Shown piece after piece: positions 1-64,000 of a DNA stretch of 64,000 nt. The notes under the pieces were generated by a model. It saw only the letters and a list, made by a program, of their open reading frames with translations, was not told the DNA's origin and did not search any database. The position numbers were made by a program, and so were the translations under genes. Origin of the DNA: Agathobaculum butyriciproducens. Its GTDB lineage: Bacteria > Bacillota > Clostridia > Oscillospirales > Butyricicoccaceae. The first letter of the stretch is position 1. Every line of letters begins with the position of its first letter. The stretch covers positions 434,001 through 498,000 of the forward strand of contig QEKJ01000001.1 of NCBI GenBank assembly GCA_003096535.1. Reading direction: 5' to 3'.

Positions 1-334
1 CGCCTCTGGAAGTGGAAACGATGGCAATACCAAGGCCGCGGAGTACCTTCGGCAGCTCCTGTGCGCCAGCGTATACACGCAGGCCCGGCTTGGACACACG
101 CTTGATGCCGGTGATAGCCTTCTGGCGGTTATCAACGTACTTCAGTGCGATGCGGATAATGCCCTGGGTGTTGCCCTCTACAACCTCGAAAGACTTGATG
201 TAGCCTTCGTCGAGCAGGATCTGGGCAATAGCCTTCTTCATCTTGGATGCGGGTACATCCACACTGGCATGACGAGCATTGCCAGCGTTGCGGATACGAG
301 TCAGCATATCCGCGATAGGATCAGTGATCTGCAT
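1..334 (-). CDS. rpsH: 30S ribosomal protein S8, C-terminus cut by window edge
   Basis: S8 is a primary 16S rRNA-binding protein of the small subunit. The visible product begins [17 protein letters not shown] and continues through [20 protein letters not shown] and GLRVYA, the standard S8 N-terminal fold; about 111 of roughly 132 residues are in view. The ATG (334-332 on the minus strand) follows AAAGGAG at a good distance. What is odd is the upstream side. In most Firmicutes rpsN lies directly before rpsH, but here there is a 170-nt untranslated leader with its own promoter and no rpsN or rplE within the window. Identity is certain; the operon split is seen directly but could be local to this genome. 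Confidence 0.97.
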
Positions 335-508
335 AAAATGCTCTCCTTTAATATAAGAAGTTTGGGGGTAGTGCAGCAATCGAGCGCCGGTGGGTTAATC
401 CGGTTCTGATTTGTCTGTTTGCCCTCCACTTTTCTTTACACTGTTCGTGGCCCTTCCACGGACAGCGGCGGGGATAAAAAATCGCCGGTCCAGTACTCAA
501 CCAGACCA
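335..508 (-). promoter_or_regulatory. rpsH 5' leader
   Basis: About 170 nt lie between the predicted start of transcription and the rpsH ATG. The stretch carries a hairpin (CGTGGAAGGGCCACG near 447-463) and ends in AAAGGAG. Long leaders on ribosomal protein genes often hold autoregulatory structures, and S8 is a translational repressor in E. coli, so an S8-binding mimic is possible. I recognise no known leader family. Confidence 0.4.
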
Positions 509-514
509 GCGTTA

Positions 515-543
515 ATTATAGCACGAGAAACCAATGGCTGCAA
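515..543 (-). promoter_or_regulatory. sigma-A promoter of rpsH
   Basis: On the minus strand TTGCAG (543-538) is followed after exactly 17 nt by TATAAT (520-515). The position fits a transcript starting near 508. Confidence 0.75.
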
Positions 544-814
544 TCGGAAAAAGTGCTGATTTTTACGCAGTTTTAGCCTGTTTTGCAGTCAAATTGCTTG
601 ATTACCCGGTATAACGGCAGGTCGGCCGTTTTTGGACCGCACCAGGGACCACGCCGGGAAAATCCGGTTAATGGCCAATGGGCGTGCGCAGGAGAAACTC
701 CTTTGCGCGGCAATTCGGTTACGCATTTGCGCAACTGTAATTAGTATACACTACACCGGGTGTATCATGCAAGTGTTTTTTCAAAATTTCTTAATTTTTT
801 GAGATTTTCTTTTT

Positions 815-1490
815 TGAGGGGATTTCGCCTGCGAGGCGAACGGAACTGCGCTGACGCCGCGCGGGCGCACAAGAGGGTAGACAACCTGCGGTTTTCCACC
901 CTCTTGTAAATCTCCCCTTTTCCCTTAGAGGGTCTGGCGCAGATTGCCGACATGTGACCGCTGCGAAAATGGGAAACGGCAGTCGGGTTACCACAGCGTG
1001 TCTTTCTCCGCCTTTTCGCAGTTCACAGATAGCGTACTGCTACACAGACGGTTTCGTCTGCGCAGGCGCGGCACAAGGTGAATTGCCCGCAGGGCAAGAG
1101 AGGGTCCCCTGGGGGATAACCGTGCCGCACGATTCGTTAGCGCGTTGTTACAGACAAGGCCTGCGAAGATAAATTGTGCCAAACGCCTAATCCGTAGGTG
1201 CCGTGCGTAAACTCCAGATTAACGAATTGCGCAACACGGTCATGTTGCGCCTGCGTAGATTTAGCCGTATGTGTAGCAGTACGTTATCTGACACTGCGAA
1301 TCGGTTGAGAAAGACACGGAAGAAAAAATCCTCTGCCGTACTCTTATTTTCGAAGCGGTCGCCGCTCTCCGATTTTCGCCGAGTTAAGAAATAAAGGAAA
1401 CTGGAGTCCCAAGAGGATAGAAACCTTGGTGTCTATCCTTTTGGAACCCCAGCTAAGGGTTAGCACCCATTCATCATTCTTTAGGAAACC
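815..1490 (+). repeat. Long palindromic intergenic element, copy 1
   Basis: A non-coding stretch of about 0.67 kb whose left part (about 930-1075) is an imperfect reverse complement of its right part (about 1245-1400); both arms carry CTGCTACACA and GCAGGCGC. The core at about 1068-1190 holds nested hairpins (GCCCGCAGGGC, GTCCCCTGGGGGA) and the words ATTCGTTAGCGCGTT and GATAAATT. Each end is a hairpin with an 8-10 bp stem around AGAGGGTAG or AGAGGATAG. The same arms, core and ends recur at 8105-8830 and 42390-43060. The small ORFs inside are not conserved as protein. The right end runs into the last codons of phoR. Confidence 0.8.
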
Positions 1491-3123
1491 GCAAAGTAAT
1501 GCAAGTCCCCTCGCCGAGCGCACTCTTCAGCTCAACCTCCGCATGATGCAGTGCCGCACCATGCTTGACAATCGAAAGCCCCAGTCCGGTGCCGCCGGTC
1601 ATCTTGCTGTGGCTTTTATCCACGCGGTAGAACCGCTCAAACACGCGCTGCTGATCCGCCGGCGCGATACCGATGCCGGTATCCGCCACCTGCACGAACG
1701 GTCGCCCGCTCTCCGTGCCGGTCGTAAGCGTCACGCTGCCCTGCGGCTTATTATAATTGATGGCGTTATCCGTCAGATTGAAGATCATCTGCTCGAGCGT
1801 GCGGCGCTGACCAGAAACCGCAGCCGGTTCTCCCTCGATGCGCAGCGCGATGCCCTTGCCTGCTGCCTTGCTCTGCAGACGGTCGCGCACGGTATCACAA
1901 AGGGCGGACAGCTCCACCGGCTCAAAAGCCACTGTTTCTCCGCCTTCATCCAGCCGGGACAGGTGAATGATATCCTCGATGAGCGCCAGCAGCCGCTGCG
2001 CTTCCGTGCGGATCTTGCCCGCAAACGGCGCCACGTCCTCCGGCTTGGCAATGCCGCCCGCGATGATTTCCGCGTAACCCATGATGCTGGTCAGCGGCGT
2101 TTTCAGTTCGTGCGACACATTGGCTGTAAATTCCTGCCGCTGCTGCTCGGCACGCTCGCGCTCGGTAATATCCACGATCAGCAGCACAGCAGCATGCCAT
2201 GCGCTGTTCTCCTCCACCGAGCTTGCCGTAAGTTCATAAATGCGGCCGTTCCGCTCAAGTTTGCCGTGCGCGCCTTTGCCGTCGAGCGCCTGCTCGACCA
2301 CCTGAATGTAATTCGCATCGCGGCACAGCGTCAGATAGCTGCCTTCCGCACTGTCATGCGGGAACAGCGCCCGCGCAGCGTGATTGGCGAACAGAATCAT
2401 GCCCTTGCCGGAAAACAGTACCAGACCTTCATCCATACGGGCCGTAATGTCGTCAAACTCAGCCTGACGGCGCTGCAGCTCGTCCATCTGCGCCTGAATT
2501 TTGTGGTTCTGCTTGTCCATGCGGTGCAGCAGCGGCGACAGCTCGTCATAGGCTTCGCCCTTCATCGGCTCATGCAGGTCGAGCGCTTCGATCGGCTTGA
2601 GGAACAGACCGGTCAGCCAGCCTGCCAGCACAGCTGCAACCAGCAGCGCCAGCAGGATGATCAGCACAATCCACGGTGACGCATTCGACAGTGCGCCGAA
2701 CACGCTGTCCGCAGTTGCGGAAATGCGCAGAATATCGCCGTTTTTCAGACGGACCGCGTAATAAAACGTCTGCTCAGCGAAGGTTTCGGACAGACGGTTG
2801 TCCTCGCCCGTGCCGTTCTTCTCTGCCGCCGCAATCTCCGGACGGACGGCGTGGTTCTCCATCTCGGAGGCATTCGTGCGGTTGTCGTACAGCACAGTGC
2901 CATCCTGCGCGACCAGCGTCAAACGGTCGGCGTACACCGAGCCGCACTCCTCCAGTTCCTCCCGAATGTCATCCGCCGCAGACAGGTAGCTGCTCTCCGT
3001 TATCAGCCGCTGCCGCATATCATTGGTCAGACCGGCGTGAACTGCCAGCAGCAGCAGCCCGGTCGTCAGCAGCAGCGTGACAAGCGACGTGAGAAAAATG
3101 CTGCCGAATACGCGCTTTCTCAT
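1474..3123 (-). CDS. phoR: Phosphate-regulon sensor histidine kinase PhoR
   Basis: Membrane histidine kinase of 549 residues, partner of the adjacent PhoB. Two membrane segments (about 8-30 and 148-173) flank an extracytoplasmic domain. A PAS-like region (about 220-320) follows, then the dimerisation domain with phospho-acceptor His338 in HELKTPL, the N box near 449-457, DTGIGIA at 481-487 and GGTGLGLS at 510-517. The start overlaps the phoB stop as ATGA, so translation is coupled. It is the last gene of pstSCAB-phoU-phoB-phoR. Its stop codon lies inside sequence shared with palindromic-element copy 3, so the final residues may come from the element. The PhoR assignment rests on context and domain order. 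Confidence 0.93.
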   Translation of the reverse strand: MRKRVFGSIFLTSLVTLLLTTGLLLLAVHAGLTNDMRQRLITESSYLSAADDIREELEECGSVYADRLTLVAQDGTVLYDNRTNASEMENHAVRPEIAAAEKNGTGEDNRLSETFAEQTFYYAVRLKNGDILRISATADSVFGALSNASPWIVLIILLALLVAAVLAGWLTGLFLKPIEALDLHEPMKGEAYDELSPLLHRMDKQNHKIQAQMDELQRRQAEFDDITARMDEGLVLFSGKGMILFANHAARALFPHDSAEGSYLTLCRDANYIQVVEQALDGKGAHGKLERNGRIYELTASSVEENSAWHAAVLLIVDITERERAEQQRQEFTANVSHELKTPLTSIMGYAEIIAGGIAKPEDVAPFAGKIRTEAQRLLALIEDIIHLSRLDEGGETVAFEPVELSALCDTVRDRLQSKAAGKGIALRIEGEPAAVSGQRRTLEQMIFNLTDNAINYNKPQGSVTLTTGTESGRPFVQVADTGIGIAPADQQRVFERFYRVDKSHSKMTGGTGLGLSIVKHGAALHHAEVELKSALGEGTCITLRFPKE

Positions 3124-3803
3124 GTGTGCTCTCCCATACGGTAGCCGACACCGCGGACAGTCTCGATCAGCGCACCGTCCGCGCCCAGCTTTTGCCGCAG
3201 CGTACGGATATGCACATCGACCGTGCGGGTTTCACTTTCATTATTATAGCCCCAGATATTCTCGAGCAGCACATCGCGCGTGAGCACAGCACCGCGTTTT
3301 TTCATCAGCAGGCACAGCAGCTGGTACTCCTTGAGCGTCAGCTGCACCTCCTGCTCGTTAACGAATACGGTGTGGGCCCGCTCATCCACACAGATGCCGC
3401 CGGCTACCAGCGGACGCGGCTCATCCTTGCCCTGCATATCCTCGGTGCGGCGCAGGACCGCACGAATGCGCGCGATCAGCTCCATCATGCCGAACGGCTT
3501 GGGAATGTAATCGTCCGCACCGGTGTCCAGACCGACTACCTTGTCGTACTCCGTGTTTTTCGCAGTCAGCAGAATGACCGGAACCCTCGCCGTATCCGGT
3601 GCTGCGCGCAGACGACGCAGAATGGTGATACCGTCCTCGCCGGGCAGCATGATATCCAGCAGAATCAGCTGCGGTTTGCATTTTTTCAGAGCAGCCGTCA
3701 ACGCCGCACCGTCCTCGAAGCCGTCAGCCTCAAAACCGGTGTTGCGCAGTGTATACACCACCAGTTCGCGGATACCCGCATCATCTTCCACACAGTATAT
3801 CAT
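3120..3803 (-). CDS. phoB: Phosphate-regulon response regulator PhoB
   Basis: OmpR/PhoB-class response regulator of 227 residues. The receiver domain (1-120) has the acidic pair at 7-8, phospho-acceptor Asp50 in LLDIMLPG and conserved Lys102. The C-terminal winged helix (about 130-225) shows the class pattern VQLTLKEYQLLCLLM and ENIWGY. It should bind Pho-box direct repeats such as those before pstS. The start follows CGGAG; 20 nt separate it from phoU and it overlaps phoR by 4 nt. Within this operon PhoB/PhoP is the safe reading, although other PhoB-class regulators look alike. Confidence 0.95.
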   Translation of the reverse strand: MIYCVEDDAGIRELVVYTLRNTGFEADGFEDGAALTAALKKCKPQLILLDIMLPGEDGITILRRLRAAPDTARVPVILLTAKNTEYDKVVGLDTGADDYIPKPFGMMELIARIRAVLRRTEDMQGKDEPRPLVAGGICVDERAHTVFVNEQEVQLTLKEYQLLCLLMKKRGAVLTRDVLLENIWGYNNESETRTVDVHIRTLRQKLGADGALIETVRGVGYRMGEHT

Positions 3804-3823
3804 ATATTACACTCCGATTTCTG

Positions 3824-4492
3824 TCAGCGTGCCGCCGCTTCCGCGCCGTGCATTGCACTTTTATGCGAGCCGGTGATGGAAAACTCCACCCATTCGGCAA
3901 TATTGGTCGCGTGGTCGCCGATACGCTCCAGATACTTGGCGATCATCAGCACATCGAGTACGCGCTCGCCGTCCTCCGGGTTCTGCGCGATCTCCGCGAT
4001 GAGGTCGCTCTTGCACTCGTCAAACAGGCGGTCTACCACGTCATCATATTCAATAACGCTCCATGCAAGGGTCAGGTCACGGCGGACAAACGCGTCCAGG
4101 CTGTCGGTCACCATTTTAATGGTTGCCTGCGCCATCTGGTCGATATGCGTGTTGTGACCGCACGCACCGGACAGATACGTTACAATCTCCGCAATATCGC
4201 TTGCCTGATCACCGATACGCTCGATATCCGTGATCATTTTCAGCACGGAGGAGATCAGACGCAGATCGCTTGCCACCGGCTGCTGCTGCAGCAGCAGCTT
4301 GAGGCACATGGACTCGATTTCGCGTTCCTTGCGGTCGATCTCCTGATCGATGCGGATGGCGGCCGCCGCCAGCTTGATATCGCCCTCAAGCAGAGCCTTT
4401 ACCGCACTGGCGATTGCGTTTTCGCACAGTGCTCCCATCGAGATCAGCTCATTGTTCATCTCCGCAAGCTGATTGTCAAAACGGTTTCTCAT
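3824..4492 (-). CDS. phoU: Phosphate signalling protein PhoU
   Basis: PhoU links the Pst transporter to the PhoR kinase and represses phosphate uptake and signalling when phosphate is ample. The 222-residue product is all-helical with two tandem three-helix PhoU repeats. It begins [16 protein letters not shown] and contains the metal-binding patterns DIERIGDQASDIAE and YLERIGDHATNIAEW. The length matches the family. The start overlaps the pstB stop by one nucleotide, so the two are translationally coupled. It is placed between pstB and phoB, as in many Firmicutes. Confidence 0.97.
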   Translation of the reverse strand: MRNRFDNQLAEMNNELISMGALCENAIASAVKALLEGDIKLAAAAIRIDQEIDRKEREIESMCLKLLLQQQPVASDLRLISSVLKMITDIERIGDQASDIAEIVTYLSGACGHNTHIDQMAQATIKMVTDSLDAFVRRDLTLAWSVIEYDDVVDRLFDECKSDLIAEIAQNPEDGERVLDVLMIAKYLERIGDHATNIAEWVEFSITGSHKSAMHGAEAAAR

Positions 4493-5250
4493 TAGCCGAA
4501 CCTCCCCGTAATGTAGTCTTCCGTGCGCTTGTCCGACGGCATGGAGAACAGCTTTTCGGTGTCATCCACTTCGATCATGTCGCCAAGCAGGAAGAATGCG
4601 GTCGTATCCGAAACACGGGTGGCCTGCTGCATATTATGCGTTACCATAACGATAGTATAATCCTTTTTGAGCTCGAGCACAAGGTCCTCGATCTTCGCGG
4701 TGGAGATCGGATCAAGCGCAGAGGTCGGCTCGTCCATCAGCAGCACCTCCGGGTCTGCGGCAAGCGCACGCGCGATGCAGATACGCTGCTGCTGACCGCC
4801 GGACATGGACAGCGCGGATTTTTTGAGGTTATCCTTGGTCTCCTCCCAGATAGCGGCACGCTTGAGCGAAGTCTCGACGATCTCGTCAAGCTGCACACGG
4901 CTCTTGATGCCGTGCGTGCGCGGACCATAGGCGATGTTATCATAAATCGACATCGGGAACGGATTCGGCTTCTGGAATACCATGCCGACACGGCGGCGCA
5001 GCAGATTGACGTCACAGTTCTTGTAGATATCCTGACCGTCAAGCATGATATCGCCCGTGATACGGCAGTTTTCCACCAGATCGTTCATGCGGTTGAGCGA
5101 ACGCAGCAGCGTAGACTTGCCGCAGCCGGACGGTCCAATGAATGCGGTGATCTCATTCTCCTTGATATCCAGATTGATATCGTGCAGGGCGTGAAAATCA
5201 CCGTAATGCAGATTCATATTATGAATTTCGATCTTATTTTCCATGTTCAT
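4492..5250 (-). CDS. pstB: Phosphate ABC transporter ATPase PstB
   Basis: ATP-binding subunit of the high-affinity phosphate importer, 252 residues. Walker A is GPSGCGKST (39-47), the signature is [10 protein letters not shown] (about 147-156), Walker B is VLLMDEP (about 169-175), and the switch histidine lies in MVTHNMQQA. The [16 protein letters not shown] segment is typical of PstB. It should dimerise and couple to PstC/PstA at the inner face of the membrane. It lies 7 nt after pstA and overlaps phoU by one nucleotide. Confidence 0.98.
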
Positions 5251-5257
5251 TCTCCAT

Positions 5258-6139
5258 TTACTTCTTGGTCAGCTTTTTCGCTGCCAGAGCGGAAAGCGTA
5301 TTCATCAGCAGGACCACCAGCAGCAGAACGACTGCAGTAGCATTTGCCTCGTTCATGTGCAGCGCCTCACCCGAGAGCACATACATGTGGATGGCCAGCG
5401 TACGGCCGGACTGGAACAGACCGGGAATCTGGGCCATAGTGCCTGCGGTAAAGATGAGCGCCGCGGTCTCACCGACGATGCGGCCGATACCAAGGATAAC
5501 ACCGGACAGAATGCCGGGACCCGCAGCAGGCAGCACGATGCGGAATATCGTGCGCAGACGTCCAGCGCCCAGACCGAACGAGCCTTCGCGGTAGGAATCC
5601 GGAACCGCCATCAGCGCTTCCTCAGCGGTACGCATGATGAGCGGCAGGATCATGATCGCCAGCGTCATCGCACCGGCCAGCAGCGAGTATCCCCAGTGCA
5701 GCCTGGTGACGAAGAACAGCATGCCGAACAGGCCGTACACAATGGATGGAATGCCGGAAAGCGTCTCGGTCGTGATGCGGATGACGTTTACCAGCTTGTT
5801 GCCGCGCTTGGCGTACTCATTCAGGTACACGGCGGTGAACAGGCCGAGCGGCACAGCCAGCAACAGTGCCAGCGCGGTCGTTTCAACCGTAGTGAGGATG
5901 GCAGGCATCATCGAGACGTTCTCAGAGGTATAATTCCACTGAAACAGCGACGGCTTGAGATGCGGAATGCCCGTCACCAGAATATAGCCGAGCAGGAACA
6001 GCAGTACCGCAAAAGTCAGCATAGCCGCGCCGTACACCAGACCCTTGAGCACAGCCGCAGATGCGGCGCCGTGCACCTTTCCGGTCTTTGCCTGTACGCG
6101 CACTGCCGGTTTTGCAGCAGAGACAGCTTCTCTTGTCAT
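5258..6139 (-). CDS. pstA: Phosphate ABC transporter permease PstA
   Basis: Membrane permease of 293 residues, one half of the PstCA channel. After a charged N-terminal tail there are about six membrane helices, with the coupling motif [25 protein letters not shown] spread over residues near 170-195. The start overlaps the pstC stop by four nucleotides. The PstA-type N-terminal helix preceding [10 protein letters not shown] separates it from PstC. Confidence 0.96.
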
Positions 6140-7002
6140 GCTTCCTTCCTCCTTTTGAGAACCGAGAATGCCAGATTGATGAGCAGAATGAATACGAACA
6201 GCACAACGCCGGTCGCAATAAGCGCCTCACGGTGCAGGCCGGTGGCGTAGCCCATCTCAAGCACGATGTTTGCCGTCATGGTGCGGATGCCCTTGAGCAT
6301 GCTGCCGGTCAGCCGCGGCTGGTTGCCCGCTACCATGATAACCGCCATGGTCTCGCCGATGGCGCGGCCGATGCCGAGCACGATGCCGGCCAGCACGCCG
6401 GACTTGGCAGCCGGTACCATAACCGTGAATATCGCGCGCTCATGCCGTGCGCCCATGGCGACGGCGCCCTCGTAGTAGCTCATCGGAACCGCACGCAGCG
6501 CCGCTTCGGACACGCCGATAATGGTCGGCAAAATCATAATGCCGAGCAGGATGGACGCCGCCAGGATGGACGAGCCGGAAATATCCGCTCCGAACACACC
6601 TGCCACCGCACGAACTGCCGGTACGATAATGACCATGCCGAAGAAGCCGTATACGATGGACGGAATACCGGCCAGCAGTTCGGTGCACGGCTTGAGCAGA
6701 CCGTACAGCTTTTTCGGACAGTAGAATGCCATGAATACCGCCGTCAGCAGACCGATCGGCACGCCGATAACGATCGCACCGGCGGTGATGTACAGGCTGC
6801 CGAGGATCATCGGCAGGATGCCGTAAATGTCGTTGCCCGGCTTCCACTTTGCGCCGGTGAGGAAGTCCAGCAGGCCAATCTCCTTCATGGCAGGCACACC
6901 GTTCGCAAACAGGAAAATACAGATGAGCACCACCGCGAAGATGGAGGTCAGTGCACAGAGGAAAAATACCATGTGCATCAGGTTTTCCCGAAAGTTTTTC
7001 AT
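6136..7002 (-). CDS. pstC: Phosphate ABC transporter permease PstC
   Basis: Membrane permease of 288 residues that pairs with PstA. It has about six helices and the EAA-type loop EAALRAVPMSYYEGA in the cytoplasmic coupling region; [11 protein letters not shown] is the hallmark shared by the PstA/PstC pair. It begins MKNFRENLMHMVFF and follows a good AGAAAGA-type ribosome site. It is separated from pstS by 66 nt that hold a hairpin (7025-7046), which may protect the pstS transcript and give more PstS than permease. Confidence 0.96.
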   Translation of the reverse strand: MKNFRENLMHMVFFLCALTSIFAVVLICIFLFANGVPAMKEIGLLDFLTGAKWKPGNDIYGILPMILGSLYITAGAIVIGVPIGLLTAVFMAFYCPKKLYGLLKPCTELLAGIPSIVYGFFGMVIIVPAVRAVAGVFGADISGSSILAASILLGIMILPTIIGVSEAALRAVPMSYYEGAVAMGARHERAIFTVMVPAAKSGVLAGIVLGIGRAIGETMAVIMVAGNQPRLTGSMLKGIRTMTANIVLEMGYATGLHREALIATGVVLFVFILLINLAFSVLKRRKEA

Positions 7003-7024
7003 AAATCTTTCTCCTATACAGGCA

Positions 7025-7046
7025 CAGGGCGAATCACTTCGCCCTG
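7025..7046 (-). other. Intercistronic hairpin between pstS and pstC
   Basis: CAGGGCGA and TCGCCCTG form an 8-bp perfect stem with a six-base loop. No U-run follows on the coding strand, so it is more likely an mRNA-stabilising or processing element than a terminator. Such stems often raise the level of the upstream binding-protein transcript. Confidence 0.6.
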
Positions 7047-7068
7047 TTTTATCAGTCTGTGAATTCGC

Positions 7069-7971
7069 TTACGCGAGGTCGCCCCAGTCGGTGATGTCGC
7101 CGACATAGATACCCTTAATCTGATCCATAGACAGGTCGTCAATGGTGTTCGCCGGGTTTACGACTACTGCGATGCCGTCAAGCGCGATGGCGGTGCCGGT
7201 CAGCTGTGCAGCCTCGTCGTCCTTCAGCTCGCGGGATGCCATGCCGATAGCAAAGGTGCCGTCCATCGTGCCGGTCATGCCGGAGGTAGAGTCAGAGGTC
7301 TGCAGGTCAATGCTTGCGTTCGGGTTTACAGCCTTGTACGCCTCGATCAGCTTCTCCATAACCGGGGATACCGAGGAGGAACCGCCAACTGCGATCTGGC
7401 CGGAGGAACCGTCGGAAGTAAAGGCTGCTGCATTGTCGTCAACAGCGATGTACTTGTTATCGGTTACAACAGCCTGACCTTCCTTGGAGAGGATGAAGTT
7501 GATGAAATCCTTGGCTACGCCGGTCGGCTCGCCCTTGGTTGCAATGTTGAACGGACGGGACAGCTTGTAAGTGCCTGCCTTTACGTTATCTACGGTAGCT
7601 TCTGCGCCGTCTACCTTGACAGCCTTAACGGTGTCATTCAGCGCACCGAGGGAAATGTAGCCGATAGCCTTCTCGTTGCCTGCTACGCTGGTCAGTACAA
7701 CATCGGTCTTGTTGGCGATCTCGGCATCCGCGGTGGTATTGTCGATCTTCTCGCCTGCGTCGTTCTTCTCCTCAACGCCGGTCAGCTCGATGAACGCGCC
7801 GCGCGTACCGGAACCATCCTCACGGGAGATAACGGTGATCGCGCCGGAAACGCCGCTGCCATTGCCGCTTGCCTGGGAATCCGAGGAAGCGGAAGAGGAG
7901 CTGCCGCCGCAGCCGCTCAGTGCACCGGTCAGCATCATTGCTGCCAGAAGCATGGAAATGCTCTTTTTCAT
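7069..7971 (-). CDS. pstS: Phosphate-binding lipoprotein PstS with swapped half-domains
   Basis: Extracytoplasmic phosphate receptor of 300 residues. A lipoprotein signal ends at ALSGC (Cys21), followed by a Ser-rich linker. The half normally found second in PstS, with ISREDGSGTRGAF, comes first (about 45-185). The half normally found first, with VGGSSSVSPVMEKLIEAYK, DSTSGM and IALDGIAVVVNP, comes second and ends at GDITDWGDLA, where the stop follows. All phosphate-contacting motifs seem present, so this reads as a circular permutation, not a broken gene. It is the first gene of the operon behind Pho-box-like repeats. I believe related gut Clostridia share the arrangement, but I cannot check it here. 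Confidence 0.93.
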   Translation of the reverse strand: MKKSISMLLAAMMLTGALSGCGGSSSSASSDSQASGNGSGVSGAITVISREDGSGTRGAFIELTGVEEKNDAGEKIDNTTADAEIANKTDVVLTSVAGNEKAIGYISLGALNDTVKAVKVDGAEATVDNVKAGTYKLSRPFNIATKGEPTGVAKDFINFILSKEGQAVVTDNKYIAVDDNAAAFTSDGSSGQIAVGGSSSVSPVMEKLIEAYKAVNPNASIDLQTSDSTSGMTGTMDGTFAIGMASRELKDDEAAQLTGTAIALDGIAVVVNPANTIDDLSMDQIKGIYVGDITDWGDLA

Positions 7972-8014
7972 AATTAGTTCTCCTTTTACATTCGTCTTCG
8001 TTTTTTGTTACAAG

Positions 8015-8044
8015 ATTATCTTACGGAAGTTTTGTAAAATGCAA
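8015..8044 (-). promoter_or_regulatory. Promoter of the pst-pho operon
   Basis: On the minus strand TTGCAT (8044-8039), an 18-nt spacer and GATAAT (8020-8015) precede pstS by about 40 nt. The weak -35 suits an activator-dependent promoter. Confidence 0.55.
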
Positions 8045-8055
8045 AAGCGAGAGTT

Positions 8056-8102
8056 CGTTAAGTTTAAGTAAAGTGTGTTTTTTCTGGTAAAATCTTTGTT
8101 AA
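8056..8102 (-). promoter_or_regulatory. Pho-box-like direct repeats upstream of pstS
   Basis: On the minus strand the hexamers TTAACA (8102-8097), TTTACC (8091-8086), TTTACT (8072-8067) and TTAACG (8061-8056) occur in two pairs, each with an exact 11-bp period. This is the arrangement bound by PhoP/PhoB dimers (TTAACA-like repeats, one helical turn apart). The last box ends about 12 bp before the -35. The family rule is known; binding here is inferred. Confidence 0.65.
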
Positions 8103-8104
8103 AT

Positions 8105-8970
8105 ACGGATTTTCGCCTGCGATTCAGCGGGAGTTGCGCTCTGCGGAGCGCAGGAACGTGCGGCGCCCGCCGCAGGGGCAAAAAGGAAGGGACACCTGCG
8201 TTTTCCCTTCCTCTTTGAACTCCTGCCTTTCCCTTGGATAGTCTGGCGCAGATTGCCGACATGTGACCGCTCTGAAATAGGGGAACGGGAGCGGATTTTT
8301 TCTACCGTGTTTTTCGTAACCTGTTCGCAGTGTCAGATACATTACTGCTACACATGTGATTTCATCTAAGCAGGCGCGGCACAAGGTGAATTGCCCGAAG
8401 GGCAAGAGAGGGTCCCCTGGGGGATAGCAGTGCCGCGCAATTCGTTAGCGCGTTATGATAGACAGCACCTACGAAGATAAATTATACCAAACGCCTAAAT
8501 TCGCAGGTGCCTTCCGGTATAACGCGCAAAAAAATTGCGCGGCACTGTCATGCCGCGCCTTGCGCAGAGTAGCCCGTATGTGTAGCAGTACGCTATCTGT
8601 GAACTGCGAATATTTTACGAAACAAACGCAAGAGTATCCCGACTGCCGTTCCCCTATTTCTGAGCGGTCACATATCGGCAATCTGCGCCAGACTCTCCCC
8701 AAAGGAAGTGGGAGTTAAGAGGGTAGAAACCTTGGTGTCTACCCTCTTGCCCCGCCGCGGGGCGCGGCACGCTCCCGCCGCGGGGGCGGCGAATCCCCGC
8801 GCTCCGCAGAGCGCAACTCTCCGCTGAGGTTCAGCAAAAAAGACTGCCGCCCGGACAGGGTGAACCGCCCGTGCGGTTCAAGTACCCCGCTGGGTCGGTG
8901 CAGAAAAGGAGCCGCCCGTCAGGGGCGAACACGCTAACGCAGTTCGTATGCCCCGCCGAGTCAGTGCCGA
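8105..8970 (+). repeat. Long palindromic intergenic element, copy 2, with GC-rich tail
   Basis: Second copy of the palindromic element, same orientation as copy 1. Left arm (about 8235-8385) and right arm (about 8545-8700) are imperfect inverted repeats sharing GCGCCAGAC/GTCTGGCGC, CTGCTACACA and GACCGCT. The core (about 8375-8500) repeats copy 1 nearly word for word, including GGTGAATTGCCCG, GAGGGTCCCCTGGGGGATA and ATTCGTTAGCGCGTT. The right end is the AAGAGGGTAG hairpin (8718-8752), followed by a GC-rich tail to about 8970 with further small inverted repeats that recur at 43010-43110 and 48930-49090. No convincing gene lies in 7972-9009. Confidence 0.8.
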
Positions 8971-8971
8971 G

Positions 8972-9003
8972 AAAAAAAGAGAACCCTCTCACGAAGGTTC
9001 TCT
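8972..9003 (-). terminator. Terminator after the O-antigen-ligase-like gene
   Basis: GAGAACCTTCGTGAGAGGGTTCTC followed by seven T residues on the minus strand, directly after the stop of the gene at 9010: a canonical intrinsic terminator, given here by its parts (stem GAGAACC/GGTTCTC). Confidence 0.85.
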
Positions 9004-9009
9004 AAAAAA

Positions 9010-10608
9010 TCAGTTTTTTCGCTTTCGAAAGTACCCGAGGTACATAACCGCTGCCGCCATGCTCCAGAAATACGCCATCATATACGGCACCTCGAAGATA
9101 TTCTCGAAGTAGCAGTGCACCAGCACGCCGCACATGCCTGCGAACATGGAAACCGCCAGCACGCGCGTGCGGTCGCCCTTGGTGTAGCCGGTACGACCGA
9201 TCGAGCGCAGGCTCCACAGCACCAGACCGAACAGCAGCAGGATAAAGAATGCCAGACCGAGATAACCCATCTCGACCAGCGTTTTCAGATAATAGTTATC
9301 CATGTAGAAGTAGGAGAAATCCTTGGTCTCCTCGATGACCTTGTTCTGCATGGCAACCGCGCCGCCGAAGCGGCCGAGGCCGAAGCCGAGCACCGGATTG
9401 CTCTCCTGCAGCAGCTTAAGACCCTTGGACCAGCGAATAACACGACCTGCACGGCGGCTTGCCGCAAGGTAATCCGCGGTAAACAGATAGGTGATGCGGT
9501 TCGCAATAGACGGGATTGCCAGCAGTGCACCGACACCGGCCACGCCCATCAAAGCGATCAAACGACGGTCCAGAAAGATGGCGAAGATTACAACAGCTAC
9601 TGCCAGACCGCCCCAGGCACCCTTGGAAAAGGTGAAAATGCAGCTCAGGCACATCATGCCGGTCGCGCAGATAGCCAGCACCTTGACCCACATTTTACTG
9701 CTGTAATATGCAAGGCCTGCCACCATCGGGGCAAACAGCACCAGCAGACTGCCCATGATATTCGGGCTGCCGGTGAGCGAGTACACACGCGTACGCACGC
9801 TGGCCTCAGTCTGGGAGACCCAGCTCGACGGGATCGGCGCGGCTACGATATACTGATAAATACCGTGCGCCGCAATGCAAAGCGCCATCACGACGAGCGC
9901 ACCGTAGAATACCGCGAAATCACGGTCGTTCTCAATCAGGCGGGTGACGAGGAAGAACCAGAACAGGTACTCCACAACCGCACGGTAGCCCGCTACCGCG
10001 ATATGCGTATTCGGAGAAACCGCACACATCAGGAAAAAGCCGACCGCGATGAACAGCAGCAGATAGGCATCCACCGGCGTAGCACGCGAGCCGAGCGGCG
10101 CACGCTTCATCGCCATGTGCCACAGGATGTACGCAAATGCAGCAAGCATCAGACACTCATCCCACACAGATGCCACAAACGACGGCAGATAACCGGCGTC
10201 CGACACCCAGCGGACAGCGGAATCGAGCGGCAGATACATCGCCAGACAAATCAGCAGCAGACCGCGCATGCCGACGAACCTGCAGGCTCTGCCGATCAGG
10301 CCGCCGCCTGCGACACGCTCAATCGGCCGCCAGACGGCAAGGCAGATGCGGTAGATCAGGCTGTTTGCCGCAATTCCGCCCAGTTTTTCGACAAACCGGC
10401 GCAGCGCTGCCAGAATCCGCGCATAGGTGCTGTTCGCCGCTGTACATATCGGTGCCGCGCAGAATTTATTCCACAGACGGCAGAATACCGAGCCTGGGTA
10501 CGCCTGTCGGATACGGTTAAAGAATCCCGCGATAGCGCCCTCGTGGTACCATGCGCGCAGACACATCAGCAGCCGCACGAACAGACTGTTTTCAAATAAC
10601 GCTTTCAT
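9010..10608 (-). CDS. O-antigen ligase/Wzy-like polytopic membrane protein
   Basis: A 532-residue protein with about 10-12 membrane helices. The cytoplasmic N-terminal stretch (1-110) is rich in Arg and aromatic residues. Helices begin near 115, and the Wzy_C-type region (about 300-450) contains SLTGSPNIMGSLLVLFAPM, FTFSKGAWGGL and a large outer loop with GFGLGRFGGAV. Members of this family join or polymerise glycan chains at the outer face of the membrane. The substrate cannot be read here. It starts 5 nt after the DUF4330 gene with only a weak ribosome site, so coupling is likely. A teichoic or capsular glycan role is inference. Confidence 0.75.
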   Translation of the reverse strand: MKALFENSLFVRLLMCLRAWYHEGAIAGFFNRIRQAYPGSVFCRLWNKFCAAPICTAANSTYARILAALRRFVEKLGGIAANSLIYRICLAVWRPIERVAGGGLIGRACRFVGMRGLLLICLAMYLPLDSAVRWVSDAGYLPSFVASVWDECLMLAAFAYILWHMAMKRAPLGSRATPVDAYLLLFIAVGFFLMCAVSPNTHIAVAGYRAVVEYLFWFFLVTRLIENDRDFAVFYGALVVMALCIAAHGIYQYIVAAPIPSSWVSQTEASVRTRVYSLTGSPNIMGSLLVLFAPMVAGLAYYSSKMWVKVLAICATGMMCLSCIFTFSKGAWGGLAVAVVIFAIFLDRRLIALMGVAGVGALLAIPSIANRITYLFTADYLAASRRAGRVIRWSKGLKLLQESNPVLGFGLGRFGGAVAMQNKVIEETKDFSYFYMDNYYLKTLVEMGYLGLAFFILLLFGLVLWSLRSIGRTGYTKGDRTRVLAVSMFAGMCGVLVHCYFENIFEVPYMMAYFWSMAAAVMYLGYFRKRKN

Positions 10609-10613
10609 AGGCT

Positions 10614-11120
10614 TTAATTATCCGCAATATCGACCGAATCAATGTTGCCGGTCGTCTCAAAATCGTTGGTCTTTACAATGAATGTACGGCCTGCACGCAC
10701 CTCCTGCGTACCGATGGCCGGTGCAGGCGTACCCTTGGAAACCTTGGTCGTGATGGTGAATACCAGATCCTTCTTCTCCGGATCGGTTGCCGTTACAATG
10801 CGGCCGTCAGCGGTGGTAACCTGCTGATTGTAATCCTCGATCTTCATATCAGTGATCTGCGCATTGACATAGCTGTTGCCGTTTACCAGCGACTTGCCTA
10901 CCTGACTGTTGCGCTGCACCTCGTTTACCAGGAACGGCGTTGCACCGCGTACGCGGACGGTCATCGTCAGGGAGACTTGCGGAGACGCAACCTCCTTGAT
11001 CTGCTTAGCAAACAGCTTGTAGCCGACACCCGCTACGACAGCGATCGCAGCGACCAGCACCAGCAGATCGACAACATTGATGATGCCGAACAGCTTGCCC
11101 TTTTCGTTAATGATCTTCAT
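10614..11120 (-). CDS. DUF4330 membrane-anchored protein
   Basis: A 168-residue protein with one N-terminal membrane helix (about 16-36, VVDLLVLVAAIAVVAGVGY) and an extracytoplasmic domain of beta character (VSLTMTVRVRG, FTITTKVSKG, GRTFIVKTNDFETTG). This is the DUF4330 layout. The function is unknown, but pairing with an O-antigen-ligase-like gene 5 nt downstream suggests a role in surface glycan assembly. The start follows GGAGGAAATTT at good spacing, and a clear promoter lies at 11164-11192. Confidence 0.75.
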   Translation of the reverse strand: MKIINEKGKLFGIINVVDLLVLVAAIAVVAGVGYKLFAKQIKEVASPQVSLTMTVRVRGATPFLVNEVQRNSQVGKSLVNGNSYVNAQITDMKIEDYNQQVTTADGRIVTATDPEKKDLVFTITTKVSKGTPAPAIGTQEVRAGRTFIVKTNDFETTGNIDSVDIADN

Positions 11121-11163
11121 AAATTTCCTCCGTTGGCAAATGAATTTCGTGTTTCACTGTGTC

Positions 11164-11192
11164 ATTATACCATAGAGAGCGTTAAAAGTTAA
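11164..11192 (-). promoter_or_regulatory. Promoter of the DUF4330/O-antigen-ligase-like operon
   Basis: TTAACT (11192-11187), 17 nt, TATAAT (11169-11164) on the minus strand. The -35 overlaps the stop codon of the upstream small gene. Confidence 0.7.
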
Positions 11193-11407
11193 GTGTTATC
11201 TTTGTGGCGAAACAAATCAACAAGGAAAGAGCGGAACTCGATTTTCTCGCTGTTTCCCGCATCCTTTCCTGCCGCCTCCTCGCAGGTGATGGAAAACGCC
11301 GTACACCACCATGCCGCACGAGGACTCTGCGGCGCAAACGCCGACCAGAACAGCACAAGAACCGCTGTCAGCACTGCCGCGAGTGCCTTTCTATCCTGTT
11401 TCTGCAT
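11189..11407 (-). CDS. Small single-helix membrane protein, unknown
   Basis: The ATG at 11407 (second Met of the open frame) follows AAAGGCGG at 7 nt and gives 72 residues, beginning MQKQDRKALAAVLTAVLVLF. There is one hydrophobic segment (about 8-25, possibly a signal anchor), then a Cys-containing middle and a charged tail ending FRSFLVDLFRHKDNT. I do not recognise a family. It sits between ispE and the DUF4330 promoter in the same direction, so it may be the last gene of the ispE group. Expression is plausible from the ribosome site, but coding status is not certain. Confidence 0.5.
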   Translation of the reverse strand: MQKQDRKALAAVLTAVLVLFWSAFAPQSPRAAWWCTAFSITCEEAAGKDAGNSEKIEFRSFLVDLFRHKDNT

Positions 11408-11471
11408 AACAAAACCGCCTTTCTGCATCCGGTGTACCCAGTATGCCCGAAAGGCGGCTTTCTATACCCGT

Positions 11472-12374
11472 TTAATTGCAGGTTTCCGTCAGGAATGTAT
11501 CTGCGAAACGGCGACGCAGCATTTTCGCTGCCGTTTTGGCGCGGCTCTCATCCGAGAACAGGCCGTACACGGTCGGGCCGGAGCCGCTCATCAGCGTACC
11601 GTCCGCACCGTTTTCTGCGAGAAACGACTTGATTTCACCGATCTGGCGGCGTTTTGCCGCCGTAACGGTCTCCATCACGTTGGACAGGTACGCGCACACG
11701 CCCTCGTAATCTCCCTGATCGAGTGCAGCCATCATGCCCTTGTTGTCCGGATGCTCGAGGATATCCACGCTGTCGATCTCCTGATAGACCTCCTTGGTCG
11801 GCACCGCAAACGGCGGCTTGCACAGCACGACCCAGCAGTGCGGCATATCGGGCAGCAGGCTCAACTCCTCGCCGATGCCCTGCGCCAGCATGGTGCCGCC
11901 GCGCAAGCAGAACGGCACATCGGCACCCAGTTTAAGTCCCATCTCGCACAGCTCGTCGTCGGTCAGACCGGCTGTATGCAATGCGTTGAGCGCACGCAGT
12001 ACAGCCGCCGCGTCCGTCGAGCCGCCTGCCAGACCTGCCGCAACCGGAATGCGCTTTTCGATATGAATCTCGCAGGTTTCGAGTAGTGCGCCGGTCTCCT
12101 TGTAGAACAGCTCCGCCGCACGGTACGCCAGATTGCGCTCATCGGTCGGCAGAAACGGCAGGCTGCAGCTCAGCACGATGCCGCGCGGCTTTTTCTCGCC
12201 GTGGATGGTGGTAACGCGCACGGTATCGTGCAGCGCGATCGACTGCATGACCATCTCCACCGTGTGGTAGCCGTCCTCCCGCCGTCCGGTGACGTCGAGC
12301 GTCAAGTTGATCTTTGCACGGGCACGAACGGTCGTATCCGCGTGTGTAATTTCCTGCTTTCTTCCAAAAAACAT
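11472..12374 (-). CDS. ispE: 4-diphosphocytidyl-2-C-methyl-D-erythritol kinase
   Basis: IspE phosphorylates CDP-methylerythritol in the non-mevalonate isoprenoid pathway. The 300-residue product has the GHMP-kinase layout. AKINLTLDVTGRREDGYHTVEMVMQSI (about 19-45) holds the substrate-binding Lys and Asp, the glycine-rich ATP loop is IPVAAGLAGGSTDAAAVLRA (about 109-128), and the C-terminal motif is MSGSGPTVYGLF (about 261-272). Length is normal. The ribosome site before the ATG is modest (GAGGCTG). The PHP phosphatase gene lies 19 nt upstream on the same strand. Confidence 0.97.
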   Translation of the reverse strand: MFFGRKQEITHADTTVRARAKINLTLDVTGRREDGYHTVEMVMQSIALHDTVRVTTIHGEKKPRGIVLSCSLPFLPTDERNLAYRAAELFYKETGALLETCEIHIEKRIPVAAGLAGGSTDAAAVLRALNALHTAGLTDDELCEMGLKLGADVPFCLRGGTMLAQGIGEELSLLPDMPHCWVVLCKPPFAVPTKEVYQEIDSVDILEHPDNKGMMAALDQGDYEGVCAYLSNVMETVTAAKRRQIGEIKSFLAENGADGTLMSGSGPTVYGLFSDESRAKTAAKMLRRRFADTFLTETCN

Positions 12375-12393
12375 GTTATTTCAGCCTCTACAT

Positions 12394-13197
12394 TTATTTC
12401 AGTGCGATCTGCACCGGTTTGCGCTCTCGGAACACGGTAACGTGGGTAAAGCCTGCGTCGAGTGCATTCTTCACGCAGTCGTCTACGCCGCGCGCCACGG
12501 TGTCCAGCGTGTGCGAATCCGAGCCGATCGAGATGCGCTCGCCGCCCATGCGCTTGTATTCGTACAGAATATTCTGCGGTGGACCGACTTTTTTCTGCCA
12601 GCCCGCAATGCCGGCAGCATTCAGCTCAAGCGCATAGCCATGGTCGATGCACGAGCGCAGCACCTGCTGGACGCGGTCCATATAATTGTCAAACGACGGG
12701 ATATAGTCGCCGTGCTTCATCACGCGCAGCGGATAGTCAATATGTGCCAGCACATCAAAGCCGCCGTGCTCCTCGAGCAGCAGCAGCTGATCGAAATACT
12801 CGTGCAGGAACTTGTCGCAGTCCATATTCGGAAAGTCGTGAAAGTAGATATCCAGATCGTTCGGCATAGCATGCAGCGAGCCGATGACCATATCGAACGG
12901 ATGCGTGCGGACAAAATCGTCCGCGTCCGGTGTGGCGTGCATCTGGCCTATCTCCATACCCGCCAGAACCTCAATACCGCCGTTCCCTGCCGGACGGCGC
13001 TTTTCCCATACCTCGCGCGCACAGGCTTCCGGGTCACGGTTGTCGCGCGTGCCGCCCGAACGCAGAAAATCCAGATGATCGGTAATGCCGATGATATCCA
13101 GTCCGGCCTGCTCGCAGGCCTGAATTTTATCGTCGATGGACTGCGGATACTGGGCGTCAGCCGAATATTCGGTGTGCATATGCAGGTCTACCCGCAT
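12394..13197 (-). CDS. PHP-family phosphatase, histidinol-phosphatase type
   Basis: A 267-residue PHP-domain metallo-phosphoesterase. Metal ligands are visible as HMH (6-8), the acidic pair within TDHLDFLRSGG, EIGQMH, GSLH and a late SDSH. The layout matches HisK-type histidinol-phosphatases, which release phosphate from L-histidinol phosphate. No other histidine genes are nearby, so a different phosphate ester is possible. The ATG follows AAGGAGGAACGTCC at ideal distance. It is flanked by a CPBP gene 12 nt upstream and ispE 19 nt downstream, so all three are probably co-transcribed. Confidence 0.85.
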   Translation of the reverse strand: MRVDLHMHTEYSADAQYPQSIDDKIQACEQAGLDIIGITDHLDFLRSGGTRDNRDPEACAREVWEKRRPAGNGGIEVLAGMEIGQMHATPDADDFVRTHPFDMVIGSLHAMPNDLDIYFHDFPNMDCDKFLHEYFDQLLLLEEHGGFDVLAHIDYPLRVMKHGDYIPSFDNYMDRVQQVLRSCIDHGYALELNAAGIAGWQKKVGPPQNILYEYKRMGGERISIGSDSHTLDTVARGVDDCVKNALDAGFTHVTVFRERKPVQIALK

Positions 13198-13209
13198 GGA
13201 CGTTCCTCC

Positions 13210-14103
13210 TTATAGATAATTGAACACGGTCTGTACAAAGCAGGCGACGATCAGTAGAAACATGCCTGCATTCTGCAAAACGGCTTTAAGCGACGGCGCA
13301 CAGGGTCCGTGCAGCCAGACCTGCTGTTTTCTGCCGCGAACGAGCAGGATCATGCCGATCACCAGCATCGCCATCCAGAACAGGCCGAGCGCCGACTGCG
13401 CGGCTATGGTATCCGGCAGCAGCATGGGCACCACCGAGCCGATGATGTTGAACAGCATGTGCAGCAACACCGAGGTGCGCAGCAGTCCGGTGCGGTAGTA
13501 CGCGTAGGACAGCAGCAGACCGAGCGCAAAGGCGTAGAAAAACTGCTCCAGATTGGCGTGATACAGGCCGAACAGCAGTGCAGAAATGAAGGCGCCCGGC
13601 TTCTGCCCGTACCGCGCAAGACGGCCGGCCAGCAGACCGCGGAACACCAGCTCCTCACACAGCGGACCGATGATGCAGGCACCGAGAACGATGGCCGCCA
13701 TCGGCATCTGCGAAAAGCTCTCGTCCACCATGCCGACCGGATCACGTCCGGTCAGAGCGTAGACCATGTCGTTGATATTCGTGCCGATGAGCGAACCGAG
13801 CCACATCAGCGCACAGCCGATGACAAACCACCGGCCCATACGCTTTGCGCCTGCCCGCTCCCTGCAGAACGGCATCGGCGGTGTTTTGCGCCATATACAG
13901 AACACGATCGGCAGCGATACCGCATAATGTCCGACGAGCAGCAGCAGGTAATACAGCGTTTCCGGCATGCGGAACGGCAGGATCCAGCCGTCCAGCCAGT
14001 ACAGGCCGAACTGCCAGAGGATCGACCACAGCATGATCGCCAGCACGGAAAATCCCAGCTTCGAGCAGTAGCGGCGCTCCTGCGGGATATCAATTTGCTC
14101 CAT
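13210..14103 (-). CDS. CPBP-family intramembrane protease
   Basis: Membrane protein of 297 residues, starting at MEQIDIPQ after AGAGGAAA; a longer frame start exists but lacks a ribosome site. It has about eight helices. The CPBP (Abi, Rce1-like) motifs are complete: EELVFR (Glu150, Glu151, Arg155), FGLYH (His182) and HMLFN (His215, Asn219), the glutamate/histidine active site. Bacterial members handle prenylated or peptide substrates, bacteriocin immunity or surface maturation; which applies here cannot be told. It is the first gene of the CPBP-PHP-ispE run. Confidence 0.88.
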   Translation of the reverse strand: MEQIDIPQERRYCSKLGFSVLAIMLWSILWQFGLYWLDGWILPFRMPETLYYLLLLVGHYAVSLPIVFCIWRKTPPMPFCRERAGAKRMGRWFVIGCALMWLGSLIGTNINDMVYALTGRDPVGMVDESFSQMPMAAIVLGACIIGPLCEELVFRGLLAGRLARYGQKPGAFISALLFGLYHANLEQFFYAFALGLLLSYAYYRTGLLRTSVLLHMLFNIIGSVVPMLLPDTIAAQSALGLFWMAMLVIGMILLVRGRKQQVWLHGPCAPSLKAVLQNAGMFLLIVACFVQTVFNYL

Positions 14104-14122
14104 AAAAGTTTCCTCTCCGGGC

Positions 14123-14155
14123 AAAAACAGAGGCGGAGCCTATGCTCCGCCCCCA
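14123..14155 (-). terminator. Terminator of ackA
   Basis: On the minus strand GGCGGAGCATAGGCTCCGCC forms a strong stem and is followed by TCTGTTTTT. It lies 24 nt past the ackA stop and just before the CPBP gene. Confidence 0.85.
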
Positions 14156-14178
14156 TATTTGTCTAATTGACGAAAGAC

Positions 14179-15390
14179 TTACTGAGCCTTGGCCTCGTTT
14201 ACCAGACGCTCGGTATCCTTGGCGATCATAAGCTCCTCGTTGGTCGGAATAACCAGAACGCGAACGCGTGCCCAGTCGATGGAGATATCCATCTGCTTGC
14301 CGCGGTACTTGTTCTTCTCCGGGTCGATCTTGATGCCGAGGTACTCGAGGTGCTCGCAGACATCCCAGCGAACCGAACGGTCGTTCTCGCCTACGCCTGC
14401 GGTGAAGATGATAGCGTCTACGCCGCCCATCTCAGCAACGTAGGAACCGATGATCTTCTTAACGGACAGGTTGAACATATCCTTCGCCAGAGCAGCACGC
14501 GCGTTGCCGTCAGCAACAGCAGCATCCAGATCGCGGAAGTCGGAGGATACGCCGGAGATACCCAGCATACCGGACTTCTTGTTCAGGATATTGATGACCT
14601 CGTGTGCGTCCATGTGCTCGTGCTCAGCCAGGAACTCGATGATAGCCGGGTCGATGTTGCCGGCACGGGTGCCCATCGGCAGACCGTCCAGCGGAGTAAA
14701 GCCCATGGAGGTATCGAAGCTCTTGCCGCCATTGATTGCGCAGATAGAAGAACCATTGCCGAGGTGGCAGGTGATCAGGCGCAGCTCCTCGAGCGGACGA
14801 CCGAGCATCTCAGCAGCCTGCTGAGAAACGTACTTGTGGCTGGTGCCGTGGAAGCCGTAGCGGCGGATCTTGTACTTCTCGTAATACTCATACGGTACTG
14901 CGTACATATAGTGGGACTGCGGCATGGTCTGATGGAATGCGGTATCGAATACTGCAACCATCGGAACATCCGGGCCCATAACCTCGCGGCAAGCCTCGAT
15001 GCCGGTCAGGTTAGGCGGATTGTGAAGCGGTGCCAGCGGTACGCAGTCCTCGATAGCCTTGATGACCTTCTCGGTGATGATAACGCTGTCCGAGAAGAAC
15101 TCGCCGCCGTGTACAACGCGGTGACCTACTGCGTCGATCTCGCTCATAGAGGAGATGACACCCTTTTCCGGATCGAGCAGAATGTTGATAACAGACTGGA
15201 TCGCTTCCTTGTGGGTGGGCATTGCGATGTCAAACTTGAACTTCTCATCGGACTTGTTGCCGGTGTGGGTCAGCACACCGTCGATGCCGATGCGCTCGCA
15301 CAGGCCCTTCGCCATTACCTCGCCCGACTCGGTGTCGAGCAGCTGGTACTTCAGCGAAGAACTGCCAGCGTTGATTACCAATACTTTCAT
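14179..15390 (-). CDS. ackA: Acetate kinase
   Basis: AckA converts acetyl phosphate and ADP to acetate and ATP, the last energy-yielding step of acetate fermentation. The product has 403 residues with the start at [17 protein letters not shown] after AAGGGAG; the longer open frame is not supported. Signature segments are present: NAGSSS (7-12), [37 protein letters not shown] and HLGNGSS. The usual partner pta is not in view. The gene is divergent from tmcAL, whose product uses acetate, with 165 bp between them. Confidence 0.98.
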
Positions 15391-15466
15391 TTGCGAAAAC
15401 TCCCTTATGCCGTATTTGGCGGCTTGCATAAAGCCGCGGAAGCCTATATAATAATGCTATATTTTT

Positions 15467-15495
15467 ATTCTACACGATTCTTTGCAAATGTACAA
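15467..15495 (-). promoter_or_regulatory. Promoter of ackA
   Basis: TTGTAC (15495-15490), 17-nt spacer, TAGAAT (15472-15467) on the minus strand; the transcript would start about 75 nt before the ackA ATG. Confidence 0.65.
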
Positions 15496-15555
15496 CCCCT
15501 TTTTCGAGGTTTTTACCTTGCAGACCGCTGTCATCTCACTGAAAGGAGCACCGTC

Positions 15556-16722
15556 ATGACCGTATGCGGCATCACCGCCGAGTATAATCCGTTTCACACG
15601 GGGCATCTGCACCACATTGCCGAAACCCGGCGCAGCCTCGGCGAAAACGCCGTGATCGTATGCGTGATGAGCGGCAATTTCGTCCAGCGCGGCGATTTTG
15701 CCGTGCTGGATAAGTATGCGCGTGCCGAAATGGCCGTGCGCTGCGGCGCTGACCTCGTGGTTGAACTGCCGCTTGCGGCGGCGCTGTCCTCGGCGGAGGG
15801 CTTCGCCAAGGGTGCGGTGCAGACGCTGCATGCACTCGGGTGCGGCACGGTGTCGTTCGGCGCGGAGACTGCGGATACGGATTTGCTTTTACAGGCAGCA
15901 GAACTCTTGAACAGCCTGCCGATGAAGGGAGAATCCGGCTCTCCGCACCTGTCCTACGCCGCCAGACGGCAGGAAGAACTCAGCAAAGTCAACAAACAGG
16001 CTGCCGTTCTTTTGGATAACCCGAACAACACGCTCGCCGTGGAATACTGCCGCTTCCTGCTCCCGCTCGGGATGCGCCCGCTTGCGGTGCTCCGGCAGGG
16101 CGCGGCCCACGATGCGCGTGCGCCGCACAGCGGCTTTGCCTCAGCGAGTCTGCTGAGAGCGCATTTGCGAGATGGCGATTTCGCGTTCTGCGCACCGTTC
16201 CTGCCGCCTGCGGCTCGCGCCGTGTGGAAGAAGGCCGCAGATTGCGGTGAAGCGCCGGTCGCTCTGCCGGAGGACACACTGCTCGCGCTGCTGCGGACGG
16301 CACTCTATCAGGGCAGACTGCGGACCGGCTCGGCAGACGGCTTTGACGAGCGGCTGTGCAAGGCGGTCTATACGGCACATTCGTTCTCGGATGCTGTAGA
16401 AAAGGCTCGAACGCGGCGGTTTCCGGCGGCTCGTGTGCGCCGTGCGCTCCTGCGGTCTGTGCTCGGTGTGGAGACGGACGCACCTGTCTCCCCGGCTTAT
16501 CTGCGCGTACTGGCGCTCGGTGTGCGCGGACGGGCGGCGCTCAAGCAGGCTGCCCTGCCCGTTATCGTCAAGCCGGCAACGGAAAAACGGCTTTCCGACG
16601 CTCTACAGCCCGCTTTGCGCCGCGACACGTTCGCGGATGATCTGTTTGCGCTTGCACTTCCTGATCCCGAACGGAGAATCGGCGGCGGACATTTCCGCAA
16701 AACGCCGTTTTGTCTGCGCTGA
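15556..16722 (+). CDS. tmcAL: tRNA(Met) cytidine acetate ligase
   Basis: TmcAL (YlbM family) activates acetate with ATP and forms N4-acetylcytidine at the wobble base of elongator tRNA-Met. The product has 388 residues; the ATG at 15556 follows GAAAGGAG. The nucleotidyltransferase-like N-terminus has EYNPFHTGHLHH with the HxGH-type site at 14-17, then VMSGNFVQRGDFAVLDKYAR and a long helical C-terminal part. A much longer upstream extension of the frame is only a shadow of ackA. The divergent neighbour ackA makes the acetate this enzyme uses; whether the pairing matters is inference. Confidence 0.9.
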   Translation: MTVCGITAEYNPFHTGHLHHIAETRRSLGENAVIVCVMSGNFVQRGDFAVLDKYARAEMAVRCGADLVVELPLAAALSSAEGFAKGAVQTLHALGCGTVSFGAETADTDLLLQAAELLNSLPMKGESGSPHLSYAARRQEELSKVNKQAAVLLDNPNNTLAVEYCRFLLPLGMRPLAVLRQGAAHDARAPHSGFASASLLRAHLRDGDFAFCAPFLPPAARAVWKKAADCGEAPVALPEDTLLALLRTALYQGRLRTGSADGFDERLCKAVYTAHSFSDAVEKARTRRFPAARVRRALLRSVLGVETDAPVSPAYLRVLALGVRGRAALKQAALPVIVKPATEKRLSDALQPALRRDTFADDLFALALPDPERRIGGGHFRKTPFCLR

Positions 16723-16723
16723 A

Positions 16724-16752
16724 TTGACAATCCTCTCATTTTGCTTTACAAT
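16724..16752 (+). promoter_or_regulatory. Promoter of the DUF554 gene
   Basis: TTGACA (16724-16729), 17 nt, TACAAT (16747-16752), about 35 nt before the ATG; the -35 begins two bases after the tmcAL stop. Confidence 0.8.
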
Positions 16753-16788
16753 AAACTTTAGCGTTGTAAAGTGAAACGAGGGGATTTT

Positions 16789-17532
16789 ATGATTGGTCTT
16801 GGAACCATTGTAAATGTTGGCACGGTGCTTATAGGCACTACGATCGGTATACTGTTAAAAAACGGTCTGCCGAAACGCTTTGAAAAAACGGTCATGCAGG
16901 GACTGGGACTAAGCACCTGCTTTATCGGTATAGGCGGAACACTCAGCGAAGTATTGACCATACAGGATGGCGAAATCGGCACCCAGCATACCATGCTGAT
17001 TATACTCTGTCTGGCACTCGGCGCTGTCATCGGTGAAGCGCTGAATATCGAGCAGCGACTGGAGGATTTCGGTGCATTCTGTCAATCACACTTTGCTGCC
17101 AAAGGGGACAGCCGATTTGTTGAAGGCTTCGTTACCGCATCTCTTCTGTTTTGTGTCGGTGCAATGTCAATTGTCGGTGCATTAAACGATGGTCTGAATG
17201 GTGACCCAACCATGCTGATTGCCAAGGCTATTCTGGATGGTGTTGCCTCGATTCTCTTCGCCGCATCTCTCGGCAAGGGCGTATACCTGTCTATTGTGCC
17301 GATTTTCTTCTATCAAGGCGGCATTACATTGATGGCACGATTCATCCGTCCCTGGCTGACCGATGTCTTGATCGGTCAAATGTCGTGTGTCGGCTCCGTG
17401 CTGATTTTTGCCATTAGCTTGAATCTCATCTTCAACAGCAAGCTGCGCGTCGGCAATCTGCTGCCTGCGATCTTCCTGCCGGTGCTGTTTTTCTTTCTGG
17501 CGCAGTTTTTCCCGACTCTCGGCACCTTATAA
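16789..17532 (+). CDS. DUF554 (YdfK/YqgA-type) membrane protein
   Basis: A 247-residue polytopic membrane protein of about seven helices. It begins MIGLGTIVNVGTVLIGTTIG after ACGAGGGG, preferred over an in-frame upstream ATG without a ribosome site. The family marks are the N-terminal GT.VN...I..G segment, LFCVGAMSIVGALNDGL in the middle and GNLLPAIFLPVLFF near the end. The biological role of DUF554 proteins is not settled; transport is a guess. It has its own promoter and stands alone between tmcAL and the alcohol dehydrogenase gene. Confidence 0.85.
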   Translation: MIGLGTIVNVGTVLIGTTIGILLKNGLPKRFEKTVMQGLGLSTCFIGIGGTLSEVLTIQDGEIGTQHTMLIILCLALGAVIGEALNIEQRLEDFGAFCQSHFAAKGDSRFVEGFVTASLLFCVGAMSIVGALNDGLNGDPTMLIAKAILDGVASILFAASLGKGVYLSIVPIFFYQGGITLMARFIRPWLTDVLIGQMSCVGSVLIFAISLNLIFNSKLRVGNLLPAIFLPVLFFFLAQFFPTLGTL

Positions 17533-17544
17533 AATCGACACAGT

Positions 17545-17573
17545 TTGACTTTCTTTTCGCCCTCCCGTATAAT
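17545..17573 (+). promoter_or_regulatory. Promoter of the zinc alcohol dehydrogenase gene
   Basis: TTGACT (17545-17550), 17 nt, TATAAT (17568-17573), 35 nt before the ATG. Confidence 0.8.
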
Positions 17574-17607
17574 GGATATAACATTTAACGAAACGGAGCC
17601 GTAAACT

Positions 17608-18651
17608 ATGCTCGCTTACACTTATCGAAAACAGGGTGAGTTTGCCCTGCAGAACAAGCCGGAACCCGTTCTCACGCATGCAGGAGACGCGGTGGTGCGC
17701 GTTACCATGTCGAGCATCTGCACGAGCGATCTGCACATCAAGCACGGCTCGGTGCCGCGTGCCGTCCCCGGTATTACGGTCGGCCATGAGATGGTCGGCG
17801 TAGTCGAGCAGGTCGGTTCGGCAGTCAAAACCGTCAAGCCCGGCGACCGTGTAGCCGTCAACGTGGAGACGTTCTGCGGACACTGCTTTTTCTGTCAGCA
17901 CGGCTTTGTCAACAACTGCACTGATCCCAACGGCGGCTGGGCACTCGGCTGCCGGATTGACGGCGGTCAGGCGGAGTACGTCCGCGTGCCGTATGCCGAT
18001 CAGGGTCTGACTGTCATTCCCGACCGGGTTTCCGACCGGCAGGCGCTGTTTGCCGGCGATGTACTCGCCACCGGCTACTGGGCAGCCAGGATTTCCGAGA
18101 TCCGGCAGGGCGACACCGTGCTTATCCTCGGTGCCGGACCCACCGGCATCTGCACCATGCTGTGCGCCATGCTGCATCACCCGCACAGGATCATCATCTG
18201 TGACCCCGATCCGGCGCGGCTGCGCTTTGTGCGCGAGCACTATCCGGATGTGCTGACCATCACGCCCGAGCACGCGCAGGAGTTTGTGCAGCTCAACAGC
18301 CCGCACGGTGGCGCGGATGTGGTCTGCGAAGTGGCAGGCTCGGACGACAGCTTCCGTCTCGCGTGGGAGTGCGCCCGACCGAATGCGATCGTCTCGATTG
18401 TTGCACTGTACGACAAGCCGCAGACGCTTCCGCTGCCCGATATGTACGGCAAGAACCTCACGTTCAAGACCGGCGGCGTGGATGGCTGCGACACCGCAGA
18501 AATCCTGCGGCTGATCGAGTGCGGTCAGCTGGATACCACACCGCTCATCACGCATATTTTCCCGCTGAATGAGATCGAAGCGGCGTACGATCTGTTTGAG
18601 AAGCGCCGCGACGGGGTCATGAAGGTGGCAATTACGCCGCCGGAAAAATAA
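17608..18651 (+). CDS. Zinc-dependent medium-chain alcohol/polyol dehydrogenase
   Basis: A 347-residue medium-chain dehydrogenase. The catalytic zinc site has Cys38 (ICTSDLH), GHE near 60-62 and a Glu/Asp later. The structural zinc site is CGHCFFCQHGFVNNC (about 91-105). The Rossmann loop is ILGAGPTG (about 172-179) and the domain ends DGVMKVAITP. It oxidises or reduces a secondary alcohol or polyol with NAD(P); the substrate cannot be fixed from sequence. It has its own promoter and a bidirectional terminator. It reads toward the hydrogenase gene, and a redox link between the two is only inference. Confidence 0.88.
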   Translation: MLAYTYRKQGEFALQNKPEPVLTHAGDAVVRVTMSSICTSDLHIKHGSVPRAVPGITVGHEMVGVVEQVGSAVKTVKPGDRVAVNVETFCGHCFFCQHGFVNNCTDPNGGWALGCRIDGGQAEYVRVPYADQGLTVIPDRVSDRQALFAGDVLATGYWAARISEIRQGDTVLILGAGPTGICTMLCAMLHHPHRIIICDPDPARLRFVREHYPDVLTITPEHAQEFVQLNSPHGGADVVCEVAGSDDSFRLAWECARPNAIVSIVALYDKPQTLPLPDMYGKNLTFKTGGVDGCDTAEILRLIECGQLDTTPLITHIFPLNEIEAAYDLFEKRRDGVMKVAITPPEK

Positions 18652-18652
18652 T

Positions 18653-18706
18653 TGAGGATTGAAAATGGAGAATGGGCCACATGGTTTACCATTCTCCATT
18701 CCGCAC
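18653..18706. repeat. Small inverted repeat (AATGGAGAATGG/CCATTCTCCATT)
   Basis: ATTGAAAATGGAGAATGG is followed 12 bp later by its reverse complement CCATTCTCCATT. Related words border the repeat at 36727-36876. It looks like a short dispersed palindrome of unknown role. Confidence 0.6.
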
Positions 18707-18717
18707 CAATACAGCAG

Positions 18718-18752
18718 AAAAGCCACCGTATCATCCGATACGGTGGCTTTTA
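18718..18752. terminator. Bidirectional terminator between alcohol dehydrogenase and hydrogenase
   Basis: A perfect 11-bp stem (GCCACCGTATC/GATACGGTGGC) with AAA on the left and TTTT on the right serves the convergent genes on both sides. Confidence 0.88.
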
Positions 18753-18763
18753 TAGCATTATTT

Positions 18764-20293
18764 TTAATCAACCAGCTTATCCAGCTCGGCAACATGATGC
18801 GTGCCGGTCGCGGTCTGGTGCTCCGCCTGCTTGGCGTACAGACCGACCACGGTCGCGGACTTCTTGATGGACTGCATCGTGCCTGCACCGGCTACACAGC
18901 CGCCCGGGCATGCCATGCCTTCGAGCAGATAACCGTTGTACTTGCCGGCCTTGGCGGCCATCAGCAGCTTGCGGCAGTCGCGCAGACCCTCGGCGTTGGC
19001 GACCTTGATCTCGCGGTCCGGGTATTTCTCGTTGATGACGTTGACAACGGCCTTGGCTACGCCGCCGGATACCGCAAAGTTACGGCCGTCCGTGGATGCA
19101 TCGTTGATGCCGTGCGGGTCCTCCTTGAGAGTTTCCACGTCGATATGGCGTGCGGCGAAAATGCCTGCCATCTCCTCGAACGTCAGCACGAAATCGACCT
19201 CGCTTCGTACATCCGAACGCATTGCTTCGAGCTTCTTTGCCGCGCACGGGCCGATAAACGCAACCTTTGCGCCCGGCTGATGGTGCTTGACCAGTCGAGC
19301 GGTCAGCGTCATCGGCGTGAGGGCCATCGAGATGCAGTTGGCCTGTTCCGGGAACAGCTTCTTTGCCATCATCGACCACGCCGGACAGCAGGAAGTCGCC
19401 ATGAACGGCAGCTTCTCCGGTACTTCCTCTACGAAGTCCTCGGCCTCCTGTGCGGCGCACAGGTCAGCGCCGATGGCAACCTCGATAATATCGGCAAAGC
19501 CGAGGCGCTTCATCGCGGCACGCAGCTTGCCCGGTGTCATCTTCGGGCCGAACTGGCCGACAAACGCCGGTGCGACAGCGGCGTAGACACGCTCGCCCGC
19601 CTGAATGGCGCGGATCATCTGGAAAATCTGCGATTTATCGGCAATCGCGCCGAACGGGCAGTTTACAAGGCACTGGCCGCAGGAAACGCACTTCTCATAA
19701 TCAATATCGGCTCTGCCATTGCAGTCGCTGTGGATGGCATCCATGCCGCAGGCTGCCGCGCACGGGCGCTCCTGACGGATGATGGCGTGATACTGACAGA
19801 CATCCATGCAGCGGCCGCACTTGATGCACTTCTCCTGATCGATAACAGAACGGCCGTTGAAGCGGTCGAGCGATACTGCGCCCTTGGGACATACCTCAAC
19901 GCACGGATGCGCCATGCAGCCCTGACATGCGTCCGTAACCATGACCTCATTTTCCTTGCAGGCGTGGCATGCGAACTTGATGACGTTGATGAGCGGCGGC
20001 GTGTAGTAGGTTTCCTCGCGGGTGGCAGCCTCGATGTTGTCGGACAGCGGCGCGTGCTCGGCAGCACTGCGGCACGGCAGACCCATCGCCAGACGCAGAC
20101 GTTCGCCGACGATAGCGCGCTCGAGGAAAATATCGTTGCGGATATTGCCCACTTCGCCCGGCATGATGTCGAACGGCAGTGCTTCGATGCGGCGGTCGGT
20201 CGGCCACTCCGTATGGTACGCCATACGGGCAACCTCGGTGAAAATGCGGTGGCGGATCTCCTGAATACGGGTTTCTACACCTCTCATAGCCAT
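18764..20293 (-). CDS. [FeFe] hydrogenase, monomeric group B type
   Basis: A 509-residue iron-only hydrogenase that should evolve or take up H2 with ferredoxin. The N-terminal part (about 105-230) has many Fe-S cysteines (CHAC, CQGCMAHPCVEVCP, CIKCGRCMDVC, CAAAC, CVSCGQCLVNCP). The H-cluster motifs are TSCCPAW, GPCAAKK and EGMACPGGCVAGAG. TSCCP in place of the TSCSP of group A points to group B, whose roles are less clear. Start: MAMRG after GGAGG. A promoter at 20396-20423 and an operator-like palindrome precede it. No maturation genes hydEFG are in the window. Confidence 0.92.
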   Translation of the reverse strand: MAMRGVETRIQEIRHRIFTEVARMAYHTEWPTDRRIEALPFDIMPGEVGNIRNDIFLERAIVGERLRLAMGLPCRSAAEHAPLSDNIEAATREETYYTPPLINVIKFACHACKENEVMVTDACQGCMAHPCVEVCPKGAVSLDRFNGRSVIDQEKCIKCGRCMDVCQYHAIIRQERPCAAACGMDAIHSDCNGRADIDYEKCVSCGQCLVNCPFGAIADKSQIFQMIRAIQAGERVYAAVAPAFVGQFGPKMTPGKLRAAMKRLGFADIIEVAIGADLCAAQEAEDFVEEVPEKLPFMATSCCPAWSMMAKKLFPEQANCISMALTPMTLTARLVKHHQPGAKVAFIGPCAAKKLEAMRSDVRSEVDFVLTFEEMAGIFAARHIDVETLKEDPHGINDASTDGRNFAVSGGVAKAVVNVINEKYPDREIKVANAEGLRDCRKLLMAAKAGKYNGYLLEGMACPGGCVAGAGTMQSIKKSATVVGLYAKQAEHQTATGTHHVAELDKLVD

Positions 20294-20395
20294 AGTTTGT
20301 TTTATCCTCCTAATCCATATCGACCCGGAAAATCGGGTCGTCCCTGTCATACTATCTTGTGAGCGCTCCCGGCAGAGCGCACGAGTTCTTATAAC

Positions 20396-20423
20396 AGGAT
20401 ACCATAAACAGGGCTTTCTGCAA
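20396..20423 (-). promoter_or_regulatory. Probable promoter of the hydrogenase gene
   Basis: TTGCAG (20423-20418), 16 nt, TATCCT (20401-20396) on the minus strand, about 100 nt before the ATG. This is a medium-quality match. Confidence 0.5.
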
Positions 20424-20442
20424 AGGGTATTTGTAGATTTTT

Positions 20443-20459
20443 TAACAATTACTTTGTTA
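20443..20459. promoter_or_regulatory. Operator-like palindrome upstream of the hydrogenase promoter
   Basis: TAACAA-N5-TTGTTA is a perfect 6-bp inverted repeat, 20 bp upstream of the hydrogenase -35. The half-sites resemble those of Rex (TTGTTA...TAACAA) but in everted order, so Rex cannot be claimed. A redox-related regulator is plausible for this gene. Confidence 0.4.
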
Positions 20460-20706
20460 CAATTTTACCTGTGTTTTTTGGGCATTCTGTTGAAAAACAA
20501 CGCGCAGACGGACAGGTGTCTTTCTATCCCTTGCAAAATCGAAGGTTTTACGCTTGACGAAAAGCGAGAAGTACGCTCTGCGGCGCGCGGGAACGGTGCC
20601 CACTAACACATTTATGTTATAATAAATTTATCCTCTCTGTCAGGATACGCAGTCCGCAATCGTATTATAGGTGAAGCAACGTTGCTTTCCAAAGGAGCTG
20701 AAACCA

Positions 20707-21198
20707 ATGAAACAATTTGACAGGGCAGACGCCGAACGTCTGGTGCAGACGTACTCCGACCTGATCCTGCGGCTGGCTTACACCTATTTGAAGTCAACCC
20801 ACGATGCTGAGGACATCTGCCAGAATATCTTCCTCAAGCTGCTGACCGGCGGTCAAACCTTTGACAGTCCGGCGCACGAAAAAGCGTGGATCATCCGCGC
20901 GACCGCCAACGCCTGCAAGGACAGCCTGCGCGCCGCGCACCGGCGCAATGTCGGTCTGGAAGCCGCTGCCGCGACACCCGCGCCTGCCGCACCGGATTCC
21001 GATGTGCTCGATGCGGTGATGGCGCTGCCGCGCAAATACCGTGAAGCAGTCTATCTGCACTACTACGAGGGCTATTCCGTGCGCGAAATCGCGTCTCTGC
21101 TCGGTCAGAGCGAGTCTGCCGTTTCCGCACACCTGAGCCGCGGGCGCAAAAGCCTGCGCACCACCTTGGGAGGGGATCTTTATGAACAGAGAGTATAA
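20707..21198 (+). CDS. ECF-type RNA polymerase sigma factor
   Basis: A 163-residue sigma-70 family factor with only regions 2 and 4. Region 2 (about 12-75) has LRLAYTYLKSTHDAEDICQNIFLKLL. Region 4 (about 100-155) has LPRKYREAVYLHYYEGYSVREIASLLGQSESAVSAHLSRGRKSLR, whose helix-turn-helix reads the -35. The ATG at 20707 follows AAAGGAG. The stop overlaps the next gene by 17 nt, the usual coupling of an ECF sigma with its regulator. The target regulon is unknown; the factor probably drives its own operon. Confidence 0.93.
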   Translation: MKQFDRADAERLVQTYSDLILRLAYTYLKSTHDAEDICQNIFLKLLTGGQTFDSPAHEKAWIIRATANACKDSLRAAHRRNVGLEAAAATPAPAAPDSDVLDAVMALPRKYREAVYLHYYEGYSVREIASLLGQSESAVSAHLSRGRKSLRTTLGGDLYEQRV

Positions 21199-22258
21199 CG
21201 ATAACAAAATGTATAATTCTGCACTGGACGAGCTGCGCTTCTCCGAAGAAGCGAAAAGCCGCATGGTCGATCGCCTGATGGCCGCCGCCGAGCAGCCGGA
21301 GCAGCCGGTTGCCATTCATCGTGTACGCCGTTTTCCGCGCATCGCGGCGGTCGGCGTGGCTGCCGCTCTGGTGCTGAGCATCGGTGCGGGTGCAACAGGC
21401 GTATTCAAGTCCGCGAGCGACGCATTTGCCGGCGTATTCGGTCCAACAGCAGACACCGAAATCATCGACCAGATCGGCCGCCCAATCGGCGCGAGCGATA
21501 CGGCGGGCGGCGTGACCGTCACCGCGGATGCGATTCTGTTTGATGGCTACAACTACCTTATCTCCTACACGCTCGAAAAGGAGGACGGTTCGGCGTTCGA
21601 CTGCACGAAAAACCCGGATACCGGTCTGCTGAATGTGTACTGGAATCGTGCAGACAGCAATATCGGCCTGAATGCGCAAGGCGCAATCGGCAGTAGCTAT
21701 TTCTATGACGAAAATCCGAATGATAATGCCATTCAGTATGTTGAAACCATGTCGTACACTGACGCAGTTACGACCGGTGGTACAGCAAAGATTATGCTCG
21801 GCGACCTGACAGCAGTAACTGATAACGGCGCTGAAACCAAAACCATCGCCGACGGTACCTGGCATCTCAAGTTCAAGCTGGAGGCCGATAACAGCGCGGT
21901 TGAACTGCCTGCCGGTCAGTCTATTCAAGTAGGTGGCAAAACCGCAACGATCAATAAAGTCCTGCTCTCGCCTATCGGCTATAACTTTGTCTACACGGTT
22001 GATGGCAAAGCACCGTTTGAGAATGCCGAAAGCGGTCAGGAACCCGCCAGCCACCGCGATACATGGGACGCATTTTCCGCAAAACTGCTTATCAATAAGA
22101 AGGACGGCACTGTAATCGACGTGCCAGGCAACGGCAGCAGCATGGACCCGCATGACGGCAAGACCGTCTGCACCCGCCAGGGCACGTTCGATACCATTCT
22201 CCCGCTTGATGAAGTGGCGTCCGTCACCATCGGTGATACTACGATTCCGGTAAAATAA
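21182..22258 (+). CDS. DUF4179-domain putative anti-sigma factor
   Basis: A 358-residue membrane protein encoded after and overlapping the sigma factor. The cytoplasmic N-terminus (1-60, ELRFSEEAKSRMVDRLMAAAE) is the likely sigma-binding part. One membrane helix follows (about 63-85, AAVGVAAALVLSIGAGATG), then a beta-rich extracytoplasmic DUF4179-type domain. The start at 21182 follows GGAGGGG. Anti-sigma function is inferred from the overlap and domain plan, which match other ECF/DUF4179 pairs in Clostridia. The signal it senses is unknown. Confidence 0.82.
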   Translation: MNREYNDNKMYNSALDELRFSEEAKSRMVDRLMAAAEQPEQPVAIHRVRRFPRIAAVGVAAALVLSIGAGATGVFKSASDAFAGVFGPTADTEIIDQIGRPIGASDTAGGVTVTADAILFDGYNYLISYTLEKEDGSAFDCTKNPDTGLLNVYWNRADSNIGLNAQGAIGSSYFYDENPNDNAIQYVETMSYTDAVTTGGTAKIMLGDLTAVTDNGAETKTIADGTWHLKFKLEADNSAVELPAGQSIQVGGKTATINKVLLSPIGYNFVYTVDGKAPFENAESGQEPASHRDTWDAFSAKLLINKKDGTVIDVPGNGSSMDPHDGKTVCTRQGTFDTILPLDEVASVTIGDTTIPVK

Positions 22259-22270
22259 TCGGCGGAGTGC

Positions 22271-22299
22271 TTGCATTATCGCAAGATCGGTGTTATACT
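22271..22299 (+). promoter_or_regulatory. Promoter of a short antisense-type RNA (RNA II-like)
   Basis: TTGCAT (22271-22276), 17 nt, TATACT (22294-22299), pointing rightward into a 65-nt stretch that ends at the terminator at 22335-22370. No ORF follows. Confidence 0.65.
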
Positions 22300-22305
22300 A
22301 TATTT

Positions 22306-22369
22306 AAACGATAACACATTATCCATAGGCGTGGAAAACCCCGGAGGGTGCATCCTCCGGGGTTTTCTA
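22306..22369 (+). ncRNA. Candidate RNA antitoxin of a par/Fst-like type I system
   Basis: The predicted RNA is about 64 nt, from the promoter at 22271-22299 to the shared terminator. It carries TAAACGATAAC (22305-22315) and TTATCCATAGGC (22319-22330). The same words, with one mismatch, occur on this strand at 22478-22488 and 22495-22506, exactly opposite the start codon and early codons of the small toxin ORF. The RNA is therefore complementary to the toxin mRNA in two blocks of about 11 nt plus the terminator stem. Size and layout match RNA II of plasmid pAD1 par (about 66 nt). Expression is not shown. Confidence 0.6.
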
Positions 22370-22370
22370 T
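22335..22370. terminator. Bidirectional terminator of the par-like locus
   Basis: AACCCCGGAGG/CCTCCGGGGTT, a perfect 11-bp stem with A-run on the left and TTTT on the right, ends both convergent transcripts. In pAD1 par the two RNAs also share a terminator. Confidence 0.85.
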
Positions 22371-22411
22371 TCCATTATACGGCGGCTTAAACCGGGGTTC
22401 TGGGAGTCACT

Positions 22412-22501
22412 TTACCTCCACTCATCGAACCACTTGCAGATGTAGTGTGCGACTACACTTGCCAAGATTGAGTAGATAAACGATAACGTATTGTTATCCA
22501 C
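22412..22501 (-). CDS. 29-residue hydrophobic peptide, candidate Fst-like type I toxin
   Basis: GTG at 22501 follows AAGGAGGT at 7 nt, a consensus ribosome site. The peptide begins VDNNTLSFIYSILASVV and ends AHYICKWFDEWR: one membrane helix (about 6-22) and a short charged, Trp-rich C-terminus, the plan of Fst/Ldr-like toxins. The mRNA starts near 22543. A CCCG-GCAA-CGGG hairpin sits right before the ribosome site and could hide it, as the 5' stem-loop does in fst. It ends about 205 nt later at the shared terminator. Such peptides damage the membrane when freed from their RNA antitoxin. Toxicity here is inference. Confidence 0.6.
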   Translation of the reverse strand: MDNNTLSFIYSILASVVAHYICKWFDEWR

Positions 22502-22549
22502 AGGCTGCACCTCCTTCCCGTTGCCGGGACTCGGTAAAGCAACAAGTTT

Positions 22550-22587
22550 ATTATACCATACCGCCGTTTATTCGACAAGATTCGACA
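22550..22587 (-). promoter_or_regulatory. Toxin promoter with two Spo0A-box-like repeats
   Basis: TTGTCG (22578-22573), 17 nt, TATAAT (22555-22550) on the minus strand. TTCGACA occurs at 22571-22577 and 22581-22587 on the plus strand, 10 bp apart; its complement TGTCGAA is the Spo0A box core. One box covers the -35. Confidence 0.65.
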
Positions 22588-22603
22588 AAATGCACCGTAA
22601 AGT

Positions 22604-22639
22604 AAAAAGACCGATGAACCAAGGTTCATCGGTCTTTCT
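22604..22639. terminator. Terminator of the SLH-protein gene
   Basis: GACCGATGAACC/GGTTCATCGGTC is a perfect 12-bp stem with A-rich left and T-rich right flanks, eight nucleotides beyond the stop of the SLH gene. Confidence 0.85.
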
Positions 22640-22646
22640 CTTATCT

Positions 22647-24917
22647 TCAGATCGTCGTCAGCAGCTTTGCGAACTCCGCACGGGTGAACGTACCCTGCGG
22701 CTTGATCGTGCCGTCGCTGAAGCCCTGCACCAAACCCTTCTGCATACACAGTGCAACCGCATTTCGGCGGTCCGCCGAGATAGAGCCTGCGTCCTTGACA
22801 GACGCCAGCGTCTGTGCGGTTTCGGCATCACTCATGGCCGCAGTGCCGTCCGCCTGCAGCAGATTTGCAAAAAGCTGCATCGCATCCTCGCGAGTCATGG
22901 CAGCCGTCGGCCGGAAGTTATCGCTCAGGCCCTCGAGCAGACCGTTTGCATACACCGCGCTGACCGCATCCGAGTACCACTCGCCTGCGCGAACGCCTGC
23001 GGGCAGTGCGCCGCTGCCAGACAGACCGCGCTGACGCGCGATGGTCGTGCAGACTTCGGCCGCCGTGATCTTATCGTTCGGACGGAATTTACCGTTCGCG
23101 CCGGTCATCAGCTTGCGTTCGGTCACTGTATTGATATACTGCAGTGCCCAGCAGGTACTGCTTACATCGCTGTAGCCGGTCGCAGCAGCCGAAACTTTGG
23201 GCGAATACGACGTCATCAACGCCTTATAGCACGCGCTGTTCCGGTTCAGTACATCGGAAAGCTGCTCAAACGTCAGCAGATATTCCTCTGTATAAGCTCG
23301 GCGGGAAGCGCTCTCGTATTCGTTGTAAAAATAGGTTACGCCTTTCGTGCTGATGCGCGGATAGCTGTACAGATAAATCGCATGATCGTCCGGCAGCAGC
23401 TTCTTGACCGTCTCGATGTAGTCACCGGTCAGCAGGTCGTTCAGTGTGTACTGCGTGCCGGTGTGCAGATCAAACGCCAGACAGTTATTCCATACCGACG
23501 AACCGGCGCCTTTGCCGCTCTCGCAGTTGGCCCAGACAACGAGCACCGAGCCTTCCACGGACGCACCGTAGCTGCCCTCGAGCGCATCATACTCGGCGGT
23601 AACGGACGGTCCCTTGAGGAAAAACGAGCGGATTTCGCTGTTGATGGTGTTCTGCACCTTTTTGTCGCTCAGGCCGCTGATCTCCGGAAAATCGACATCC
23701 CATCCATGCTCCGTGCCGTCCTGCTGATAGCCCATGAACTTTTCGTAATGCACGGTCTTTGCAGTGATGCCGCCGCCAAGGTCGAACGACTTCGGCTGCT
23801 CGAACAGCGTTTTGCCGCTGCGCAGATCAATATACTTACGGGTGTCGTCCTGCGTGACGCAGACCACGTTTTCGGTCAGAATGGTCGGGTTCTCCGCCTC
23901 TTTAACGGATGCTGCAAAGCCGCCGTTCTTGCGGAAGAAAATCAGTGTGCCGTCTGCGGTGTTGTGCCACGACAGACCGTAGCGCAGCTCGGAGAAGCCG
24001 CTGATGTAGCTCAGTGTGCGGTAAGACAGGCTGCCGCCCGCATCCACCGCGGAAACCGAACCGTCCTCACTGCGGGCCGCGTACAGACCCTCGCCCATGT
24101 AGGACAGATAGTAATACGTCGGTGCCGTCAGCAGCTTGCCGGTGGTATCCATAATGCCCCAGCGGTTGATCTGACGAACCATTGCTTCGCCGTCATGGAA
24201 CTCCGAAATGGTGTTGTACAGAAACTCGGTCAGCAGTTTGCCCTCCGAGAGCGAATACAGTGCCTGATTGGTGCCGTTGGTGACGACCACCGTGCTCTCG
24301 CCGTAAATCGTCATGTAGGAAGGCGTTACGTCATTCGGCAGAGTGTACAGCACCGTGCCCTTGGTGTCGATCGCCTGATAATCGCCGTCCTGCGTCTGCA
24401 CAAGCGTTCTGCCGTTTGAGAAGGCACCGGCCTTACGGTAGCTGCCCGAAAAGGCAGTCGAACCATCCTGCTTGACATAGGAATACAGCCCGGTATCCGC
24501 ATTTCTGCACAGCAGCAGTCCGTCCTCAAAGAAGCCGACCGCGCCCGGATATGAGCCAATGCGCTTGCCGTCAGTCGCATAATACACGCTGTAGTCAGTG
24601 TAACGATACGCAACCATCGTATCCGAAAAATCCACCGAAACCGGCGAATCCGTGTATGCAATGACGAGCTTGCCCGTGCGGTCGATCACCGCCGTCTGCC
24701 ACTGCTCGTTTTCTACGGCAGCGAGTCCGCAGTCCGCGAAATCGCCTGCCTGTGCGTAAGCAAACGGAAGCACGGTCATGCCGTCCTCATCCAGATAGCC
24801 TGCGCGTGTCACGCCGTCAATGTCGGTGTACTCTGCCGGAAAAATGGTGCCGGCCGCCGCCGCACTCACCAGCATCACACACGCAACCGCCAGCGCGGAA
24901 AGTGTTTTTTTGAACAT
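22647..24917 (-). CDS. Secreted WG-repeat, RsiV/DUF3298-like and SLH-domain protein
   Basis: A 756-residue exported protein. The ATG at 24917 follows AGGTGA; the GTG three codons upstream has no ribosome site. A signal peptide (about 1-24, ending SAAAAG) is followed by WG-type beta repeats (about 28-340, with VIDRTGKLV, AIDTKGTV and IMDTTGKLL). A DUF3298/PdaC-like region (about 370-560, HGWDVDFPEISGLSD) precedes three SLH domains (about 575-756, YSDVSSTCWALQYIN, WYSDAVSAVYANGLLEG). SLH domains bind pyruvylated wall polymers, so the protein should sit on the cell wall. The ligand of the WG part is unknown. It has its own promoter and terminator. Confidence 0.87.
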   Translation of the reverse strand: MFKKTLSALAVACVMLVSAAAAGTIFPAEYTDIDGVTRAGYLDEDGMTVLPFAYAQAGDFADCGLAAVENEQWQTAVIDRTGKLVIAYTDSPVSVDFSDTMVAYRYTDYSVYYATDGKRIGSYPGAVGFFEDGLLLCRNADTGLYSYVKQDGSTAFSGSYRKAGAFSNGRTLVQTQDGDYQAIDTKGTVLYTLPNDVTPSYMTIYGESTVVVTNGTNQALYSLSEGKLLTEFLYNTISEFHDGEAMVRQINRWGIMDTTGKLLTAPTYYYLSYMGEGLYAARSEDGSVSAVDAGGSLSYRTLSYISGFSELRYGLSWHNTADGTLIFFRKNGGFAASVKEAENPTILTENVVCVTQDDTRKYIDLRSGKTLFEQPKSFDLGGGITAKTVHYEKFMGYQQDGTEHGWDVDFPEISGLSDKKVQNTINSEIRSFFLKGPSVTAEYDALEGSYGASVEGSVLVVWANCESGKGAGSSVWNNCLAFDLHTGTQYTLNDLLTGDYIETVKKLLPDDHAIYLYSYPRISTKGVTYFYNEYESASRRAYTEEYLLTFEQLSDVLNRNSACYKALMTSYSPKVSAAATGYSDVSSTCWALQYINTVTERKLMTGANGKFRPNDKITAAEVCTTIARQRGLSGSGALPAGVRAGEWYSDAVSAVYANGLLEGLSDNFRPTAAMTREDAMQLFANLLQADGTAAMSDAETAQTLASVKDAGSISADRRNAVALCMQKGLVQGFSDGTIKPQGTFTRAEFAKLLTTI

Positions 24918-24975
24918 ATGCTTCACCTGTATATTGTGTAAAGTTCTCTATCCTTGTTATTCTTATACAATATAC

Positions 24976-25004
24976 ATTATAAGCAATCACGCACGCTCAT
25001 ACAA
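24976..25004 (-). promoter_or_regulatory. Promoter of the SLH-protein gene
   Basis: TTGTAT (25004-24999), 17 nt, TATAAT (24981-24976) on the minus strand, about 60 nt before the ATG. Confidence 0.7.
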
Positions 25005-25044
25005 GGTCAGGCGGCAAAGTGTAACAATGGTGAAACAACCCGCC

Positions 25045-25070
25045 GGAATGTTACGATTATGTTACATTCC
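25045..25070. repeat. Inverted repeat downstream of the recombinase gene
   Basis: GGAATGTTAC and GTTACATTCC flank a six-base centre; nine of ten pairs match. No U-run follows. It lies 12 bp past the recombinase stop and could be an operator, a weak terminator or a recombination site; the sequence cannot decide. Confidence 0.45.
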
Positions 25071-25081
25071 CAGAATGCACA

Positions 25082-26116
25082 TCAGTTTCCGATAATCGGT
25101 GTTGCGCTCTTGGCGATGGATACCTTTTCCACATACGGCACATGCGCGTAAACGTTGGCTGTGGTGGAGATGTCGGAATGCCCCAGCCAGTCCTGAATCT
25201 GCTTGAGCGAAAAGCCCTGCTGCAGCAAAATCGTTGCAACCGAATGCCGTAAATCATGAAACCGGATACGCGGCAGGCACGCGCGGCGGCACACCCGCTC
25301 GAACTCACGCGAAATGTAATCCGGCCGGAGCGGCGAACCGTCCTCACGGCAGCAGACGTAATCGCTCTGGCAGTAGGCTTTGCCATACTTTTTGCGGTTG
25401 GCGTTCTGTCTGCGGCGCAGATCGGTCAGATACCGCCGGAGCGAGTCGGACAGCGGCAGCGTCCGATAGCTGGATTTGGTCTTTACGCTGTCCGCGTAGA
25501 TCACGCGCCCGGAGGACAGCACCGCCGTATGATTGATGACCATGCTCCGTGCCCGAAAATCCACGGCACACCAGCGCAGACCGGCGCACTCGCTGCGGCG
25601 CAGACCATAGGTTGCCGCCAGCACAAACGCTGCCTCTGCCGGTGACTGCAGCGCCGCTGCCAGAAAAATGTTGATCTGCGTCCGGTCGTACACCTGTCCT
25701 CGAAAGCGCGTCCGCTTGGGCAGCATGACATTATCCGACGGATTCGTCGGGATAATCTGCAGTGCTACCGCGTATTTCAGGCACTTGTGCATGATGGAAT
25801 GGAACTTGACGATCGAAGTCGGTGAAAGCCCCTGATCGAATTTCAGGTTGACAAAATCCTGAAAATCCATCGGCCGTGCCGTAGCAAGCGTTGTTCCTCG
25901 TGCGGTGAAAAACGGCTTGATGTGCTTTTCAAATGCGTAGCGGTAGCCGTCCATCGTGTTCTCGCGCACCTGCGTTTTCATCTGGGTCAGCCAGCGGTCC
26001 ATGAAGTCTGCAAACGGCGTTTTCGCTTCGGTCGAGTAGCGCAGCCGCATCAGGTCCTCCGGACGCATGATAAAGTGAATGTAGCCGTCCTCCTCGTAAA
26101 TGCGTATGTTCTCCAT
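25082..26116 (-). CDS. Tyrosine recombinase/integrase, phage-integrase family
   Basis: A 344-residue site-specific recombinase, start MENIRIYEEDG after AGGAGG. The SAM-like N-terminal core-binding domain (about 45-125) has FADFMDRWLTQMKTQVRENT. The catalytic domain (about 150-335) holds the full set: Arg in GLRRSE, Lys in VKTKSS, HDLRH with the second Arg, His in LGHSD and the Tyr nucleophile in ANVYAHV. Nothing around it looks like a phage, plasmid or integrative element, and no att site is obvious. It may be a domesticated or stranded integrase. A hairpin (GCACCGCA/TGCGGTGC, about 26155-26190) lies in its leader. Confidence 0.88.
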   Translation of the reverse strand: MENIRIYEEDGYIHFIMRPEDLMRLRYSTEAKTPFADFMDRWLTQMKTQVRENTMDGYRYAFEKHIKPFFTARGTTLATARPMDFQDFVNLKFDQGLSPTSIVKFHSIMHKCLKYAVALQIIPTNPSDNVMLPKRTRFRGQVYDRTQINIFLAAALQSPAEAAFVLAATYGLRRSECAGLRWCAVDFRARSMVINHTAVLSSGRVIYADSVKTKSSYRTLPLSDSLRRYLTDLRRRQNANRKKYGKAYCQSDYVCCREDGSPLRPDYISREFERVCRRACLPRIRFHDLRHSVATILLQQGFSLKQIQDWLGHSDISTTANVYAHVPYVEKVSIAKSATPIIGN

Positions 26117-26206
26117 TGAGAAGCCTCCTGTAAAAATAGTCATCCTGCAGCATTCGGCAGCACCGCACACTGAAAGCTGCGGTGCTGTCTTATCCTGCAT
26201 TTCCAT

Positions 26207-26236
26207 ATTCTACGAAAATTCGACCAAATTCGACAA
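26207..26236 (-). promoter_or_regulatory. Recombinase promoter with Spo0A-box-like repeats
   Basis: TTGTCG (26236-26231), 18 nt, TAGAAT (26212-26207) on the minus strand. TTCGACC (26219-26225) and TTCGACA (26229-26235) on the plus strand stand 10 bp apart and overlap the -35, as at the toxin promoter at 22550-22587. Confidence 0.55.
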
Positions 26237-26260
26237 TATTCAATTTGCACAGAAAAGCAA

Positions 26261-26297
26261 CAAAAAACCGCTCTGAATCTGCATTCAGAGCGGTTTT
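26261..26297 (-). terminator. Terminator of serA
   Basis: ACCGCTCTGAATGCAGATTCAGAGCGGT folds to a 12-bp stem (parts ACCGCTCTGAAT/ATTCAGAGCGGT) followed by TTTTTTG on the minus strand. Confidence 0.88.
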
Positions 26298-26313
26298 ATC
26301 GGTTTTATGGCAA

Positions 26314-27465
26314 TCAGATCGTGCGGACAGAGATCATACCTTCGATTGCGCGCAGCTCGTCGAGGTTGGCCTCGGTCGGAGCCTCTGCGGTATCGATGAT
26401 GGTGTACGCATAGTCACCCTTGGAACGATTGCCCATATTCTCGATGTTGCAGCGAACAGCGGAGGTGATGGACGCGATCATGTTCGGGATGTTCTTGTGG
26501 ATCATGCAGATGCGGTAGCCGCCTTCGTACGGAACCTTGAGGTTCGGGAAGTTGACCGAATTGCGGATGGTGCCCTTCTCGAGGTACTCGGTGATCTCGT
26601 AAACGGCCATCTTAGCGCAGTTGTCCTCGCTCTCCGGCGTGGACGCACCCAGATGCGGGAGCGTGATGGCATTCTCCTGCTCAAGAATCTCGTCGGAAGC
26701 AAAGTCGGAAACGTATGCTGCAACCTTGCCGCTCTCGAGTGCCTTCGCCATTGCCTTGGTGTCAACCAGCTCGCCGCGCGCAAGGTTGATGACGCGAACG
26801 CCGTCCTTCATCTTCTCGATCGCCTCTGCGCTGATGGTGTTCTTCGTGTCAGCGTTCAGCGGAACATGAATGGTGATGTAGTCGCAGTTTGCGAAAATCT
26901 CGTCCAGCTCGGTAACGTGCTTGACCGAGCGGTCGAGCTTGAGTGCGCCGTCAACCGACAGGTACGGGTCATAGCCCCAGACCTCCATATCCAGGCCAAC
27001 AGCCGCGTTTGCAACCTTAACGCCGATCGCACCCAGACCGATGATGCCCAGCTTCTTGCCGGCGATTTCCGGGCCTGCGTAGGTGGACTTGCCCTTCTCT
27101 GCAGCAGGACCGATATCCGGCGTGCCCTTGAGGCCCTTAACCCAGTTTGCGCCCTGTACCACCTTGCGGGAAGCCAGCAGCAGTGCACAGATAACCAGCT
27201 CCTTAACGGCGTTAGCGTTTGCACCCGGCGTGTTGAAGACTACGATGCCTTTCTCGGAGCAGCGGTCGATCGGAATGTTGTTGACACCGGCGCCTGCACG
27301 CGCGATGCAGCGCAGGTTCTTCGGGAACTCGACGTCATGCAGCTTGGCAGAACGAACCAGAACGGCATCATAATCGGTGAAATCCTCGGCGCAGGTGTAC
27401 TTTGCCGGATCGAGATCGTCCAGACCTACCTTCGAGATCTTGTTGTAGAGTTTTACATTATACAT
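26314..27465 (-). CDS. serA: D-3-phosphoglycerate dehydrogenase
   Basis: First enzyme of serine synthesis, 383 residues, oxidising 3-phosphoglycerate with NAD. It has GLGAIG (about 145-150) for NAD, the substrate/catalytic segments RAGAGVNNIP and LARGELVDT, and the catalytic His in LPHLGAST. The last 75 residues (GGYRICMIHKNIPNMIASI, ENMGNRSKGDYAYTIIDT) form an ACT domain that often binds serine for feedback control. serC lies upstream in the same direction, 90 bp away across a small GC palindrome, so the two probably share a transcript. serB is not in the window. Confidence 0.97.
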   Translation of the reverse strand: MYNVKLYNKISKVGLDDLDPAKYTCAEDFTDYDAVLVRSAKLHDVEFPKNLRCIARAGAGVNNIPIDRCSEKGIVVFNTPGANANAVKELVICALLLASRKVVQGANWVKGLKGTPDIGPAAEKGKSTYAGPEIAGKKLGIIGLGAIGVKVANAAVGLDMEVWGYDPYLSVDGALKLDRSVKHVTELDEIFANCDYITIHVPLNADTKNTISAEAIEKMKDGVRVINLARGELVDTKAMAKALESGKVAAYVSDFASDEILEQENAITLPHLGASTPESEDNCAKMAVYEITEYLEKGTIRNSVNFPNLKVPYEGGYRICMIHKNIPNMIASITSAVRCNIENMGNRSKGDYAYTIIDTAEAPTEANLDELRAIEGMISVRTI

Positions 27466-27497
27466 AATCGGAATACTCCTCTTTGTTCGATCATTAA

Positions 27498-27530
27498 CCG
27501 TAGGGCGCGACGACTCGGCGCGCCCTACGG
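27498..27530. repeat. Short GC palindrome between serC and serA
   Basis: CCGTAGGGCGCG and CGCGCCCTACGG flank a short centre. Close relatives occur at 37425-37470, 28955-28984 and 62245-62278. Confidence 0.75.
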
Positions 27531-27555
27531 AATCATGTTCCTATATGGATAGAAA

Positions 27556-28647
27556 TTACTTGTTTTCTTCAGCGAATTTCTTCATGAAGTCGATGAGCTT
27601 CTCAACGCCCTCGATCGGCATTGCGTTATAGATGGAAGCACGCATGCCGCCTACCGAACGGTGGCCCTTCAGGTTGGACATGCCGGCTGCCATGGACTCC
27701 TTGGCAAACTTTGCGTCCAGCTCGTCGTTGCCGGTGCGGAAGGTTACGTTCATGTGGCTGCGGGAATCCTTTGCGGCTACAGTTTTGTAGAAGTCCTGAG
27801 AATCGAGGTAATCGTACAGCATGGAGGAACGCTTTTCAGCACGCTCCTGCATAGCCTTTACGCCGCCCATGTCTTCAACCCACTTGGCAACCAGACCGAG
27901 TACATAGATGCCGTACGTGGGAGGCGTGTTGTACATGGAATCCTTATCAGCCATGGTCTTCCAGTCCAGCATAACCGGATACTTCTCGAGCGGATAGTTG
28001 CCGAGCAGATCCTCGCGGACGATGACAACGGTAACACCGGCCGGGCCCATGTTCTTCTGTGCGCCGGCGTAGATAACGCCGTACTTGGAAACATCAACCG
28101 GCTTGGACAGGATGTTGGAGGACATATCCGCTACCAGCTCAACGCCTGCCGGGGTCTCGGGATCGTACTGATACTCGGTGCCGTAGATGGTGTTGTTGGC
28201 GCAGATGTAGAAGTAGTCGGCATCCGGACGGATATCCAGCTCATCCTGCGTCGGAACGTGGTCGAAGTTGGTCTCCTTGGAGGAGAATGCAGCGTGCATG
28301 TCGCCGAACTTCTGTGCTTCCTTGTAGGCCTTGAAAGCGAAGCTGCCGGTCAGCGCGTAGTCAGCCTTGCCGGTCTTCAGCAGGTTCATCGGGATCGCTG
28401 CAAACTGGGTGGTAGCGCCGCCCTGCAGGAACAGAACCTTGTAGTTATCCGGAATAGAGAGTACGCGGCGCAGCGTAGCCTCGGTCTCCTTGATGATGCC
28501 GTCATATACCTTTGAACGGTGACTCATCTCCATGACTGACATACCGGAGCCCTGATAGTTCAGCATGTCGGCTGCACAGCGCTCAAGCACCGGAACCGGA
28601 AGCATGGAGGGGCCTGCGGAAAAATTGTAGATACGATTGTCTGCCAT
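27556..28647 (-). CDS. serC: Phosphoserine aminotransferase
   Basis: Second enzyme of serine synthesis, 363 residues, a PLP-dependent transaminase using glutamate. The start MADNRIYNFSAGPSMLP follows GAAAGGCAGG; upstream in-frame codons have no ribosome site. Family marks are NFSAGPSMLP, GGATTQF, the PLP Lys in YAGAQKNMGPAG and GHRSVGGMRASIYNAMP near the end. The order serC then serA on one strand is common in Clostridia. Confidence 0.97.
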   Translation of the reverse strand: MADNRIYNFSAGPSMLPVPVLERCAADMLNYQGSGMSVMEMSHRSKVYDGIIKETEATLRRVLSIPDNYKVLFLQGGATTQFAAIPMNLLKTGKADYALTGSFAFKAYKEAQKFGDMHAAFSSKETNFDHVPTQDELDIRPDADYFYICANNTIYGTEYQYDPETPAGVELVADMSSNILSKPVDVSKYGVIYAGAQKNMGPAGVTVVIVREDLLGNYPLEKYPVMLDWKTMADKDSMYNTPPTYGIYVLGLVAKWVEDMGGVKAMQERAEKRSSMLYDYLDSQDFYKTVAAKDSRSHMNVTFRTGNDELDAKFAKESMAAGMSNLKGHRSVGGMRASIYNAMPIEGVEKLIDFMKKFAEENK

Positions 28648-28954
28648 AGTGAATAGCCTGCCTTTCAAATATAAGCGTAAAGACGTTCCCGGTTTACATA
28701 TCACAGTCTGTCGCGGTGATATTACTTTTATGAATGGAACGTATTATTTATTATAATACAAAGCTCTGCCGTTTGCTACCGAAAAATGTCCCAAAAAATT
28801 CGCAATGAATGATTGATTGTCTGCACATTGTGGACAGTTCATGAAAATTAGTAATGCGTAATCAAAAATCAGTAATTTTTTGTGATAGGTAAATGTACGG
28901 CTGCGAATATGGACTGCACCCATGTTCTCTCTTATGACTGTTTATCCGGACTAC

Positions 28955-28984
28955 TGCAGGGCGGGGTGACCCCACCCGCCCTGC
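28955..28984. repeat. Short GC palindrome
   Basis: TGCAGGGCGGG and CCCGCCCTGCA flank a TGACC-type centre; same family as those at 27498, 37425 and 62245. The flank 28850-28880 also holds a small AGTAAT/ATTACT-like repeat. Confidence 0.7.
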
Positions 28985-29006
28985 ACTAACACTTTTAGAA
29001 AATATT

Positions 29007-29173
29007 ATAGGCAATACCGCATAATTGAACAAGAGTGATTTGCGAGTAAATTTTGCGTACTGACGAGGCACAGTTTTGCGGTAATACTTGATGTATTACC
29101 GTGAAACTGCAACAAAGTCAGGACACAAAATTTCCGCAAAGCACCGCCGCTTTAATTGTGCGGTGTTGCCTAT
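29007..29173. mobile_element. MITE-like palindromic element of 167 bp
   Basis: ATAGGCAATACCGCA at the left end matches the reverse complement of TGCGGTGTTGCCTAT at the right end, and pairing continues inward (AAATTTTGCG/CAAAATTT, GCGGTAATAC/GTATTACCG) so the whole unit can fold back. It has no ORF. Outside bases suggest a TATA or TA target duplication. This is the build of a miniature transposable element moved by a transposase elsewhere. The gap 28648-29255 otherwise holds only the short palindrome and the promoter at 29191. Confidence 0.7.
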
Positions 29174-29190
29174 ACTGCGTTATTCTCAAT

Positions 29191-29219
29191 TTGCCAACCT
29201 ACTCCCCTTCTGCTATACT
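29191..29219 (+). promoter_or_regulatory. Promoter of the decarboxylase-darA-holB-ricT operon
   Basis: TTGCCA (29191-29196), 17 nt, TATACT (29214-29219), 37 nt before the ATG and only 18 bp past the MITE-like element. Confidence 0.7.
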
Positions 29220-29255
29220 GATAGTCAGTTATAATAGTGAGGAGTCAACTGTATT

Positions 29256-30701
29256 ATGCACCACCGCCGACCGGCTGCGCCGCACAGCCACCGTCCCAAT
29301 CACAGACAGATCAACCGCCTGATGCCGTTCACGACGGCGCCGCTGTTCCATGCTCTGCAGCTGCTCGAGACCGGCGACTCCGCGCGGTTTCACATGCCCG
29401 GTCACAAGGGTGAGCCGGTTTTCAACACATACGCGGATATTTTTGCCATCGACTTTACCGAAACCTACGGCACCGGCAACCTGTACACCGGCGAAGGTCC
29501 TATCCGCGATGCAGAGGTTGCCGCCGCGCGGTATTTCGGCTCGGAGGACTGCTTTTTTCTGACCGGCGGCTCGACACAGGGCATTCTCGCTATGCTCGGC
29601 ACAGCGGTCGGACGCGGCGGCGCTGTCCTGCTCGACCGTGAGGTACACAAGTCCGTCTGCTACGGCTGCGCGCTGCTCGGCATTACGCCGTATTTCTTTT
29701 CTGCACCGCTGATCGAGCCATTCGCGGTTTCCGGCGCGCTTCCGGTCAAGGATGCGGAAGCACAGCTGATTGCGCATCCGGAGATCAAGGCAATCCTTCT
29801 GACCTCTCCGACCTATTACGGCATCCGGCGGGCGATTCCTGAGTTTGCCGATCTGTGCCGCGCGCACGGCAAGCTGCTGCTCGTAGACGGTGCACACGGT
29901 GCACACTTCCCTGCCGTCGGCCTGCCGACGCCGGTCGCGGAAGGTGCGGATATGGCCGTGCTCTCCATGCACAAAACGCTGACGTGCATGGGACAGGGCG
30001 CCGTTCTGCTCTCCGCGGCAGGCGTGGACCGCCGCGCGCTGCGCGAAAACACCATGCTGTTCGGCACATCCAGTCCGTCCTATCCCATTATGGCATCCAT
30101 TGACCTTGCGCGTGCCTACACCGAGGGGCCCGGTCACGCGGAGTACCGCCGCTCGGCGGAAACCTGCGCCGAACTGCGTGCCTATGTGCAGCACCGAACC
30201 ATGTTCACCGCACTGACCGAGGATCATTTTCCGGCGCTTGACCCATGCCGTCTGACGGTGTGCACCGCCGGAACCGACATCACCGGTCACCAGCTGGCCG
30301 ATACGCTGTGGAGCGAATGCGGCGTGGCGTGCGAGATGGCGGACGACCGCAATGTTGTGTTCATCCTCACCGGCTCCGACCCGAACGGTGCGATCAGCCG
30401 TCTGAAACGCGGTCTGCGGCGCATTTCCAGACGGCGCGAGCTGATTCCCCTGCCGTCCCTGTCCGCACCGTTTCCGCCCGCCGAGCGCGTGATGAGCGTG
30501 CGCGACGCATGGTTCTCACAGACCGGCAGAGTCCAGCCTGCCGCTGCCGAGGGTCTGGTCTGCGCCCGTCCGGTCACGCCGTATCCGCCCGGTGTGCCGC
30601 TGCTCTGGCCCGGCGAGAAAATTACAGGAGCGCACATTGCACTTATCCGTGAAAGATGGTACAATACAATAGATGAAATAACCGTTGTTGTCCATCAATA
30701 A
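29256..30701 (+). CDS. Orn/Lys/Arg decarboxylase-family PLP enzyme (YaaO-like)
   Basis: A 481-residue fold-type I PLP enzyme. ARFHMPGHKGEPVF, FGSEDCFFLTGGSTQGI and the PLP Lys in VLSMHKTLTCMGQGAVL mark the major domain; the C-terminal Orn/Lys/Arg decarboxylase domain (about 400-481) ends with VTPYPPGVPLLWPGE. The ATG follows GAGGAG. Members decarboxylate basic amino acids for polyamine synthesis; the exact substrate is not readable. In Bacillus the homologue yaaO precedes tmk-yaaQ-yaaR-holB-yaaT. Here darA follows directly, so tmk and yaaR are missing from the string. Confidence 0.88.
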   Translation: MHHRRPAAPHSHRPNHRQINRLMPFTTAPLFHALQLLETGDSARFHMPGHKGEPVFNTYADIFAIDFTETYGTGNLYTGEGPIRDAEVAAARYFGSEDCFFLTGGSTQGILAMLGTAVGRGGAVLLDREVHKSVCYGCALLGITPYFFSAPLIEPFAVSGALPVKDAEAQLIAHPEIKAILLTSPTYYGIRRAIPEFADLCRAHGKLLLVDGAHGAHFPAVGLPTPVAEGADMAVLSMHKTLTCMGQGAVLLSAAGVDRRALRENTMLFGTSSPSYPIMASIDLARAYTEGPGHAEYRRSAETCAELRAYVQHRTMFTALTEDHFPALDPCRLTVCTAGTDITGHQLADTLWSECGVACEMADDRNVVFILTGSDPNGAISRLKRGLRRISRRRELIPLPSLSAPFPPAERVMSVRDAWFSQTGRVQPAAAEGLVCARPVTPYPPGVPLLWPGEKITGAHIALIRERWYNTIDEITVVVHQ

Positions 30702-30762
30702 CGCATCTCATCCAAGCAAACGATATGTTTCCGCGCAGCAATGCGTATAGGGGGTTACTATT

Positions 30763-31086
30763 ATGAAAATGGTACTGGCTATCATCAATTATGATGATTC
30801 GCAGGATGTTATCTCCAGCCTGATGAAAGCAGGCTTCTCCATCACCAAGCTGGCGACCACCGGCGGTTTCCTCAAAGCAGGCAACGTCACGATCCTGATT
30901 GGTCTGGACGAGAGCAAGCTGGATGAGTGCTTTGACATCATCCGCGAGCACTCCTCCTCCCGCAAGCAGATCATGCCGGCAACCGCTGAGCTCGGCATGG
31001 GCTTTTTCCCGTCCACGCCGGTGCAGGTCGAAGTCGGCGGCGCAACCGTATTTGTACTCAACGTCGAGCGTTTTGAAAAGCTGTGA
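30763..31086 (+). CDS. darA: Cyclic di-AMP receptor DarA (YaaQ/PstA)
   Basis: A PII-like trimer protein of 107 residues that binds the second messenger c-di-AMP. It begins MKMVLAIINYDDSQDVI, with TKLATTGGFLKAGNVTILIG as the binding loop region and MGFFPSTPVQVEVGGATVFVLNV at the end. The ATG follows GGGGG. The stop overlaps the holB GTG. The family binds c-di-AMP; its downstream partner is unknown in general. Confidence 0.95.
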   Translation: MKMVLAIINYDDSQDVISSLMKAGFSITKLATTGGFLKAGNVTILIGLDESKLDECFDIIREHSSSRKQIMPATAELGMGFFPSTPVQVEVGGATVFVLNVERFEKL

Positions 31087-31964
31087 TTTCATTTGACGCA
31101 CTTGCGGGCAACAATGCGCTCAAAAACAGCCTGAAGCATGCGCTGAACGAGCGGTTTCCGCAGACCGTGCTGCTGTCCGGTGACGATCCGGCAGCGCTCA
31201 AAACCCTTGCGACTGTACTCGCGGCCGGTATTTTATGCGAAGGCGCGGGCAGTCATCCGTGCGGAAACTGTCTGCCGTGCCGCAAGGTGGAGCAGGGTGT
31301 GCACCCGGATCTGATGATCGTGGACGAAGGAGAGGCCGAACTCAAGGTCGATCTGGCGCGTCAGCTCAAGGCAGAAAACGCCATTATCCCAAACGACGGC
31401 GAACGCCGTGTGACAGTCATTCACCATGCGCAGAATCTCAATCCCATGGCGCAGAATGCGCTGCTCAAGGAGCTGGAGGAGCCGCCTGCGTATGCGTTCT
31501 TCATTCTGACCGCCGAGCAGCCGGATTCGCTGCTGCAGACCGTGCGCTCGCGCTGCACTAAATTCGCGCTCGAGCCGTCGCAGGCGGCGGTGTCGGACGA
31601 GGAAGCGGCAACCCTGCTTGCACCCTATCTCTCTGCGGTTGCCGAACGGCGCGAGGACCGCATGATGCTCAGTGCAATGGGTCTGGAAAAGACGCCGCGC
31701 CGCGCACTCTCAGGCGTGCTCGGCATTCTGCAGGCCGCTGTCCGGGACGCGATTTTTGTCTCGAAGGCTCTGCCGCAAAAGCCGCTGCAGCCTGCGCTCC
31801 GCAAGCAGACGCAGGCACTCGCCGGCGCCGTCAGTATGGAACGTCTGTTGGCGGTCTACGATTTTATTGATGTGCTGATCGACCGTGTGTCGCGCAATGC
31901 GGCATCCGCGGCTGTCACCTGTGCATTAACGAGCGATATTTACCGCATCTGTTACGCTTCCTAA
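31083..31964 (+). CDS. holB: DNA polymerase III subunit delta-prime
   Basis: Clamp-loader subunit of 293 residues, GTG start overlapping the darA stop. The AAA+ fold shows VLLSGDDPAALKTLATVLAA where a P-loop would lie; the GxxGxGK pattern is absent, so it should not bind ATP. A four-Cys zinc module (CEGAGSHPCGNCLPC, about 57-71) and the segments QNALLKELEEP and LLQTVRSRCTKF follow, as in HolB. Length is a little short for the family. It lies between darA and ricT, as in Bacillus. Confidence 0.92.
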   Translation: MISFDALAGNNALKNSLKHALNERFPQTVLLSGDDPAALKTLATVLAAGILCEGAGSHPCGNCLPCRKVEQGVHPDLMIVDEGEAELKVDLARQLKAENAIIPNDGERRVTVIHHAQNLNPMAQNALLKELEEPPAYAFFILTAEQPDSLLQTVRSRCTKFALEPSQAAVSDEEAATLLAPYLSAVAERREDRMMLSAMGLEKTPRRALSGVLGILQAAVRDAIFVSKALPQKPLQPALRKQTQALAGAVSMERLLAVYDFIDVLIDRVSRNAASAAVTCALTSDIYRICYAS

Positions 31965-31993
31965 GCGTTTCCATCATACAGGAGGAAAACTTT

Positions 31994-33127
31994 TTGACAA
32001 CAATAATCGGAGTTCGTTTCAAATCGAACGGAAAAATGTATTATTTCGACCCGCAGGGTCTGGAAATCGCACCCGGTACGGGTGTGATCGTCGAGACGGC
32101 ACGCGGCGTGGAATACGGCGACTGCGTGCAGGGCAACACCGATGTGCCCGATCAGCAGGTCGTGCAGCCGCTCAAGCGCGTGGTCCGTGTGGCAACCGAG
32201 ACCGATATGAAAACGCTCGAGCGCAACAAAAAGCGTGCCGACGAGGCGTTTATTATCTGCAAGCAGAAGATCGAGGACCGCGGTCTGGAAATGAACCTTG
32301 TCACCGCGGAATGCACCTTTGATATGAACAAGCTGCTGTTTTACTTCACCGCAGACGGCCGCGTGGACTTCCGCGAACTGGTTAAGGACCTTGCGAGCGT
32401 GTTCCGTACCCGCATTGAGCTGCGCCAGATCGGCGTGCGCGATGAGGCGAAGATGATCGGCGGTCTGGGCTGCTGCGGCCGCGAGCTGTGCTGCAGCTCG
32501 TATCTCGATGATTTCCATCCGGTCTCCATCAATATGGCAAAGGATCAGAACCTGTCGCTCAATCCGGCGAAAATTTCCGGTGTGTGCGGCCGTCTGATGT
32601 GCTGTCTCAAGTATGAGCATGAGGCCTACGCCGAACTGCAGAAGGTCACGCCGCGTCAGGGCAGCGTGGTCGATACGCCGGAAGGCCGCGGCAAGGTGAT
32701 TTCCACCCAGATGCTGCGCGGCACCTGCAAGGTGCAGCTGGACGACAGTCCGGAGCACTCGCTGACCGAGTTCCAGTGCACGCAGTGCTGCATGGTAAAG
32801 GGTGCGTGCCGCAACCGTCAGAATGCCGCCGCTATGGCCGAGGAACGCCGCAAGCGCGAGGATCAGGAGGATGCTGCCGCTCCCGCACCCAAAAAGGATG
32901 CACCGAAAAAGAGCGAGACTCCGCATCAGAAGCCGCAGCAGCCGCGTCCGCCGCGCAAGCCTGCCCCGCAGCAGACTGCAGGAGATGAACTGCCCGAAGA
33001 TGCTCAGAATGAGCTGTCGCCGGACGGTGAAGGTGCGCCGCGCCGTCGCCGCCGCAGAGGCGGAAGACGCCGCCGCAAGCCGAATGGCGAAAACGGTGCT
33101 CCGGAACAGAATTCCGGCGAAGAATGA
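31994..33127 (+). CDS. ricT: RicT/YaaT PSP1-domain protein with basic tail
   Basis: A 377-residue protein; the TTG at 31994 follows AGGAGG at 8 nt. The PSP1 domain carries three Cys groups (GGLGCCGRELCCSS, GVCGRLMCCLKYEH and CTQCCMVKGACRN) that bind Fe-S clusters in the Bacillus RicAFT complex, which steers RNase Y and competence/sporulation. The last 100 residues are low-complexity, with Lys/Pro/Ala runs and the Arg-rich block RRRRRRGGRRRRK, likely to bind RNA. ricA and ricF are not here. A strong terminator follows. Confidence 0.92.
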   Translation: MTTIIGVRFKSNGKMYYFDPQGLEIAPGTGVIVETARGVEYGDCVQGNTDVPDQQVVQPLKRVVRVATETDMKTLERNKKRADEAFIICKQKIEDRGLEMNLVTAECTFDMNKLLFYFTADGRVDFRELVKDLASVFRTRIELRQIGVRDEAKMIGGLGCCGRELCCSSYLDDFHPVSINMAKDQNLSLNPAKISGVCGRLMCCLKYEHEAYAELQKVTPRQGSVVDTPEGRGKVISTQMLRGTCKVQLDDSPEHSLTEFQCTQCCMVKGACRNRQNAAAMAEERRKREDQEDAAAPAPKKDAPKKSETPHQKPQQPRPPRKPAPQQTAGDELPEDAQNELSPDGEGAPRRRRRRGGRRRRKPNGENGAPEQNSGEE

Positions 33128-33128
33128 G

Positions 33129-33165
33129 AAAAAGAGCGAAACCGTATGGTTTCGCTCTTTTTTTG
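33129..33165 (+). terminator. Terminator after ricT
   Basis: AAAGAGCGAAACC and GGTTTCGCTCTTT form a 13-bp stem ending in a long T-run, immediately after the ricT stop. Confidence 0.92.
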
Positions 33166-33247
33166 TGCAAATACAGCCGCTCCCCTCTCTGCAAGTGCAG
33201 TGAAGCAAATTGACTGCAATGAATCGCGCTTTCTATCATTCTCGTTC

Positions 33248-36200
33248 TTATTTTGCCGTGGCAGCGTACTTATCAACCAGCGTCTGCGCCATTTCCATCG
33301 CTGTCTCGCCCTTATTCAGGCGCAGCGACAGATACGGTGTCGAACCGGCATTGAGCAGCAGGCGGCCCTTGAATTCACTGTCGCCGCAGAGCGCAGACAG
33401 GCGCGCGAAATCGGTCTCGGAGAAGGTGAGCAGCAGTCGTCCGTCCTGCTGCTTGATCTCCGCAATCCCCTGCTCGCTGGCCTTGGCACGCAGCAGCGCG
33501 ATATCCAGCAGCGCGATGGCCTCCGCAGGCGGCTCACCGAAGCGGTCGATCAGCTCATCGAGCATATCACTGCGCTGCTCGTCCGTGCGGATGAGCGCGA
33601 TACGGCGGTACAGATCGACACGCTGCCCCGCATCCGCAACATAATCAGCGGGAAGATTGGCAGAAATCAGCAGCTCGGCCGCACAATCAACACGCGGCTT
33701 GGGTGTTTCGCCCTTCTCCTCCTGCACAGCCTCTTCGAGCAGCTTGAGGTACAGATCATAGCCGACGCTCATCATGTGGCCGGACTGCTCGGGACCAAGC
33801 ACATTGCCGGCACCGCGAATTTCCAGATCACGCATGGCAATCTTGAAGCCCGAGCCGAACGCCGCGAACTCACGAATTGCACCAAGGCGCTTCTGCGCGA
33901 TCTCACTGAGCGCCTTGCCATGCCGATAGCACAGGTACGCATACGCATGGCGCGACGAACGACCGACACGGCCGCGAATCTGGTGCAGCTGCGCCAGACC
34001 CATATTGTCTGCATTCTCGATGATAAGCGTGTTCGCGTTCGGAATATCAATGCCGGTTTCAATAATCGTGGTGCAGACCAGAATATCAATCTCGCCGTCC
34101 GCCATCTCGTTCATAACCTTTGCGATCTCTTTCTGACCCATTTTGCCGTGAACGATGCCGATTCGCGCATCCGGAAGCCGCTGCTGCCACATGTTCGCAC
34201 ATCGCTCGATGGACTCCACGCGGTTGTGCAGATAGTATACCTGTCCGCCGCGTCCCAGCTCACGCCGGATGGCATCAAGCAGCACGCCGTCGTTCTGCTC
34301 AAGCACGAACGTCTGCACCGGATGACGGTTCTGCGGCGGCTCCTCGATGGAGGACATATCGCGGATACCGGACAGCGCCATGTTGAGCGTGCGTGGGATC
34401 GGCGTTGCCGACAGCGTGAGCACATCCACGTTTTTGCTCATTTCCTTGAGCGTTTCCTTGTGCCCGACGCCGAACCGCTGTTCCTCGTCCACGACGAGCA
34501 GACCGAGATCCTTGAACTTGATCTTCTTGTTGAACAGCTTGTGCGTGCCGATAACCAGATCGACCGAGCCCGCCTCCAGCTTTTTGAGCAGCGCAGTCTG
34601 CTCCGAACCGGTCTTATAGCGCGTTAACAGCTCGATCGTGATCGGGTGACCCTGAAAACGCTGCATCGCGGTCAGATAATGCTGCCGCGCAAGCACGGTC
34701 GTCGGTACGAGGATAGCCGCCTGCTTGCCCGCGAGAATGCACTTCATCACGGCACGCAGCGCGACCTCGGTCTTGCCGAAGCCAACGTCGCCGCACAGCA
34801 GGCGGTCCATCGGCCGGTCGGACTGCATATCGTCCTTGATCTCGGCAATGCAGCGGAGCTGATCGTCGGTCTCCTCGTAGGGAAAATCCTCCTCAAACTC
34901 GCGCTGCCACGCGTCATCCGGCGGGAAGGCGTAGCCCTTGACCTTGGCGCGCTCGGCATACAGCTTGATGAGACCCTCGGCCAGCTCCTTTGCAGCCGCT
35001 TTGGCGCGTGCTTTCGCCTTGCTCCAGTCCGCGCCGCCGAGCTTGTTCAGCCGCACGCGCTCGTTGTCGCCGCCGCCGATGTATTTGGAGATGAGGTCGA
35101 GCGAGGTTGCCGGAACATACAGAAAATCCGTGCCCGCAAACGCAATTTTGATAAAATCGCGCTCGGAACCGTCCACCGTCATGCGCTCCATGCCGATAAA
35201 CCGACCGATACCGTGGTGCTCATGCACGACCAGATCACCCGGTGTCAGGTCGGTGTACGACTTCACCTTATCACGGTTGGACTTCTTGACCTGCGTTTTC
35301 TTCCGCCGGGCAAGAACCTGTCCCTCGGTCATGACAACAAGACCGAGATCGGGATACTCAAAGCCGGCAGACAGCGTGCCCTCCATGATGTTGACACAGC
35401 CGCCCTTGGGCAGCAGATCGCTGATTTTTACGTTGAGACCGGTGTCGGTCAGCGCGTCCAGCATGTTCTGACAGCGCAGCGCACTGCCGCACACGACCGC
35501 CACCGCGCGTCCCTGCTCGGTATAGCTGCGGATATCGGCAGACGCCATGTCGAGGTTGCCGCCGTAGGCGTTCATCTGGTTGGCGATAAAGTTTTCCAGA
35601 TGCTGCGGCGTCAGCTCGACTACGTTGTTGAGAAAGCTGTCCAGACGCAGAATCTGGCGTTTCATGCTGCATACGCCGACAAAATCGAGCGCATACTCAC
35701 CGAGGGCGGGCGGCATTTCGCCGCGCTCGAGCAGAGCAGTTACGTCGTCGGCTACACGCGCGTGAAAATCGCGCACCGCATCGCGCAGACGGGGCGTGTC
35801 CTCGATGATGACGATGGCATTTTCGGGCAGATAGTCGAACGCGGTCGCCATTTCGGGATAAATGAGCGGCATATACTTGTCCGCTGCGGGCAGCGAACCG
35901 GTCTCGCGCAGACGTTCTGCGTCCCGTTCAAGGTTAGTCTGCAAATCCGCGTGCTGCTTCTTCCGGCGGGTCGAGGTGAGTGCCAGAACAGCCTTTGCCA
36001 GTCCTGCCGCACCGCCCTTCGCCAGTGCCGGAATGGATTCCATGCACGGCAGACAGCGCAAGCACTCGCACTGCTCCAACCGGCGCTGACTGCCGACGTC
36101 GAACGTGGAGATTGAGTCAATCTCATCGTCCCAGAATTCCACGCGGTACGGGTGCTCCGCCTGCGGCGGAAACACATCGAGGATGCCGCCGCGAATGGAA

Positions 36201-36712
36201 AACTGACCAGTGCCTTCGACCTGTACACAGCGCTCGTAGCCTGCGCGCGTGAGCGACTGTGCCAGCTCATCCAGCGGCGCGGTTTCACCGGTGGCCAGCG
36301 ACACGATTGCCGCCTTGAGCGCCTCCGGCGGCATGGTGCGCTGAGCTGCCGCCTGCACGGACGCGACCGCAAAATGCGCTTCCGTCAGCTCGTCCAGTGC
36401 TGCCAGACGGCGCTGCTCGTAGCCGCGCGACACACCGACTACATCCGCCATCACCAGCTCACGAGAGGGCAGCTGTACAATGTCACGCTCGGAAAAACCG
36501 CGCAGATCAGCGGCAAATCGATTCGCAGTGTTGTCATCGTCGGTCAAAACCAGTACCGGACGATCTGTATCCAGTCCTAACGCCGCTGCCAGATGCGCCT
36601 TGTGGATGGCTGATAAGCCAACCGCCAGCACCGGAGTTTTGCTCTCATCAACGGCTTGTTTTAACTGTTTGTATTCTTTTAGAAAAGTTATACTTTTTGT
36701 AATTTCGTTCAA
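33248..36712 (-). CDS. mfd: Transcription-repair coupling factor
   Basis: Mfd pushes stalled RNA polymerase off lesions and recruits UvrA. The product has about 1154 residues, the normal length. The best start is TTG at 36712, eight nucleotides after GGGAGG; a GTG three codons upstream would sit on the ribosome site. Domains in order: UvrB-like N-terminus (about 1-350), RNA-polymerase interaction region (about 475-550, LTPGDLVVHEHHGIGRFIG), then the translocase with LLCGDVGFGKTEVALRA, DEEQRFGV, LSATPIPRTLNMA and QIRGRVGRSSRHAYAYL, and a C-terminal TRCF domain. Confidence 0.96.
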   Translation of the reverse strand: MNEITKSITFLKEYKQLKQAVDESKTPVLAVGLSAIHKAHLAAALGLDTDRPVLVLTDDDNTANRFAADLRGFSERDIVQLPSRELVMADVVGVSRGYEQRRLAALDELTEAHFAVASVQAAAQRTMPPEALKAAIVSLATGETAPLDELAQSLTRAGYERCVQVEGTGQFSIRGGILDVFPPQAEHPYRVEFWDDEIDSISTFDVGSQRRLEQCECLRCLPCMESIPALAKGGAAGLAKAVLALTSTRRKKQHADLQTNLERDAERLRETGSLPAADKYMPLIYPEMATAFDYLPENAIVIIEDTPRLRDAVRDFHARVADDVTALLERGEMPPALGEYALDFVGVCSMKRQILRLDSFLNNVVELTPQHLENFIANQMNAYGGNLDMASADIRSYTEQGRAVAVVCGSALRCQNMLDALTDTGLNVKISDLLPKGGCVNIMEGTLSAGFEYPDLGLVVMTEGQVLARRKKTQVKKSNRDKVKSYTDLTPGDLVVHEHHGIGRFIGMERMTVDGSERDFIKIAFAGTDFLYVPATSLDLISKYIGGGDNERVRLNKLGGADWSKAKARAKAAAKELAEGLIKLYAERAKVKGYAFPPDDAWQREFEEDFPYEETDDQLRCIAEIKDDMQSDRPMDRLLCGDVGFGKTEVALRAVMKCILAGKQAAILVPTTVLARQHYLTAMQRFQGHPITIELLTRYKTGSEQTALLKKLEAGSVDLVIGTHKLFNKKIKFKDLGLLVVDEEQRFGVGHKETLKEMSKNVDVLTLSATPIPRTLNMALSGIRDMSSIEEPPQNRHPVQTFVLEQNDGVLLDAIRRELGRGGQVYYLHNRVESIERCANMWQQRLPDARIGIVHGKMGQKEIAKVMNEMADGEIDILVCTTIIETGIDIPNANTLIIENADNMGLAQLHQIRGRVGRSSRHAYAYLCYRHGKALSEIAQKRLGAIREFAAFGSGFKIAMRDLEIRGAGNVLGPEQSGHMMSVGYDLYLKLLEEAVQEEKGETPKPRVDCAAELLISANLPADYVADAGQRVDLYRRIALIRTDEQRSDMLDELIDRFGEPPAEAIALLDIALLRAKASEQGIAEIKQQDGRLLLTFSETDFARLSALCGDSEFKGRLLLNAGSTPYLSLRLNKGETAMEMAQTLVDKYAATAK

Positions 36713-36726
36713 GAGGTTCACCTCCC

Positions 36727-36876
36727 TTTCATAATGGAAAATGGAGGAGTCCGCCTGTACAGGCGGTTATCGAATAATCGCGCAAAGCGCGATACCAGCG
36801 CAGCGCGACTGAAGTCTGCGCAAGGATAGCGCTAATTCGCAATTCTCCATTATTCATTCTTAATTATTGAGACACC
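36727..36876. repeat. Palindrome-rich intergenic repeat between nifU and mfd
   Basis: Bordered by AATGGAAAATGGAGGA on the left and AATTCTCCATTATTC on the right, in inverted relation, with GC hairpins inside (CCGCCTGTACAGGCGG, CGCGCAAAGCGCG). The border words recur at 18653-18706. No ORF. Confidence 0.6.
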
Positions 36877-36906
36877 AAAAGGGCAGATTTCTCAATCTGC
36901 CCTAAT
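36877..36906 (-). terminator. Terminator of nifS-nifU
   Basis: GGGCAGATTGAGAAATCTGCCC followed by TTTTGG on the minus strand (stem GGGCAGATT/AATCTGCCC), 30 nt past the nifU stop. Confidence 0.82.
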
Positions 36907-36936
36907 GTTATGCGTATTTTTTGCGGAATATGCGTG

Positions 36937-37371
36937 TTAGTCTGCCTTGTGGCAGGTCTCACAGTCTGCATCGCAGCCGAGAATCTCCGCCGGGTCCTTG
37001 CCCAGACGCTTGTAATAGTCAGAAATTGCAGAGCGCAGCGCTTCCTCTGCCAGCACGGAGCAGTGCATCTTTACCGGCGGCAGACCGTCCAGAGCCTCAG
37101 CAACGGCCTTGTTGGTCAGCTTGAGCGCTTCCTCCAGGCTCTTGCCCTTTACCATCTCGGTAGCCATCGAGCTGGTTGCGATTGCCGCGCCGCAGCCGAA
37201 GGTCTTGAACTTAACATCCTCGATGATGCCGTCGTCCGACACCTTGAGGTAAATCTTCATAATATCGCCGCACTTTGCGTTGCCGACCTCGCCGACACCG
37301 TTTGCGTCCTCAATCTCGCCAACATTGCGCGGATGCGTAAAGTGGTCGAGCACCTTTTCACTGTACTGCAT
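36937..37371 (-). CDS. nifU: Fe-S cluster scaffold protein NifU/IscU
   Basis: A 144-residue IscU-type scaffold, start MQYSEKVLDHFTHPRN after AAAGGAG. The cluster ligands are visible as Cys in VGNAKCGDIM, Cys in FGCGAAIA and Cys in KMHCSVLAEEA, with Asp in CGDIM. A C-terminal CDADCETC tail adds further cysteines, as in many Clostridia. It receives sulfur from the cysteine desulfurase encoded just upstream. The gap between the two genes holds a GC palindrome. Confidence 0.95.
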   Translation of the reverse strand: MQYSEKVLDHFTHPRNVGEIEDANGVGEVGNAKCGDIMKIYLKVSDDGIIEDVKFKTFGCGAAIATSSMATEMVKGKSLEEALKLTNKAVAEALDGLPPVKMHCSVLAEEALRSAISDYYKRLGKDPAEILGCDADCETCHKAD

Positions 37372-37424
37372 AAAATCTATCTCCTTTTTGTCCAATCAAA
37401 TGAATATATTGCAGGAAAATCAAT

Positions 37425-37470
37425 CGTAGGGCGCGACGACCCCGGCGCGCCGAGTCGTCGCGCCCTACGG
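37425..37470. repeat. Short GC palindrome between nifS and nifU
   Basis: CGTAGGGCGCGACGAC and GTCGTCGCGCCCTACG form a 16-bp stem, the longest member of the family also seen at 27498. As there, it sits inside an operon. Confidence 0.78.
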
Positions 37471-37488
37471 GATACGTTTCCGCTTATC

Positions 37489-38730
37489 TTAATGTGCGTG
37501 CAGCTCGGTTGCAGCGGTCAGGTTAGGATGACCGTTCTCCCAAACCGGGCTCATCGAGCGCAGGGTCTTAACAACATCGGTGACCGTCTCGATGATATAA
37601 TCAACGTCCTCCTCGGTGTTCTGCTCGCCAAGGGTCAGGCGCAGAGAGCCGTGCGCGATCTCGTGCGGCAGACCGATCGCCATCAGAACATGAGACGGAT
37701 CGAGCGAACCGGTGGAGCATGCCGAACCGGTGGAGCCGCATACGCCTGCGTTATCCAGTCGCAGGATCAGGCCCTCGCCCTCAATCGCCTCAAAGACGAA
37801 CGAAGCGGTGCCCGGCAGACGGTTTACCGGATCGCCGGTATAGTGGGAGTACGGAATGTTCTCCATGATGCCCTTAACGAGCTTGTCCGTCAGCTTCTTG
37901 ACGTAGCCCATCTTCTCATCCAGGCCTTCAACGGCCTCCTTCATCGCTGCCGCCAGACCGATGCAGCCTGCGGTGTTCTCGGTACCGGAAACCAGACCGC
38001 GCTCCTGACCGCCGCCGTATACCAGCGGCTCAAGGGTGATGCCCTTTTTCACATACAGCACGCCGGTGCCGCGCGGACCGCGGAACTTATGACCGGACAG
38101 GGACAGCATGTCGATGCCCATCTCCTGCACGTCAATGTGCATATGGCCAACAGCCTGAACCGCGTCGGTGTGGAACTTTGCGCCAACCGAATGCGCCAGC
38201 TCGGCAATCTGCTTGATCGGCTGAATCGTGCCGATCTCGTTGTTTGCCGCCATAACGGAAACCAGTGCGGTGTCCTCAGACAGCTCTGCTTTCAGCTGCT
38301 CAAGATCTACACGGCCTTCCTTATCCACATTCAGATAGGTAACGCGGTAGCCTTCCTTCTCAAGCGCCTCGCAGGTGTAAAGCACTGCATGATGCTCGAT
38401 CTTGGAGGTGATGATGTGCTTGCGGCCCTTGGAAGACGGACCGTGCATAAAGCCGCGGATCGCAAGGTTGTCCGCCTGCGAGCCGCCGCCGGTGAATACA
38501 ATCTCACCCGGTGCATAGTCGTTCTTCTCGTTGACCGGCTCTGCCGCGTTCAGGCACTTGCCGACAACGGTACGCGCATCGTTGAGCGCTTCCTTTGCCG
38601 CACGGCCGATGCGGTACAGAGAGGACGGGTTGCCGTAGTTCTCGGTCAGCCACGGCTTCATAGCGTTGAACGCAGTTTCGGACATCGGGGTCGTCGCCGC
38701 GTTATCCGCATATACAAATCTCTTTTCCAT
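37489..38730 (-). CDS. nifS: Cysteine desulfurase NifS/IscS
   Basis: PLP enzyme of 413 residues that takes sulfur from cysteine for Fe-S assembly. The start MEKRFVYADNAATTPMSE follows GAAAGGCAG. Motifs: the PLP Lys in LSGHKFRGPRG, HTDAVQAVGH, and the sulfur-carrying Cys in CGSTGSACSTGSLDPSHVL near 335. It is co-transcribed with nifU. The promoter has a palindrome between -35 and -10, suggesting Rrf2/IscR-type control. No rrf2-family gene is in the window. Confidence 0.96.
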   Translation of the reverse strand: MEKRFVYADNAATTPMSETAFNAMKPWLTENYGNPSSLYRIGRAAKEALNDARTVVGKCLNAAEPVNEKNDYAPGEIVFTGGGSQADNLAIRGFMHGPSSKGRKHIITSKIEHHAVLYTCEALEKEGYRVTYLNVDKEGRVDLEQLKAELSEDTALVSVMAANNEIGTIQPIKQIAELAHSVGAKFHTDAVQAVGHMHIDVQEMGIDMLSLSGHKFRGPRGTGVLYVKKGITLEPLVYGGGQERGLVSGTENTAGCIGLAAAMKEAVEGLDEKMGYVKKLTDKLVKGIMENIPYSHYTGDPVNRLPGTASFVFEAIEGEGLILRLDNAGVCGSTGSACSTGSLDPSHVLMAIGLPHEIAHGSLRLTLGEQNTEEDVDYIIETVTDVVKTLRSMSPVWENGHPNLTAATELHAH

Positions 38731-38839
38731 AGTATATCTGCCTTTCTTTGTCCAAAAAGGTTGTCTTAAACACAAGCTGAACAGACGGTTTTCGACGCGC
38801 GAAAACCCGAGTAAAATGATAGGTTCAGCGGGTACTATT

Positions 38840-38869
38840 AATATACACCCGAAACGGGTATTTTAGCAA
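38840..38869 (-). promoter_or_regulatory. nifS-nifU promoter with embedded palindromic operator
   Basis: TTGCTA (38869-38864), 18 nt, TATATT (38845-38840). ACCCGAAACGGGT (38847-38859) lies in the spacer, a perfect 5-bp inverted repeat around AAA, where a bound repressor would block polymerase. Confidence 0.65.
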
Positions 38870-38960
38870 GTGAAAAACTGACGAAACAGCACGCATATCC
38901 TGCTGCATTTTGCATTAGTTTGTGCATTTTGTGTAGTTTTATAAGGAGGTTAGCTTTGTT

Positions 38961-39971
38961 TTACCGGTGCGTGTGCGTATCGAGGCGCTTTTTCAGCCGT
39001 TCGAGCACCTCGGTATAACGCTCGGAGCGGGCGGTCGGGTTGCCGCGCAGCAGGCTCTTGCGGGTGCGGCCGAGTGCGGCTGCCCGCTCGTCAAAGCGGC
39101 GCTGCAGCTCGTCGAGCTTGGCCTGCAGCTGCTCGCGTGCGGCTTCGGTCTGCGCCCTGCGCTCGTCGGAGCGCATCTCATGCACGGCGGCAAGCTGCTC
39201 CTTCGCATCGTCCATTTTCTCGGAGAGCTGCGCTTTCGCGTCGGCAAGCTGCTCCCTGGCATCGTCCACACGCTCGGCAAGCTGTGCCTTCGCCTCGCCC
39301 ACCTTCTCAGTGAATTCGCCGTGCGCTTCCTCTACACGGTAGGACAGGTTTGTCAGACCGACAAGCGCAGTCTCGGACAGCTGCTGTCGCAGCTCGGCTC
39401 CCTGCTCGCGCAAACGGTCGAGTTCCTCGAGCACCTTGGCGAGATCGAGTGCGCTGCGTACGGATACGATCACATCGCTGATAAATGCCGCCGAAAACAG
39501 AACGTCGATCACGATCAACCCGATAAACGGCAGACCGAGCACCAGCTTTTCAATCGGCGGGTGAATGACGCTCGTCAGGATCAGGCCGAGAAAGCCCCAG
39601 CACAGTGACGAGCGCAGGCAGATATAGCCCTGAAACTGGAATCTCTGCTTGGAGTAATCCCAGTATTTTACCTTGAATATCTTCTCCATCACCACACCGA
39701 CAATGTATTCAAACACAGTCGCCGCGATCATGCTCGCCAGATACAGCCACACCGGATGCTGCTTTAACGGCAGAGAAACATGCAGCAGGATCACGGCGCC
39801 GAAGCCGTAAATCGGCAGCATGAGGCCGCGCAGGAAGCCGCGGTTGACCAGTCTGCGCTGTCCTACCGAGACCACGGTGGACTCAAAGCACCAGCCGAGC
39901 ATACAGTACAGGTAGAAAACCAGCAGCCACTGGGCAGCGGAATAACTGTAATACACGCTCTCACTCCTCAT
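38961..39971 (-). CDS. CmpB-family (PF06541-type) membrane protein with long coiled coil
   Basis: A 336-residue protein. The first 180 residues hold about five membrane helices in the 'putative ABC transporter permease' CmpB pattern (LLVFYLYCMLGWCFESTVVS, RGFLRGLMLPIYGFGA, CLRSSLCWGFLGLI). The remaining 150 form a highly charged coiled coil in which an 11-22 residue unit repeats (AKAQLAERVDDAREQLAD, AKAQLSEKMDDAKEQLAA). No ABC partner is nearby, so transport is unproven. Start at 39971, with a weak ribosome site (GATGAG). The promoter overlaps that of the divergent alcohol dehydrogenase. Confidence 0.72.
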   Translation of the reverse strand: MRSESVYYSYSAAQWLLVFYLYCMLGWCFESTVVSVGQRRLVNRGFLRGLMLPIYGFGAVILLHVSLPLKQHPVWLYLASMIAATVFEYIVGVVMEKIFKVKYWDYSKQRFQFQGYICLRSSLCWGFLGLILTSVIHPPIEKLVLGLPFIGLIVIDVLFSAAFISDVIVSVRSALDLAKVLEELDRLREQGAELRQQLSETALVGLTNLSYRVEEAHGEFTEKVGEAKAQLAERVDDAREQLADAKAQLSEKMDDAKEQLAAVHEMRSDERRAQTEAAREQLQAKLDELQRRFDERAAALGRTRKSLLRGNPTARSERYTEVLERLKKRLDTHTHR

Positions 39972-39993
39972 GATTTGGATTTCTCATCTATTT

Positions 39994-40022
39994 ATTCTAT
40001 CGAATTTTTTGACTTTTTGCAA
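39994..40022 (-). promoter_or_regulatory. Promoter of the CmpB-family gene
   Basis: TTGCAA (40022-40017), 17 nt, TAGAAT (39999-39994), interleaved with the divergent promoter at 40009-40037. Confidence 0.65.
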
Positions 40023-40037
40023 GGGGAACGATATAAT
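40009..40037 (+). promoter_or_regulatory. Promoter of the iron alcohol dehydrogenase gene
   Basis: TTGACT (40009-40014), 17 nt, TATAAT (40032-40037), sharing 14 bp with the divergent promoter. Confidence 0.8.
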
Positions 40038-40076
40038 AGAATCATACCATTTTAATAGGAAGGGTAGGAACGCCTA

Positions 40077-41255
40077 ATGCTGAATTTTAATCTGCACACC
40101 ACGACCGAGGTCGTATTTGGCAAAGATATTGAGGAACAGATCGGCCCGCGCCTGAAAGAACTCGGCGCACATCGCATCCTCGTACACTTCGGCGGCTCGA
40201 GCGCCCGCACCTCCGGTCTGCTCGACCGTGTGGAAAAAAGCCTGTTTGCGGCGGGTCTTGCCTTTGTTGAACTGGGCGGTGTATCACCGAACCCGAAGGT
40301 ATCGCTTGTCCGCAAGGGCATTGCACTGGCAGAGCGAGAGGGCATCGACTTTGTGCTGGCAGTCGGCGGCGGCTCGGTAATCGACTCGGCGAAGGCCATC
40401 GCCATGGGCGTTGCCACAAAAACCGATCCGTGGCAGTTTGCATCTACCGGCACAAAGCCGGATACCACCCTGCCGGTCGGCACTGTACTGACGCTGGCAG
40501 CCTCCGGCTCGGAAAGCAGCAACTCCTGCGTACTCACCAATGAGGAGACCAAGGAGAAGCGCGGTATCACGAGCGAGACCAACCGTCCGCGCATCAGCTT
40601 CCTTGATCCGGAGAACACCTATACCGTGTCCAAATTCCAGACCGGCTGCGGCATTGTGGACATCATGATGCACACGCTCGAGCGTTACCTCACGCCGGAA
40701 GGCGGCGAAAGCGACATTACCGACCGCATTGCCGAGGGTCTGCTCATTGCCGTGCGCGATGCCGGCCGCCGCGCTATCGCCAATCCGCGCGATTATGAGG
40801 CGCGTGCGTCCCTGATGTGGGCGGGCAGCGTTTCACATAACGATTACACCGGCTGCGGCCGCAAGCGTCTGTTCCCGGTGCATAAGCTCGAGCATGAGCT
40901 GTCCGCGTTCCGCGATGAGATTGCACACGGTGCCGGTCTGTCCGTGCTGTTCCCGGCCTGGGCGCTGTACGAAATGAAGAACGATTTTCCGCGCTTTGCT
41001 CAGCTGGCGAACCGCGTATTTGGCGTGGAGATGGATTTCCATCATCCCGAGCGCACCGCGCGCGAAGGCATCCTGACCATGAAGCGCTTCTTTGAGGAGA
41101 TCGGCATGCCGACGCATCTGGCGCAGCTGGGCATCAAGCCGGAGAATTACGCACAGCTGGCAGCGAATACCGTCCGCACGGTCAAGGGTCCGGTCAAGAG
41201 CTATTCCGCACTCGACGAACAGGCTATCATCGAGATTTATAAGCTGGCGGAGTAA
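40077..41255 (+). CDS. Iron-containing alcohol dehydrogenase, butanol dehydrogenase type
   Basis: A 392-residue group III alcohol dehydrogenase. NAD binding shows VHFGGSSARTSGLLDRV (about 36-52) and GGGSVIDSAKAIA (about 96-108). Iron ligands are the Asp in CGIVDIMMHTLERY with its His, and the His residues in FPVHKLEHELSAF and DEIAHGAGLS. It resembles NADH-dependent butanol dehydrogenases that reduce aldehydes at the end of fermentation; the substrate is not proven. The gene stands alone with its own promoter and two terminators. Confidence 0.92.
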   Translation: MLNFNLHTTTEVVFGKDIEEQIGPRLKELGAHRILVHFGGSSARTSGLLDRVEKSLFAAGLAFVELGGVSPNPKVSLVRKGIALAEREGIDFVLAVGGGSVIDSAKAIAMGVATKTDPWQFASTGTKPDTTLPVGTVLTLAASGSESSNSCVLTNEETKEKRGITSETNRPRISFLDPENTYTVSKFQTGCGIVDIMMHTLERYLTPEGGESDITDRIAEGLLIAVRDAGRRAIANPRDYEARASLMWAGSVSHNDYTGCGRKRLFPVHKLEHELSAFRDEIAHGAGLSVLFPAWALYEMKNDFPRFAQLANRVFGVEMDFHHPERTAREGILTMKRFFEEIGMPTHLAQLGIKPENYAQLAANTVRTVKGPVKSYSALDEQAIIEIYKLAE

Positions 41256-41348
41256 AACCGCCTGTGCCAAAGACGGTGCAATAAGCGTAACAACTGCGAA
41301 GGGAAGGCTGTGCAGCAGCCGCTCCCTGCAGCCCATCACCAAAACCAT

Positions 41349-41388
41349 AATGACCGCTCGGTACCAGCCGAACGGTCATTTATTTTAT
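41349..41388 (+). terminator. First terminator after the iron alcohol dehydrogenase gene
   Basis: AATGACCGCTCGG and CCGAACGGTCATT pair with one mismatch, followed by TATTTTAT. The hairpin lies 94 nt past the stop. Confidence 0.75.
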
Positions 41389-41403
41389 CCATCTCCGCAA
41401 TTA

Positions 41404-41426
41404 CCGTCCGGTCGGACGTTTTTTTG
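41404..41426 (+). terminator. Second terminator after the iron alcohol dehydrogenase gene
   Basis: CGTCCGGTCGGACG followed by seven T residues. Confidence 0.78.
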
Positions 41427-41506
41427 CTTCGGGGTTGCTCTGAACTGCCGAAGGTGGTAGGATAAAAGCAGCAAAGCTATCGAGAACAAATGAAAGCAGG
41501 GATTTT

Positions 41507-42358
41507 ATGCAAATTGTAGATACCGGCGTACTGACCCCGTCCTTCATGGACTTCTCACTGCCGTCCGAATTTGCGAAAAGCGCGCTGTATTACTGCCCGC
41601 AGTTCGGTCAGTTCATCTGCAACAGCGATTACCGGATCGAACGAAACGGCATTGACCAATACCTGCTGATCTACATCAACAGTGGTTCGCTCTGCATCCG
41701 CACAGACGGTATGACCGCCGAGGCGCATGAGGGCGAAATAGCGCTGTTCGACTGCCGCAAGCCGCACTGCTACTGGTGTCCGGACAAGGTTGACTTCTAC
41801 TGGTTTCACTTCAACGGTGCGGGCAGCAAGCAGTACACCGAATATCTGACCGAGCGATTCGGCCTTGTGCACGAAAAGCAGCCGATGCTGTCGCTCAAGG
41901 ATCAGTTCCGCACGGTCGTGCACTCGGCGCAGTACGGCATGAGCACGCAGTTTGCCTCCATGAACGAGCACCAGATTTCCATTGCGGTACACAGCATTCT
42001 GGGTGGTCTGGCGTCGCAGACCGTGCGAACCACCGTCACCAGTGAGCTGCTTGCACCGGCACTGGCGTACATTCACGGTCATTTTGCCGATGATATTTCG
42101 CTGGACGACCTTGCCGGGATGTGCGGCATCAGCAAATCGCACTTTATCCGCAGCTTCAAGCGATACGTCGGCTGTACGCCGCATGAGTATCTGCTGCAGT
42201 ACCGTCTGCGTCAGTCCAAGCGTCTGCTGCTGTCCAGCGACCTGACCGTTGAACAGATTGCCGAGGACTGCGGCTTCAACAGTGCATCGCACTTTGCGCG
42301 GGCATTCCGGCAGGAGACGGATATTTCGCCAACGGCGTTCCGGGCTATTTCGTTCTGA
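41507..42358 (+). CDS. AraC-family transcriptional regulator
   Basis: A 283-residue regulator. The N-terminal cupin-type effector domain (about 15-135) has YLLIYINSGSLCI and HEGEIALFDCRKPHCYW. The C-terminal pair of helix-turn-helix motifs (about 180-283) has ISLDDLAGMCGISKSHFIRSFKRYVGCTPHEYL and TVEQIAEDCGFNSASHFARAFRQ. Such proteins usually activate sugar-use genes. The symporter and inositol-like genes begin 0.8 kb to the right on the other strand, and this is a fair candidate for their control. The stop lies about 35 bp before palindromic element copy 3. Confidence 0.9.
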   Translation: MQIVDTGVLTPSFMDFSLPSEFAKSALYYCPQFGQFICNSDYRIERNGIDQYLLIYINSGSLCIRTDGMTAEAHEGEIALFDCRKPHCYWCPDKVDFYWFHFNGAGSKQYTEYLTERFGLVHEKQPMLSLKDQFRTVVHSAQYGMSTQFASMNEHQISIAVHSILGGLASQTVRTTVTSELLAPALAYIHGHFADDISLDDLAGMCGISKSHFIRSFKRYVGCTPHEYLLQYRLRQSKRLLLSSDLTVEQIAEDCGFNSASHFARAFRQETDISPTAFRAISF

Positions 42359-42392
42359 TTTTACCATATCAGACGTTATCTGTGTGCTAAAG

Positions 42393-43110
42393 AATACGGA
42401 ATGGGTGCTAACCCTTAGCTGGGGTTCCAAAAGGATAGACACCAAAGTTTGCCCGTAGGCCACTAAACCTTGTTCCCGCGCCGTGCGCGGATTAAACGAG
42501 TACTATCCTCTTGGGACTCCAGTTTCCTTTATTTGTTTGTCTGGCGAAAATCGGAGAGCGGCGACCGCTTCGAAATTTGGGAACGGCAGTCGGGTGACCG
42601 TTGCGAGTCTTTCTCCGCCTTTTCGCAGTTCACAGATAACTTACCGCTACACAGGCGGTTTCATCTCAGCAGGCGCGACATACCCGTGTCGCGCAACTCG
42701 TTAGTCTGGATATGACAGACAGCACCTGCGAATTTATCTATTTAGAACCGTTTAGCCGCGCAGGTGCTTTCTATTACCACGTGCCGACAAATTGTGCAGC
42801 ACTGCTATGCCGCACCTTGCGTTGATGAAACCGTATGTGTAGCAGCAAGGTATCCGACCCTTCGAATAGGTTGAGAAAGACACGGTAGTAAAAATCCTCT
42901 GCCGTTCCCCTATTTCGGAGCGGTCGCCAGTCTCTGGTATGCGCCAGACTAAGAAATAAAGTGAAACGGGAGTTAAGAGGGTAGAAACCGCAGGTGTCTA
43001 CCCTCTTGCCCCCGCCGCCGAGCGCGGCAAATCCTCTCGCTGAGGTTCAGCGAAAAACACCCCGCCCGTTCGGGCGAACCGCCTGCGCGGTTCGTGTGCC
43101 CCAGAAAGCC
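42393..43110 (+). repeat. Long palindromic intergenic element, copy 3
   Basis: Third copy. The left end, CTAAAGAAT...GAATGGGTGCTAACCC and GCTGGGGTTCCAAAAGGATAG, is the reverse complement of the right end of copy 1. Its terminal hairpin has an extra 50-bp insert (about 42450-42502) with its own CCGCGC/GCGCGG stem. The arms (about 42540-42690 and 42830-42960) match those of copies 1 and 2. The core lacks the GGTGAATTGCCC...GGGGGATA module and has only CGACATACCCGTGTCG. The right end is the AAGAGGGTAG hairpin (42977-43012) and the GC-rich tail shared with copies 2 and 4. No gene in 42359-43180. Confidence 0.8.
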
Positions 43111-43130
43111 GGTGCCGAATATCTGAACGC

Positions 43131-43165
43131 AAAAAAGACAGACCGCAACAGTGATCTGTCTTTTA
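43131..43165 (-). terminator. Terminator of the symporter gene
   Basis: AAAAGACAGATCAC...GTCTGTCTTTTTT on the minus strand: stem AAAGACAGA/TCTGTCTTT with a T-run, 15 nt past the stop. Confidence 0.85.
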
Positions 43166-43180
43166 TTTCGGTTTGCTTTA

Positions 43181-44776
43181 TCAGCCGCCCAGACCCAGAG
43201 GAGAGAACAGCACATAAATGCCTGCCAGCAGGATGAACGTAACTGCGATAACCGGCTTGCGGTACTTCCACGGGGTCATATCAACAACCTCGAGGTCAGG
43301 CAGTACATACGCTTCCTTGCGCGGTGCAGCCTTGGTCAGAATCGCCATCAGGATCAGGTCAATTACGAATGCGCCTACTTCAAAGTACAGGAAGTGGAAC
43401 GGCAGAAGGTTCATCATCAGGCCATAGCATACGATATGGACAATGATGGCAACCTTCGGTGCAAAGCTCGGCATGCGCGGAGCCAGAATACCCATAACAA
43501 CGATGGCCAGAACCGGAACGCCGTAGTAGCCCCACATCTGATTGAGGAAGGTGCTGATGCCGGCCGGCAGATACAGCAGGAACGGTGCGATAATAATGGA
43601 TGCCAGACACAGCACGATGCCGAAACGCTTTGCAATGGTGATCAGCTGTGCATCCGTGCGCTTCCTCTTGGAGATAACCGGAAGGATGTCCAGGGTGAAC
43701 AGCGTCATGGAGCTGTTCAGTACCGAGTTAAAGGAGGACAGGATCGCACCGAACATGACTGCTGCAAAGAAACCCAGTACCGGAGTCGGCAGGATGTCCT
43801 TGATCAGAGACGGGTACGCCATATCGAAGTCGGTCAGTACGCCGCCGTCACGGATGAACTGGATCACGCCGGGCGCTACCAGAAAGATCGGGCAGAATAC
43901 GCAGGTAAGACCGGTCAGCAGCGAGCCTTTCTGCGCTTCCTTCAGGTTCTTCGCGCCGAGTACGCGCTGCATGATGGACTGGTTGGTGCACCAGTAAGAG
44001 ATATGGTTGATACCACAGCCAAGTACGATCATCGGCCACGGAATGTACGGCGGCTGTGCGTTGGCAGGCTGGATCGCATTCAGGTGCTCCGGAGAGGAGG
44101 TAGCGAAAAGACGGATGCCTTCTGCGATGCTGCCGTCGCCCAGCGCGATAAATGCCAGAACCGGGATCAGGATGACCGCGCCGATGATAAAGATGATGCC
44201 GTTCAGAGAGTCTGATACGGCTACGGCCTTCAGGCCGCCGAAGATTGCATAGATACCGCCGATTATGCCGAGTGCGACGCACATTACGGTGGTTGCCATG
44301 AAACGGTTGCCGCCCATCAGTGCGGTAATACCGAAGATACGCTCCATCGCTACCGAGCCTGCGTACAGCACCAGCGGCAGCATGGTTACAATATAAGCGA
44401 CAAGGAAAATGAACGATACAATGACGCGGGTTGCGCGGTCAAAGCGGCTTTCCAGAAATTCCGGGATAGTGGAAATGCCTAGCTTGAAATACTTCGGGAT
44501 GAAGAACAGTGCCATCAGCGTCAATGCGATTGGGCACATGGTCTCCCAGCCCATTGCAGTCATGCCGGCTGCATAACCCTGACCGTTGCGGCCTACCAGC
44601 TGCTCCGCGGACAGGTTGGTCATCATCAGAGAACCAAAGATAACCAGACCGCTCAGGCTTCGGCCTCCAAGGAAGTAACCGTCTTTGCTGGTCTCGTCCG
44701 TTCCCTTGGTTTTAAGCCAGCTTACGAATGCCACTGCTACAGTGACAAGCACAAATGAACCCAGTGTAAATACCAT
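43181..44776 (-). CDS. Sodium/solute symporter (SGLT family), polyol or sugar type
   Basis: A 531-residue SSS-family transporter with about 13-14 helices, start MVFTLGSFVLVTVAVAF after GAGGGG. Family features include YFLGGRSLSG, NLSAEQLVGRNGQGYAAGM in the first helices, and the sodium-site region near FNSVLNSSMTLFTLDI. It should import a sugar or polyol, perhaps myo-inositol, with Na+. Context supports this: IolE-like and IolG-like genes and a sugar-binding protein lie upstream on the same strand. The substrate remains inferred. Confidence 0.88.
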   Translation of the reverse strand: MVFTLGSFVLVTVAVAFVSWLKTKGTDETSKDGYFLGGRSLSGLVIFGSLMMTNLSAEQLVGRNGQGYAAGMTAMGWETMCPIALTLMALFFIPKYFKLGISTIPEFLESRFDRATRVIVSFIFLVAYIVTMLPLVLYAGSVAMERIFGITALMGGNRFMATTVMCVALGIIGGIYAIFGGLKAVAVSDSLNGIIFIIGAVILIPVLAFIALGDGSIAEGIRLFATSSPEHLNAIQPANAQPPYIPWPMIVLGCGINHISYWCTNQSIMQRVLGAKNLKEAQKGSLLTGLTCVFCPIFLVAPGVIQFIRDGGVLTDFDMAYPSLIKDILPTPVLGFFAAVMFGAILSSFNSVLNSSMTLFTLDILPVISKRKRTDAQLITIAKRFGIVLCLASIIIAPFLLYLPAGISTFLNQMWGYYGVPVLAIVVMGILAPRMPSFAPKVAIIVHIVCYGLMMNLLPFHFLYFEVGAFVIDLILMAILTKAAPRKEAYVLPDLEVVDMTPWKYRKPVIAVTFILLAGIYVLFSPLGLGG

Positions 44777-44922
44777 TTTCTTGAAACCCCTCTTGTTTGC
44801 TGTGTAAATACGCTGCCACGGGTATTTGCAGCAGCGTGTCCCTCTTTTTCTCTGCAGCCTACAGGATAATCTGTACGGAATTGCTAATTTTGTATATCTC
44901 ATCCAACTTCATTCCATAGCAA

Positions 44923-44958
44923 TGCCCCCTAATCCTGCTTGGGCAGGAGCAGGGGGCA
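44923..44958 (-). promoter_or_regulatory. Stem-loop in the symporter upstream region
   Basis: TGCCCCCT and AGGGGGCA enclose CTGC/GCAG, a two-tier hairpin about 150 nt before the symporter ATG. There is no U-run, so it is more likely a leader or mRNA-stability element than a terminator. Confidence 0.5.
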
Positions 44959-45016
44959 CCACCATATAGAGAAATAGAATGAGAGAAAGGATCTTTGAAA
45001 TTTGCGTTATATCCAT

Positions 45017-45056
45017 ATCGGATTGGCAGAACGTTGGAGCGTTTTCCTGCCGATCC
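45017..45056 (-). promoter_or_regulatory. Stem-loop after the sugar-binding protein gene
   Basis: CGGATTGGCAG and CTGCCGATCCG pair with one bulge around a 17-nt loop, 60 nt past the stop of the binding protein gene. It may protect that mRNA or weakly terminate it. Confidence 0.45.
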
Positions 45057-45119
45057 GGAGAGAGGATCTTACGCGTGAACATTATCGCACAATCTGCGTT
45101 TGTGCGAAATGCAGTTTTC

Positions 45120-46139
45120 TTAGTGGAGCTGCGTCTTCAGGGTATCCAGACGCTCCTGCGCGTTGTCCGGGGTAACTACGTCAGAACCGGAGTCAACGAA
45201 CTCGTCAACGGTCTCGCCGTCCAGAACCTGAACCATGGTCTCAACAGCCTTGTAGCCCATCTCGTAAGCCATCTGGGCAACAGACATCGTCATCTGACCG
45301 TCCAGGATTGCTTCACAAGCAGCGCGGTCACCATTGAAGCCGAGGAAGATGGTGTTCTTATATGCGTCATGGCCCTGCGCTGCACGGGCTGCTGCCATAG
45401 CCATATCGTCGTTGTTTGCGCAAATGATTGCGATGCCTTCCGGATGTGTCTGCATGATAGCTTCCATAGCGGTGGTAGCGCGGTCAGCAGTTGCATCTGC
45501 GTACTGTACTTCATCGCTCAGGAAGGTGCCGCCTGCTTCTTCAACGCCAGCCTTGTAGCCGTTCATACGAGCGGTGTTGGTCTGGTCGCCCTGTACGCCT
45601 GCGATCTCAATGCACTTGATGTCGGTCCATCCGGCAGCCTTGGCAGCCTCTACAGCAGCCTCGCCGCCCTTCTTGGCAGCAGCTTCGTTACCGGTACCTA
45701 CGAAGGACTTAACCTCCGGTGCCGTGAAGTTGGTGTCGATAGCAACAATCGGCAGCTTGGTGCCGCTGACCAGCTGCGCTGCCGTATCCGACTGCAGCGG
45801 AGAAATAACAATGCCGTCATACGTGCCGGAGCTGAGGTCGGTCTCGATCATGTTCTGCATTTCATCGAATGCGGTCTCAGAACTTGGGCCCTTAACCTCT
45901 ACCGTAACCTTGTCCGAATGCTCGGAAGCATAATCCTCAGCGCCCGACTTTACATACTGCCAGTACTCGGCAGCCAGAGTCTTCAGGATAACGCTGACCT
46001 TGTAGCTGCCGCCGGAAGCGGATGCGCCACCGTCATTACTGCTGCCATCGGTCGAGGCAGAATTGCCGCCGCCGCATGCGGTCATCGACAATGCCATCGC
46101 TCCTGCCAGCAACATCGCTAACACTCTCTTCTTGTTCAT
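45120..46139 (-). CDS. Sugar/polyol-binding lipoprotein, periplasmic-binding-protein type 1 fold
   Basis: A 339-residue RbsB-like binding protein. A lipoprotein signal ends at SMTAC (Cys22) and a Ser/Gly linker follows. The PBP1 fold (about 45-335) shows KVSVILKTLAAEYWQYV, DGIVISPLQSDT, PIVAIDTN, IICANNDDMAMAAARAAQ and FLGFNGDRAACEAI. ABC partners are absent on both sides; the nearest transporter is the SGLT symporter 340 bp downstream. It could serve distant ABC genes or a sensor. The inositol-like neighbours suggest a cyclitol ligand. Confidence 0.88.
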   Translation of the reverse strand: MNKKRVLAMLLAGAMALSMTACGGGNSASTDGSSNDGGASASGGSYKVSVILKTLAAEYWQYVKSGAEDYASEHSDKVTVEVKGPSSETAFDEMQNMIETDLSSGTYDGIVISPLQSDTAAQLVSGTKLPIVAIDTNFTAPEVKSFVGTGNEAAAKKGGEAAVEAAKAAGWTDIKCIEIAGVQGDQTNTARMNGYKAGVEEAGGTFLSDEVQYADATADRATTAMEAIMQTHPEGIAIICANNDDMAMAAARAAQGHDAYKNTIFLGFNGDRAACEAILDGQMTMSVAQMAYEMGYKAVETMVQVLDGETVDEFVDSGSDVVTPDNAQERLDTLKTQLH

Positions 46140-46230
46140 AATTTCTTCTCCTCTCTTTTTTCCGGGCCCTGCTCTCTCAGCGCCCTTTTACGCTTGTGTA
46201 TTTCACACTTGCGTGTACTCTTTATCAGCA

Positions 46231-46270
46231 GTCCCTCTTGATTTTCTGTTGGATGAAATTCAAGAGGGAC
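46231..46270 (-). promoter_or_regulatory. Perfect hairpin between the IolE-like and binding-protein genes
   Basis: GTCCCTCTTGA (46231-46241) and TCAAGAGGGAC (46260-46270) form an 11-bp perfect stem with an 18-nt loop, 90 nt before the binding-protein ATG. There is no U-run. Likely an intercistronic processing or stability element that tunes binding protein against enzyme levels. Confidence 0.6.
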
Positions 46271-46341
46271 CGGATAACAAAATAATGAAAACGGGAATAG
46301 TGTAGATGCGATTGTAAAATGGGTATGTGATTACTATTTCA

Positions 46342-47235
46342 TTAGAAGCCTGCCTTGCGCAGGTTCTCACGACCGATGGTAGCCTTTTCGAGCGGTACGT
46401 CGAAGGACTTAACCGGGAACAGATCCTGCTCTACGACGCACCAGCCGTCGTAGCCGCACTCGTCGAGTGCCTTATGCATTGCAGTGAAGTCGATGCTGCC
46501 CTTGCCCGGCTCAACCATGATATCCTCGGTTACAGCCTTAGCGAAGGACCACTTGTTCTCGTCCATCTTAGCCTTAACAGCCAGATCGCAGTCTTTGAAG
46601 TGGATGTACGGGATGCGCTTTGCCCACTTCTTGTAGAAGGAGATCGGCTCGCCGCCGCCGTATACATGGTGGCCGGTGTCGAAGCACAGATCAACGTTGG
46701 TATCATTCAGGAAGCGCTCGATCTGCTCCTCGGTCTGAACGTGGCTGTCAACGTGCGGGTGGAACAGGCCAACAAAGCCGTTCGCAGCGCAGCGGTCAGC
46801 GCACTTCTGTACATTCTTGCAGTAGGTAGCCCACTCCTCGTCGGTCAGCTCCGGATTCATCTCCAGCTCGCCGGTAGCGAGGTTGGTGTACATCGGAGGC
46901 AGCAGAACGATATACTTAGCGGACGGGAAAGCCTTCAGCAGCTTGGAAATATCGTCGATATCCTTCAGCATACCCTCAACAGCAGCGTCGTCGAGGAAGT
47001 TGCCGCCCTCGGTAGCGCCTACCAGAGTCAGGCCGCGCGCATCCATAGCGTTCTTGAGAACCTTGGGATCGTCGTTCGGCATGTAGCCCCAGGGACCGAT
47101 CTCGCAGCCCTCGTAGCCGGCAACCTTCATTTCGTCCAGGCAGCGCCACCACTGGGGCTGTTTTGCGTTGTTCGGATCGCTTGCCGGGAACCATACACCC
47201 CAGGAGTCCGGTGCAATACCAATCTTGATAGCCAT
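46342..47235 (-). CDS. IolE-like sugar-phosphate isomerase/epimerase (inosose dehydratase type)
   Basis: A 297-residue TIM-barrel protein of the AP endonuclease 2/xylose isomerase-like family. IGIAPDSWGVWFP at the start resembles IolE (2-keto-myo-inositol dehydratase). Metal-site candidates are Glu in GATEGGNF, Asp/His in CFDTGHHVYGG, His in YIHFKDCD and Glu in CVVEQDLF. The family also contains epimerases, so IolE is likely but not proven. It lies between the IolG-like dehydrogenase and the binding-protein gene on one strand. Confidence 0.85.
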   Translation of the reverse strand: MAIKIGIAPDSWGVWFPASDPNNAKQPQWWRCLDEMKVAGYEGCEIGPWGYMPNDDPKVLKNAMDARGLTLVGATEGGNFLDDAAVEGMLKDIDDISKLLKAFPSAKYIVLLPPMYTNLATGELEMNPELTDEEWATYCKNVQKCADRCAANGFVGLFHPHVDSHVQTEEQIERFLNDTNVDLCFDTGHHVYGGGEPISFYKKWAKRIPYIHFKDCDLAVKAKMDENKWSFAKAVTEDIMVEPGKGSIDFTAMHKALDECGYDGWCVVEQDLFPVKSFDVPLEKATIGRENLRKAGF

Positions 47236-47351
47236 AATTATATCCTCCCTGTCAAATTATTCAGGAAACTGTCAGCCTTTTCGGTCTCGGCGGGATCGCT
47301 CCCGCCGGAGACCGTTTCGGCATTATGTTTTAATTGATGTAAGCGGACAAC

Positions 47352-48479
47352 TTACTTAACGTCAACCCACTCGTGAGTCTTGGAGGACTCGATAACAGCA
47401 GCTACGGTGCGGTCGATCTTGTAGCCGAACTCGAAGTCGGTTACATAGTCAGCGCCATTGGTGATAGCGTCGAACAGAGCGTGAACCTCGAGGATCTTCA
47501 TGTCGTTGTAAGCGATGGAGATACCGCCTGCCGGCTGGAATGCGGAGTAGCCCTTCATCAGCGGGTTGAGCAGTACGGTGCGGAAGCCGCGGTCGCGCTC
47601 GTTGTCAGACTGGAAGTAAACCTGAACTTCGCCCATGCGCTCCAGATCGTAACGAACAGAACCCTTGGTGCCCTGAATCTCGTAGGTCAGGTAGTTCTTG
47701 CGGCCGGTAGCAACACGCGAGCAAGCGATCTGACCGATAGCGCCGTTAGCGTACTCAGCCATGAAGGTCATGATGTCCTCGTTCTCAACGTCAACCATCT
47801 CGGTGGAGCCTGCGGACTTCGGACGCTTCGGGAATACGGTGGTAGCAACTGCGTTTACCTTGGTGATGTCGCCCATGATGAACTGAGAGATGGACAGCAG
47901 GTGGGAACCGAGGTCGCCCAGAGCACCGCAGCCAGCCAGCTTGTTGATGTGGCGCCAGGTGATCGGGAGGGACTCGTCGAGCAGCTGGTCCTGATCGTAA
48001 GTGCCGGTGAAGCGCATGATCTTGCCGAGAGCGCCGGACTGAACGAGCTCACGAACGTAAGCATTTGCCGGGTTCTGGGTGTTGTTAAAGCCAACGTAGT
48101 TAACTACGCCCTTCTCGGCAGCCAGCTCAGCCAGCTCTCTGGACTCCTCAGCGGAGATGGACAGCGGCTTCTCGCAGTATACGTTCTTGCCGTTCTCCAG
48201 AGCAGCCTTAGCAACTACATAGTGGAAAGCGTTCGGGGTAGCGATATCAACCAGGTCTACGTTCGGGTCGGTAACTACATCGTGCCAGTCGGTGGAGATG
48301 CGCTTGAAGCCGATCTTCTTCTGTGCGGACTTTGCAGCCTCTTCGTTAGCGTCAGCTACGATCTCGAAGGATGCGGTGCCGTAGTCAGGACCAAACAGCA
48401 TCTCAGCGTCAGCCAGTGCAGAGGAATGAGCCTTGCCCATCCAGCCGGAACCTACCAGACCAATACGGATTTCTTTCAT
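47352..48479 (-). CDS. Gfo/Idh/MocA oxidoreductase, inositol 2-dehydrogenase-like
   Basis: A 375-residue NAD(P)-dependent dehydrogenase. The Rossmann fold starts IRIGLVGSGWMGKAHSSAL, and the conserved Lys lies in NVYCEKPLSIS (about 92-102). The C-terminal domain has GALGDLGSHLLS with the catalytic His. It probably oxidises myo-inositol or a related polyol to the ketone that the IolE-like enzyme dehydrates next. It is the first gene of the leftward cluster, behind the promoter at 48586-48614. Confidence 0.88.
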   Translation of the reverse strand: MKEIRIGLVGSGWMGKAHSSALADAEMLFGPDYGTASFEIVADANEEAAKSAQKKIGFKRISTDWHDVVTDPNVDLVDIATPNAFHYVVAKAALENGKNVYCEKPLSISAEESRELAELAAEKGVVNYVGFNNTQNPANAYVRELVQSGALGKIMRFTGTYDQDQLLDESLPITWRHINKLAGCGALGDLGSHLLSISQFIMGDITKVNAVATTVFPKRPKSAGSTEMVDVENEDIMTFMAEYANGAIGQIACSRVATGRKNYLTYEIQGTKGSVRYDLERMGEVQVYFQSDNERDRGFRTVLLNPLMKGYSAFQPAGGISIAYNDMKILEVHALFDAITNGADYVTDFEFGYKIDRTVAAVIESSKTHEWVDVK

Positions 48480-48530
48480 GATAATTTCCTCCTTGACATT
48501 TAAATCTTAGACATACTCTTTTCACGATTT

Positions 48531-48566
48531 ACCGGAAGTTTTTTTGTTTTGTTTTAACTTTCGGTG
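48531..48566. promoter_or_regulatory. Inverted repeat in the leader of the polyol cluster
   Basis: ACCGGAAGTT and AACTTTCGGT pair with one mismatch across a T-rich 16-bp centre, between the promoter at 48586 and the IolG-like start. A repressor or AraC-type site, or a leader hairpin, is possible. Confidence 0.45.
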
Positions 48567-48585
48567 TTTTCGTTTGTTTGACTAT

Positions 48586-48614
48586 ATTATAGCTGCGGAA
48601 GAGTTATATCGCAA
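48586..48614 (-). promoter_or_regulatory. Promoter of the polyol cluster
   Basis: TTGCGA (48614-48609), 17 nt, TATAAT (48591-48586) on the minus strand. Confidence 0.65.
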
Positions 48615-48834
48615 TGCACTGTATAACTCTGTTCTATACAAAAATTACTCTTTTCATTCTGGCATTGTATGGATTGCACACATAAAAGCACAGACGTTTG
48701 AGCACCTTGCTGAATATCAATTTCATTCCGAAAAGCATCAAAAAACCGGCGGAAATTCTTACCCGATTTTATCGTGCGAATATGCCCGTGCACACATTTT
48801 GCGAAAATAAGAAAGGGAACTTTTCATGAGAAAA

Positions 48835-49104
48835 CCCGCAGGATTTTCCGCATGCGAAGCGAACCGAACTTGCCTGCCCGGCAGGGGCACAAGAGGGTAG
48901 AAACCGCAGGTGTCTACCCTCTTGCCCCCCGCCGCGGGCGCGGCAACTCCCCACGCTGAGGTTCAGCGAAAAACGCCCCGCCCGTTCGGGCGAACCGCCT
49001 GCGCGCCTCGTGCCTCCGCACAATCGGTGCAGAAAAGAACTGCCGCCCGGATAGGGCGAACACGCTGACGCAGTTCGCGTACCCCAGATGGCCGGTGCAG
49101 AGCA
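48835..49104 (+). repeat. Palindromic element, terminal part only (copy 4)
   Basis: The AAGAGGGTAG...CTACCCTCTT hairpin (48891-48926) is followed by a GC-rich tail with CTGAGGTTCAGCGAAAAA, GCCCGTTCGGGC, AACCGCCTGCGCG and GACGCAGTTCGCGTACCCC. All are shared with the right ends of copies 2 and 3. The long palindromic arms and core are missing. The remaining gap 48615-48834 shows nothing I can support. Confidence 0.7.
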
Positions 49105-49140
49105 AAACAAAAAGAGGCTCACTCTCGTGAACCTCTTCCG
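49105..49140 (-). terminator. Terminator of rimO-pgsA
   Basis: AAGAGGTTCACGAG...GAGCCTCTTTTTG on the minus strand (stem AAGAGG/CCTCTT, extended with GTTCAC/GTGAGC), 20 nt past the pgsA stop. Confidence 0.8.
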
Positions 49141-49160
49141 CAAATCGTATCAAATTGTAC

Positions 49161-49820
49161 TTATTTTGCTTTCACTGCGCCGTCCTTGATCAAATCCCAG
49201 TTTTTCTTGAGATAATCATAGCCGGAGTAAATGGTAACCAGCGTTACCACCCAGCCGACAATGGTCAGCAGCAGCGGCATACCATCCGCATGAGGGATGA
49301 ACATAACAGCGGTAACACCATCGCCGTCCGCGAAGGCGATACCGTTTGCCAGCGCACCCATGATGATATAATACAGATAAACGACGATGATACCGCCAAT
49401 CTGCACACAGGTCTTGACCTTACCCGTCCACGTTGCGGCGAGCACGCGGCCCTTATTGGCTGCAACCACGCGCAGAGACGTGATGATCAGCTCACGCGCG
49501 AGGATAACGCAGACCATCCAGCCTGCCATCGCCTTCTGCTCTACGAACAGGATGAGCGCGGACGCTACGAGCAGCTTATCGGCCAGCGGATCGACAAATT
49601 TGCCGAAATCCGTCACCTGATTGTACTTTCGCGCCACATAGCCGTCCAGAAAATCCGTGAACGATGCCACGCAGAACAGCACGAGCGCGATGACCGTGCT
49701 GGTCGGGAACGCGGCGAGATACCGGGTCTCATCGATGATCAGCATGGGCTGCGCCGCAAAATAGATGAAAAACGGAATCATCGCAATGCGGGTCAGCGTG
49801 ATTTTGTTTGCGGTTGTCAT
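49161..49820 (-). CDS. pgsA: CDP-diacylglycerol-glycerol-3-phosphate phosphatidyltransferase
   Basis: Membrane enzyme of 219 residues that makes phosphatidylglycerol phosphate. The CDP-alcohol phosphotransferase motif is DFLDGYVARKYNQVTDFGKFVDPLADK (about 56-82), with the DG...AR...G...D...D pattern complete. About six helices. It starts MTTANKITLTRIAMIPFF and lies 6 nt after rimO, so it is co-transcribed; rimO-pgsA is a common pair in Firmicutes. Confidence 0.95.
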   Translation of the reverse strand: MTTANKITLTRIAMIPFFIYFAAQPMLIIDETRYLAAFPTSTVIALVLFCVASFTDFLDGYVARKYNQVTDFGKFVDPLADKLLVASALILFVEQKAMAGWMVCVILARELIITSLRVVAANKGRVLAATWTGKVKTCVQIGGIIVVYLYYIIMGALANGIAFADGDGVTAVMFIPHADGMPLLLTIVGWVVTLVTIYSGYDYLKKNWDLIKDGAVKAK

Positions 49821-49826
49821 AGGAAA

Positions 49827-51161
49827 TTATGCCTCCTTCTGACGGACACCGAGCAGGTCGGGTCCAAGGCTTTCAGTGATGAGAACGGACACAAACTCGC
49901 CTTCTGCCGGTTCGTTATCCGCCGCGTCAAAGTAGACGTGGCCGTCTACCTCGACCGAATCCGCGTAGGTACGGCCATACCACAGGTCCTGCTCCTCGTC
50001 AAAGCCCTCGCAGAGCACCTGCATGACCTCACCGTGGCGGGAGGTATTGTAGTCGTCGAGCACACCGGACTGCAGCTCTTCGACGATCAGACGGCGGTTC
50101 TGCTTGGTCTCGTCGTCGATCTGGTCGGGCAGCTCTGCAGCCTCCGTGCCTTCCTCCGGCGAATACTCGAACACACCGACACGCTCAATGCCGACATTCT
50201 GCAGGAACTCACACAGCTCGGCAAACTCGTCCTCGGTCTCGCCCGGCAGACCGACGATCAGGCTTGTACGCAGTACAAGACCCGGAATACGCTCGCGCAT
50301 ATCCTCGATCAGCCTGGTAAATTCCGCGCCGTCACCCGGACGGTGCATGGCACGCAGAATGCGCTTAGAGACATGCTGCAGCGGAATATCCAGATACTTT
50401 ACGATTTTCGGCTCATCCGCAATCACGTCGATCAGCTCGTCCGTAATCTGGTCGGGATAGAGATAGTGCAGACGAATCCAGGTAAAGTCCATCTTGCACA
50501 GCTCGCGGAGCAGCTCGGGCAGCAGACGCTTGTGCTCGGGCAGGTCCATACCGTACTTGGTGATGTCCTGCGCGATGACGATCAGCTCCTTAACGCCTGC
50601 GTCAGAGAGCGCACGCGCTTCCTCGAGCAGCGATGCCATCTCACGGCTGCGGTAACGGCCGCGCAGCTTGGGGATGATACAGTACGCGCAGGTGTTCGAG
50701 CAGCCCTCCGCAATCTTAAAGTATGCGGTGTACGAGGGTGTCAGGCGGTCACGGCTGCCGTCGAGTGCAGCAGAGGTCATATCAGCCATGTACGCCGCCT
50801 GCTGCCCCTTGAGCGCCGCATTGGCCGCGTCCACGATGTCATCATAGCTGCCCGTTCCGCAGAATACGTCGATCTCGGGCAGCTCAGCGCGCATCTCGTC
50901 AGCATAGCGCTGCACCAGACAGCCGGTCACGACCAGACCCTTCATATTGCCGGTCTGCTTGTTCTGGGCGGTCTCCAGAATGGTTTCGATAGCCTCGGTC
51001 TTAGCGGCTTCGATGAAGCCGCAGGTGTTGACAACGCCAACGTCTGCTTCGGTCATATCCTCGGTGATCTCCCAGCCTGCGTCCCGCAGCCGGGCCAGCA
51101 TGTGCTCGCTGTCCACGAGGTTTTTCGCGCAGCCGAGCGAAATAAGTCCTAATTTCGGCAT
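49827..51161 (-). CDS. rimO: Ribosomal protein S12 methylthiotransferase RimO
   Basis: Radical-SAM methylthiotransferase of 444 residues that modifies an aspartate of S12. The start MPKLGLISLGCAKNLVDSE follows AAGGAGA. The N-terminal UPF0004 domain has cysteines at GCAKN, NTCGF and TGCLVQ. The radical-SAM cluster is CSNTCAYC (about 145-152), followed by PKLRGRYRSR. The C-terminal TRAM domain spans about 375-440. RimO rather than MiaB, from GLISLGCAKNLVDSE and the S12-type core. Confidence 0.95.
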   Translation of the reverse strand: MPKLGLISLGCAKNLVDSEHMLARLRDAGWEITEDMTEADVGVVNTCGFIEAAKTEAIETILETAQNKQTGNMKGLVVTGCLVQRYADEMRAELPEIDVFCGTGSYDDIVDAANAALKGQQAAYMADMTSAALDGSRDRLTPSYTAYFKIAEGCSNTCAYCIIPKLRGRYRSREMASLLEEARALSDAGVKELIVIAQDITKYGMDLPEHKRLLPELLRELCKMDFTWIRLHYLYPDQITDELIDVIADEPKIVKYLDIPLQHVSKRILRAMHRPGDGAEFTRLIEDMRERIPGLVLRTSLIVGLPGETEDEFAELCEFLQNVGIERVGVFEYSPEEGTEAAELPDQIDDETKQNRRLIVEELQSGVLDDYNTSRHGEVMQVLCEGFDEEQDLWYGRTYADSVEVDGHVYFDAADNEPAEGEFVSVLITESLGPDLLGVRQKEA

Positions 51162-51253
51162 GAGATTCTCCTTCTTGTCCACATTATTATTCTATTTTAT
51201 TATACCGCACAATTTCGGGTTTGTCACCACTGACTGACGGAAAATTTGGCATA

Positions 51254-51288
51254 GAAAAAGACGCAGAGCAAACACTCTGCGTCTTTGG
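51254..51288 (-). terminator. Terminator of rplJ-rplL
   Basis: AAAGACGCAGAGTGTTTGCTCTGCGTCTTT stem (parts AAAGACGCAGAG/CTCTGCGTCTTT) with a TTTTTC run on the minus strand. Confidence 0.92.
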
Positions 51289-51327
51289 AATTGCTTGATT
51301 GCAAGCAGTTGGTTCGGTAAGGAAACC

Positions 51328-51699
51328 TTACTTCAGCTCAACCTTAGCGCCAGCAGCCTCGAGCTTCTCCTTGATCTCGTTAGCCTCAGCCTCCGGAGCA
51401 GCCTCCTTGATGGTCTGCGGAGCGGTGTCAACCTTCTCCTTAGCTTCCTTCAGGCCCAGGCCGGTGATCTCGCGAACAGCCTTGATAACGTTGATCTTGG
51501 AAGAGCCAGCGTCAACCAGAACTACGTCGAAGTCGGTCTTAGCGTCAGCAGCAGCTGCGCCGTCGCCGCCTGCTACAGCACCTGCAACAGCTACCGGCGT
51601 AGCGGATACACCAAATTCTTCCTCGAGAGCCTTTACCAGCTCAGAGAGCTCCATAACCTTGAGCTCTTTTACAGCTTCCATAATCTCAGCAACAGTCAT
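51328..51699 (-). CDS. rplL: 50S ribosomal protein L7/L12
   Basis: Stalk protein of 123 residues. An N-terminal dimerisation domain ([25 protein letters not shown]) is joined by an Ala/Gly hinge (about 35-55) to the C-terminal factor-binding domain ([36 protein letters not shown]). It lies 79 nt downstream of rplJ, the usual partner. Its strong codon bias is typical of highly expressed genes. Confidence 0.98.
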
Positions 51700-51778
51700 G
51701 GGATTAAACCTCCAATTTTAGATAATTTTTAAGTTAAAATGTGTTCCTGACCGAATAAATCAGTCAGTGCGGGGGAAA

Positions 51779-52348
51779 TTACTCAGCAGCTTCTTCTGCT
51801 GCAGCTTCCTTCGGGGCTACCAGTTCAGCAACCTTCATTTCCTCATTGCCCTCTGCCTTCTTAACGATAGCATCGCAAGCAATAGCGAGCTGCATAATGG
51901 GGTAGTTGAAGCTGTACAGTACCTGAGCGATAAGGGTTTCCTTGCTCGGCATAGCAGCCAGCTTCTTGACCTCGTCCTCACCGATGGCCTTACCTTCCAG
52001 GTAACCAGCCTTCAGGGTGAAGTTCTCGTGGGTCTTAGCAAAGTCAGCCAGGATCTTCGCCGGAGCGACAACGTCGTCGGTGGTGGAGATTGCCAGAGCG
52101 GTGGTACCGTGCAGGCACGCATCCAGCTCGTCAAAACCCAGTTCCTTAGCTGCAAAGCGGATCAGAGTGTTCTTGATGACAGCATACTCAACGCCAGCTT
52201 CACGGAGCTGCTTGCGGAGCTTGGTATCATCCTCTACGTTGATGCCCTTGTAGTCGACCAGTACACCTGCCGGAGAATTCTTGATCTTCTCTACCAGGGA
52301 AGCGACCAGAGCCTTCTTCTCTTCCAGAATCTTTGCGTTCGGCATCAT
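51779..52348 (-). CDS. rplJ: 50S ribosomal protein L10
   Basis: L10 anchors the L7/L12 stalk and binds its own mRNA leader to limit synthesis. The product has 189 residues, beginning MMPNAKILEEKKALVASLVEKI, with IKNTLIRFAAKELG and the C-terminal helix that binds L12. AGGAGG precedes two adjacent ATG codons and either could serve; I used the first. It is preceded by the L10 leader and an attenuator-type terminator. rplA and rplK are not in view upstream. Confidence 0.97.
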   Translation of the reverse strand: MMPNAKILEEKKALVASLVEKIKNSPAGVLVDYKGINVEDDTKLRKQLREAGVEYAVIKNTLIRFAAKELGFDELDACLHGTTALAISTTDDVVAPAKILADFAKTHENFTLKAGYLEGKAIGEDEVKKLAAMPSKETLIAQVLYSFNYPIMQLAIACDAIVKKAEGNEEMKVAELVAPKEAAAEEAAE

Positions 52349-52360
52349 TTTCACCTCCTG

Positions 52361-52404
52361 TAAAATAAAAGTACCCTCCCGGTGCAAAGACACAGGGAGG
52401 GTAC
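52361..52404 (-). terminator. Attenuator terminator before rplJ
   Basis: GTACCCTCCC...GGGAGGGTAC, a 10-bp stem followed by TTTTATTTTA on the minus strand, placed between the L10 leader and the ribosome site. This position is the known control point for L10 feedback. Confidence 0.85.
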
Positions 52405-52512
52405 ACAGAAAACATAATCAAATATGATAACAAACATGTCTGTGTTGACCTCGGCGGGCGGCGAACAAATCGCCATTTAAGCCTTGCGGCGCCAGCTGTC
52501 TTTGACCAAGCT
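52405..52512 (-). promoter_or_regulatory. L10-type ribosomal leader RNA
   Basis: The leader shows the conserved core of the Firmicutes L10 leader: a GCCGCAAGGCTTAAATGGCG segment, the CCGAGGTCAACACAGACATG segment, and a flanking helix. L10-L12 binds here and favours termination. The identification is from memory of the motif. Confidence 0.75.
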
Positions 52513-52517
52513 CATTT

Positions 52518-52546
52518 AGTATAACGCATATAAAGCGGGTTGTCAA
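52518..52546 (-). promoter_or_regulatory. Promoter of rplJ-rplL
   Basis: TTGACA (52546-52541), 17 nt, TATACT (52523-52518), a near-consensus sigma-A promoter on the minus strand. Confidence 0.88.
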
Positions 52547-52574
52547 CACTTTTTTCAAAAATTTTTATTAAATA

Positions 52575-52952
52575 TCATTCCTTCAGGATTAGAGGTGCAG
52601 TGCCGGCTTTTGATACCCTCTGTTCCGTGGTATTCTCTGCGATATGACCATTGTTTTCAACTGTAATGGTAAATTCATCACCGCACATAAGCCATTCAAC
52701 GGGATCGTCCGATACATATTCCTCCGGAGACGCAGCACTGGCCAGTGAAATAATATGAGATTCAAAGGAATGTTCCCCGATAGTCACCGAAACGCTTTCC
52801 TGTTTAACGAATTTGGCATACAGCGATCTGACGTGCTCCTTGAATATCGGATTCACTTCCGCATCCGACTTGAAATATAGGATGATACGGTTTTCTTTAT
52901 AAGATACCTGCGCATCTGTTAATAGGATATCTGCTAAGCTGAGCATTCCCAT
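52575..52952 (-). CDS. Unknown 125-residue protein
   Basis: The ATG at 52952 follows AGAGGATA and gives MGMLSLADILLTDAQVSYKE. The product has no signal or membrane helix and mixes beta-strand-like stretches (NRIILYFKSDAEVN, SVSVTIGEHSFESHIISL) with an acidic middle (SPEEYVSDDPVEWLMCGDEF). I do not recognise a family. Codon use is less GC-biased than its neighbours. It lies between the rplJ promoter and citrate synthase on the same strand, 84 nt after the latter. Coding seems likely from the length, the ribosome site and the amphipathic pattern. Confidence 0.6.
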   Translation of the reverse strand: MGMLSLADILLTDAQVSYKENRIILYFKSDAEVNPIFKEHVRSLYAKFVKQESVSVTIGEHSFESHIISLASAASPEEYVSDDPVEWLMCGDEFTITVENNGHIAENTTEQRVSKAGTAPLILKE

Positions 52953-53035
52953 ATAATTATCCTCTGCACAATATAAATAGAGCGGAGAGCACTATACCCT
53001 CCACTCCAATTACTAACTGCTAATTTAATTAAAAA

Positions 53036-54421
53036 TCAGTCGTTGATCGGACCGTCATTCCGCTCATCAATATTAACGTACTCGATATTCTTCGCAACAG
53101 GCTTATACGCCGGACGGATGATCTTACCGCCGGTGGTAACTTCCTCAAGGCGGTGTGCCATCCAGCCGACGATACGCGCGGTAGCGAACAGCGGCGTATA
53201 CAGCGACTTGGGCAGTCCGAGCATTTTGTAAACAAAGCCGGAATACATATCGACGTTTGCGCACATCGGCTTGTCGCTGCCCTTGATTTCGGCAAAGACA
53301 CCCGGCGTCAGCTTTTCTACCAGCTCGATCAAATCCATCTCGTCCGAATAGCCGGTCTTTTCCGCCAGCGGACGAGCAGCCTTTTTCAGTGCAACGGCAC
53401 GCGGGTCGCTCAAGGTGTAAATTGCATGACCCATGCCGTAGATCAGGCCGGAGCCGTCGCCTGCTTCCTTATTCAGAATCTTGCGCAGATAATTGCCGAC
53501 CTCGGTCTCGTCCTTCCAGTTGTGGATATTCTCCTTCATCTCCTCAAACTGCTTGACGACGCGCAGGTTTGCACCGCCGTGGCGCGGGCCCTTCAGCGAG
53601 GAAACCGCAGCCGCGATCGCCGAATAGGTATCCGTACCGGACGAAGAAGTAACACGCACGGTGAAAGACGAGTTGTTACCGCCGCCATGCTCGGCGTGCA
53701 GGATCAGACAGCGGTCGAGCAGCTTAGCCTCGTCATCGTTGAATTCGCCGGTCGGACGGATGAGGTGCAGAATATTCTCTGCAGTCGAACGGTTCGGATC
53801 CGGCACATGCAGGAACATGGAATCATTATCAAAGTAGCGGCGTTTTGCCTGATACGCATGCGAAATGATAACCGGGAACTTGGCCATCAGGCTGATGCCC
53901 TGACGCATAATGTTCTCGACCGTGGTTTCATCCGGGTTCGCATCATAGGAATACAGTGCCAGCGTTGCGCTTGCCAGCTTGTTCATGATGTCGCGGCTCG
54001 GCGCACGCATGATCATATCCTCGGTGAAGTTGTCCGGCAGGGCACGCTCCAGACCGATGGTGTGCTGAAATTCCGCCAGCTGACGGCGGCTCGGCAGCTT
54101 GCCGCACATAAGCAGATAACCGATCTCCTCAAAGCCGAAGCGGTTTTCCTGCTCCAGACCGTGAATCAGATCGTATACATTATATCCTCGATAGGTCAGG
54201 CGGCCTTCGATCGGCTCGCGCTCGCCCTCGTTCAGAATATAGCCGTGTACGTTGCCCAGATGCGATGCGCCGACCAGAACACCGGTACCGTCTGCGTTAC
54301 GCAAGCCGCGCTTGATGCGGTAGCGCGTAAACAGATCAGGTGGGAGCTGGTTGTGCATACGAAAGCTCTCACTCAGTTCATGCAAAAGTTCTTCCTTTAC
54401 ATAATCAGGCTGAATCGTCAT
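53036..54421 (-). CDS. gltA: Citrate synthase
   Basis: Condenses acetyl-CoA with oxaloacetate. The product has 461 residues, start MTIQPDYVKEELLHEL after AAAGGAG; the earlier in-frame start lacks a ribosome site. Catalytic segments are present: first His in LILHAEHGGGNNSSF, second His in GLIYGMGHAIYTLSDPRA, and the Asp in the ADVDMYSG-like region, here CANVDMYSGFVY with Asp retained. GPRHGGAN is also seen. The length and N-terminal part match the long clostridial type. In an anaerobe it probably feeds glutamate synthesis. Confidence 0.93.
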   Translation of the reverse strand: MTIQPDYVKEELLHELSESFRMHNQLPPDLFTRYRIKRGLRNADGTGVLVGASHLGNVHGYILNEGEREPIEGRLTYRGYNVYDLIHGLEQENRFGFEEIGYLLMCGKLPSRRQLAEFQHTIGLERALPDNFTEDMIMRAPSRDIMNKLASATLALYSYDANPDETTVENIMRQGISLMAKFPVIISHAYQAKRRYFDNDSMFLHVPDPNRSTAENILHLIRPTGEFNDDEAKLLDRCLILHAEHGGGNNSSFTVRVTSSSGTDTYSAIAAAVSSLKGPRHGGANLRVVKQFEEMKENIHNWKDETEVGNYLRKILNKEAGDGSGLIYGMGHAIYTLSDPRAVALKKAARPLAEKTGYSDEMDLIELVEKLTPGVFAEIKGSDKPMCANVDMYSGFVYKMLGLPKSLYTPLFATARIVGWMAHRLEEVTTGGKIIRPAYKPVAKNIEYVNIDERNDGPIND

Positions 54422-54464
54422 TCCGCCTTCTCCTTTCCGTCCCAATAAATCAGATAATGAATAT

Positions 54465-54493
54465 ATTGTACCGCAATCCTGCAAAAATGTCAA
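54465..54493 (-). promoter_or_regulatory. Promoter of the citrate synthase gene
   Basis: TTGACA (54493-54488), 17 nt, TACAAT (54470-54465) on the minus strand, about 45 nt before the ATG. The rest of the gap to 54700 holds no gene I can support. Confidence 0.82.
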
Positions 54494-54700
54494 TCAACGA
54501 CACTTGTATAAACCGACAAAAACCGCTTTTTCGCAGGTTTTCCGCTTGTTCATCCTGATATCACGCAAGTTTTTTGTGCGCGGCGTGCAAAGATTTTATC
54601 AATTTGAAGCGAAAAAGTCACCAGTAGCGTTCCTTAGTACCGGTTGACCGACACATGCGGGCTGCGTCAGCAAGATGCCCTGCCAGTGCAGAAAATACGC

Positions 54701-54738
54701 AAAAAGTCCCCTATTCGCACACGAACAGAGGACTTTCT
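54701..54738 (-). terminator. Terminator of cysS
   Basis: AAAGTCCTCT...AGGGGACTTTTTG on the minus strand (stem AAAGTCC/GGACTTT) with a T-run, 25 nt past the stop. Confidence 0.8.
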
Positions 54739-54763
54739 CTATCAAATAGTCGGGATTCACAAT

Positions 54764-56179
54764 TTAATTGCGGCTCCACTGCGTGCCCTGGCGGGTATCC
54801 TTAATGGTAACGCCCATATCAGCCAGTACACCGCGGATACGGTCTGCCTCAGCGAAGTTCTTCTCCTTCTTGGCTGCGGCGCGCTGCGCGATCAGCTCCT
54901 CGATCTTCTCTGCGTCCGGATCAACCGCTTCGTCACGGTTCTGCACCAGATTGAGCACGCCGGTCAGCTCCATGAACAGATCATGCGCTGCGGTCAGGAA
55001 TGCCTTGGTTGCGTCCTGATGCGAGCCGTTGTACGCATTGATCTCACGGGTCAGCTCGAAGATAGCGGACAGTGCGTCTGCGGTGTTCAGGTCGTCGTCC
55101 ATTGCATCGATGAACTTCTGCTTGTAGCCCTTCAGAGCCTCCAGCTTCTCGGTCTCCTCAGCGGTCATGGTGTCGCCGGATGCCTTTTCGATGCGGAACT
55201 CCATATTATTGCGGGCCTCGTACAGACGGGCAAGAGATGCCTTGTTCATCTCAAGCGACTCAGCAGAGTAGTTAAGCGGCGTGCGGTAGTGCGCGCTCAG
55301 CATAAACATGCGGATGGTCTCATAGCCGAACTGCTTGGCGGCATCGCGCACCATGAAGAAGTTGCCCTTGGACTTGGACATTTTCTCATTGTCGATGGTC
55401 AGGAAGCCGTTGTGCAGCCAGTAATGCGCGAAGGTGCAGCCGTTTGCACACTCGGACTGTGCGATCTCGTTCTCGTGATGCGGGAAAATCAGATCAAGAC
55501 CGCCGGAATGGATGTCGATGGTCTTGCCGAGGTACTTGTTCGCCATAGCCGAGCACTCAATGTGCCAGCCCGGACGGCCCTTGCTGCCCCACGGCGTATC
55601 CCAAGCCGGCTCGCCCGGCTTTGCAGCCTTCCAGACCGCGAAGTCCATCGGGTCTTCCTTTACCTCGCCGACAGAAATGCGGGCACCGGCCTGCAGCTCC
55701 TCCATCGGCTGATGGCACAGCTTGCCGTACTCCGGGAAGGACTTGGTGCGGAAGTAAACGTCACCGTTCTCAGCAACGTAAGCGTGGCCGTTCTCGATCA
55801 GGCGCTCAACAATGTCGATGATCGCGTCCATGGTCTCGGTTGCACGCGGGTGCACGGTCGCCTTCTTGACGCCCAGACCCTGTGCATCAACAAAGTATTC
55901 CTTAATATAACGCTCGGCGATGGTGTTGAAGTCCACGCCTTCCTCGTTCGCCTTGTTGATTACCTTGTCGTCAATGTCAGTGAAGTTCTGCACGAACTCA
56001 ACCTTGTAGCCGCGGTACTCGAAGTAACGGCGCAGCAGATCGAAAATGATGAACGGACGTGCGTTGCCGACATGGAAGTAGTTGTACACCGTCGGGCCGC
56101 AGGAATACATCTTTACCTCGCCCGGCGTGATCGGAACGAATTCCTCCTTCTGACGGGTCAGCGTGTTGTAGAGTTTCAT
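54764..56179 (-). CDS. cysS: Cysteine-tRNA ligase
   Basis: Class I aminoacyl-tRNA synthetase of 471 residues, start MKLYNTLTRQKEEF after AAAAGGAG. Motifs: zinc Cys and the HIGH-like box in CGPTVYNYFHVGNARPF (about 28-44), WHIECSAMA and HSGGLDLIFPHHENE with the zinc ligands, and the KMSKS box in NEKMSKSKGNFF (about 264-275). Length is normal. A T-box leader of about 240 nt controls it, so uncharged tRNA-Cys should allow read-through. It reads as a single gene. Confidence 0.98.
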   Translation of the reverse strand: MKLYNTLTRQKEEFVPITPGEVKMYSCGPTVYNYFHVGNARPFIIFDLLRRYFEYRGYKVEFVQNFTDIDDKVINKANEEGVDFNTIAERYIKEYFVDAQGLGVKKATVHPRATETMDAIIDIVERLIENGHAYVAENGDVYFRTKSFPEYGKLCHQPMEELQAGARISVGEVKEDPMDFAVWKAAKPGEPAWDTPWGSKGRPGWHIECSAMANKYLGKTIDIHSGGLDLIFPHHENEIAQSECANGCTFAHYWLHNGFLTIDNEKMSKSKGNFFMVRDAAKQFGYETIRMFMLSAHYRTPLNYSAESLEMNKASLARLYEARNNMEFRIEKASGDTMTAEETEKLEALKGYKQKFIDAMDDDLNTADALSAIFELTREINAYNGSHQDATKAFLTAAHDLFMELTGVLNLVQNRDEAVDPDAEKIEELIAQRAAAKKEKNFAEADRIRGVLADMGVTIKDTRQGTQWSRN

Positions 56180-56224
56180 GATTTTTATCTCCTTTTGATG
56201 GTTTTCAGGAAAGCTATGCGGAGT

Positions 56225-56472
56225 TTCGGGAATAAAAAAGCCTCCCAGGGGATATTCTTCCCTCGGGAGGCGTACAAACGCGGTTCCACTCCGATTTTTC
56301 GCTCGTGCAGTGCGGTAACGGGCACTTCCCGCAAGGCGTTTGACCCTGTTGCTCGGCAGGCGCACTTCACCGTTTCCCGCGCAAAGCCCTTTCAGCCGAG
56401 GAGCCTCTCTCTTTCGCGCAAGGCGAGCCGGTTACTTTTCCTGCGTCATCGCATAAATAACGATTATAATGG
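56225..56472 (-). promoter_or_regulatory. T-box riboswitch upstream of cysS
   Basis: The leader has the T-box parts in order: GATGACGCAGGAAAAGTAA at the 5' end, AGAGAG (near 56412), stem-I-type hairpins, TGGAACCGCG (about 56280-56289), then a terminator (stem CGCCTCCC/GGGAGG with TTTTTT, about 56227-56270). A TGC triplet in GAAGTGCGCC is a candidate cysteine specifier. T-boxes pair with uncharged tRNA and release termination. The specifier choice is inferred from the downstream gene. Confidence 0.9.
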
Positions 56473-56476
56473 TTCT

Positions 56477-56505
56477 ATTATAACCATTTTGTGAGGAGAA
56501 GTCAA
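56477..56505 (-). promoter_or_regulatory. Promoter of the cysS T-box transcript
   Basis: TTGACT (56505-56500), 17 nt, TATAAT (56482-56477) on the minus strand; a second TATAAT lies a few bases downstream. Confidence 0.8.
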
Positions 56506-56545
56506 GCCGACCGGTGCAGAAGGCGTTTTGACCTGTTCACCTATA

Positions 56546-56575
56546 TAGACAAAGTTCGACAATTCATGCTATAAT
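56546..56575 (+). promoter_or_regulatory. Promoter of the second candidate toxin
   Basis: TAGACA (56546-56551), 18 nt, TATAAT (56570-56575) preceded by TG. TTCGACA (56555-56561) lies in the spacer, with ATAGACA 10 bp upstream. Confidence 0.65.
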
Positions 56576-56581
56576 GAACTC

Positions 56582-56673
56582 GTGGAATGCTTGTCATTCC
56601 ACAGGACGCTGTTGCAACGGCGGTCAGCCCTTCTCCCTCCCCACAGTCTGTGGGTGAAAGGAGGTGAGCGCAG
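56582..56673 (+). promoter_or_regulatory. Structured leader of the second candidate toxin mRNA
   Basis: It opens with a perfect 8-bp hairpin (GTGGAATG/CATTCCAC). AGGACGCTGTT and GTCAGCCCTT follow; both are complementary to AACAGCGTCCT and AAGGGCTGAC at the 3' end of the same transcript (56790-56821). A CCACAG/CTGTGG hairpin sits just before AAAGGAGGTG. The features suggest a folded, translation-poor mRNA. Confidence 0.55.
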
Positions 56674-56748
56674 ATGAAGAGGAAAGCACTCCAGCTTTTT
56701 ATTTGTGCGGTCATCGTACTGTACATCTTCTTTATAAAAGCGCGATGA
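56674..56748 (+). CDS. 24-residue hydrophobic peptide, candidate type I toxin
   Basis: The ATG follows AAAGGAGGTG at ideal spacing. The peptide begins MKRKALQLFICAVIVLYIFF and ends IKAR: a basic N-terminus, one membrane helix of about 16 residues and a basic end, as in many small type I toxins. It has its own promoter, a long structured leader and a terminator near 56792-56825. A strong convergent promoter at 56833-56862 would make an antisense RNA over its 3' half. I know no exact family; toxicity is inference. It could instead be a regulatory small membrane protein. Confidence 0.55.
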   Translation: MKRKALQLFICAVIVLYIFFIKAR

Positions 56749-56826
56749 CCGTCCGGCGGCCACCGAACGGTCATCAAAAAAGTTGACCAAGTAAAGGGCT
56801 GACTGCTAAAACAGCGTCCTTTTTGT
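56735..56826 (-). ncRNA. Candidate antisense RNA antitoxin to the 24-residue peptide mRNA
   Basis: Predicted from the promoter at 56833-56862 to a hairpin (GATGACCG/CGGTCATC, 56744-56776) followed by GCGCTTTTAT, about 90 nt. It is fully complementary to the 3' part of the toxin transcript, including the end of the ORF. Its 5' part repeats the words AGGACGCTGTT and GTCAGCCCTT of the toxin leader, so the same 3' segment can pair either with the leader or with the antisense RNA. Expression is not shown. Confidence 0.5.
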
Positions 56827-56832
56827 ACCTTT

Positions 56833-56862
56833 ATTATACGCGCCTGACCGCTCATTTGTCAA
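56833..56862 (-). promoter_or_regulatory. Strong promoter of the antisense RNA
   Basis: TTGACA (56862-56857), 18 nt, TATAAT (56838-56833): consensus hexamers on the minus strand, stronger than the facing toxin promoter, as expected for an antitoxin. Confidence 0.75.
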
Positions 56863-56874
56863 GGCATACTCGTC

Positions 56875-57795
56875 TTACACATGATGAAACGCGGTCAGAA
56901 AATCATACGCATCGAGCAGATTGCCGATATGGAAATCCATCACCTGCGCATCCACCGGCGAGCACCGGCAGTAATCCTTGAGGTTTTCCGGTGCGGTAAG
57001 GCCGTGCGCGGTCAGCCGCTCTATGCTTTTCTCACCCGGTGCCGGATTGGAATCCATATTGCACAGCGCCGCCAGCTCACCGCACATTTTAGCAAGCAGC
57101 TGCTCACAGCCGCGCAGATAAGCCGCCTCCTGCCGTCGGGCCGCCACGCGGACTGCATGCTGCCACAGCGCTACCGGCTGCTTCTCGAAAATACGCAGCT
57201 CGGACGCAAGCGCGGTCATTCTCTCGGTCAGCGGCGTCAGATCCGGATAACGATGCTCGAGCACGCGCGACTGCAGCAGCGGCAGAAACATTTTCTGAAT
57301 CTCGTTCATCATATTGATGATCTTCTGACGGTTGTTATACGGCCGGATTACCACATTGACGAGCAGCGCCACGACCAGACCGACCAGTGTATCGGTAAAT
57401 CGGTGGAAGCCGTACACAATTGAATCTCCGCCGGTATACAGGCACACATCCGCAAACACAATGCTCGCCAGCGGAATCGCAAAATTCAGCTTGAGACCGA
57501 TACACAGTGAAATCACACACAGCACGCCGAGCGCCATCCACACGAAAAACGTTGGATTGGGCAGCACGGTAACAAACACACATGCAATCAGATAGCCGAG
57601 AAATGTACCCGCTATCTGATTAAGGCTCTCCTTGAGTGAATCCACCCAGGTACGGCTCATCACCGAGATTGCACCAATAGCTGCAAAAATAGGCAGGCTG
57701 GAACCCAGCACCATCGCCAGTGCAAGCGCCAGACCGACTGATATCGCAGTCTTGATGGCGCGCTGGCCTACCCGAAACCGTTTGATAAACTGCAA
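56875..57795 (-). CDS. FUSC/aromatic-acid-exporter-family membrane protein
   Basis: A 306-residue protein of the ArAE/DUF939 type. Six helices in the first 155 residues (AISVGLALALAMVLGSSLPIFAAIGAIS, GTFLGYLIACVFVTVLP, GLVVALLVNVVIRP) are followed by a long cytoplasmic helical domain. TTG at 57795 is the start, after AAAGGGGATAGG. Relatives export aromatic acids or sit in envelope stress systems; the substrate is unknown here. It stands alone with its own promoter, and its 3' end faces the candidate antisense RNA promoter 13 bp away. Confidence 0.8.
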   Translation of the reverse strand: MQFIKRFRVGQRAIKTAISVGLALALAMVLGSSLPIFAAIGAISVMSRTWVDSLKESLNQIAGTFLGYLIACVFVTVLPNPTFFVWMALGVLCVISLCIGLKLNFAIPLASIVFADVCLYTGGDSIVYGFHRFTDTLVGLVVALLVNVVIRPYNNRQKIINMMNEIQKMFLPLLQSRVLEHRYPDLTPLTERMTALASELRIFEKQPVALWQHAVRVAARRQEAAYLRGCEQLLAKMCGELAALCNMDSNPAPGEKSIERLTAHGLTAPENLKDYCRCSPVDAQVMDFHIGNLLDAYDFLTAFHHV

Positions 57796-57834
57796 CGTCC
57801 TATCCCCTTTATCCCTGAATACCGTATGTTTTTA

Positions 57835-57864
57835 AGTGTACCACATTCTATCGGTAAAAGCCAA
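57835..57864 (-). promoter_or_regulatory. Promoter of the FUSC-family gene
   Basis: TTGGCT (57864-57859), 18 nt, TACACT (57840-57835) on the minus strand. Confidence 0.55.
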
Positions 57865-57884
57865 CACAATCCTGTCACACAAAG

Positions 57885-57922
57885 AAAAAGGCCTCCCGGC
57901 CATCTGTTCCGGGAAGCCTTTA
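57885..57922 (-). terminator. Terminator of the 34-residue ORF
   Basis: AAAGGCTTCCCGG and CCGGGAGGCCTTT pair with one mismatch, followed by a T-run on the minus strand, 21 nt past the stop. Confidence 0.85.
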
Positions 57923-57943
57923 TAAATTCGGTTTGATTACCGC

Positions 57944-58048
57944 TTACTTAGCAGTGCGCTCAGCCTTGCGAGCCTTAGCGAAAGAACGGCTGCTATCCAG
58001 CTCCATCATGCGTGCGCTTACCAGACCATTAAAGAAATCCTTCATCAT
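57944..58048 (-). CDS. 34-residue basic protein, unknown
   Basis: ATG at 58048 with AAGGAG 11 nt upstream (a second ATG follows directly). The product begins MMKDFFNGLVSARMMELDSS and ends with a basic AKARKAERTAK-type tail. It has no membrane helix; it may form an amphipathic helix. Codon choice is like that of highly expressed genes, and promoter and terminator fit tightly around it, so a real single-gene transcript of about 190 nt is likely. I recognise no family; nucleic-acid or ribosome binding would fit the charge but is a guess. Confidence 0.6.
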   Translation of the reverse strand: MMKDFFNGLVSARMMELDSSRSFAKARKAERTAK

Positions 58049-58123
58049 GATATATACAACTCCTTAAAAGTTAATGACTAAATTACGTTTTTGTGTTTGG
58101 ATCATTTCCTGATCACAGGTATT

Positions 58124-58152
58124 ATAATACACGATAACCGGCTCTGTTACAA
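58124..58152 (-). promoter_or_regulatory. Promoter of the 34-residue ORF
   Basis: TTGTAA (58152-58147), 17 nt, TATTAT (58129-58124) on the minus strand. Confidence 0.6.
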
Positions 58153-58347
58153 GAGCCATATTTTATGAACCTTCACCAATTGAAGCACAATCTTTTTGTG
58201 CATATTTAACAGTATCTGTTTGCGAAGTGTACAAATCAAACCATTTCAGCTTGTGCGCTTTACATAACAAAGCTGGCAAATTATCCAAATCGAGCATCCT
58301 CCCCTCGAATTTCCCTGCTTTTTTGCGAGCAGAATCTGCGTATCACC

Positions 58348-58376
58348 TTGACTTTTACGGCATTTCCCTATACTAT
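58348..58376 (+). promoter_or_regulatory. Promoter of potABCD
   Basis: TTGACT (58348-58353) with TACTAT at 17 nt (58371-58376), or TATACT at 15 nt. The remaining gap 58153-58347 shows nothing I can support. Confidence 0.55.
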
Positions 58377-58413
58377 TTATATGATAAAAATTATTTACTA
58401 CAATATAGATATA

Positions 58414-58457
58414 GAGCAACCCCAAACAGAGCCTGACCCGCTCGGTTTGGGGCTGCT
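58414..58457 (+). promoter_or_regulatory. Leader hairpin before potA
   Basis: GCAACCCCAAAC and GTTTGGGGCTGC form an 11-pair stem with one offset, placed between promoter and ribosome site. There is no T-run, so a translational or stability role is more likely than termination. Confidence 0.5.
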
Positions 58458-58482
58458 ACCTGTTTGGGGAGAGTGATGAGGA

Positions 58483-59535
58483 TTGAATCAAAATCTGGTC
58501 GATCTGCAAAACCTGAAAAAAGAATTTGACGGAACGCCTGTGCTGCGCGGCATTTCGCTGTCCATCAAGCGCCGCGAGTTCGTGACCCTGCTCGGCCCGT
58601 CCGGCTGCGGCAAAACGACCACACTGCGCATCATCGGCGGCTTTGAGCAGCCGGATTCCGGCGATGTATTCTTTGACGGCAAGCGCCTGAACGATGTTCC
58701 GCCCTACCAGCGCGAGATCAACACCGTGTTCCAGCGTTATGCGCTGTTCCCACACCTGAATGTTGCGGAGAATATTGCATTCGGTCTGCACATCAAAAAG
58801 CTGGACCGCGCAGATATCAAGCGCAAAACCGCAGAAATGCTCGAGCTGGTCGGCCTGCGCGGCTTTGAAAACCGCGATGTGACCAGTCTTTCCGGTGGCC
58901 AGCAGCAGCGTGTCGCCATCGCGCGTGCACTGGTGTGCGAGCCGCGTGTGCTGCTGCTCGACGAGCCGCTCGGCGCCCTCGACCTCAAGCTGCGCAAGGA
59001 CATGCAGATCGAGCTGAAGCGCATCCAGCAGCGCACCGGCATCACCTTTATCTACGTCACCCACGATCAGGAAGAGGCGCTCACTATGAGCGACCGCGTG
59101 GTTGTCATGAACCACGGCGTTATCCAGCAGGTCGGCAGCCCGACCGATATCTACAACGAGCCGGTCAACGCCTTTGTTGCGGATTTCATCGGCGAATCCA
59201 ATATCATTGACGGCGTGATGCTCGAGGACTGCAAGGTCGAGTTCTGCGGCCGCACCTTCGAGTGCGTGGACAAGGGCTTCGAGAAGAATGCGCCGGTCGA
59301 TGTCGTTATCCGTCCGGAGGATCTCAAGATCGTCTACGCCGGCGACGGCCTGCTGCAGGGCGTTGTTGAGTCCATCGTATTCAAGGGCGTGCACTACGAG
59401 ATGATGGTTCGCACCCAGTTCTTCACCTTCATGGTGCATTCCACCATGGCAGAGTCGGTCGGCAAGACGGTCGGTCTGTCCGTCATTCCGTTTGACATCC
59501 ACATCATGCACAAGAGTGCGGAGGCGGAAGCGTGA
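58483..59535 (+). CDS. potA: Spermidine/putrescine ABC transporter ATPase PotA
   Basis: ATPase of the polyamine importer, 350 residues. TTG start at 58483; an overlapping ATG is out of frame. Walker A is [10 protein letters not shown] (about 39-48), the signature is [15 protein letters not shown], Walker B is [12 protein letters not shown], and the switch His is in [11 protein letters not shown]-terminal TOBE-type domain (about 240-350) is present. potB starts inside its stop codon (GTGA). Order potABCD is complete. Substrate range (spermidine or putrescine) is set by PotD. Confidence 0.95.
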
Positions 59536-60383
59536 AAAAATCCTTTGCCTATCCCTACGGCGTGTGGCTGGCGGTGTTCATCCTCGCGCCCATACTCATG
59601 GTCGTTGTCTATGCGTTCCTTAACGCAGACGGCGGCTTCACCCTGCATAATTTCAGCTATCTGCCCGGCTACCTGCCGATTTTCGGGCGGTCATTCTGGC
59701 TGGCGTTTCTCTCTACCGTGGTGTGCCTTGCGCTCGGCTACCCGATGGCGTACCTCATGAGCCGCCTGTCCGCCAGCAAACAGAGCCTTTGCATGATGCT
59801 CATCATGCTCCCGATGTGGATAAACTTCCTGCTCCGCACCTACGCATGGATGTCCATTCTGGAGAACAACGGCTTTATCAACCAGTTTTTCCGCTCCATC
59901 GGACTTATCTCGTTCCTGCAAAGCCATTTCGGCTATTCGCTGGATTATATCCCGCTCATCAACACGCAGGGCGCGATCGTGCTCGGCATGGTGTACAACT
60001 TTCTGCCGTTCATGGTGCTGCCGATCTACACCGTTCTCATCAAGCTCGACCGCAAGCTGATCGAAGCCGCGCAGGACCTCGGCGCACCGACCTATCTAGT
60101 GTTCCGCCGTGTGATCTTCCCGCTGAGCATTCCCGGTGTGATTTCCGGCATTACAATGGTATTTGTGCCGTCTGTCTCCACCTTCGTTATTTCGCAGATG
60201 CTCGGCAGCGGCAAGAATCTGCTCGTCGGCGACCTGATCGACCTTCAGTTCATGGGCGGTGCGTACAACCCGCATCTCGGCTCGGCTATCGCGCTCGTGA
60301 TGATCATTCTCATCTTCATCTGTATGTGGATCATGAACAAGTTCGATGACGGCTCCTCCGAGGAAGGAGGGCTGCTGCTATGA
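59532..60383 (+). CDS. potB: Spermidine/putrescine ABC transporter permease PotB
   Basis: Permease of 283 residues with six helices. GTG start overlaps the potA stop. The coupling loop is [27 protein letters not shown] (about 177-203), the EAA motif of PotB. It pairs with PotC; the gene overlaps potC by four nucleotides. Confidence 0.95.
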
Positions 60384-61189
60384 AAAAGTTTTTCAAGAAC
60401 TTCTATCTGCTGCTGATCTTCCTGTTCCTGTACGCGCCTATCGTTGTGCTGATGATCTTTTCGTTCAACGATTCCAAATCGCGCCGCCTGTGGAACGGCT
60501 TTACGACCCGCTGGTATGTCGAGCTGTTCCGCGATGCGGATATTCTCCATTCACTGTATGTCACGCTGCTCGTAGCCGTTGCCGCTGCCGCGATTGCAAC
60601 CGTGCTCGGCACGATTGCCGCCATCGGCATCCACAACATGGGCCGCAGAGCCAAGGCGGCTTACCTGACCGTCAACAACATCCCGATGTCCTCGTCGGAT
60701 ACCATCATGGGCGTAACGTTCATGCTGCTGTTTGCCGCCATCGGTCTGGACAAGGGCTACCTGACCCTTATCCTCGCGCACGTTACGTTCTGCACGCCGT
60801 ATGTCGTGCTCAATGTCATGCCCAAGCTGCGCCAGCTGGACAAAAACGCCTATGAGGCCGCGCTCGACCTCGGCGCTACACCACATCAGGCGCTCCACAA
60901 GGTCATCCTGCCGGAGATTATGCCGGGCATCGTCACGGGCGCTATCATGGCGTTCACTATGTCAATCGACGATTTCGTGGTGTCCTACTTTACCGCCGGC
61001 ACGACCAGCCAGCCGCTGTCGGTCGTGATCTACTCGATGACCCGCCACCGCATGACACCGAAGATCAACGCCATCTCGACCATTCTGTTTTTGATCGTGC
61101 TGGCGCTGCTCATCGTCATCAATGTGCGTCAGTCCCGCGACGAAAAGCGCCGCGAAGCCGCCCGCCGGAAAGGAGCGATGCAGCCGTGA
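60380..61189 (+). CDS. potC: Spermidine/putrescine ABC transporter permease PotC
   Basis: Second permease, 269 residues, six helices. It shows the hallmark FNDSKSRRLWNGFTTRWY near the start and the coupling loop YEAALDLGATPHQALHKVILPEIMPG (about 154-179), and ends with a very basic tail (RQSRDEKRREAARRKG). Coupled by overlap to potB and potD. Confidence 0.95.
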   Translation: MKKFFKNFYLLLIFLFLYAPIVVLMIFSFNDSKSRRLWNGFTTRWYVELFRDADILHSLYVTLLVAVAAAAIATVLGTIAAIGIHNMGRRAKAAYLTVNNIPMSSSDTIMGVTFMLLFAAIGLDKGYLTLILAHVTFCTPYVVLNVMPKLRQLDKNAYEAALDLGATPHQALHKVILPEIMPGIVTGAIMAFTMSIDDFVVSYFTAGTTSQPLSVVIYSMTRHRMTPKINAISTILFLIVLALLIVINVRQSRDEKRREAARRKGAMQP

Positions 61190-62223
61190 AAAAACGTATG
61201 CTTTCCCTGCTGCTGTGCAGCGCAATGTGCGCCGGGCTGCTCTCCGGCTGCGGCAATGCGTCCTCGGCAGAGGTGCTCAACGTGTATAACTGGGGTGAGT
61301 ACATCGACACCGACCTCATCGACCAGTTCGAAGAGGAAACCGGCATCAAGGTTATCTACAACACCTTCGATTCCAACGAAAACCTGTATTCGCGCATCCA
61401 GACCACGAGCTATGACGTCATTATCCCGTCCGACTACGCGATTTCGCGCTTTATCGACGAGGATATGCTCCAACCGCTCAACTACGATCATATTCCGAAT
61501 ATGAAGCTGATTGACGAGAAATACACGCATCTGGACTTCGATCCGGAGCAGAAGTATTCCGTGCCCTATACCTGGGGCGTGGTCGGCATCGTGTACAACA
61601 CCAAGTACGTTGATAAAGCGGATATCGGCTCGTGGGATTTGCTGTGGAACCCCAAATACACCAACCGCACCGCGATGTTCAACAACTCGCGTGATGCGCT
61701 CGGCATTGCGCTGATGTACCTCGGCTATTCGCTCAACACCACCGACAAGGACGAGCTGCGCGAAGCGGCTGACCTTATCATCGCCGGAAAACCGGTATAT
61801 CAGGGCATCTGGATGGACCAGATTCTCGAAAAGCTGCCGAGTGAGGAAATTGTGGCTGCACCGTACTATAACGGCGATGCCGTCACCATGATCGACGAAA
61901 ATCCCGACCTCGCATTCTACGTTCCGAAGGAGGGTACCAACCTGTTTGTCGATGCCATGTGCATCCCGAAGAACGCGAAGAACGTTTCGGGTGCGGAGAA
62001 GTTCATCAACTTCATGTGCTCAACCGAGGCGGCGATGGCAAACTGGGAGTATGTCGGCTATTCCAGCCCGCAGACCGAGGTCTATAACGAACTGGACGAG
62101 GAAATCACCAGCGACCCGTTGTATTTCCCGGATATTACGCAGTATCCGACCGAGGCATATACCAATCTGCCGACGGAAATCAACCAATACTATAATGATT
62201 TGTGGGTTGACATCTTAACGTGA
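61186..62223 (+). CDS. potD: Spermidine/putrescine-binding lipoprotein PotD
   Basis: Extracellular polyamine receptor of 345 residues, GTG start overlapping potC. A lipoprotein signal ends at LLSGC (Cys22). VLNVYNWGEYIDTDLIDQFEEETGIKV, DVIIPSDYAISR, SVPYTWGVVGIVYNTKY and the Glu/Asp/Trp residues of the PotD pocket are present. Last gene of the operon. A terminator-type hairpin follows 155 nt later, with a GC palindrome in between. Confidence 0.95.
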   Translation: MKKRMLSLLLCSAMCAGLLSGCGNASSAEVLNVYNWGEYIDTDLIDQFEEETGIKVIYNTFDSNENLYSRIQTTSYDVIIPSDYAISRFIDEDMLQPLNYDHIPNMKLIDEKYTHLDFDPEQKYSVPYTWGVVGIVYNTKYVDKADIGSWDLLWNPKYTNRTAMFNNSRDALGIALMYLGYSLNTTDKDELREAADLIIAGKPVYQGIWMDQILEKLPSEEIVAAPYYNGDAVTMIDENPDLAFYVPKEGTNLFVDAMCIPKNAKNVSGAEKFINFMCSTEAAMANWEYVGYSSPQTEVYNELDEEITSDPLYFPDITQYPTEAYTNLPTEINQYYNDLWVDILT

Positions 62224-62244
62224 TCGGATATGCACCAACGCAAC

Positions 62245-62278
62245 GTACAGGGCGAGGTGACCTCACCCCGCCCTACAA
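62245..62278. repeat. Short GC palindrome after potD
   Basis: GTACAGGGCGAGGTG and CACCCCGCCCTAC-type halves around GACCT; same family as those at 27498, 28955 and 37425. Confidence 0.65.
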
Positions 62279-62377
62279 ATATCACACCCAGCTAACCCAA
62301 AGAAAAAGAACGTATCCAATGAACAGCGCTGATAACGAAGCAATTCAAAATCAGCGCACAAGAGCCGTAAAGACACG

Positions 62378-62416
62378 AATCCCCTGCTGAGAATATTTCT
62401 CGGCAGGGGATTTTTC
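62378..62416 (+). terminator. Terminator downstream of potD
   Basis: AATCCCCTGC and GCAGGGGATT enclose GAG/CTC pairs, followed by TTTTT. Confidence 0.82.
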
Positions 62417-62417
62417 G

Positions 62418-62690
62418 TACATCGCCTATTTGAGCCATCGGCGCTATCTTTGTCAGAACAAACGCTGCTTGTATCAGTATCTATTCTTGACCGTTAAGCT
62501 GGACGCGCATTTGCATGAGATTGACCATACCGCCAACGAGATGTTCGCTCAGCTTACCAAACAGATGACGGCAGCCGAAGGTGTCACCGAAGCACTCAAA
62601 GCAGCTGGCCGGATGGAATGGGTGCGCCGCACGGACAGCATCCGAAGCCGCGTCAGAGAAATCGTCAATTCAGAACTGATTTACAACTGA
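62418..62690 (+). pseudogene. TnpV-like transposon protein, N-terminally truncated
   Basis: The readable frame has the C-terminal two thirds of TnpV, a small protein of clostridial transposons of unknown role. It shows HRRYLCQNKRCLYQYLF, KLDAHLHEIDHTANEMFAQL and AAEGVTEALKAA, and ends RVREIVNSELIYN. The usual N-terminal third (about 40 residues) is missing, replaced by the terminator at 62378-62416, and no ribosome site precedes the first Met. It is a leftover of a mobile element. Confidence 0.75.
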
Positions 62691-62694
62691 GTAG

Positions 62695-62740
62695 AACCCG
62701 GAGTTCAGACTGCCGTTTGCGGCCTGAACTCCGGGTTCGC
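62695..62740 (+). terminator. Hairpin after the TnpV fragment
   Basis: AACCCGGAGTTCAG and CTGAACTCCGGGTT form a perfect 14-bp stem with a 17-nt loop just past the TnpV stop. There is no strong T-run, so termination is uncertain. The stretch 62741-62939 shows nothing further. Confidence 0.6.
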
Positions 62741-62939
62741 TTTAGGGCAAAATCGTGCAGTATCGGTCTAACAAGCAACGGATTTGCCCCAGCAAATCCA
62801 ACCCGCAGGGAAATCCCTGTGCCCCTTATTTTATCATTTACCTGTGTGCAATCTCCACAGGCAAGTCATAATCCGCGCTCTGATGCAGCTTGCGTCCGCT
62901 GCACAATGGCTTGCGTTCATACCGCTGACAACACACAGT

Positions 62940-63260
62940 CGCTCAGAGGACAGCATCTTCGCGGTAAGCATCAGCAGACACATCGACAAAAGCGGAGCTG
63001 TGATGGCCTGAAGATGCCTTATCCTCCGTGAGGATACTATACTTGCAGTCACTTCTGCCACGCCGTCCGCCGCGTTGTAAGCCTGCCGTTTGCAATTTTA
63101 CTCGAACCATTGTTGTCCAGCACGTGCAGCAGACGAACGTTTTTGTCGGTAACACTCTGACCGATAGTCAGCGTGAATCCGTATTCTCGGGTACAACTGC
63201 ACCGGTCGGCGTGATCTTATTGCCTTTGCCGCCAATTACTATCGCTGCAACATATCTCAG
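62940..63260 (-). pseudogene. Decayed surface-protein gene with SLH-type end
   Basis: On the minus strand, fragments in different frames read GKGNKITPTGAVVPENT, then GFTLTIGQSVTDKNVRLLHV and LDNNGSSKIANG, then SAFVDVSADAYREDAV. The last matches the start of an SLH domain, and the first two look like the beta-rich region before it in large wall proteins. At least two frameshifts and several stops break it, and it has no start. It is a remnant, with the TnpV fragment nearby. Confidence 0.6.
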
Positions 63261-63329
63261 CGGTTCCGTGTTCATTCGTCGGCGCTACATTTGCATTTTT
63301 GTTTGTCGAAAGCCGTGTTTTCTCGTCTT

Positions 63330-64000
63330 TTACTCCATGCGGAGCGGCTGGAGCACTTCATTCATGCGCTGAATATTCTGCACAACGCTATCCTTGCGGC
63401 GAACAGCAAGGCTGACATACAGCGAATCGATCAGCGAGAACTGTGCAACACGCGGCGAAACGAAAAGCTGTTCCGGAGAATACAGTTCCAGGCAGATATC
63501 ACACACCTGCTTAAGTGGCGTATCCGGGAAGCCGGTGATGCCGATGGTCTGCGCGCCGTGCTCTTTCGCCGTACGGACGGCGGAAACGATCTCACATGTC
63601 TTGCCGGTGTGCGAGATAGCGATCACGGCGGTATTCGGCATACACAGGCTCGCTTGAATCTGCATCAGATGCGAGTCGGTCAGCGACACCGCACGGAAGC
63701 CGATGCGCATCAGACGGATGTAGAAGTCCTCTGCGATGGTGCCGGATGCGCCGACACCGAGAATGAGGATGTTTTCGGCGCGACTGAGCACATCGACCGC
63801 CTGCACGATCTTCTGGAAGTCAAGCAGCTGGAGTGCACGCTCGAGCGTGTCGATGTTGCGGCCAAACACACTCTCGGAAATGGTCTGAATACTGTCGGTT
63901 TCAGACAAATCTTCGAATATTGTTCGAACTGATTTGGGCGAATACTTCGCGAGCAGCAGCTTCATCTCGCTGAACCCGGTGCAGCCGAGGATCTTGCAAA
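63330..64000 (-). CDS. RpiR/MurR-family transcriptional regulator, N-terminus off the window
   Basis: A sugar-phosphate-sensing regulator. The readable part has the end of the N-terminal helix-turn-helix (CKILGCTGFSEMKLLLA) running off the edge and a complete SIS domain (about 100-225 of the intact protein) with ILILGVGASGTIAEDFYIRL, AIAISHTGKTCEIVSAVRTAKE and IGITGFPDTPL. These proteins usually control use of amino sugars or other sugar phosphates; the ligand is not known. The Met at 63965 is internal. Confidence 0.88.
   Translation of the reverse strand, partial: CKILGCTGFSEMKLLLAKYSPKSVRTIFEDLSETDSIQTISESVFGRNIDTLERALQLLDFQKIVQAVDVLSRAENILILGVGASGTIAEDFYIRLMRIGFRAVSLTDSHLMQIQASLCMPNTAVIAISHTGKTCEIVSAVRTAKEHGAQTIGITGFPDTPLKQVCDICLELYSPEQLFVSPRVAQFSLIDSLYVSLAVRRKDSVVQNIQRMNEVLQPLRME

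What the first reader, a model, noticed from the sequence alone, without database searches (positions are those of the whole stretch)
815..43110. Family of long palindromic intergenic elements (three copies)
Stretches at 815-1490, 8105-8830 and 42393-43060 share inverted arms of about 150 bp, a hairpin-rich core, and hairpin ends, yet carry no conserved protein. All three lie between genes, mostly after operon ends. Arms differ by substitutions that often look compensated on the other arm, so selection or copying may keep the fold. They may be a MITE-like element, a large structured RNA, or a DNA fold used by a protein. I know of no named family matching them.
Basis: partly seen in the sequence, partly recalled or inferred. 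Interest (0 to 1): 0.85.

Follow-up and report, generated by a model that had tools for sequence, protein, structure and literature searches.

The report
Large folded-back intergenic DNA repeat family
One gut bacterium carries at least 76 scattered, non-coding DNA repeats, many folded back on themselves, that look like passive mobile DNA rather than a new RNA, and the two halves of a copy match each other no better, and often worse, than halves from different copies.

Summary
The three palindromes are real. They belong to a repeat family with at least 113 arm copies at 76 loci in this 2.8-Mb Agathobaculum genome. The inner arm was found in none of 24 congeners and in no other of 394 genomes of the order (coarse). 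Of the 76 loci, 37 are inverted arm pairs, 34 of them with one of two centre sizes; 39 have one detectable arm. The end hairpin occurs in 20 of 25 genus genomes. At one site, 16 of 16 comparable congeners lack the insertion.

The suggested compensated substitutions are not there. Partner arms are less complementary than arms drawn from other elements (z = -4.4), and real elements mostly fold less stably than chimeras. G·U and A·C mismatches are equal, 452:474. Copies lie between genes in every orientation, with no conserved ORF seen and no Rfam match.

Best reading: a new, unusually large composite relative of MITE, BIME or BOX-type repeats, spread as DNA by a mobiliser not found. No Y1 transposase was detected. 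SbcD, of the nuclease that breaks long palindromes in E. coli, was not detected either.

The parts
803..1507 (.). Copy 1, two-arm foldback element; arms 803-1091 and 1228-1507
   Evidence: arm alignment of L001, converted to window coordinates; foldback scan; covered by other copies over 816-1495
953..1069 (+). Copy 1, conserved inner part of the 5' arm (model R1)
   Evidence: R1 hit G000:C1:434953-435069 +
1247..1362 (-). Copy 1, conserved inner part of the 3' arm (model R1)
   Evidence: R1 hit G000:C1:435247-435362 -
8107..8982 (.). Copy 2, two-arm foldback element with outer small-hairpin chain; arms 8110-8475 and 8500-8840
   Evidence: insertion absent in 16 of 16 comparable congeners
8262..8377 (+). 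Copy 2, conserved inner part of the 5' arm (model R1)
   Evidence: R1 hit
8556..8672 (-). Copy 2, conserved inner part of the 3' arm (model R1)
   Evidence: R1 hit
8383..8426 (+). Side hairpin module (AAGGTGAATTGCCC..GGGCAAGAGAGGGTCCCC..GGGATA) nested in the 5' arm of copy 2; lies in the 5' or the 3' arm in other copies and, diverged, in congeners (for example L074)
   Evidence: position read from the sequence; folds; congener hits on query 253-307; L074
42382..43122 (.). Copy 3, two-arm foldback element between convergent genes; arms 42503-42730 and 42759-42984; one end hairpin carries a nested insertion
42561..42676 (+). Copy 3, conserved inner part of the 5' arm (model R1)
   Evidence: R1 hit
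42816..42927 (-). Copy 3, conserved inner part of the 3' arm (model R1)
   Evidence: R1 hit
48821..49115 (.). Fourth relative: outer hairpin chain and one end hairpin, without the long arms
   Evidence: blastn of 40 elements against the window; end-hairpin pattern hit at G000:C1:482890; no R1 hit there

Best explanation
These are copies of a large, composite, non-autonomous interspersed DNA repeat. The basic unit is an arm of roughly 240-570 bp that carries an end hairpin shared across the genus. Arms occur as inverted, centre-facing pairs with one of two centre sizes (the palindromes) or singly. The long-arm family multiplied in this species' lineage, inserting between genes without regard to their direction. 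It behaves like MITE, REPIN/BIME or BOX repeats: passive DNA moved by something supplied in trans. Arms look exchanged between copies in short blocks. Their pairing is not maintained; if anything, copies with less perfect pairing persist. SHOWN: copy number (lower bound), arrangement, taxonomic limits within the genomes searched, absence from one orthologous site in relatives, lack of arm-to-arm compensation, lack of strand asymmetry. INFERRED: that spread was by transposition, that a trans-acting enzyme did it, and that block mosaicism reflects recombination or conversion.
For: 113 arms at 76 loci in this genome, 0 in 24 congeners (147 candidates scored per genome, so 113 is a lower bound), and no match in any other of 394 genomes of the order (only the 9 best candidates per genome scored, so coarse). 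The 37 pairs are all + then -, 34 with 134-204 bp between the modelled arm parts (25 at 134-148, 9 at 175-204). The end-hairpin pattern occurs in 20 of 25 genus genomes with 0 control hits; of 65 stretches found in a collection of 84,980 species, 60 carry Agathobaculum titles and 5 are unnamed Eubacteriales. Gap upstream of the PstS-like gene: 1043 bp here, 184-379 bp in 16 of 16 comparable congeners. For the genus-level form, the gap between a ThiI-like and a CinA-like gene is filled in 2 of 24 genomes, and 7 of 12 hairpin-free genomes printed have only about 25 bp there. No direction bias. Linkage between biallelic columns falls from r2 0.38 at 2 bp or less to 0.02 beyond 80 bp.
Against: No target-site duplication or exact end could be defined. 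No transposase sharing the ends was found, and only one transposase family (Y1) was searched. 30 of 32 two-arm copies analysed exceed 670 bp, above the usual MITE size. Long matches to copy 1 are only about 66-79% identical, so no very recent movement is visible. The family was seen in one genome of one species, so presence/absence within the species is untested. The empty-site argument for the long-arm family rests on one site.
Confidence: 0.7

Rival explanations
1. A large structured RNA (cis-regulatory, sRNA or terminator) whose fold is under selection.
For: Very stable predicted folds (-333 to -442 kcal/mol for 701-771 nt). Highly conserved blocks such as ACGGCAG and CTGCTACACA.
Against: Stem mismatches are equally G.U and A.C: 452:474 overall, 202:199 on the sense strand of tandem genes. 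Own partner arm less complementary than random arms (z -4.4); own fold more stable than chimeras in only 6-7 of 30 for columns 81-270. 10 of 40 copies lie between divergent genes. No Rfam match in the elements.
Confidence: 0.06
2. A DNA fold or protein-binding array kept by the host (as BIMEs are reported to bind proteins), with copies held for chromosome organisation.
For: 83 of 317 arm columns are at least 95% invariant, in blocks. An end hairpin is shared across the genus.
Against: The long arms were found in one species only, so no conserved host role is implied. Invariant blocks could equally be positions where the founder arms agreed.
Confidence: 0.12
3. No transposition: inverted duplication by template switching at replication forks plus ectopic recombination spread the arms.
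For: Arms are block mosaics. Three of 37 pairs have the centre deleted (spacing -11, -10, 11), as expected of hairpin-mediated deletion. The family nests small palindromes.
Against: Copies sit at dozens of separate loci with one of two centre sizes. Fork errors make local duplications, not dispersal.
Confidence: 0.12

Closest known systems
Bacterial MITEs (review PMC10969869, passages seen by term search)
   Same: Non-coding, dispersed, intergenic, inverted ends, many degraded copies.
   Different: That review gives a length typically under 500 bp, TIRs of about 4-30 bp and flanking direct repeats in younger copies. Here 30 of 32 two-arm elements analysed span 673-1173 bp, the inverted arms fill nearly the whole element, and no direct repeats were defined.
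REP/BIME and REPINs (PMC3116915, passages seen; REP size of 20-40 bp from a passage of PMC4666352; PMC2817692, abstract start only)
   Same: Unit found as inverted doublets that could fold in ssDNA, plus singlets; random with respect to genes.
   Different: REPs are 20-40 bp and tied to a RAYT (Y1-type) transposase. The arm here is roughly 10 times longer, no Y1 transposase was detected in this genome, and singlets are not less conserved than doublets.
Pneumococcal BOX composite repeats (PMC3049150, passages seen)
   Same: Modular composite intergenic repeats, 67-637 bp, nearly confined to few species, strong predicted folds.
   Different: BOX is boxA-boxBn-boxC with tandem boxB units. Here the grammar is nested and palindromic, with no tandem central unit seen.
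Stem-loop repeat families of a survey of 40 genomes, including Bcr1 (PMC2267715, passages seen)
   Same: Species-limited, mostly intergenic stem-loop families; two models extend over 1 kb.
   Different: 67 of its 92 models are 31-200 bp. This genus was not seen in the passages read.

Membership tests
MITE | non-coding | tested here: met
   no coding-like ORF of 60 aa or more inside any of 40 elements; searches list short overlapping ORFs in the window copies, not compared by search
MITE | inverted repeats at both ends | tested here: met
   37 of 37 arm pairs inverted; end hairpins in opposite orientation in folds. The 39 single-arm loci do not meet it
MITE | short, typically under 500 bp | tested here: not met
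   the 32 two-arm elements analysed have repeat segments of 505-1173 bp, 0 of 32 under 500
MITE | target-site duplication | tested here: inconclusive
   flanks of filled and empty sites too diverged or rewritten to define ends
MITE | ends shared with a transposase-bearing element | tested here: inconclusive
   no end-hairpin pair around a larger interior noticed by eye among pattern hits in 25 genomes; transposase families other than Y1 not searched
REPIN/BIME | inverted doublets | tested here: met
   37 of 37 pairs + then -
REPIN/BIME | unit of about 20-40 bp | tested here: not met
   arms of 237-568 bp
REPIN/BIME | RAYT / Y1 transposase in the genome | tested here: not met
   PF01797: 0 matches in G000; 5 of 25 genus genomes positive, 4 over the cut-off; the control rings in 5 of 14 known genomes
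REPIN/BIME | singlets less conserved than doublets | tested here: not met
   within arm clusters singlet 0.205/0.206 versus doublet 0.217/0.199 mean distance, 91 of 113 arms
BOX-type composite repeat | modular composite of sub-repeats | tested here: met
   end hairpin, arm, side hairpins and outer hairpin chain combine differently between copies, by eye
BOX-type composite repeat | boxA/boxB/boxC sequences | not tested
   no sequence comparison with pneumococcal BOX was run
Structured RNA family | compensatory base-pair changes | tested here: not met
Structured RNA family | match to an Rfam family | tested here: not met
   window at gathering thresholds; six loci up to E 1, whose only hit, below its gathering score, lies outside the foldback of L067 and is implausible
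Insertion sequence | transposase gene inside | tested here: not met
   no coding-like ORF inside 40 of 40 elements examined

The most novel reading that the evidence does not exclude
This is a new class of giant foldback repeat whose arms form a recombining pool across the genome. Each locus holds a mismatched pair of arms because perfect palindromes are purged, and a lineage without detectable SbcD tolerates hundreds of base pairs of near-palindrome at dozens of loci. The folded single strand would be the form that an as yet unknown enzyme moves.
Probability: 0.2. Interest if true: 0.75.

Novelty: new variant of a known kind. Interest (0 to 1): 0.48.

Why it matters
It adds a large, species-limited repeat family to a little-studied gut genus; the 40 loci measured already cover 29.9 kb, about 1.1% of the genome. 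It also gives a worked case in which a spectacular predicted fold is not evidence of a functional RNA: arm-swap chimeras and the G·U/A·C ratio separate selection on pairing from shared ancestry of the arms. If the anti-complementarity and the missing SbcD hold up, the family would be a natural system for studying how bacteria live with long palindromes.

Tried and rejected
RNA function: tested with the mismatch ratio, partner-arm identity, fold of own against chimeric pairs and Rfam; rejected as the best reading. The first chimera tests (own more stable in 2, 3 and 0 of 29) used fixed-length arms and could have been biased by inserts and the asymmetric apex. They were repeated with homologous trimming (2-4 of 30) and without apex or outer parts. 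The effect shrank but stayed for columns 81-270 (7 and 6 of 30) and 151-270 (8 and 8 of 30), and was not significant for columns 81-150 (11 and 13 of 31; P 0.09 and 0.20).

Compensation hidden by two arm types: arms were assigned to types A and B. Within-element A-B identity 0.803, between-element A-B 0.814: no excess. Whole-arm A/B heterodimers were 18 of 31 against 15.1 expected (P 0.27): not significant, although single blocks show an excess and summed over biallelic sites the partners agree in 1387 of 3035 against 1698 expected.

RAYT/REP origin: no Y1 transposase in this genome. Phage or plasmid origin: no match in either collection, none in viral contigs with an inner-arm pattern. An autonomous partner flanked by the end hairpins was looked for by eye in the pattern list and not seen. 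A neighbour gene of copy 3 (43181-44902) was searched in the genus but gave many paralogues and was not used. Paper searches for a published description found none: (open-licence PMC only).

Counts dropped: 8 of 40 elements with short aligned arms were left out (29-31 of the remaining 32 were used in the fold tests). 22 of 113 arms had no held sequence. At the PstS-like site 6 congeners had no upstream gene on the stretch and 2 had no match, so 16 of 24 could be judged. The strict hairpin pattern is negative at that site in all 17 genomes, this one included, so it decides nothing there; the argument rests on gap length and the printed sequences.
Full report
WHAT IS THERE. The three stretches are real, long, imperfect palindromes. 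A foldback scan of the window gave 870-1443, 8124-8827 and 42503-42984 with scores of 44.5, 95.5 and 69. The best foldbacks in 21 stretches of 2300 bp between 10 and 41 kb scored 11.5-24.5. One unrelated palindrome, at 29006-29174, scored 29 in the tiled scan. Predicted single-strand folds are -333, -442 and -355 kcal/mol for 701, 761 and 771 nt. The three are copies of one another and of many others: a search with copy 1 gave 128 matching pieces, although only 40 of 108 candidate places were scored. A fourth relative without the long arms lies at 48821-49115.

COPY NUMBER AND ARRANGEMENT. A sequence-only model of the inner arm (117 positions, 40 arms) found 113 arms in this genome and none in 24 congeners, with 147 candidates scored per genome, so 113 is a lower bound. 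It found none in the other genomes among 394 of the order, but there only the 9 best candidates per genome were scored. The 113 arms fall at 76 loci: 37 pairs, always + then -, and 39 single arms. Of the 37 pairs, 25 have 134-148 bp and 9 have 175-204 bp between the modelled parts; the larger spacing probably reflects the nested side hairpin (inference from folds). Three pairs have the centre deleted. Of the 39 singles, 20 were fetched and 14 printed. By eye, most run from the arm into a different tail, often A+T-rich or pyrimidine-rich with small hairpins, rather than into a second arm.

TAXONOMIC RANGE. The end hairpin is shared across the genus. A degenerate pattern hit 65 stretches in a collection of 84,980 species: 60 titled Agathobaculum and 5 unnamed Eubacteriales. 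The looser pattern hit 20 of 25 genus genomes, with 0 control hits. In congeners the same hairpins flank other interiors.

INSERTION. Upstream of a PstS-like gene (name from my reading of the protein; no family search was run) the gap is 1043 bp here. It is 184-379 bp in 16 of 16 congeners with both genes on the stretch, and the printed gaps show no such element. The strict hairpin pattern was negative in all 17, including this genome's own copy, so it adds nothing here. For the genus-level form, the gap between a ThiI-like and a CinA-like gene (names likewise mine) holds an end hairpin in 2 of 24 genomes, one of the 24 having only 16 bp to look at. Of 12 hairpin-free genomes printed (11 congeners and this one), 7 have only about 25 bp there. 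A PflB-PflA-like gap is a recurrent site: 13 of 22 genomes have the hairpin by the strict pattern. This genome has a short arm pair there that the strict pattern misses. Exact ends and target duplications could not be defined.

CONTEXT. Among 40 copies, neighbouring genes are tandem in 19, convergent in 11 and divergent in 10 (gene calls by codon usage, trained on 34 window ORFs). This does not support a terminator or 3'-UTR role.

IS THE PAIRING SELECTED? Four tests speak against it. First, stem mismatches are G.U 452 against A.C 474 in reference orientation (P 0.49), and 202 against 199 on the sense strand of 19 tandem-gene copies (95% interval of the G.U share 0.45-0.55). Second, the mean identity of an arm to its own partner is 0.803, against 0.82 to arms of other elements, and the own partner is never the best match among 64 arms. 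With arms sorted into two types the figures are 0.803 and 0.814. Third, own-partner identity on a common alignment is 0.659, against 0.698 for random partners (z -4.4, 0 of 2000 shuffles as low). The deficit is absent in the outer part (z 0.4), weak in columns 81-150 (P 0.06) and largest at the apex. Fourth, natural elements fold less stably than chimeras with other arms: more stable in only 7 of 30 (same-type partner, P 0.002) and 6 of 30 (other 3' arms, P 0.0005) for columns 81-270. It was not significant for columns 81-150 (earlier versions gave stronger figures but were open to bias). Elements share ancestry, so these P values are rough.

ARMS AS A POOL. Of 317 arm columns, 83 are at least 95% invariant and 102 carry two common alleles. 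Linkage between such columns decays from r2 0.38 at 2 bp or less to 0.02 beyond 80 bp. At several blocks elements tend to hold both alleles, one per arm; in sum partners agree at 1387 of 3035 biallelic sites against 1698 expected. Whole-arm types show no significant excess of unlike pairs (18 of 31 against 15.1). The simplest account is one or two founder arms that differed, amplification as inverted pairs, and block exchange. Whether the excess of unlike arms is history or purging of perfect palindromes is open.

PALINDROME TOLERANCE. A search with the SbcD model found no match in this genome at E 0.001 or better. One of 25 genus genomes is over the cut-off and 16 others have only weak matches. 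The control search rang in 13 of 14 known genomes, but over the cut-off in only 8, so a diverged SbcD could be missed. [quoted passage not shown]). The link to this family is a hypothesis.

RELATION TO KNOWN KINDS. It works most like MITE, REPIN/BIME and BOX repeats. It is not filed as a MITE (size not met, duplication undefined) or a REPIN (unit size and Y1 transposase not met). It is a new variant of the broad kind 'composite palindromic intergenic repeat'. No description was found, which cover open-licence PMC only.

VERDICT. A genuine, apparently undescribed, unusually large repeat family. It is very probably passive mobile DNA, not a new RNA. Moderately interesting; the anti-complementary arms and the missing SbcD are the parts worth following.

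Noticed in passing
window 29006-29174: An unrelated palindrome with arms of about 80 bp upstream of an ORF starting at 29256; not covered by matches to the family.
   Followed up: no
L220, L227 (variants in L234, L236; congeners): A different recurring intergenic palindrome (GACGCTGTCCCCCTTAGATACG..AAAAAGTTCC) occupies the same gene gaps in other congeners.
   Followed up: no
L250-L268 (single-arm loci): Tails after single arms often carry CCGTAGGGTGCG..CGCACCG and CCGTAGGGGCGG.. hairpins and repeated ATTCTCCATTTTC-like pyrimidine-rich stretches, several next to likely terminators.
   Followed up: partly
PflB-PflA-like gene gap, L201-L222: 13 of 22 genomes hold an end hairpin in this gap by a strict pattern, with different interiors and both orientations: an insertion hotspot.
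   Followed up: partly
window 52356-52523, - strand: Rfam L10_leader match (RF00557), the only Rfam hit in the window at gathering thresholds.
   Followed up: no
G000 and 24 congeners: SbcD model over its cut-off in only 1 of 25 genus genomes.
   Followed up: partly
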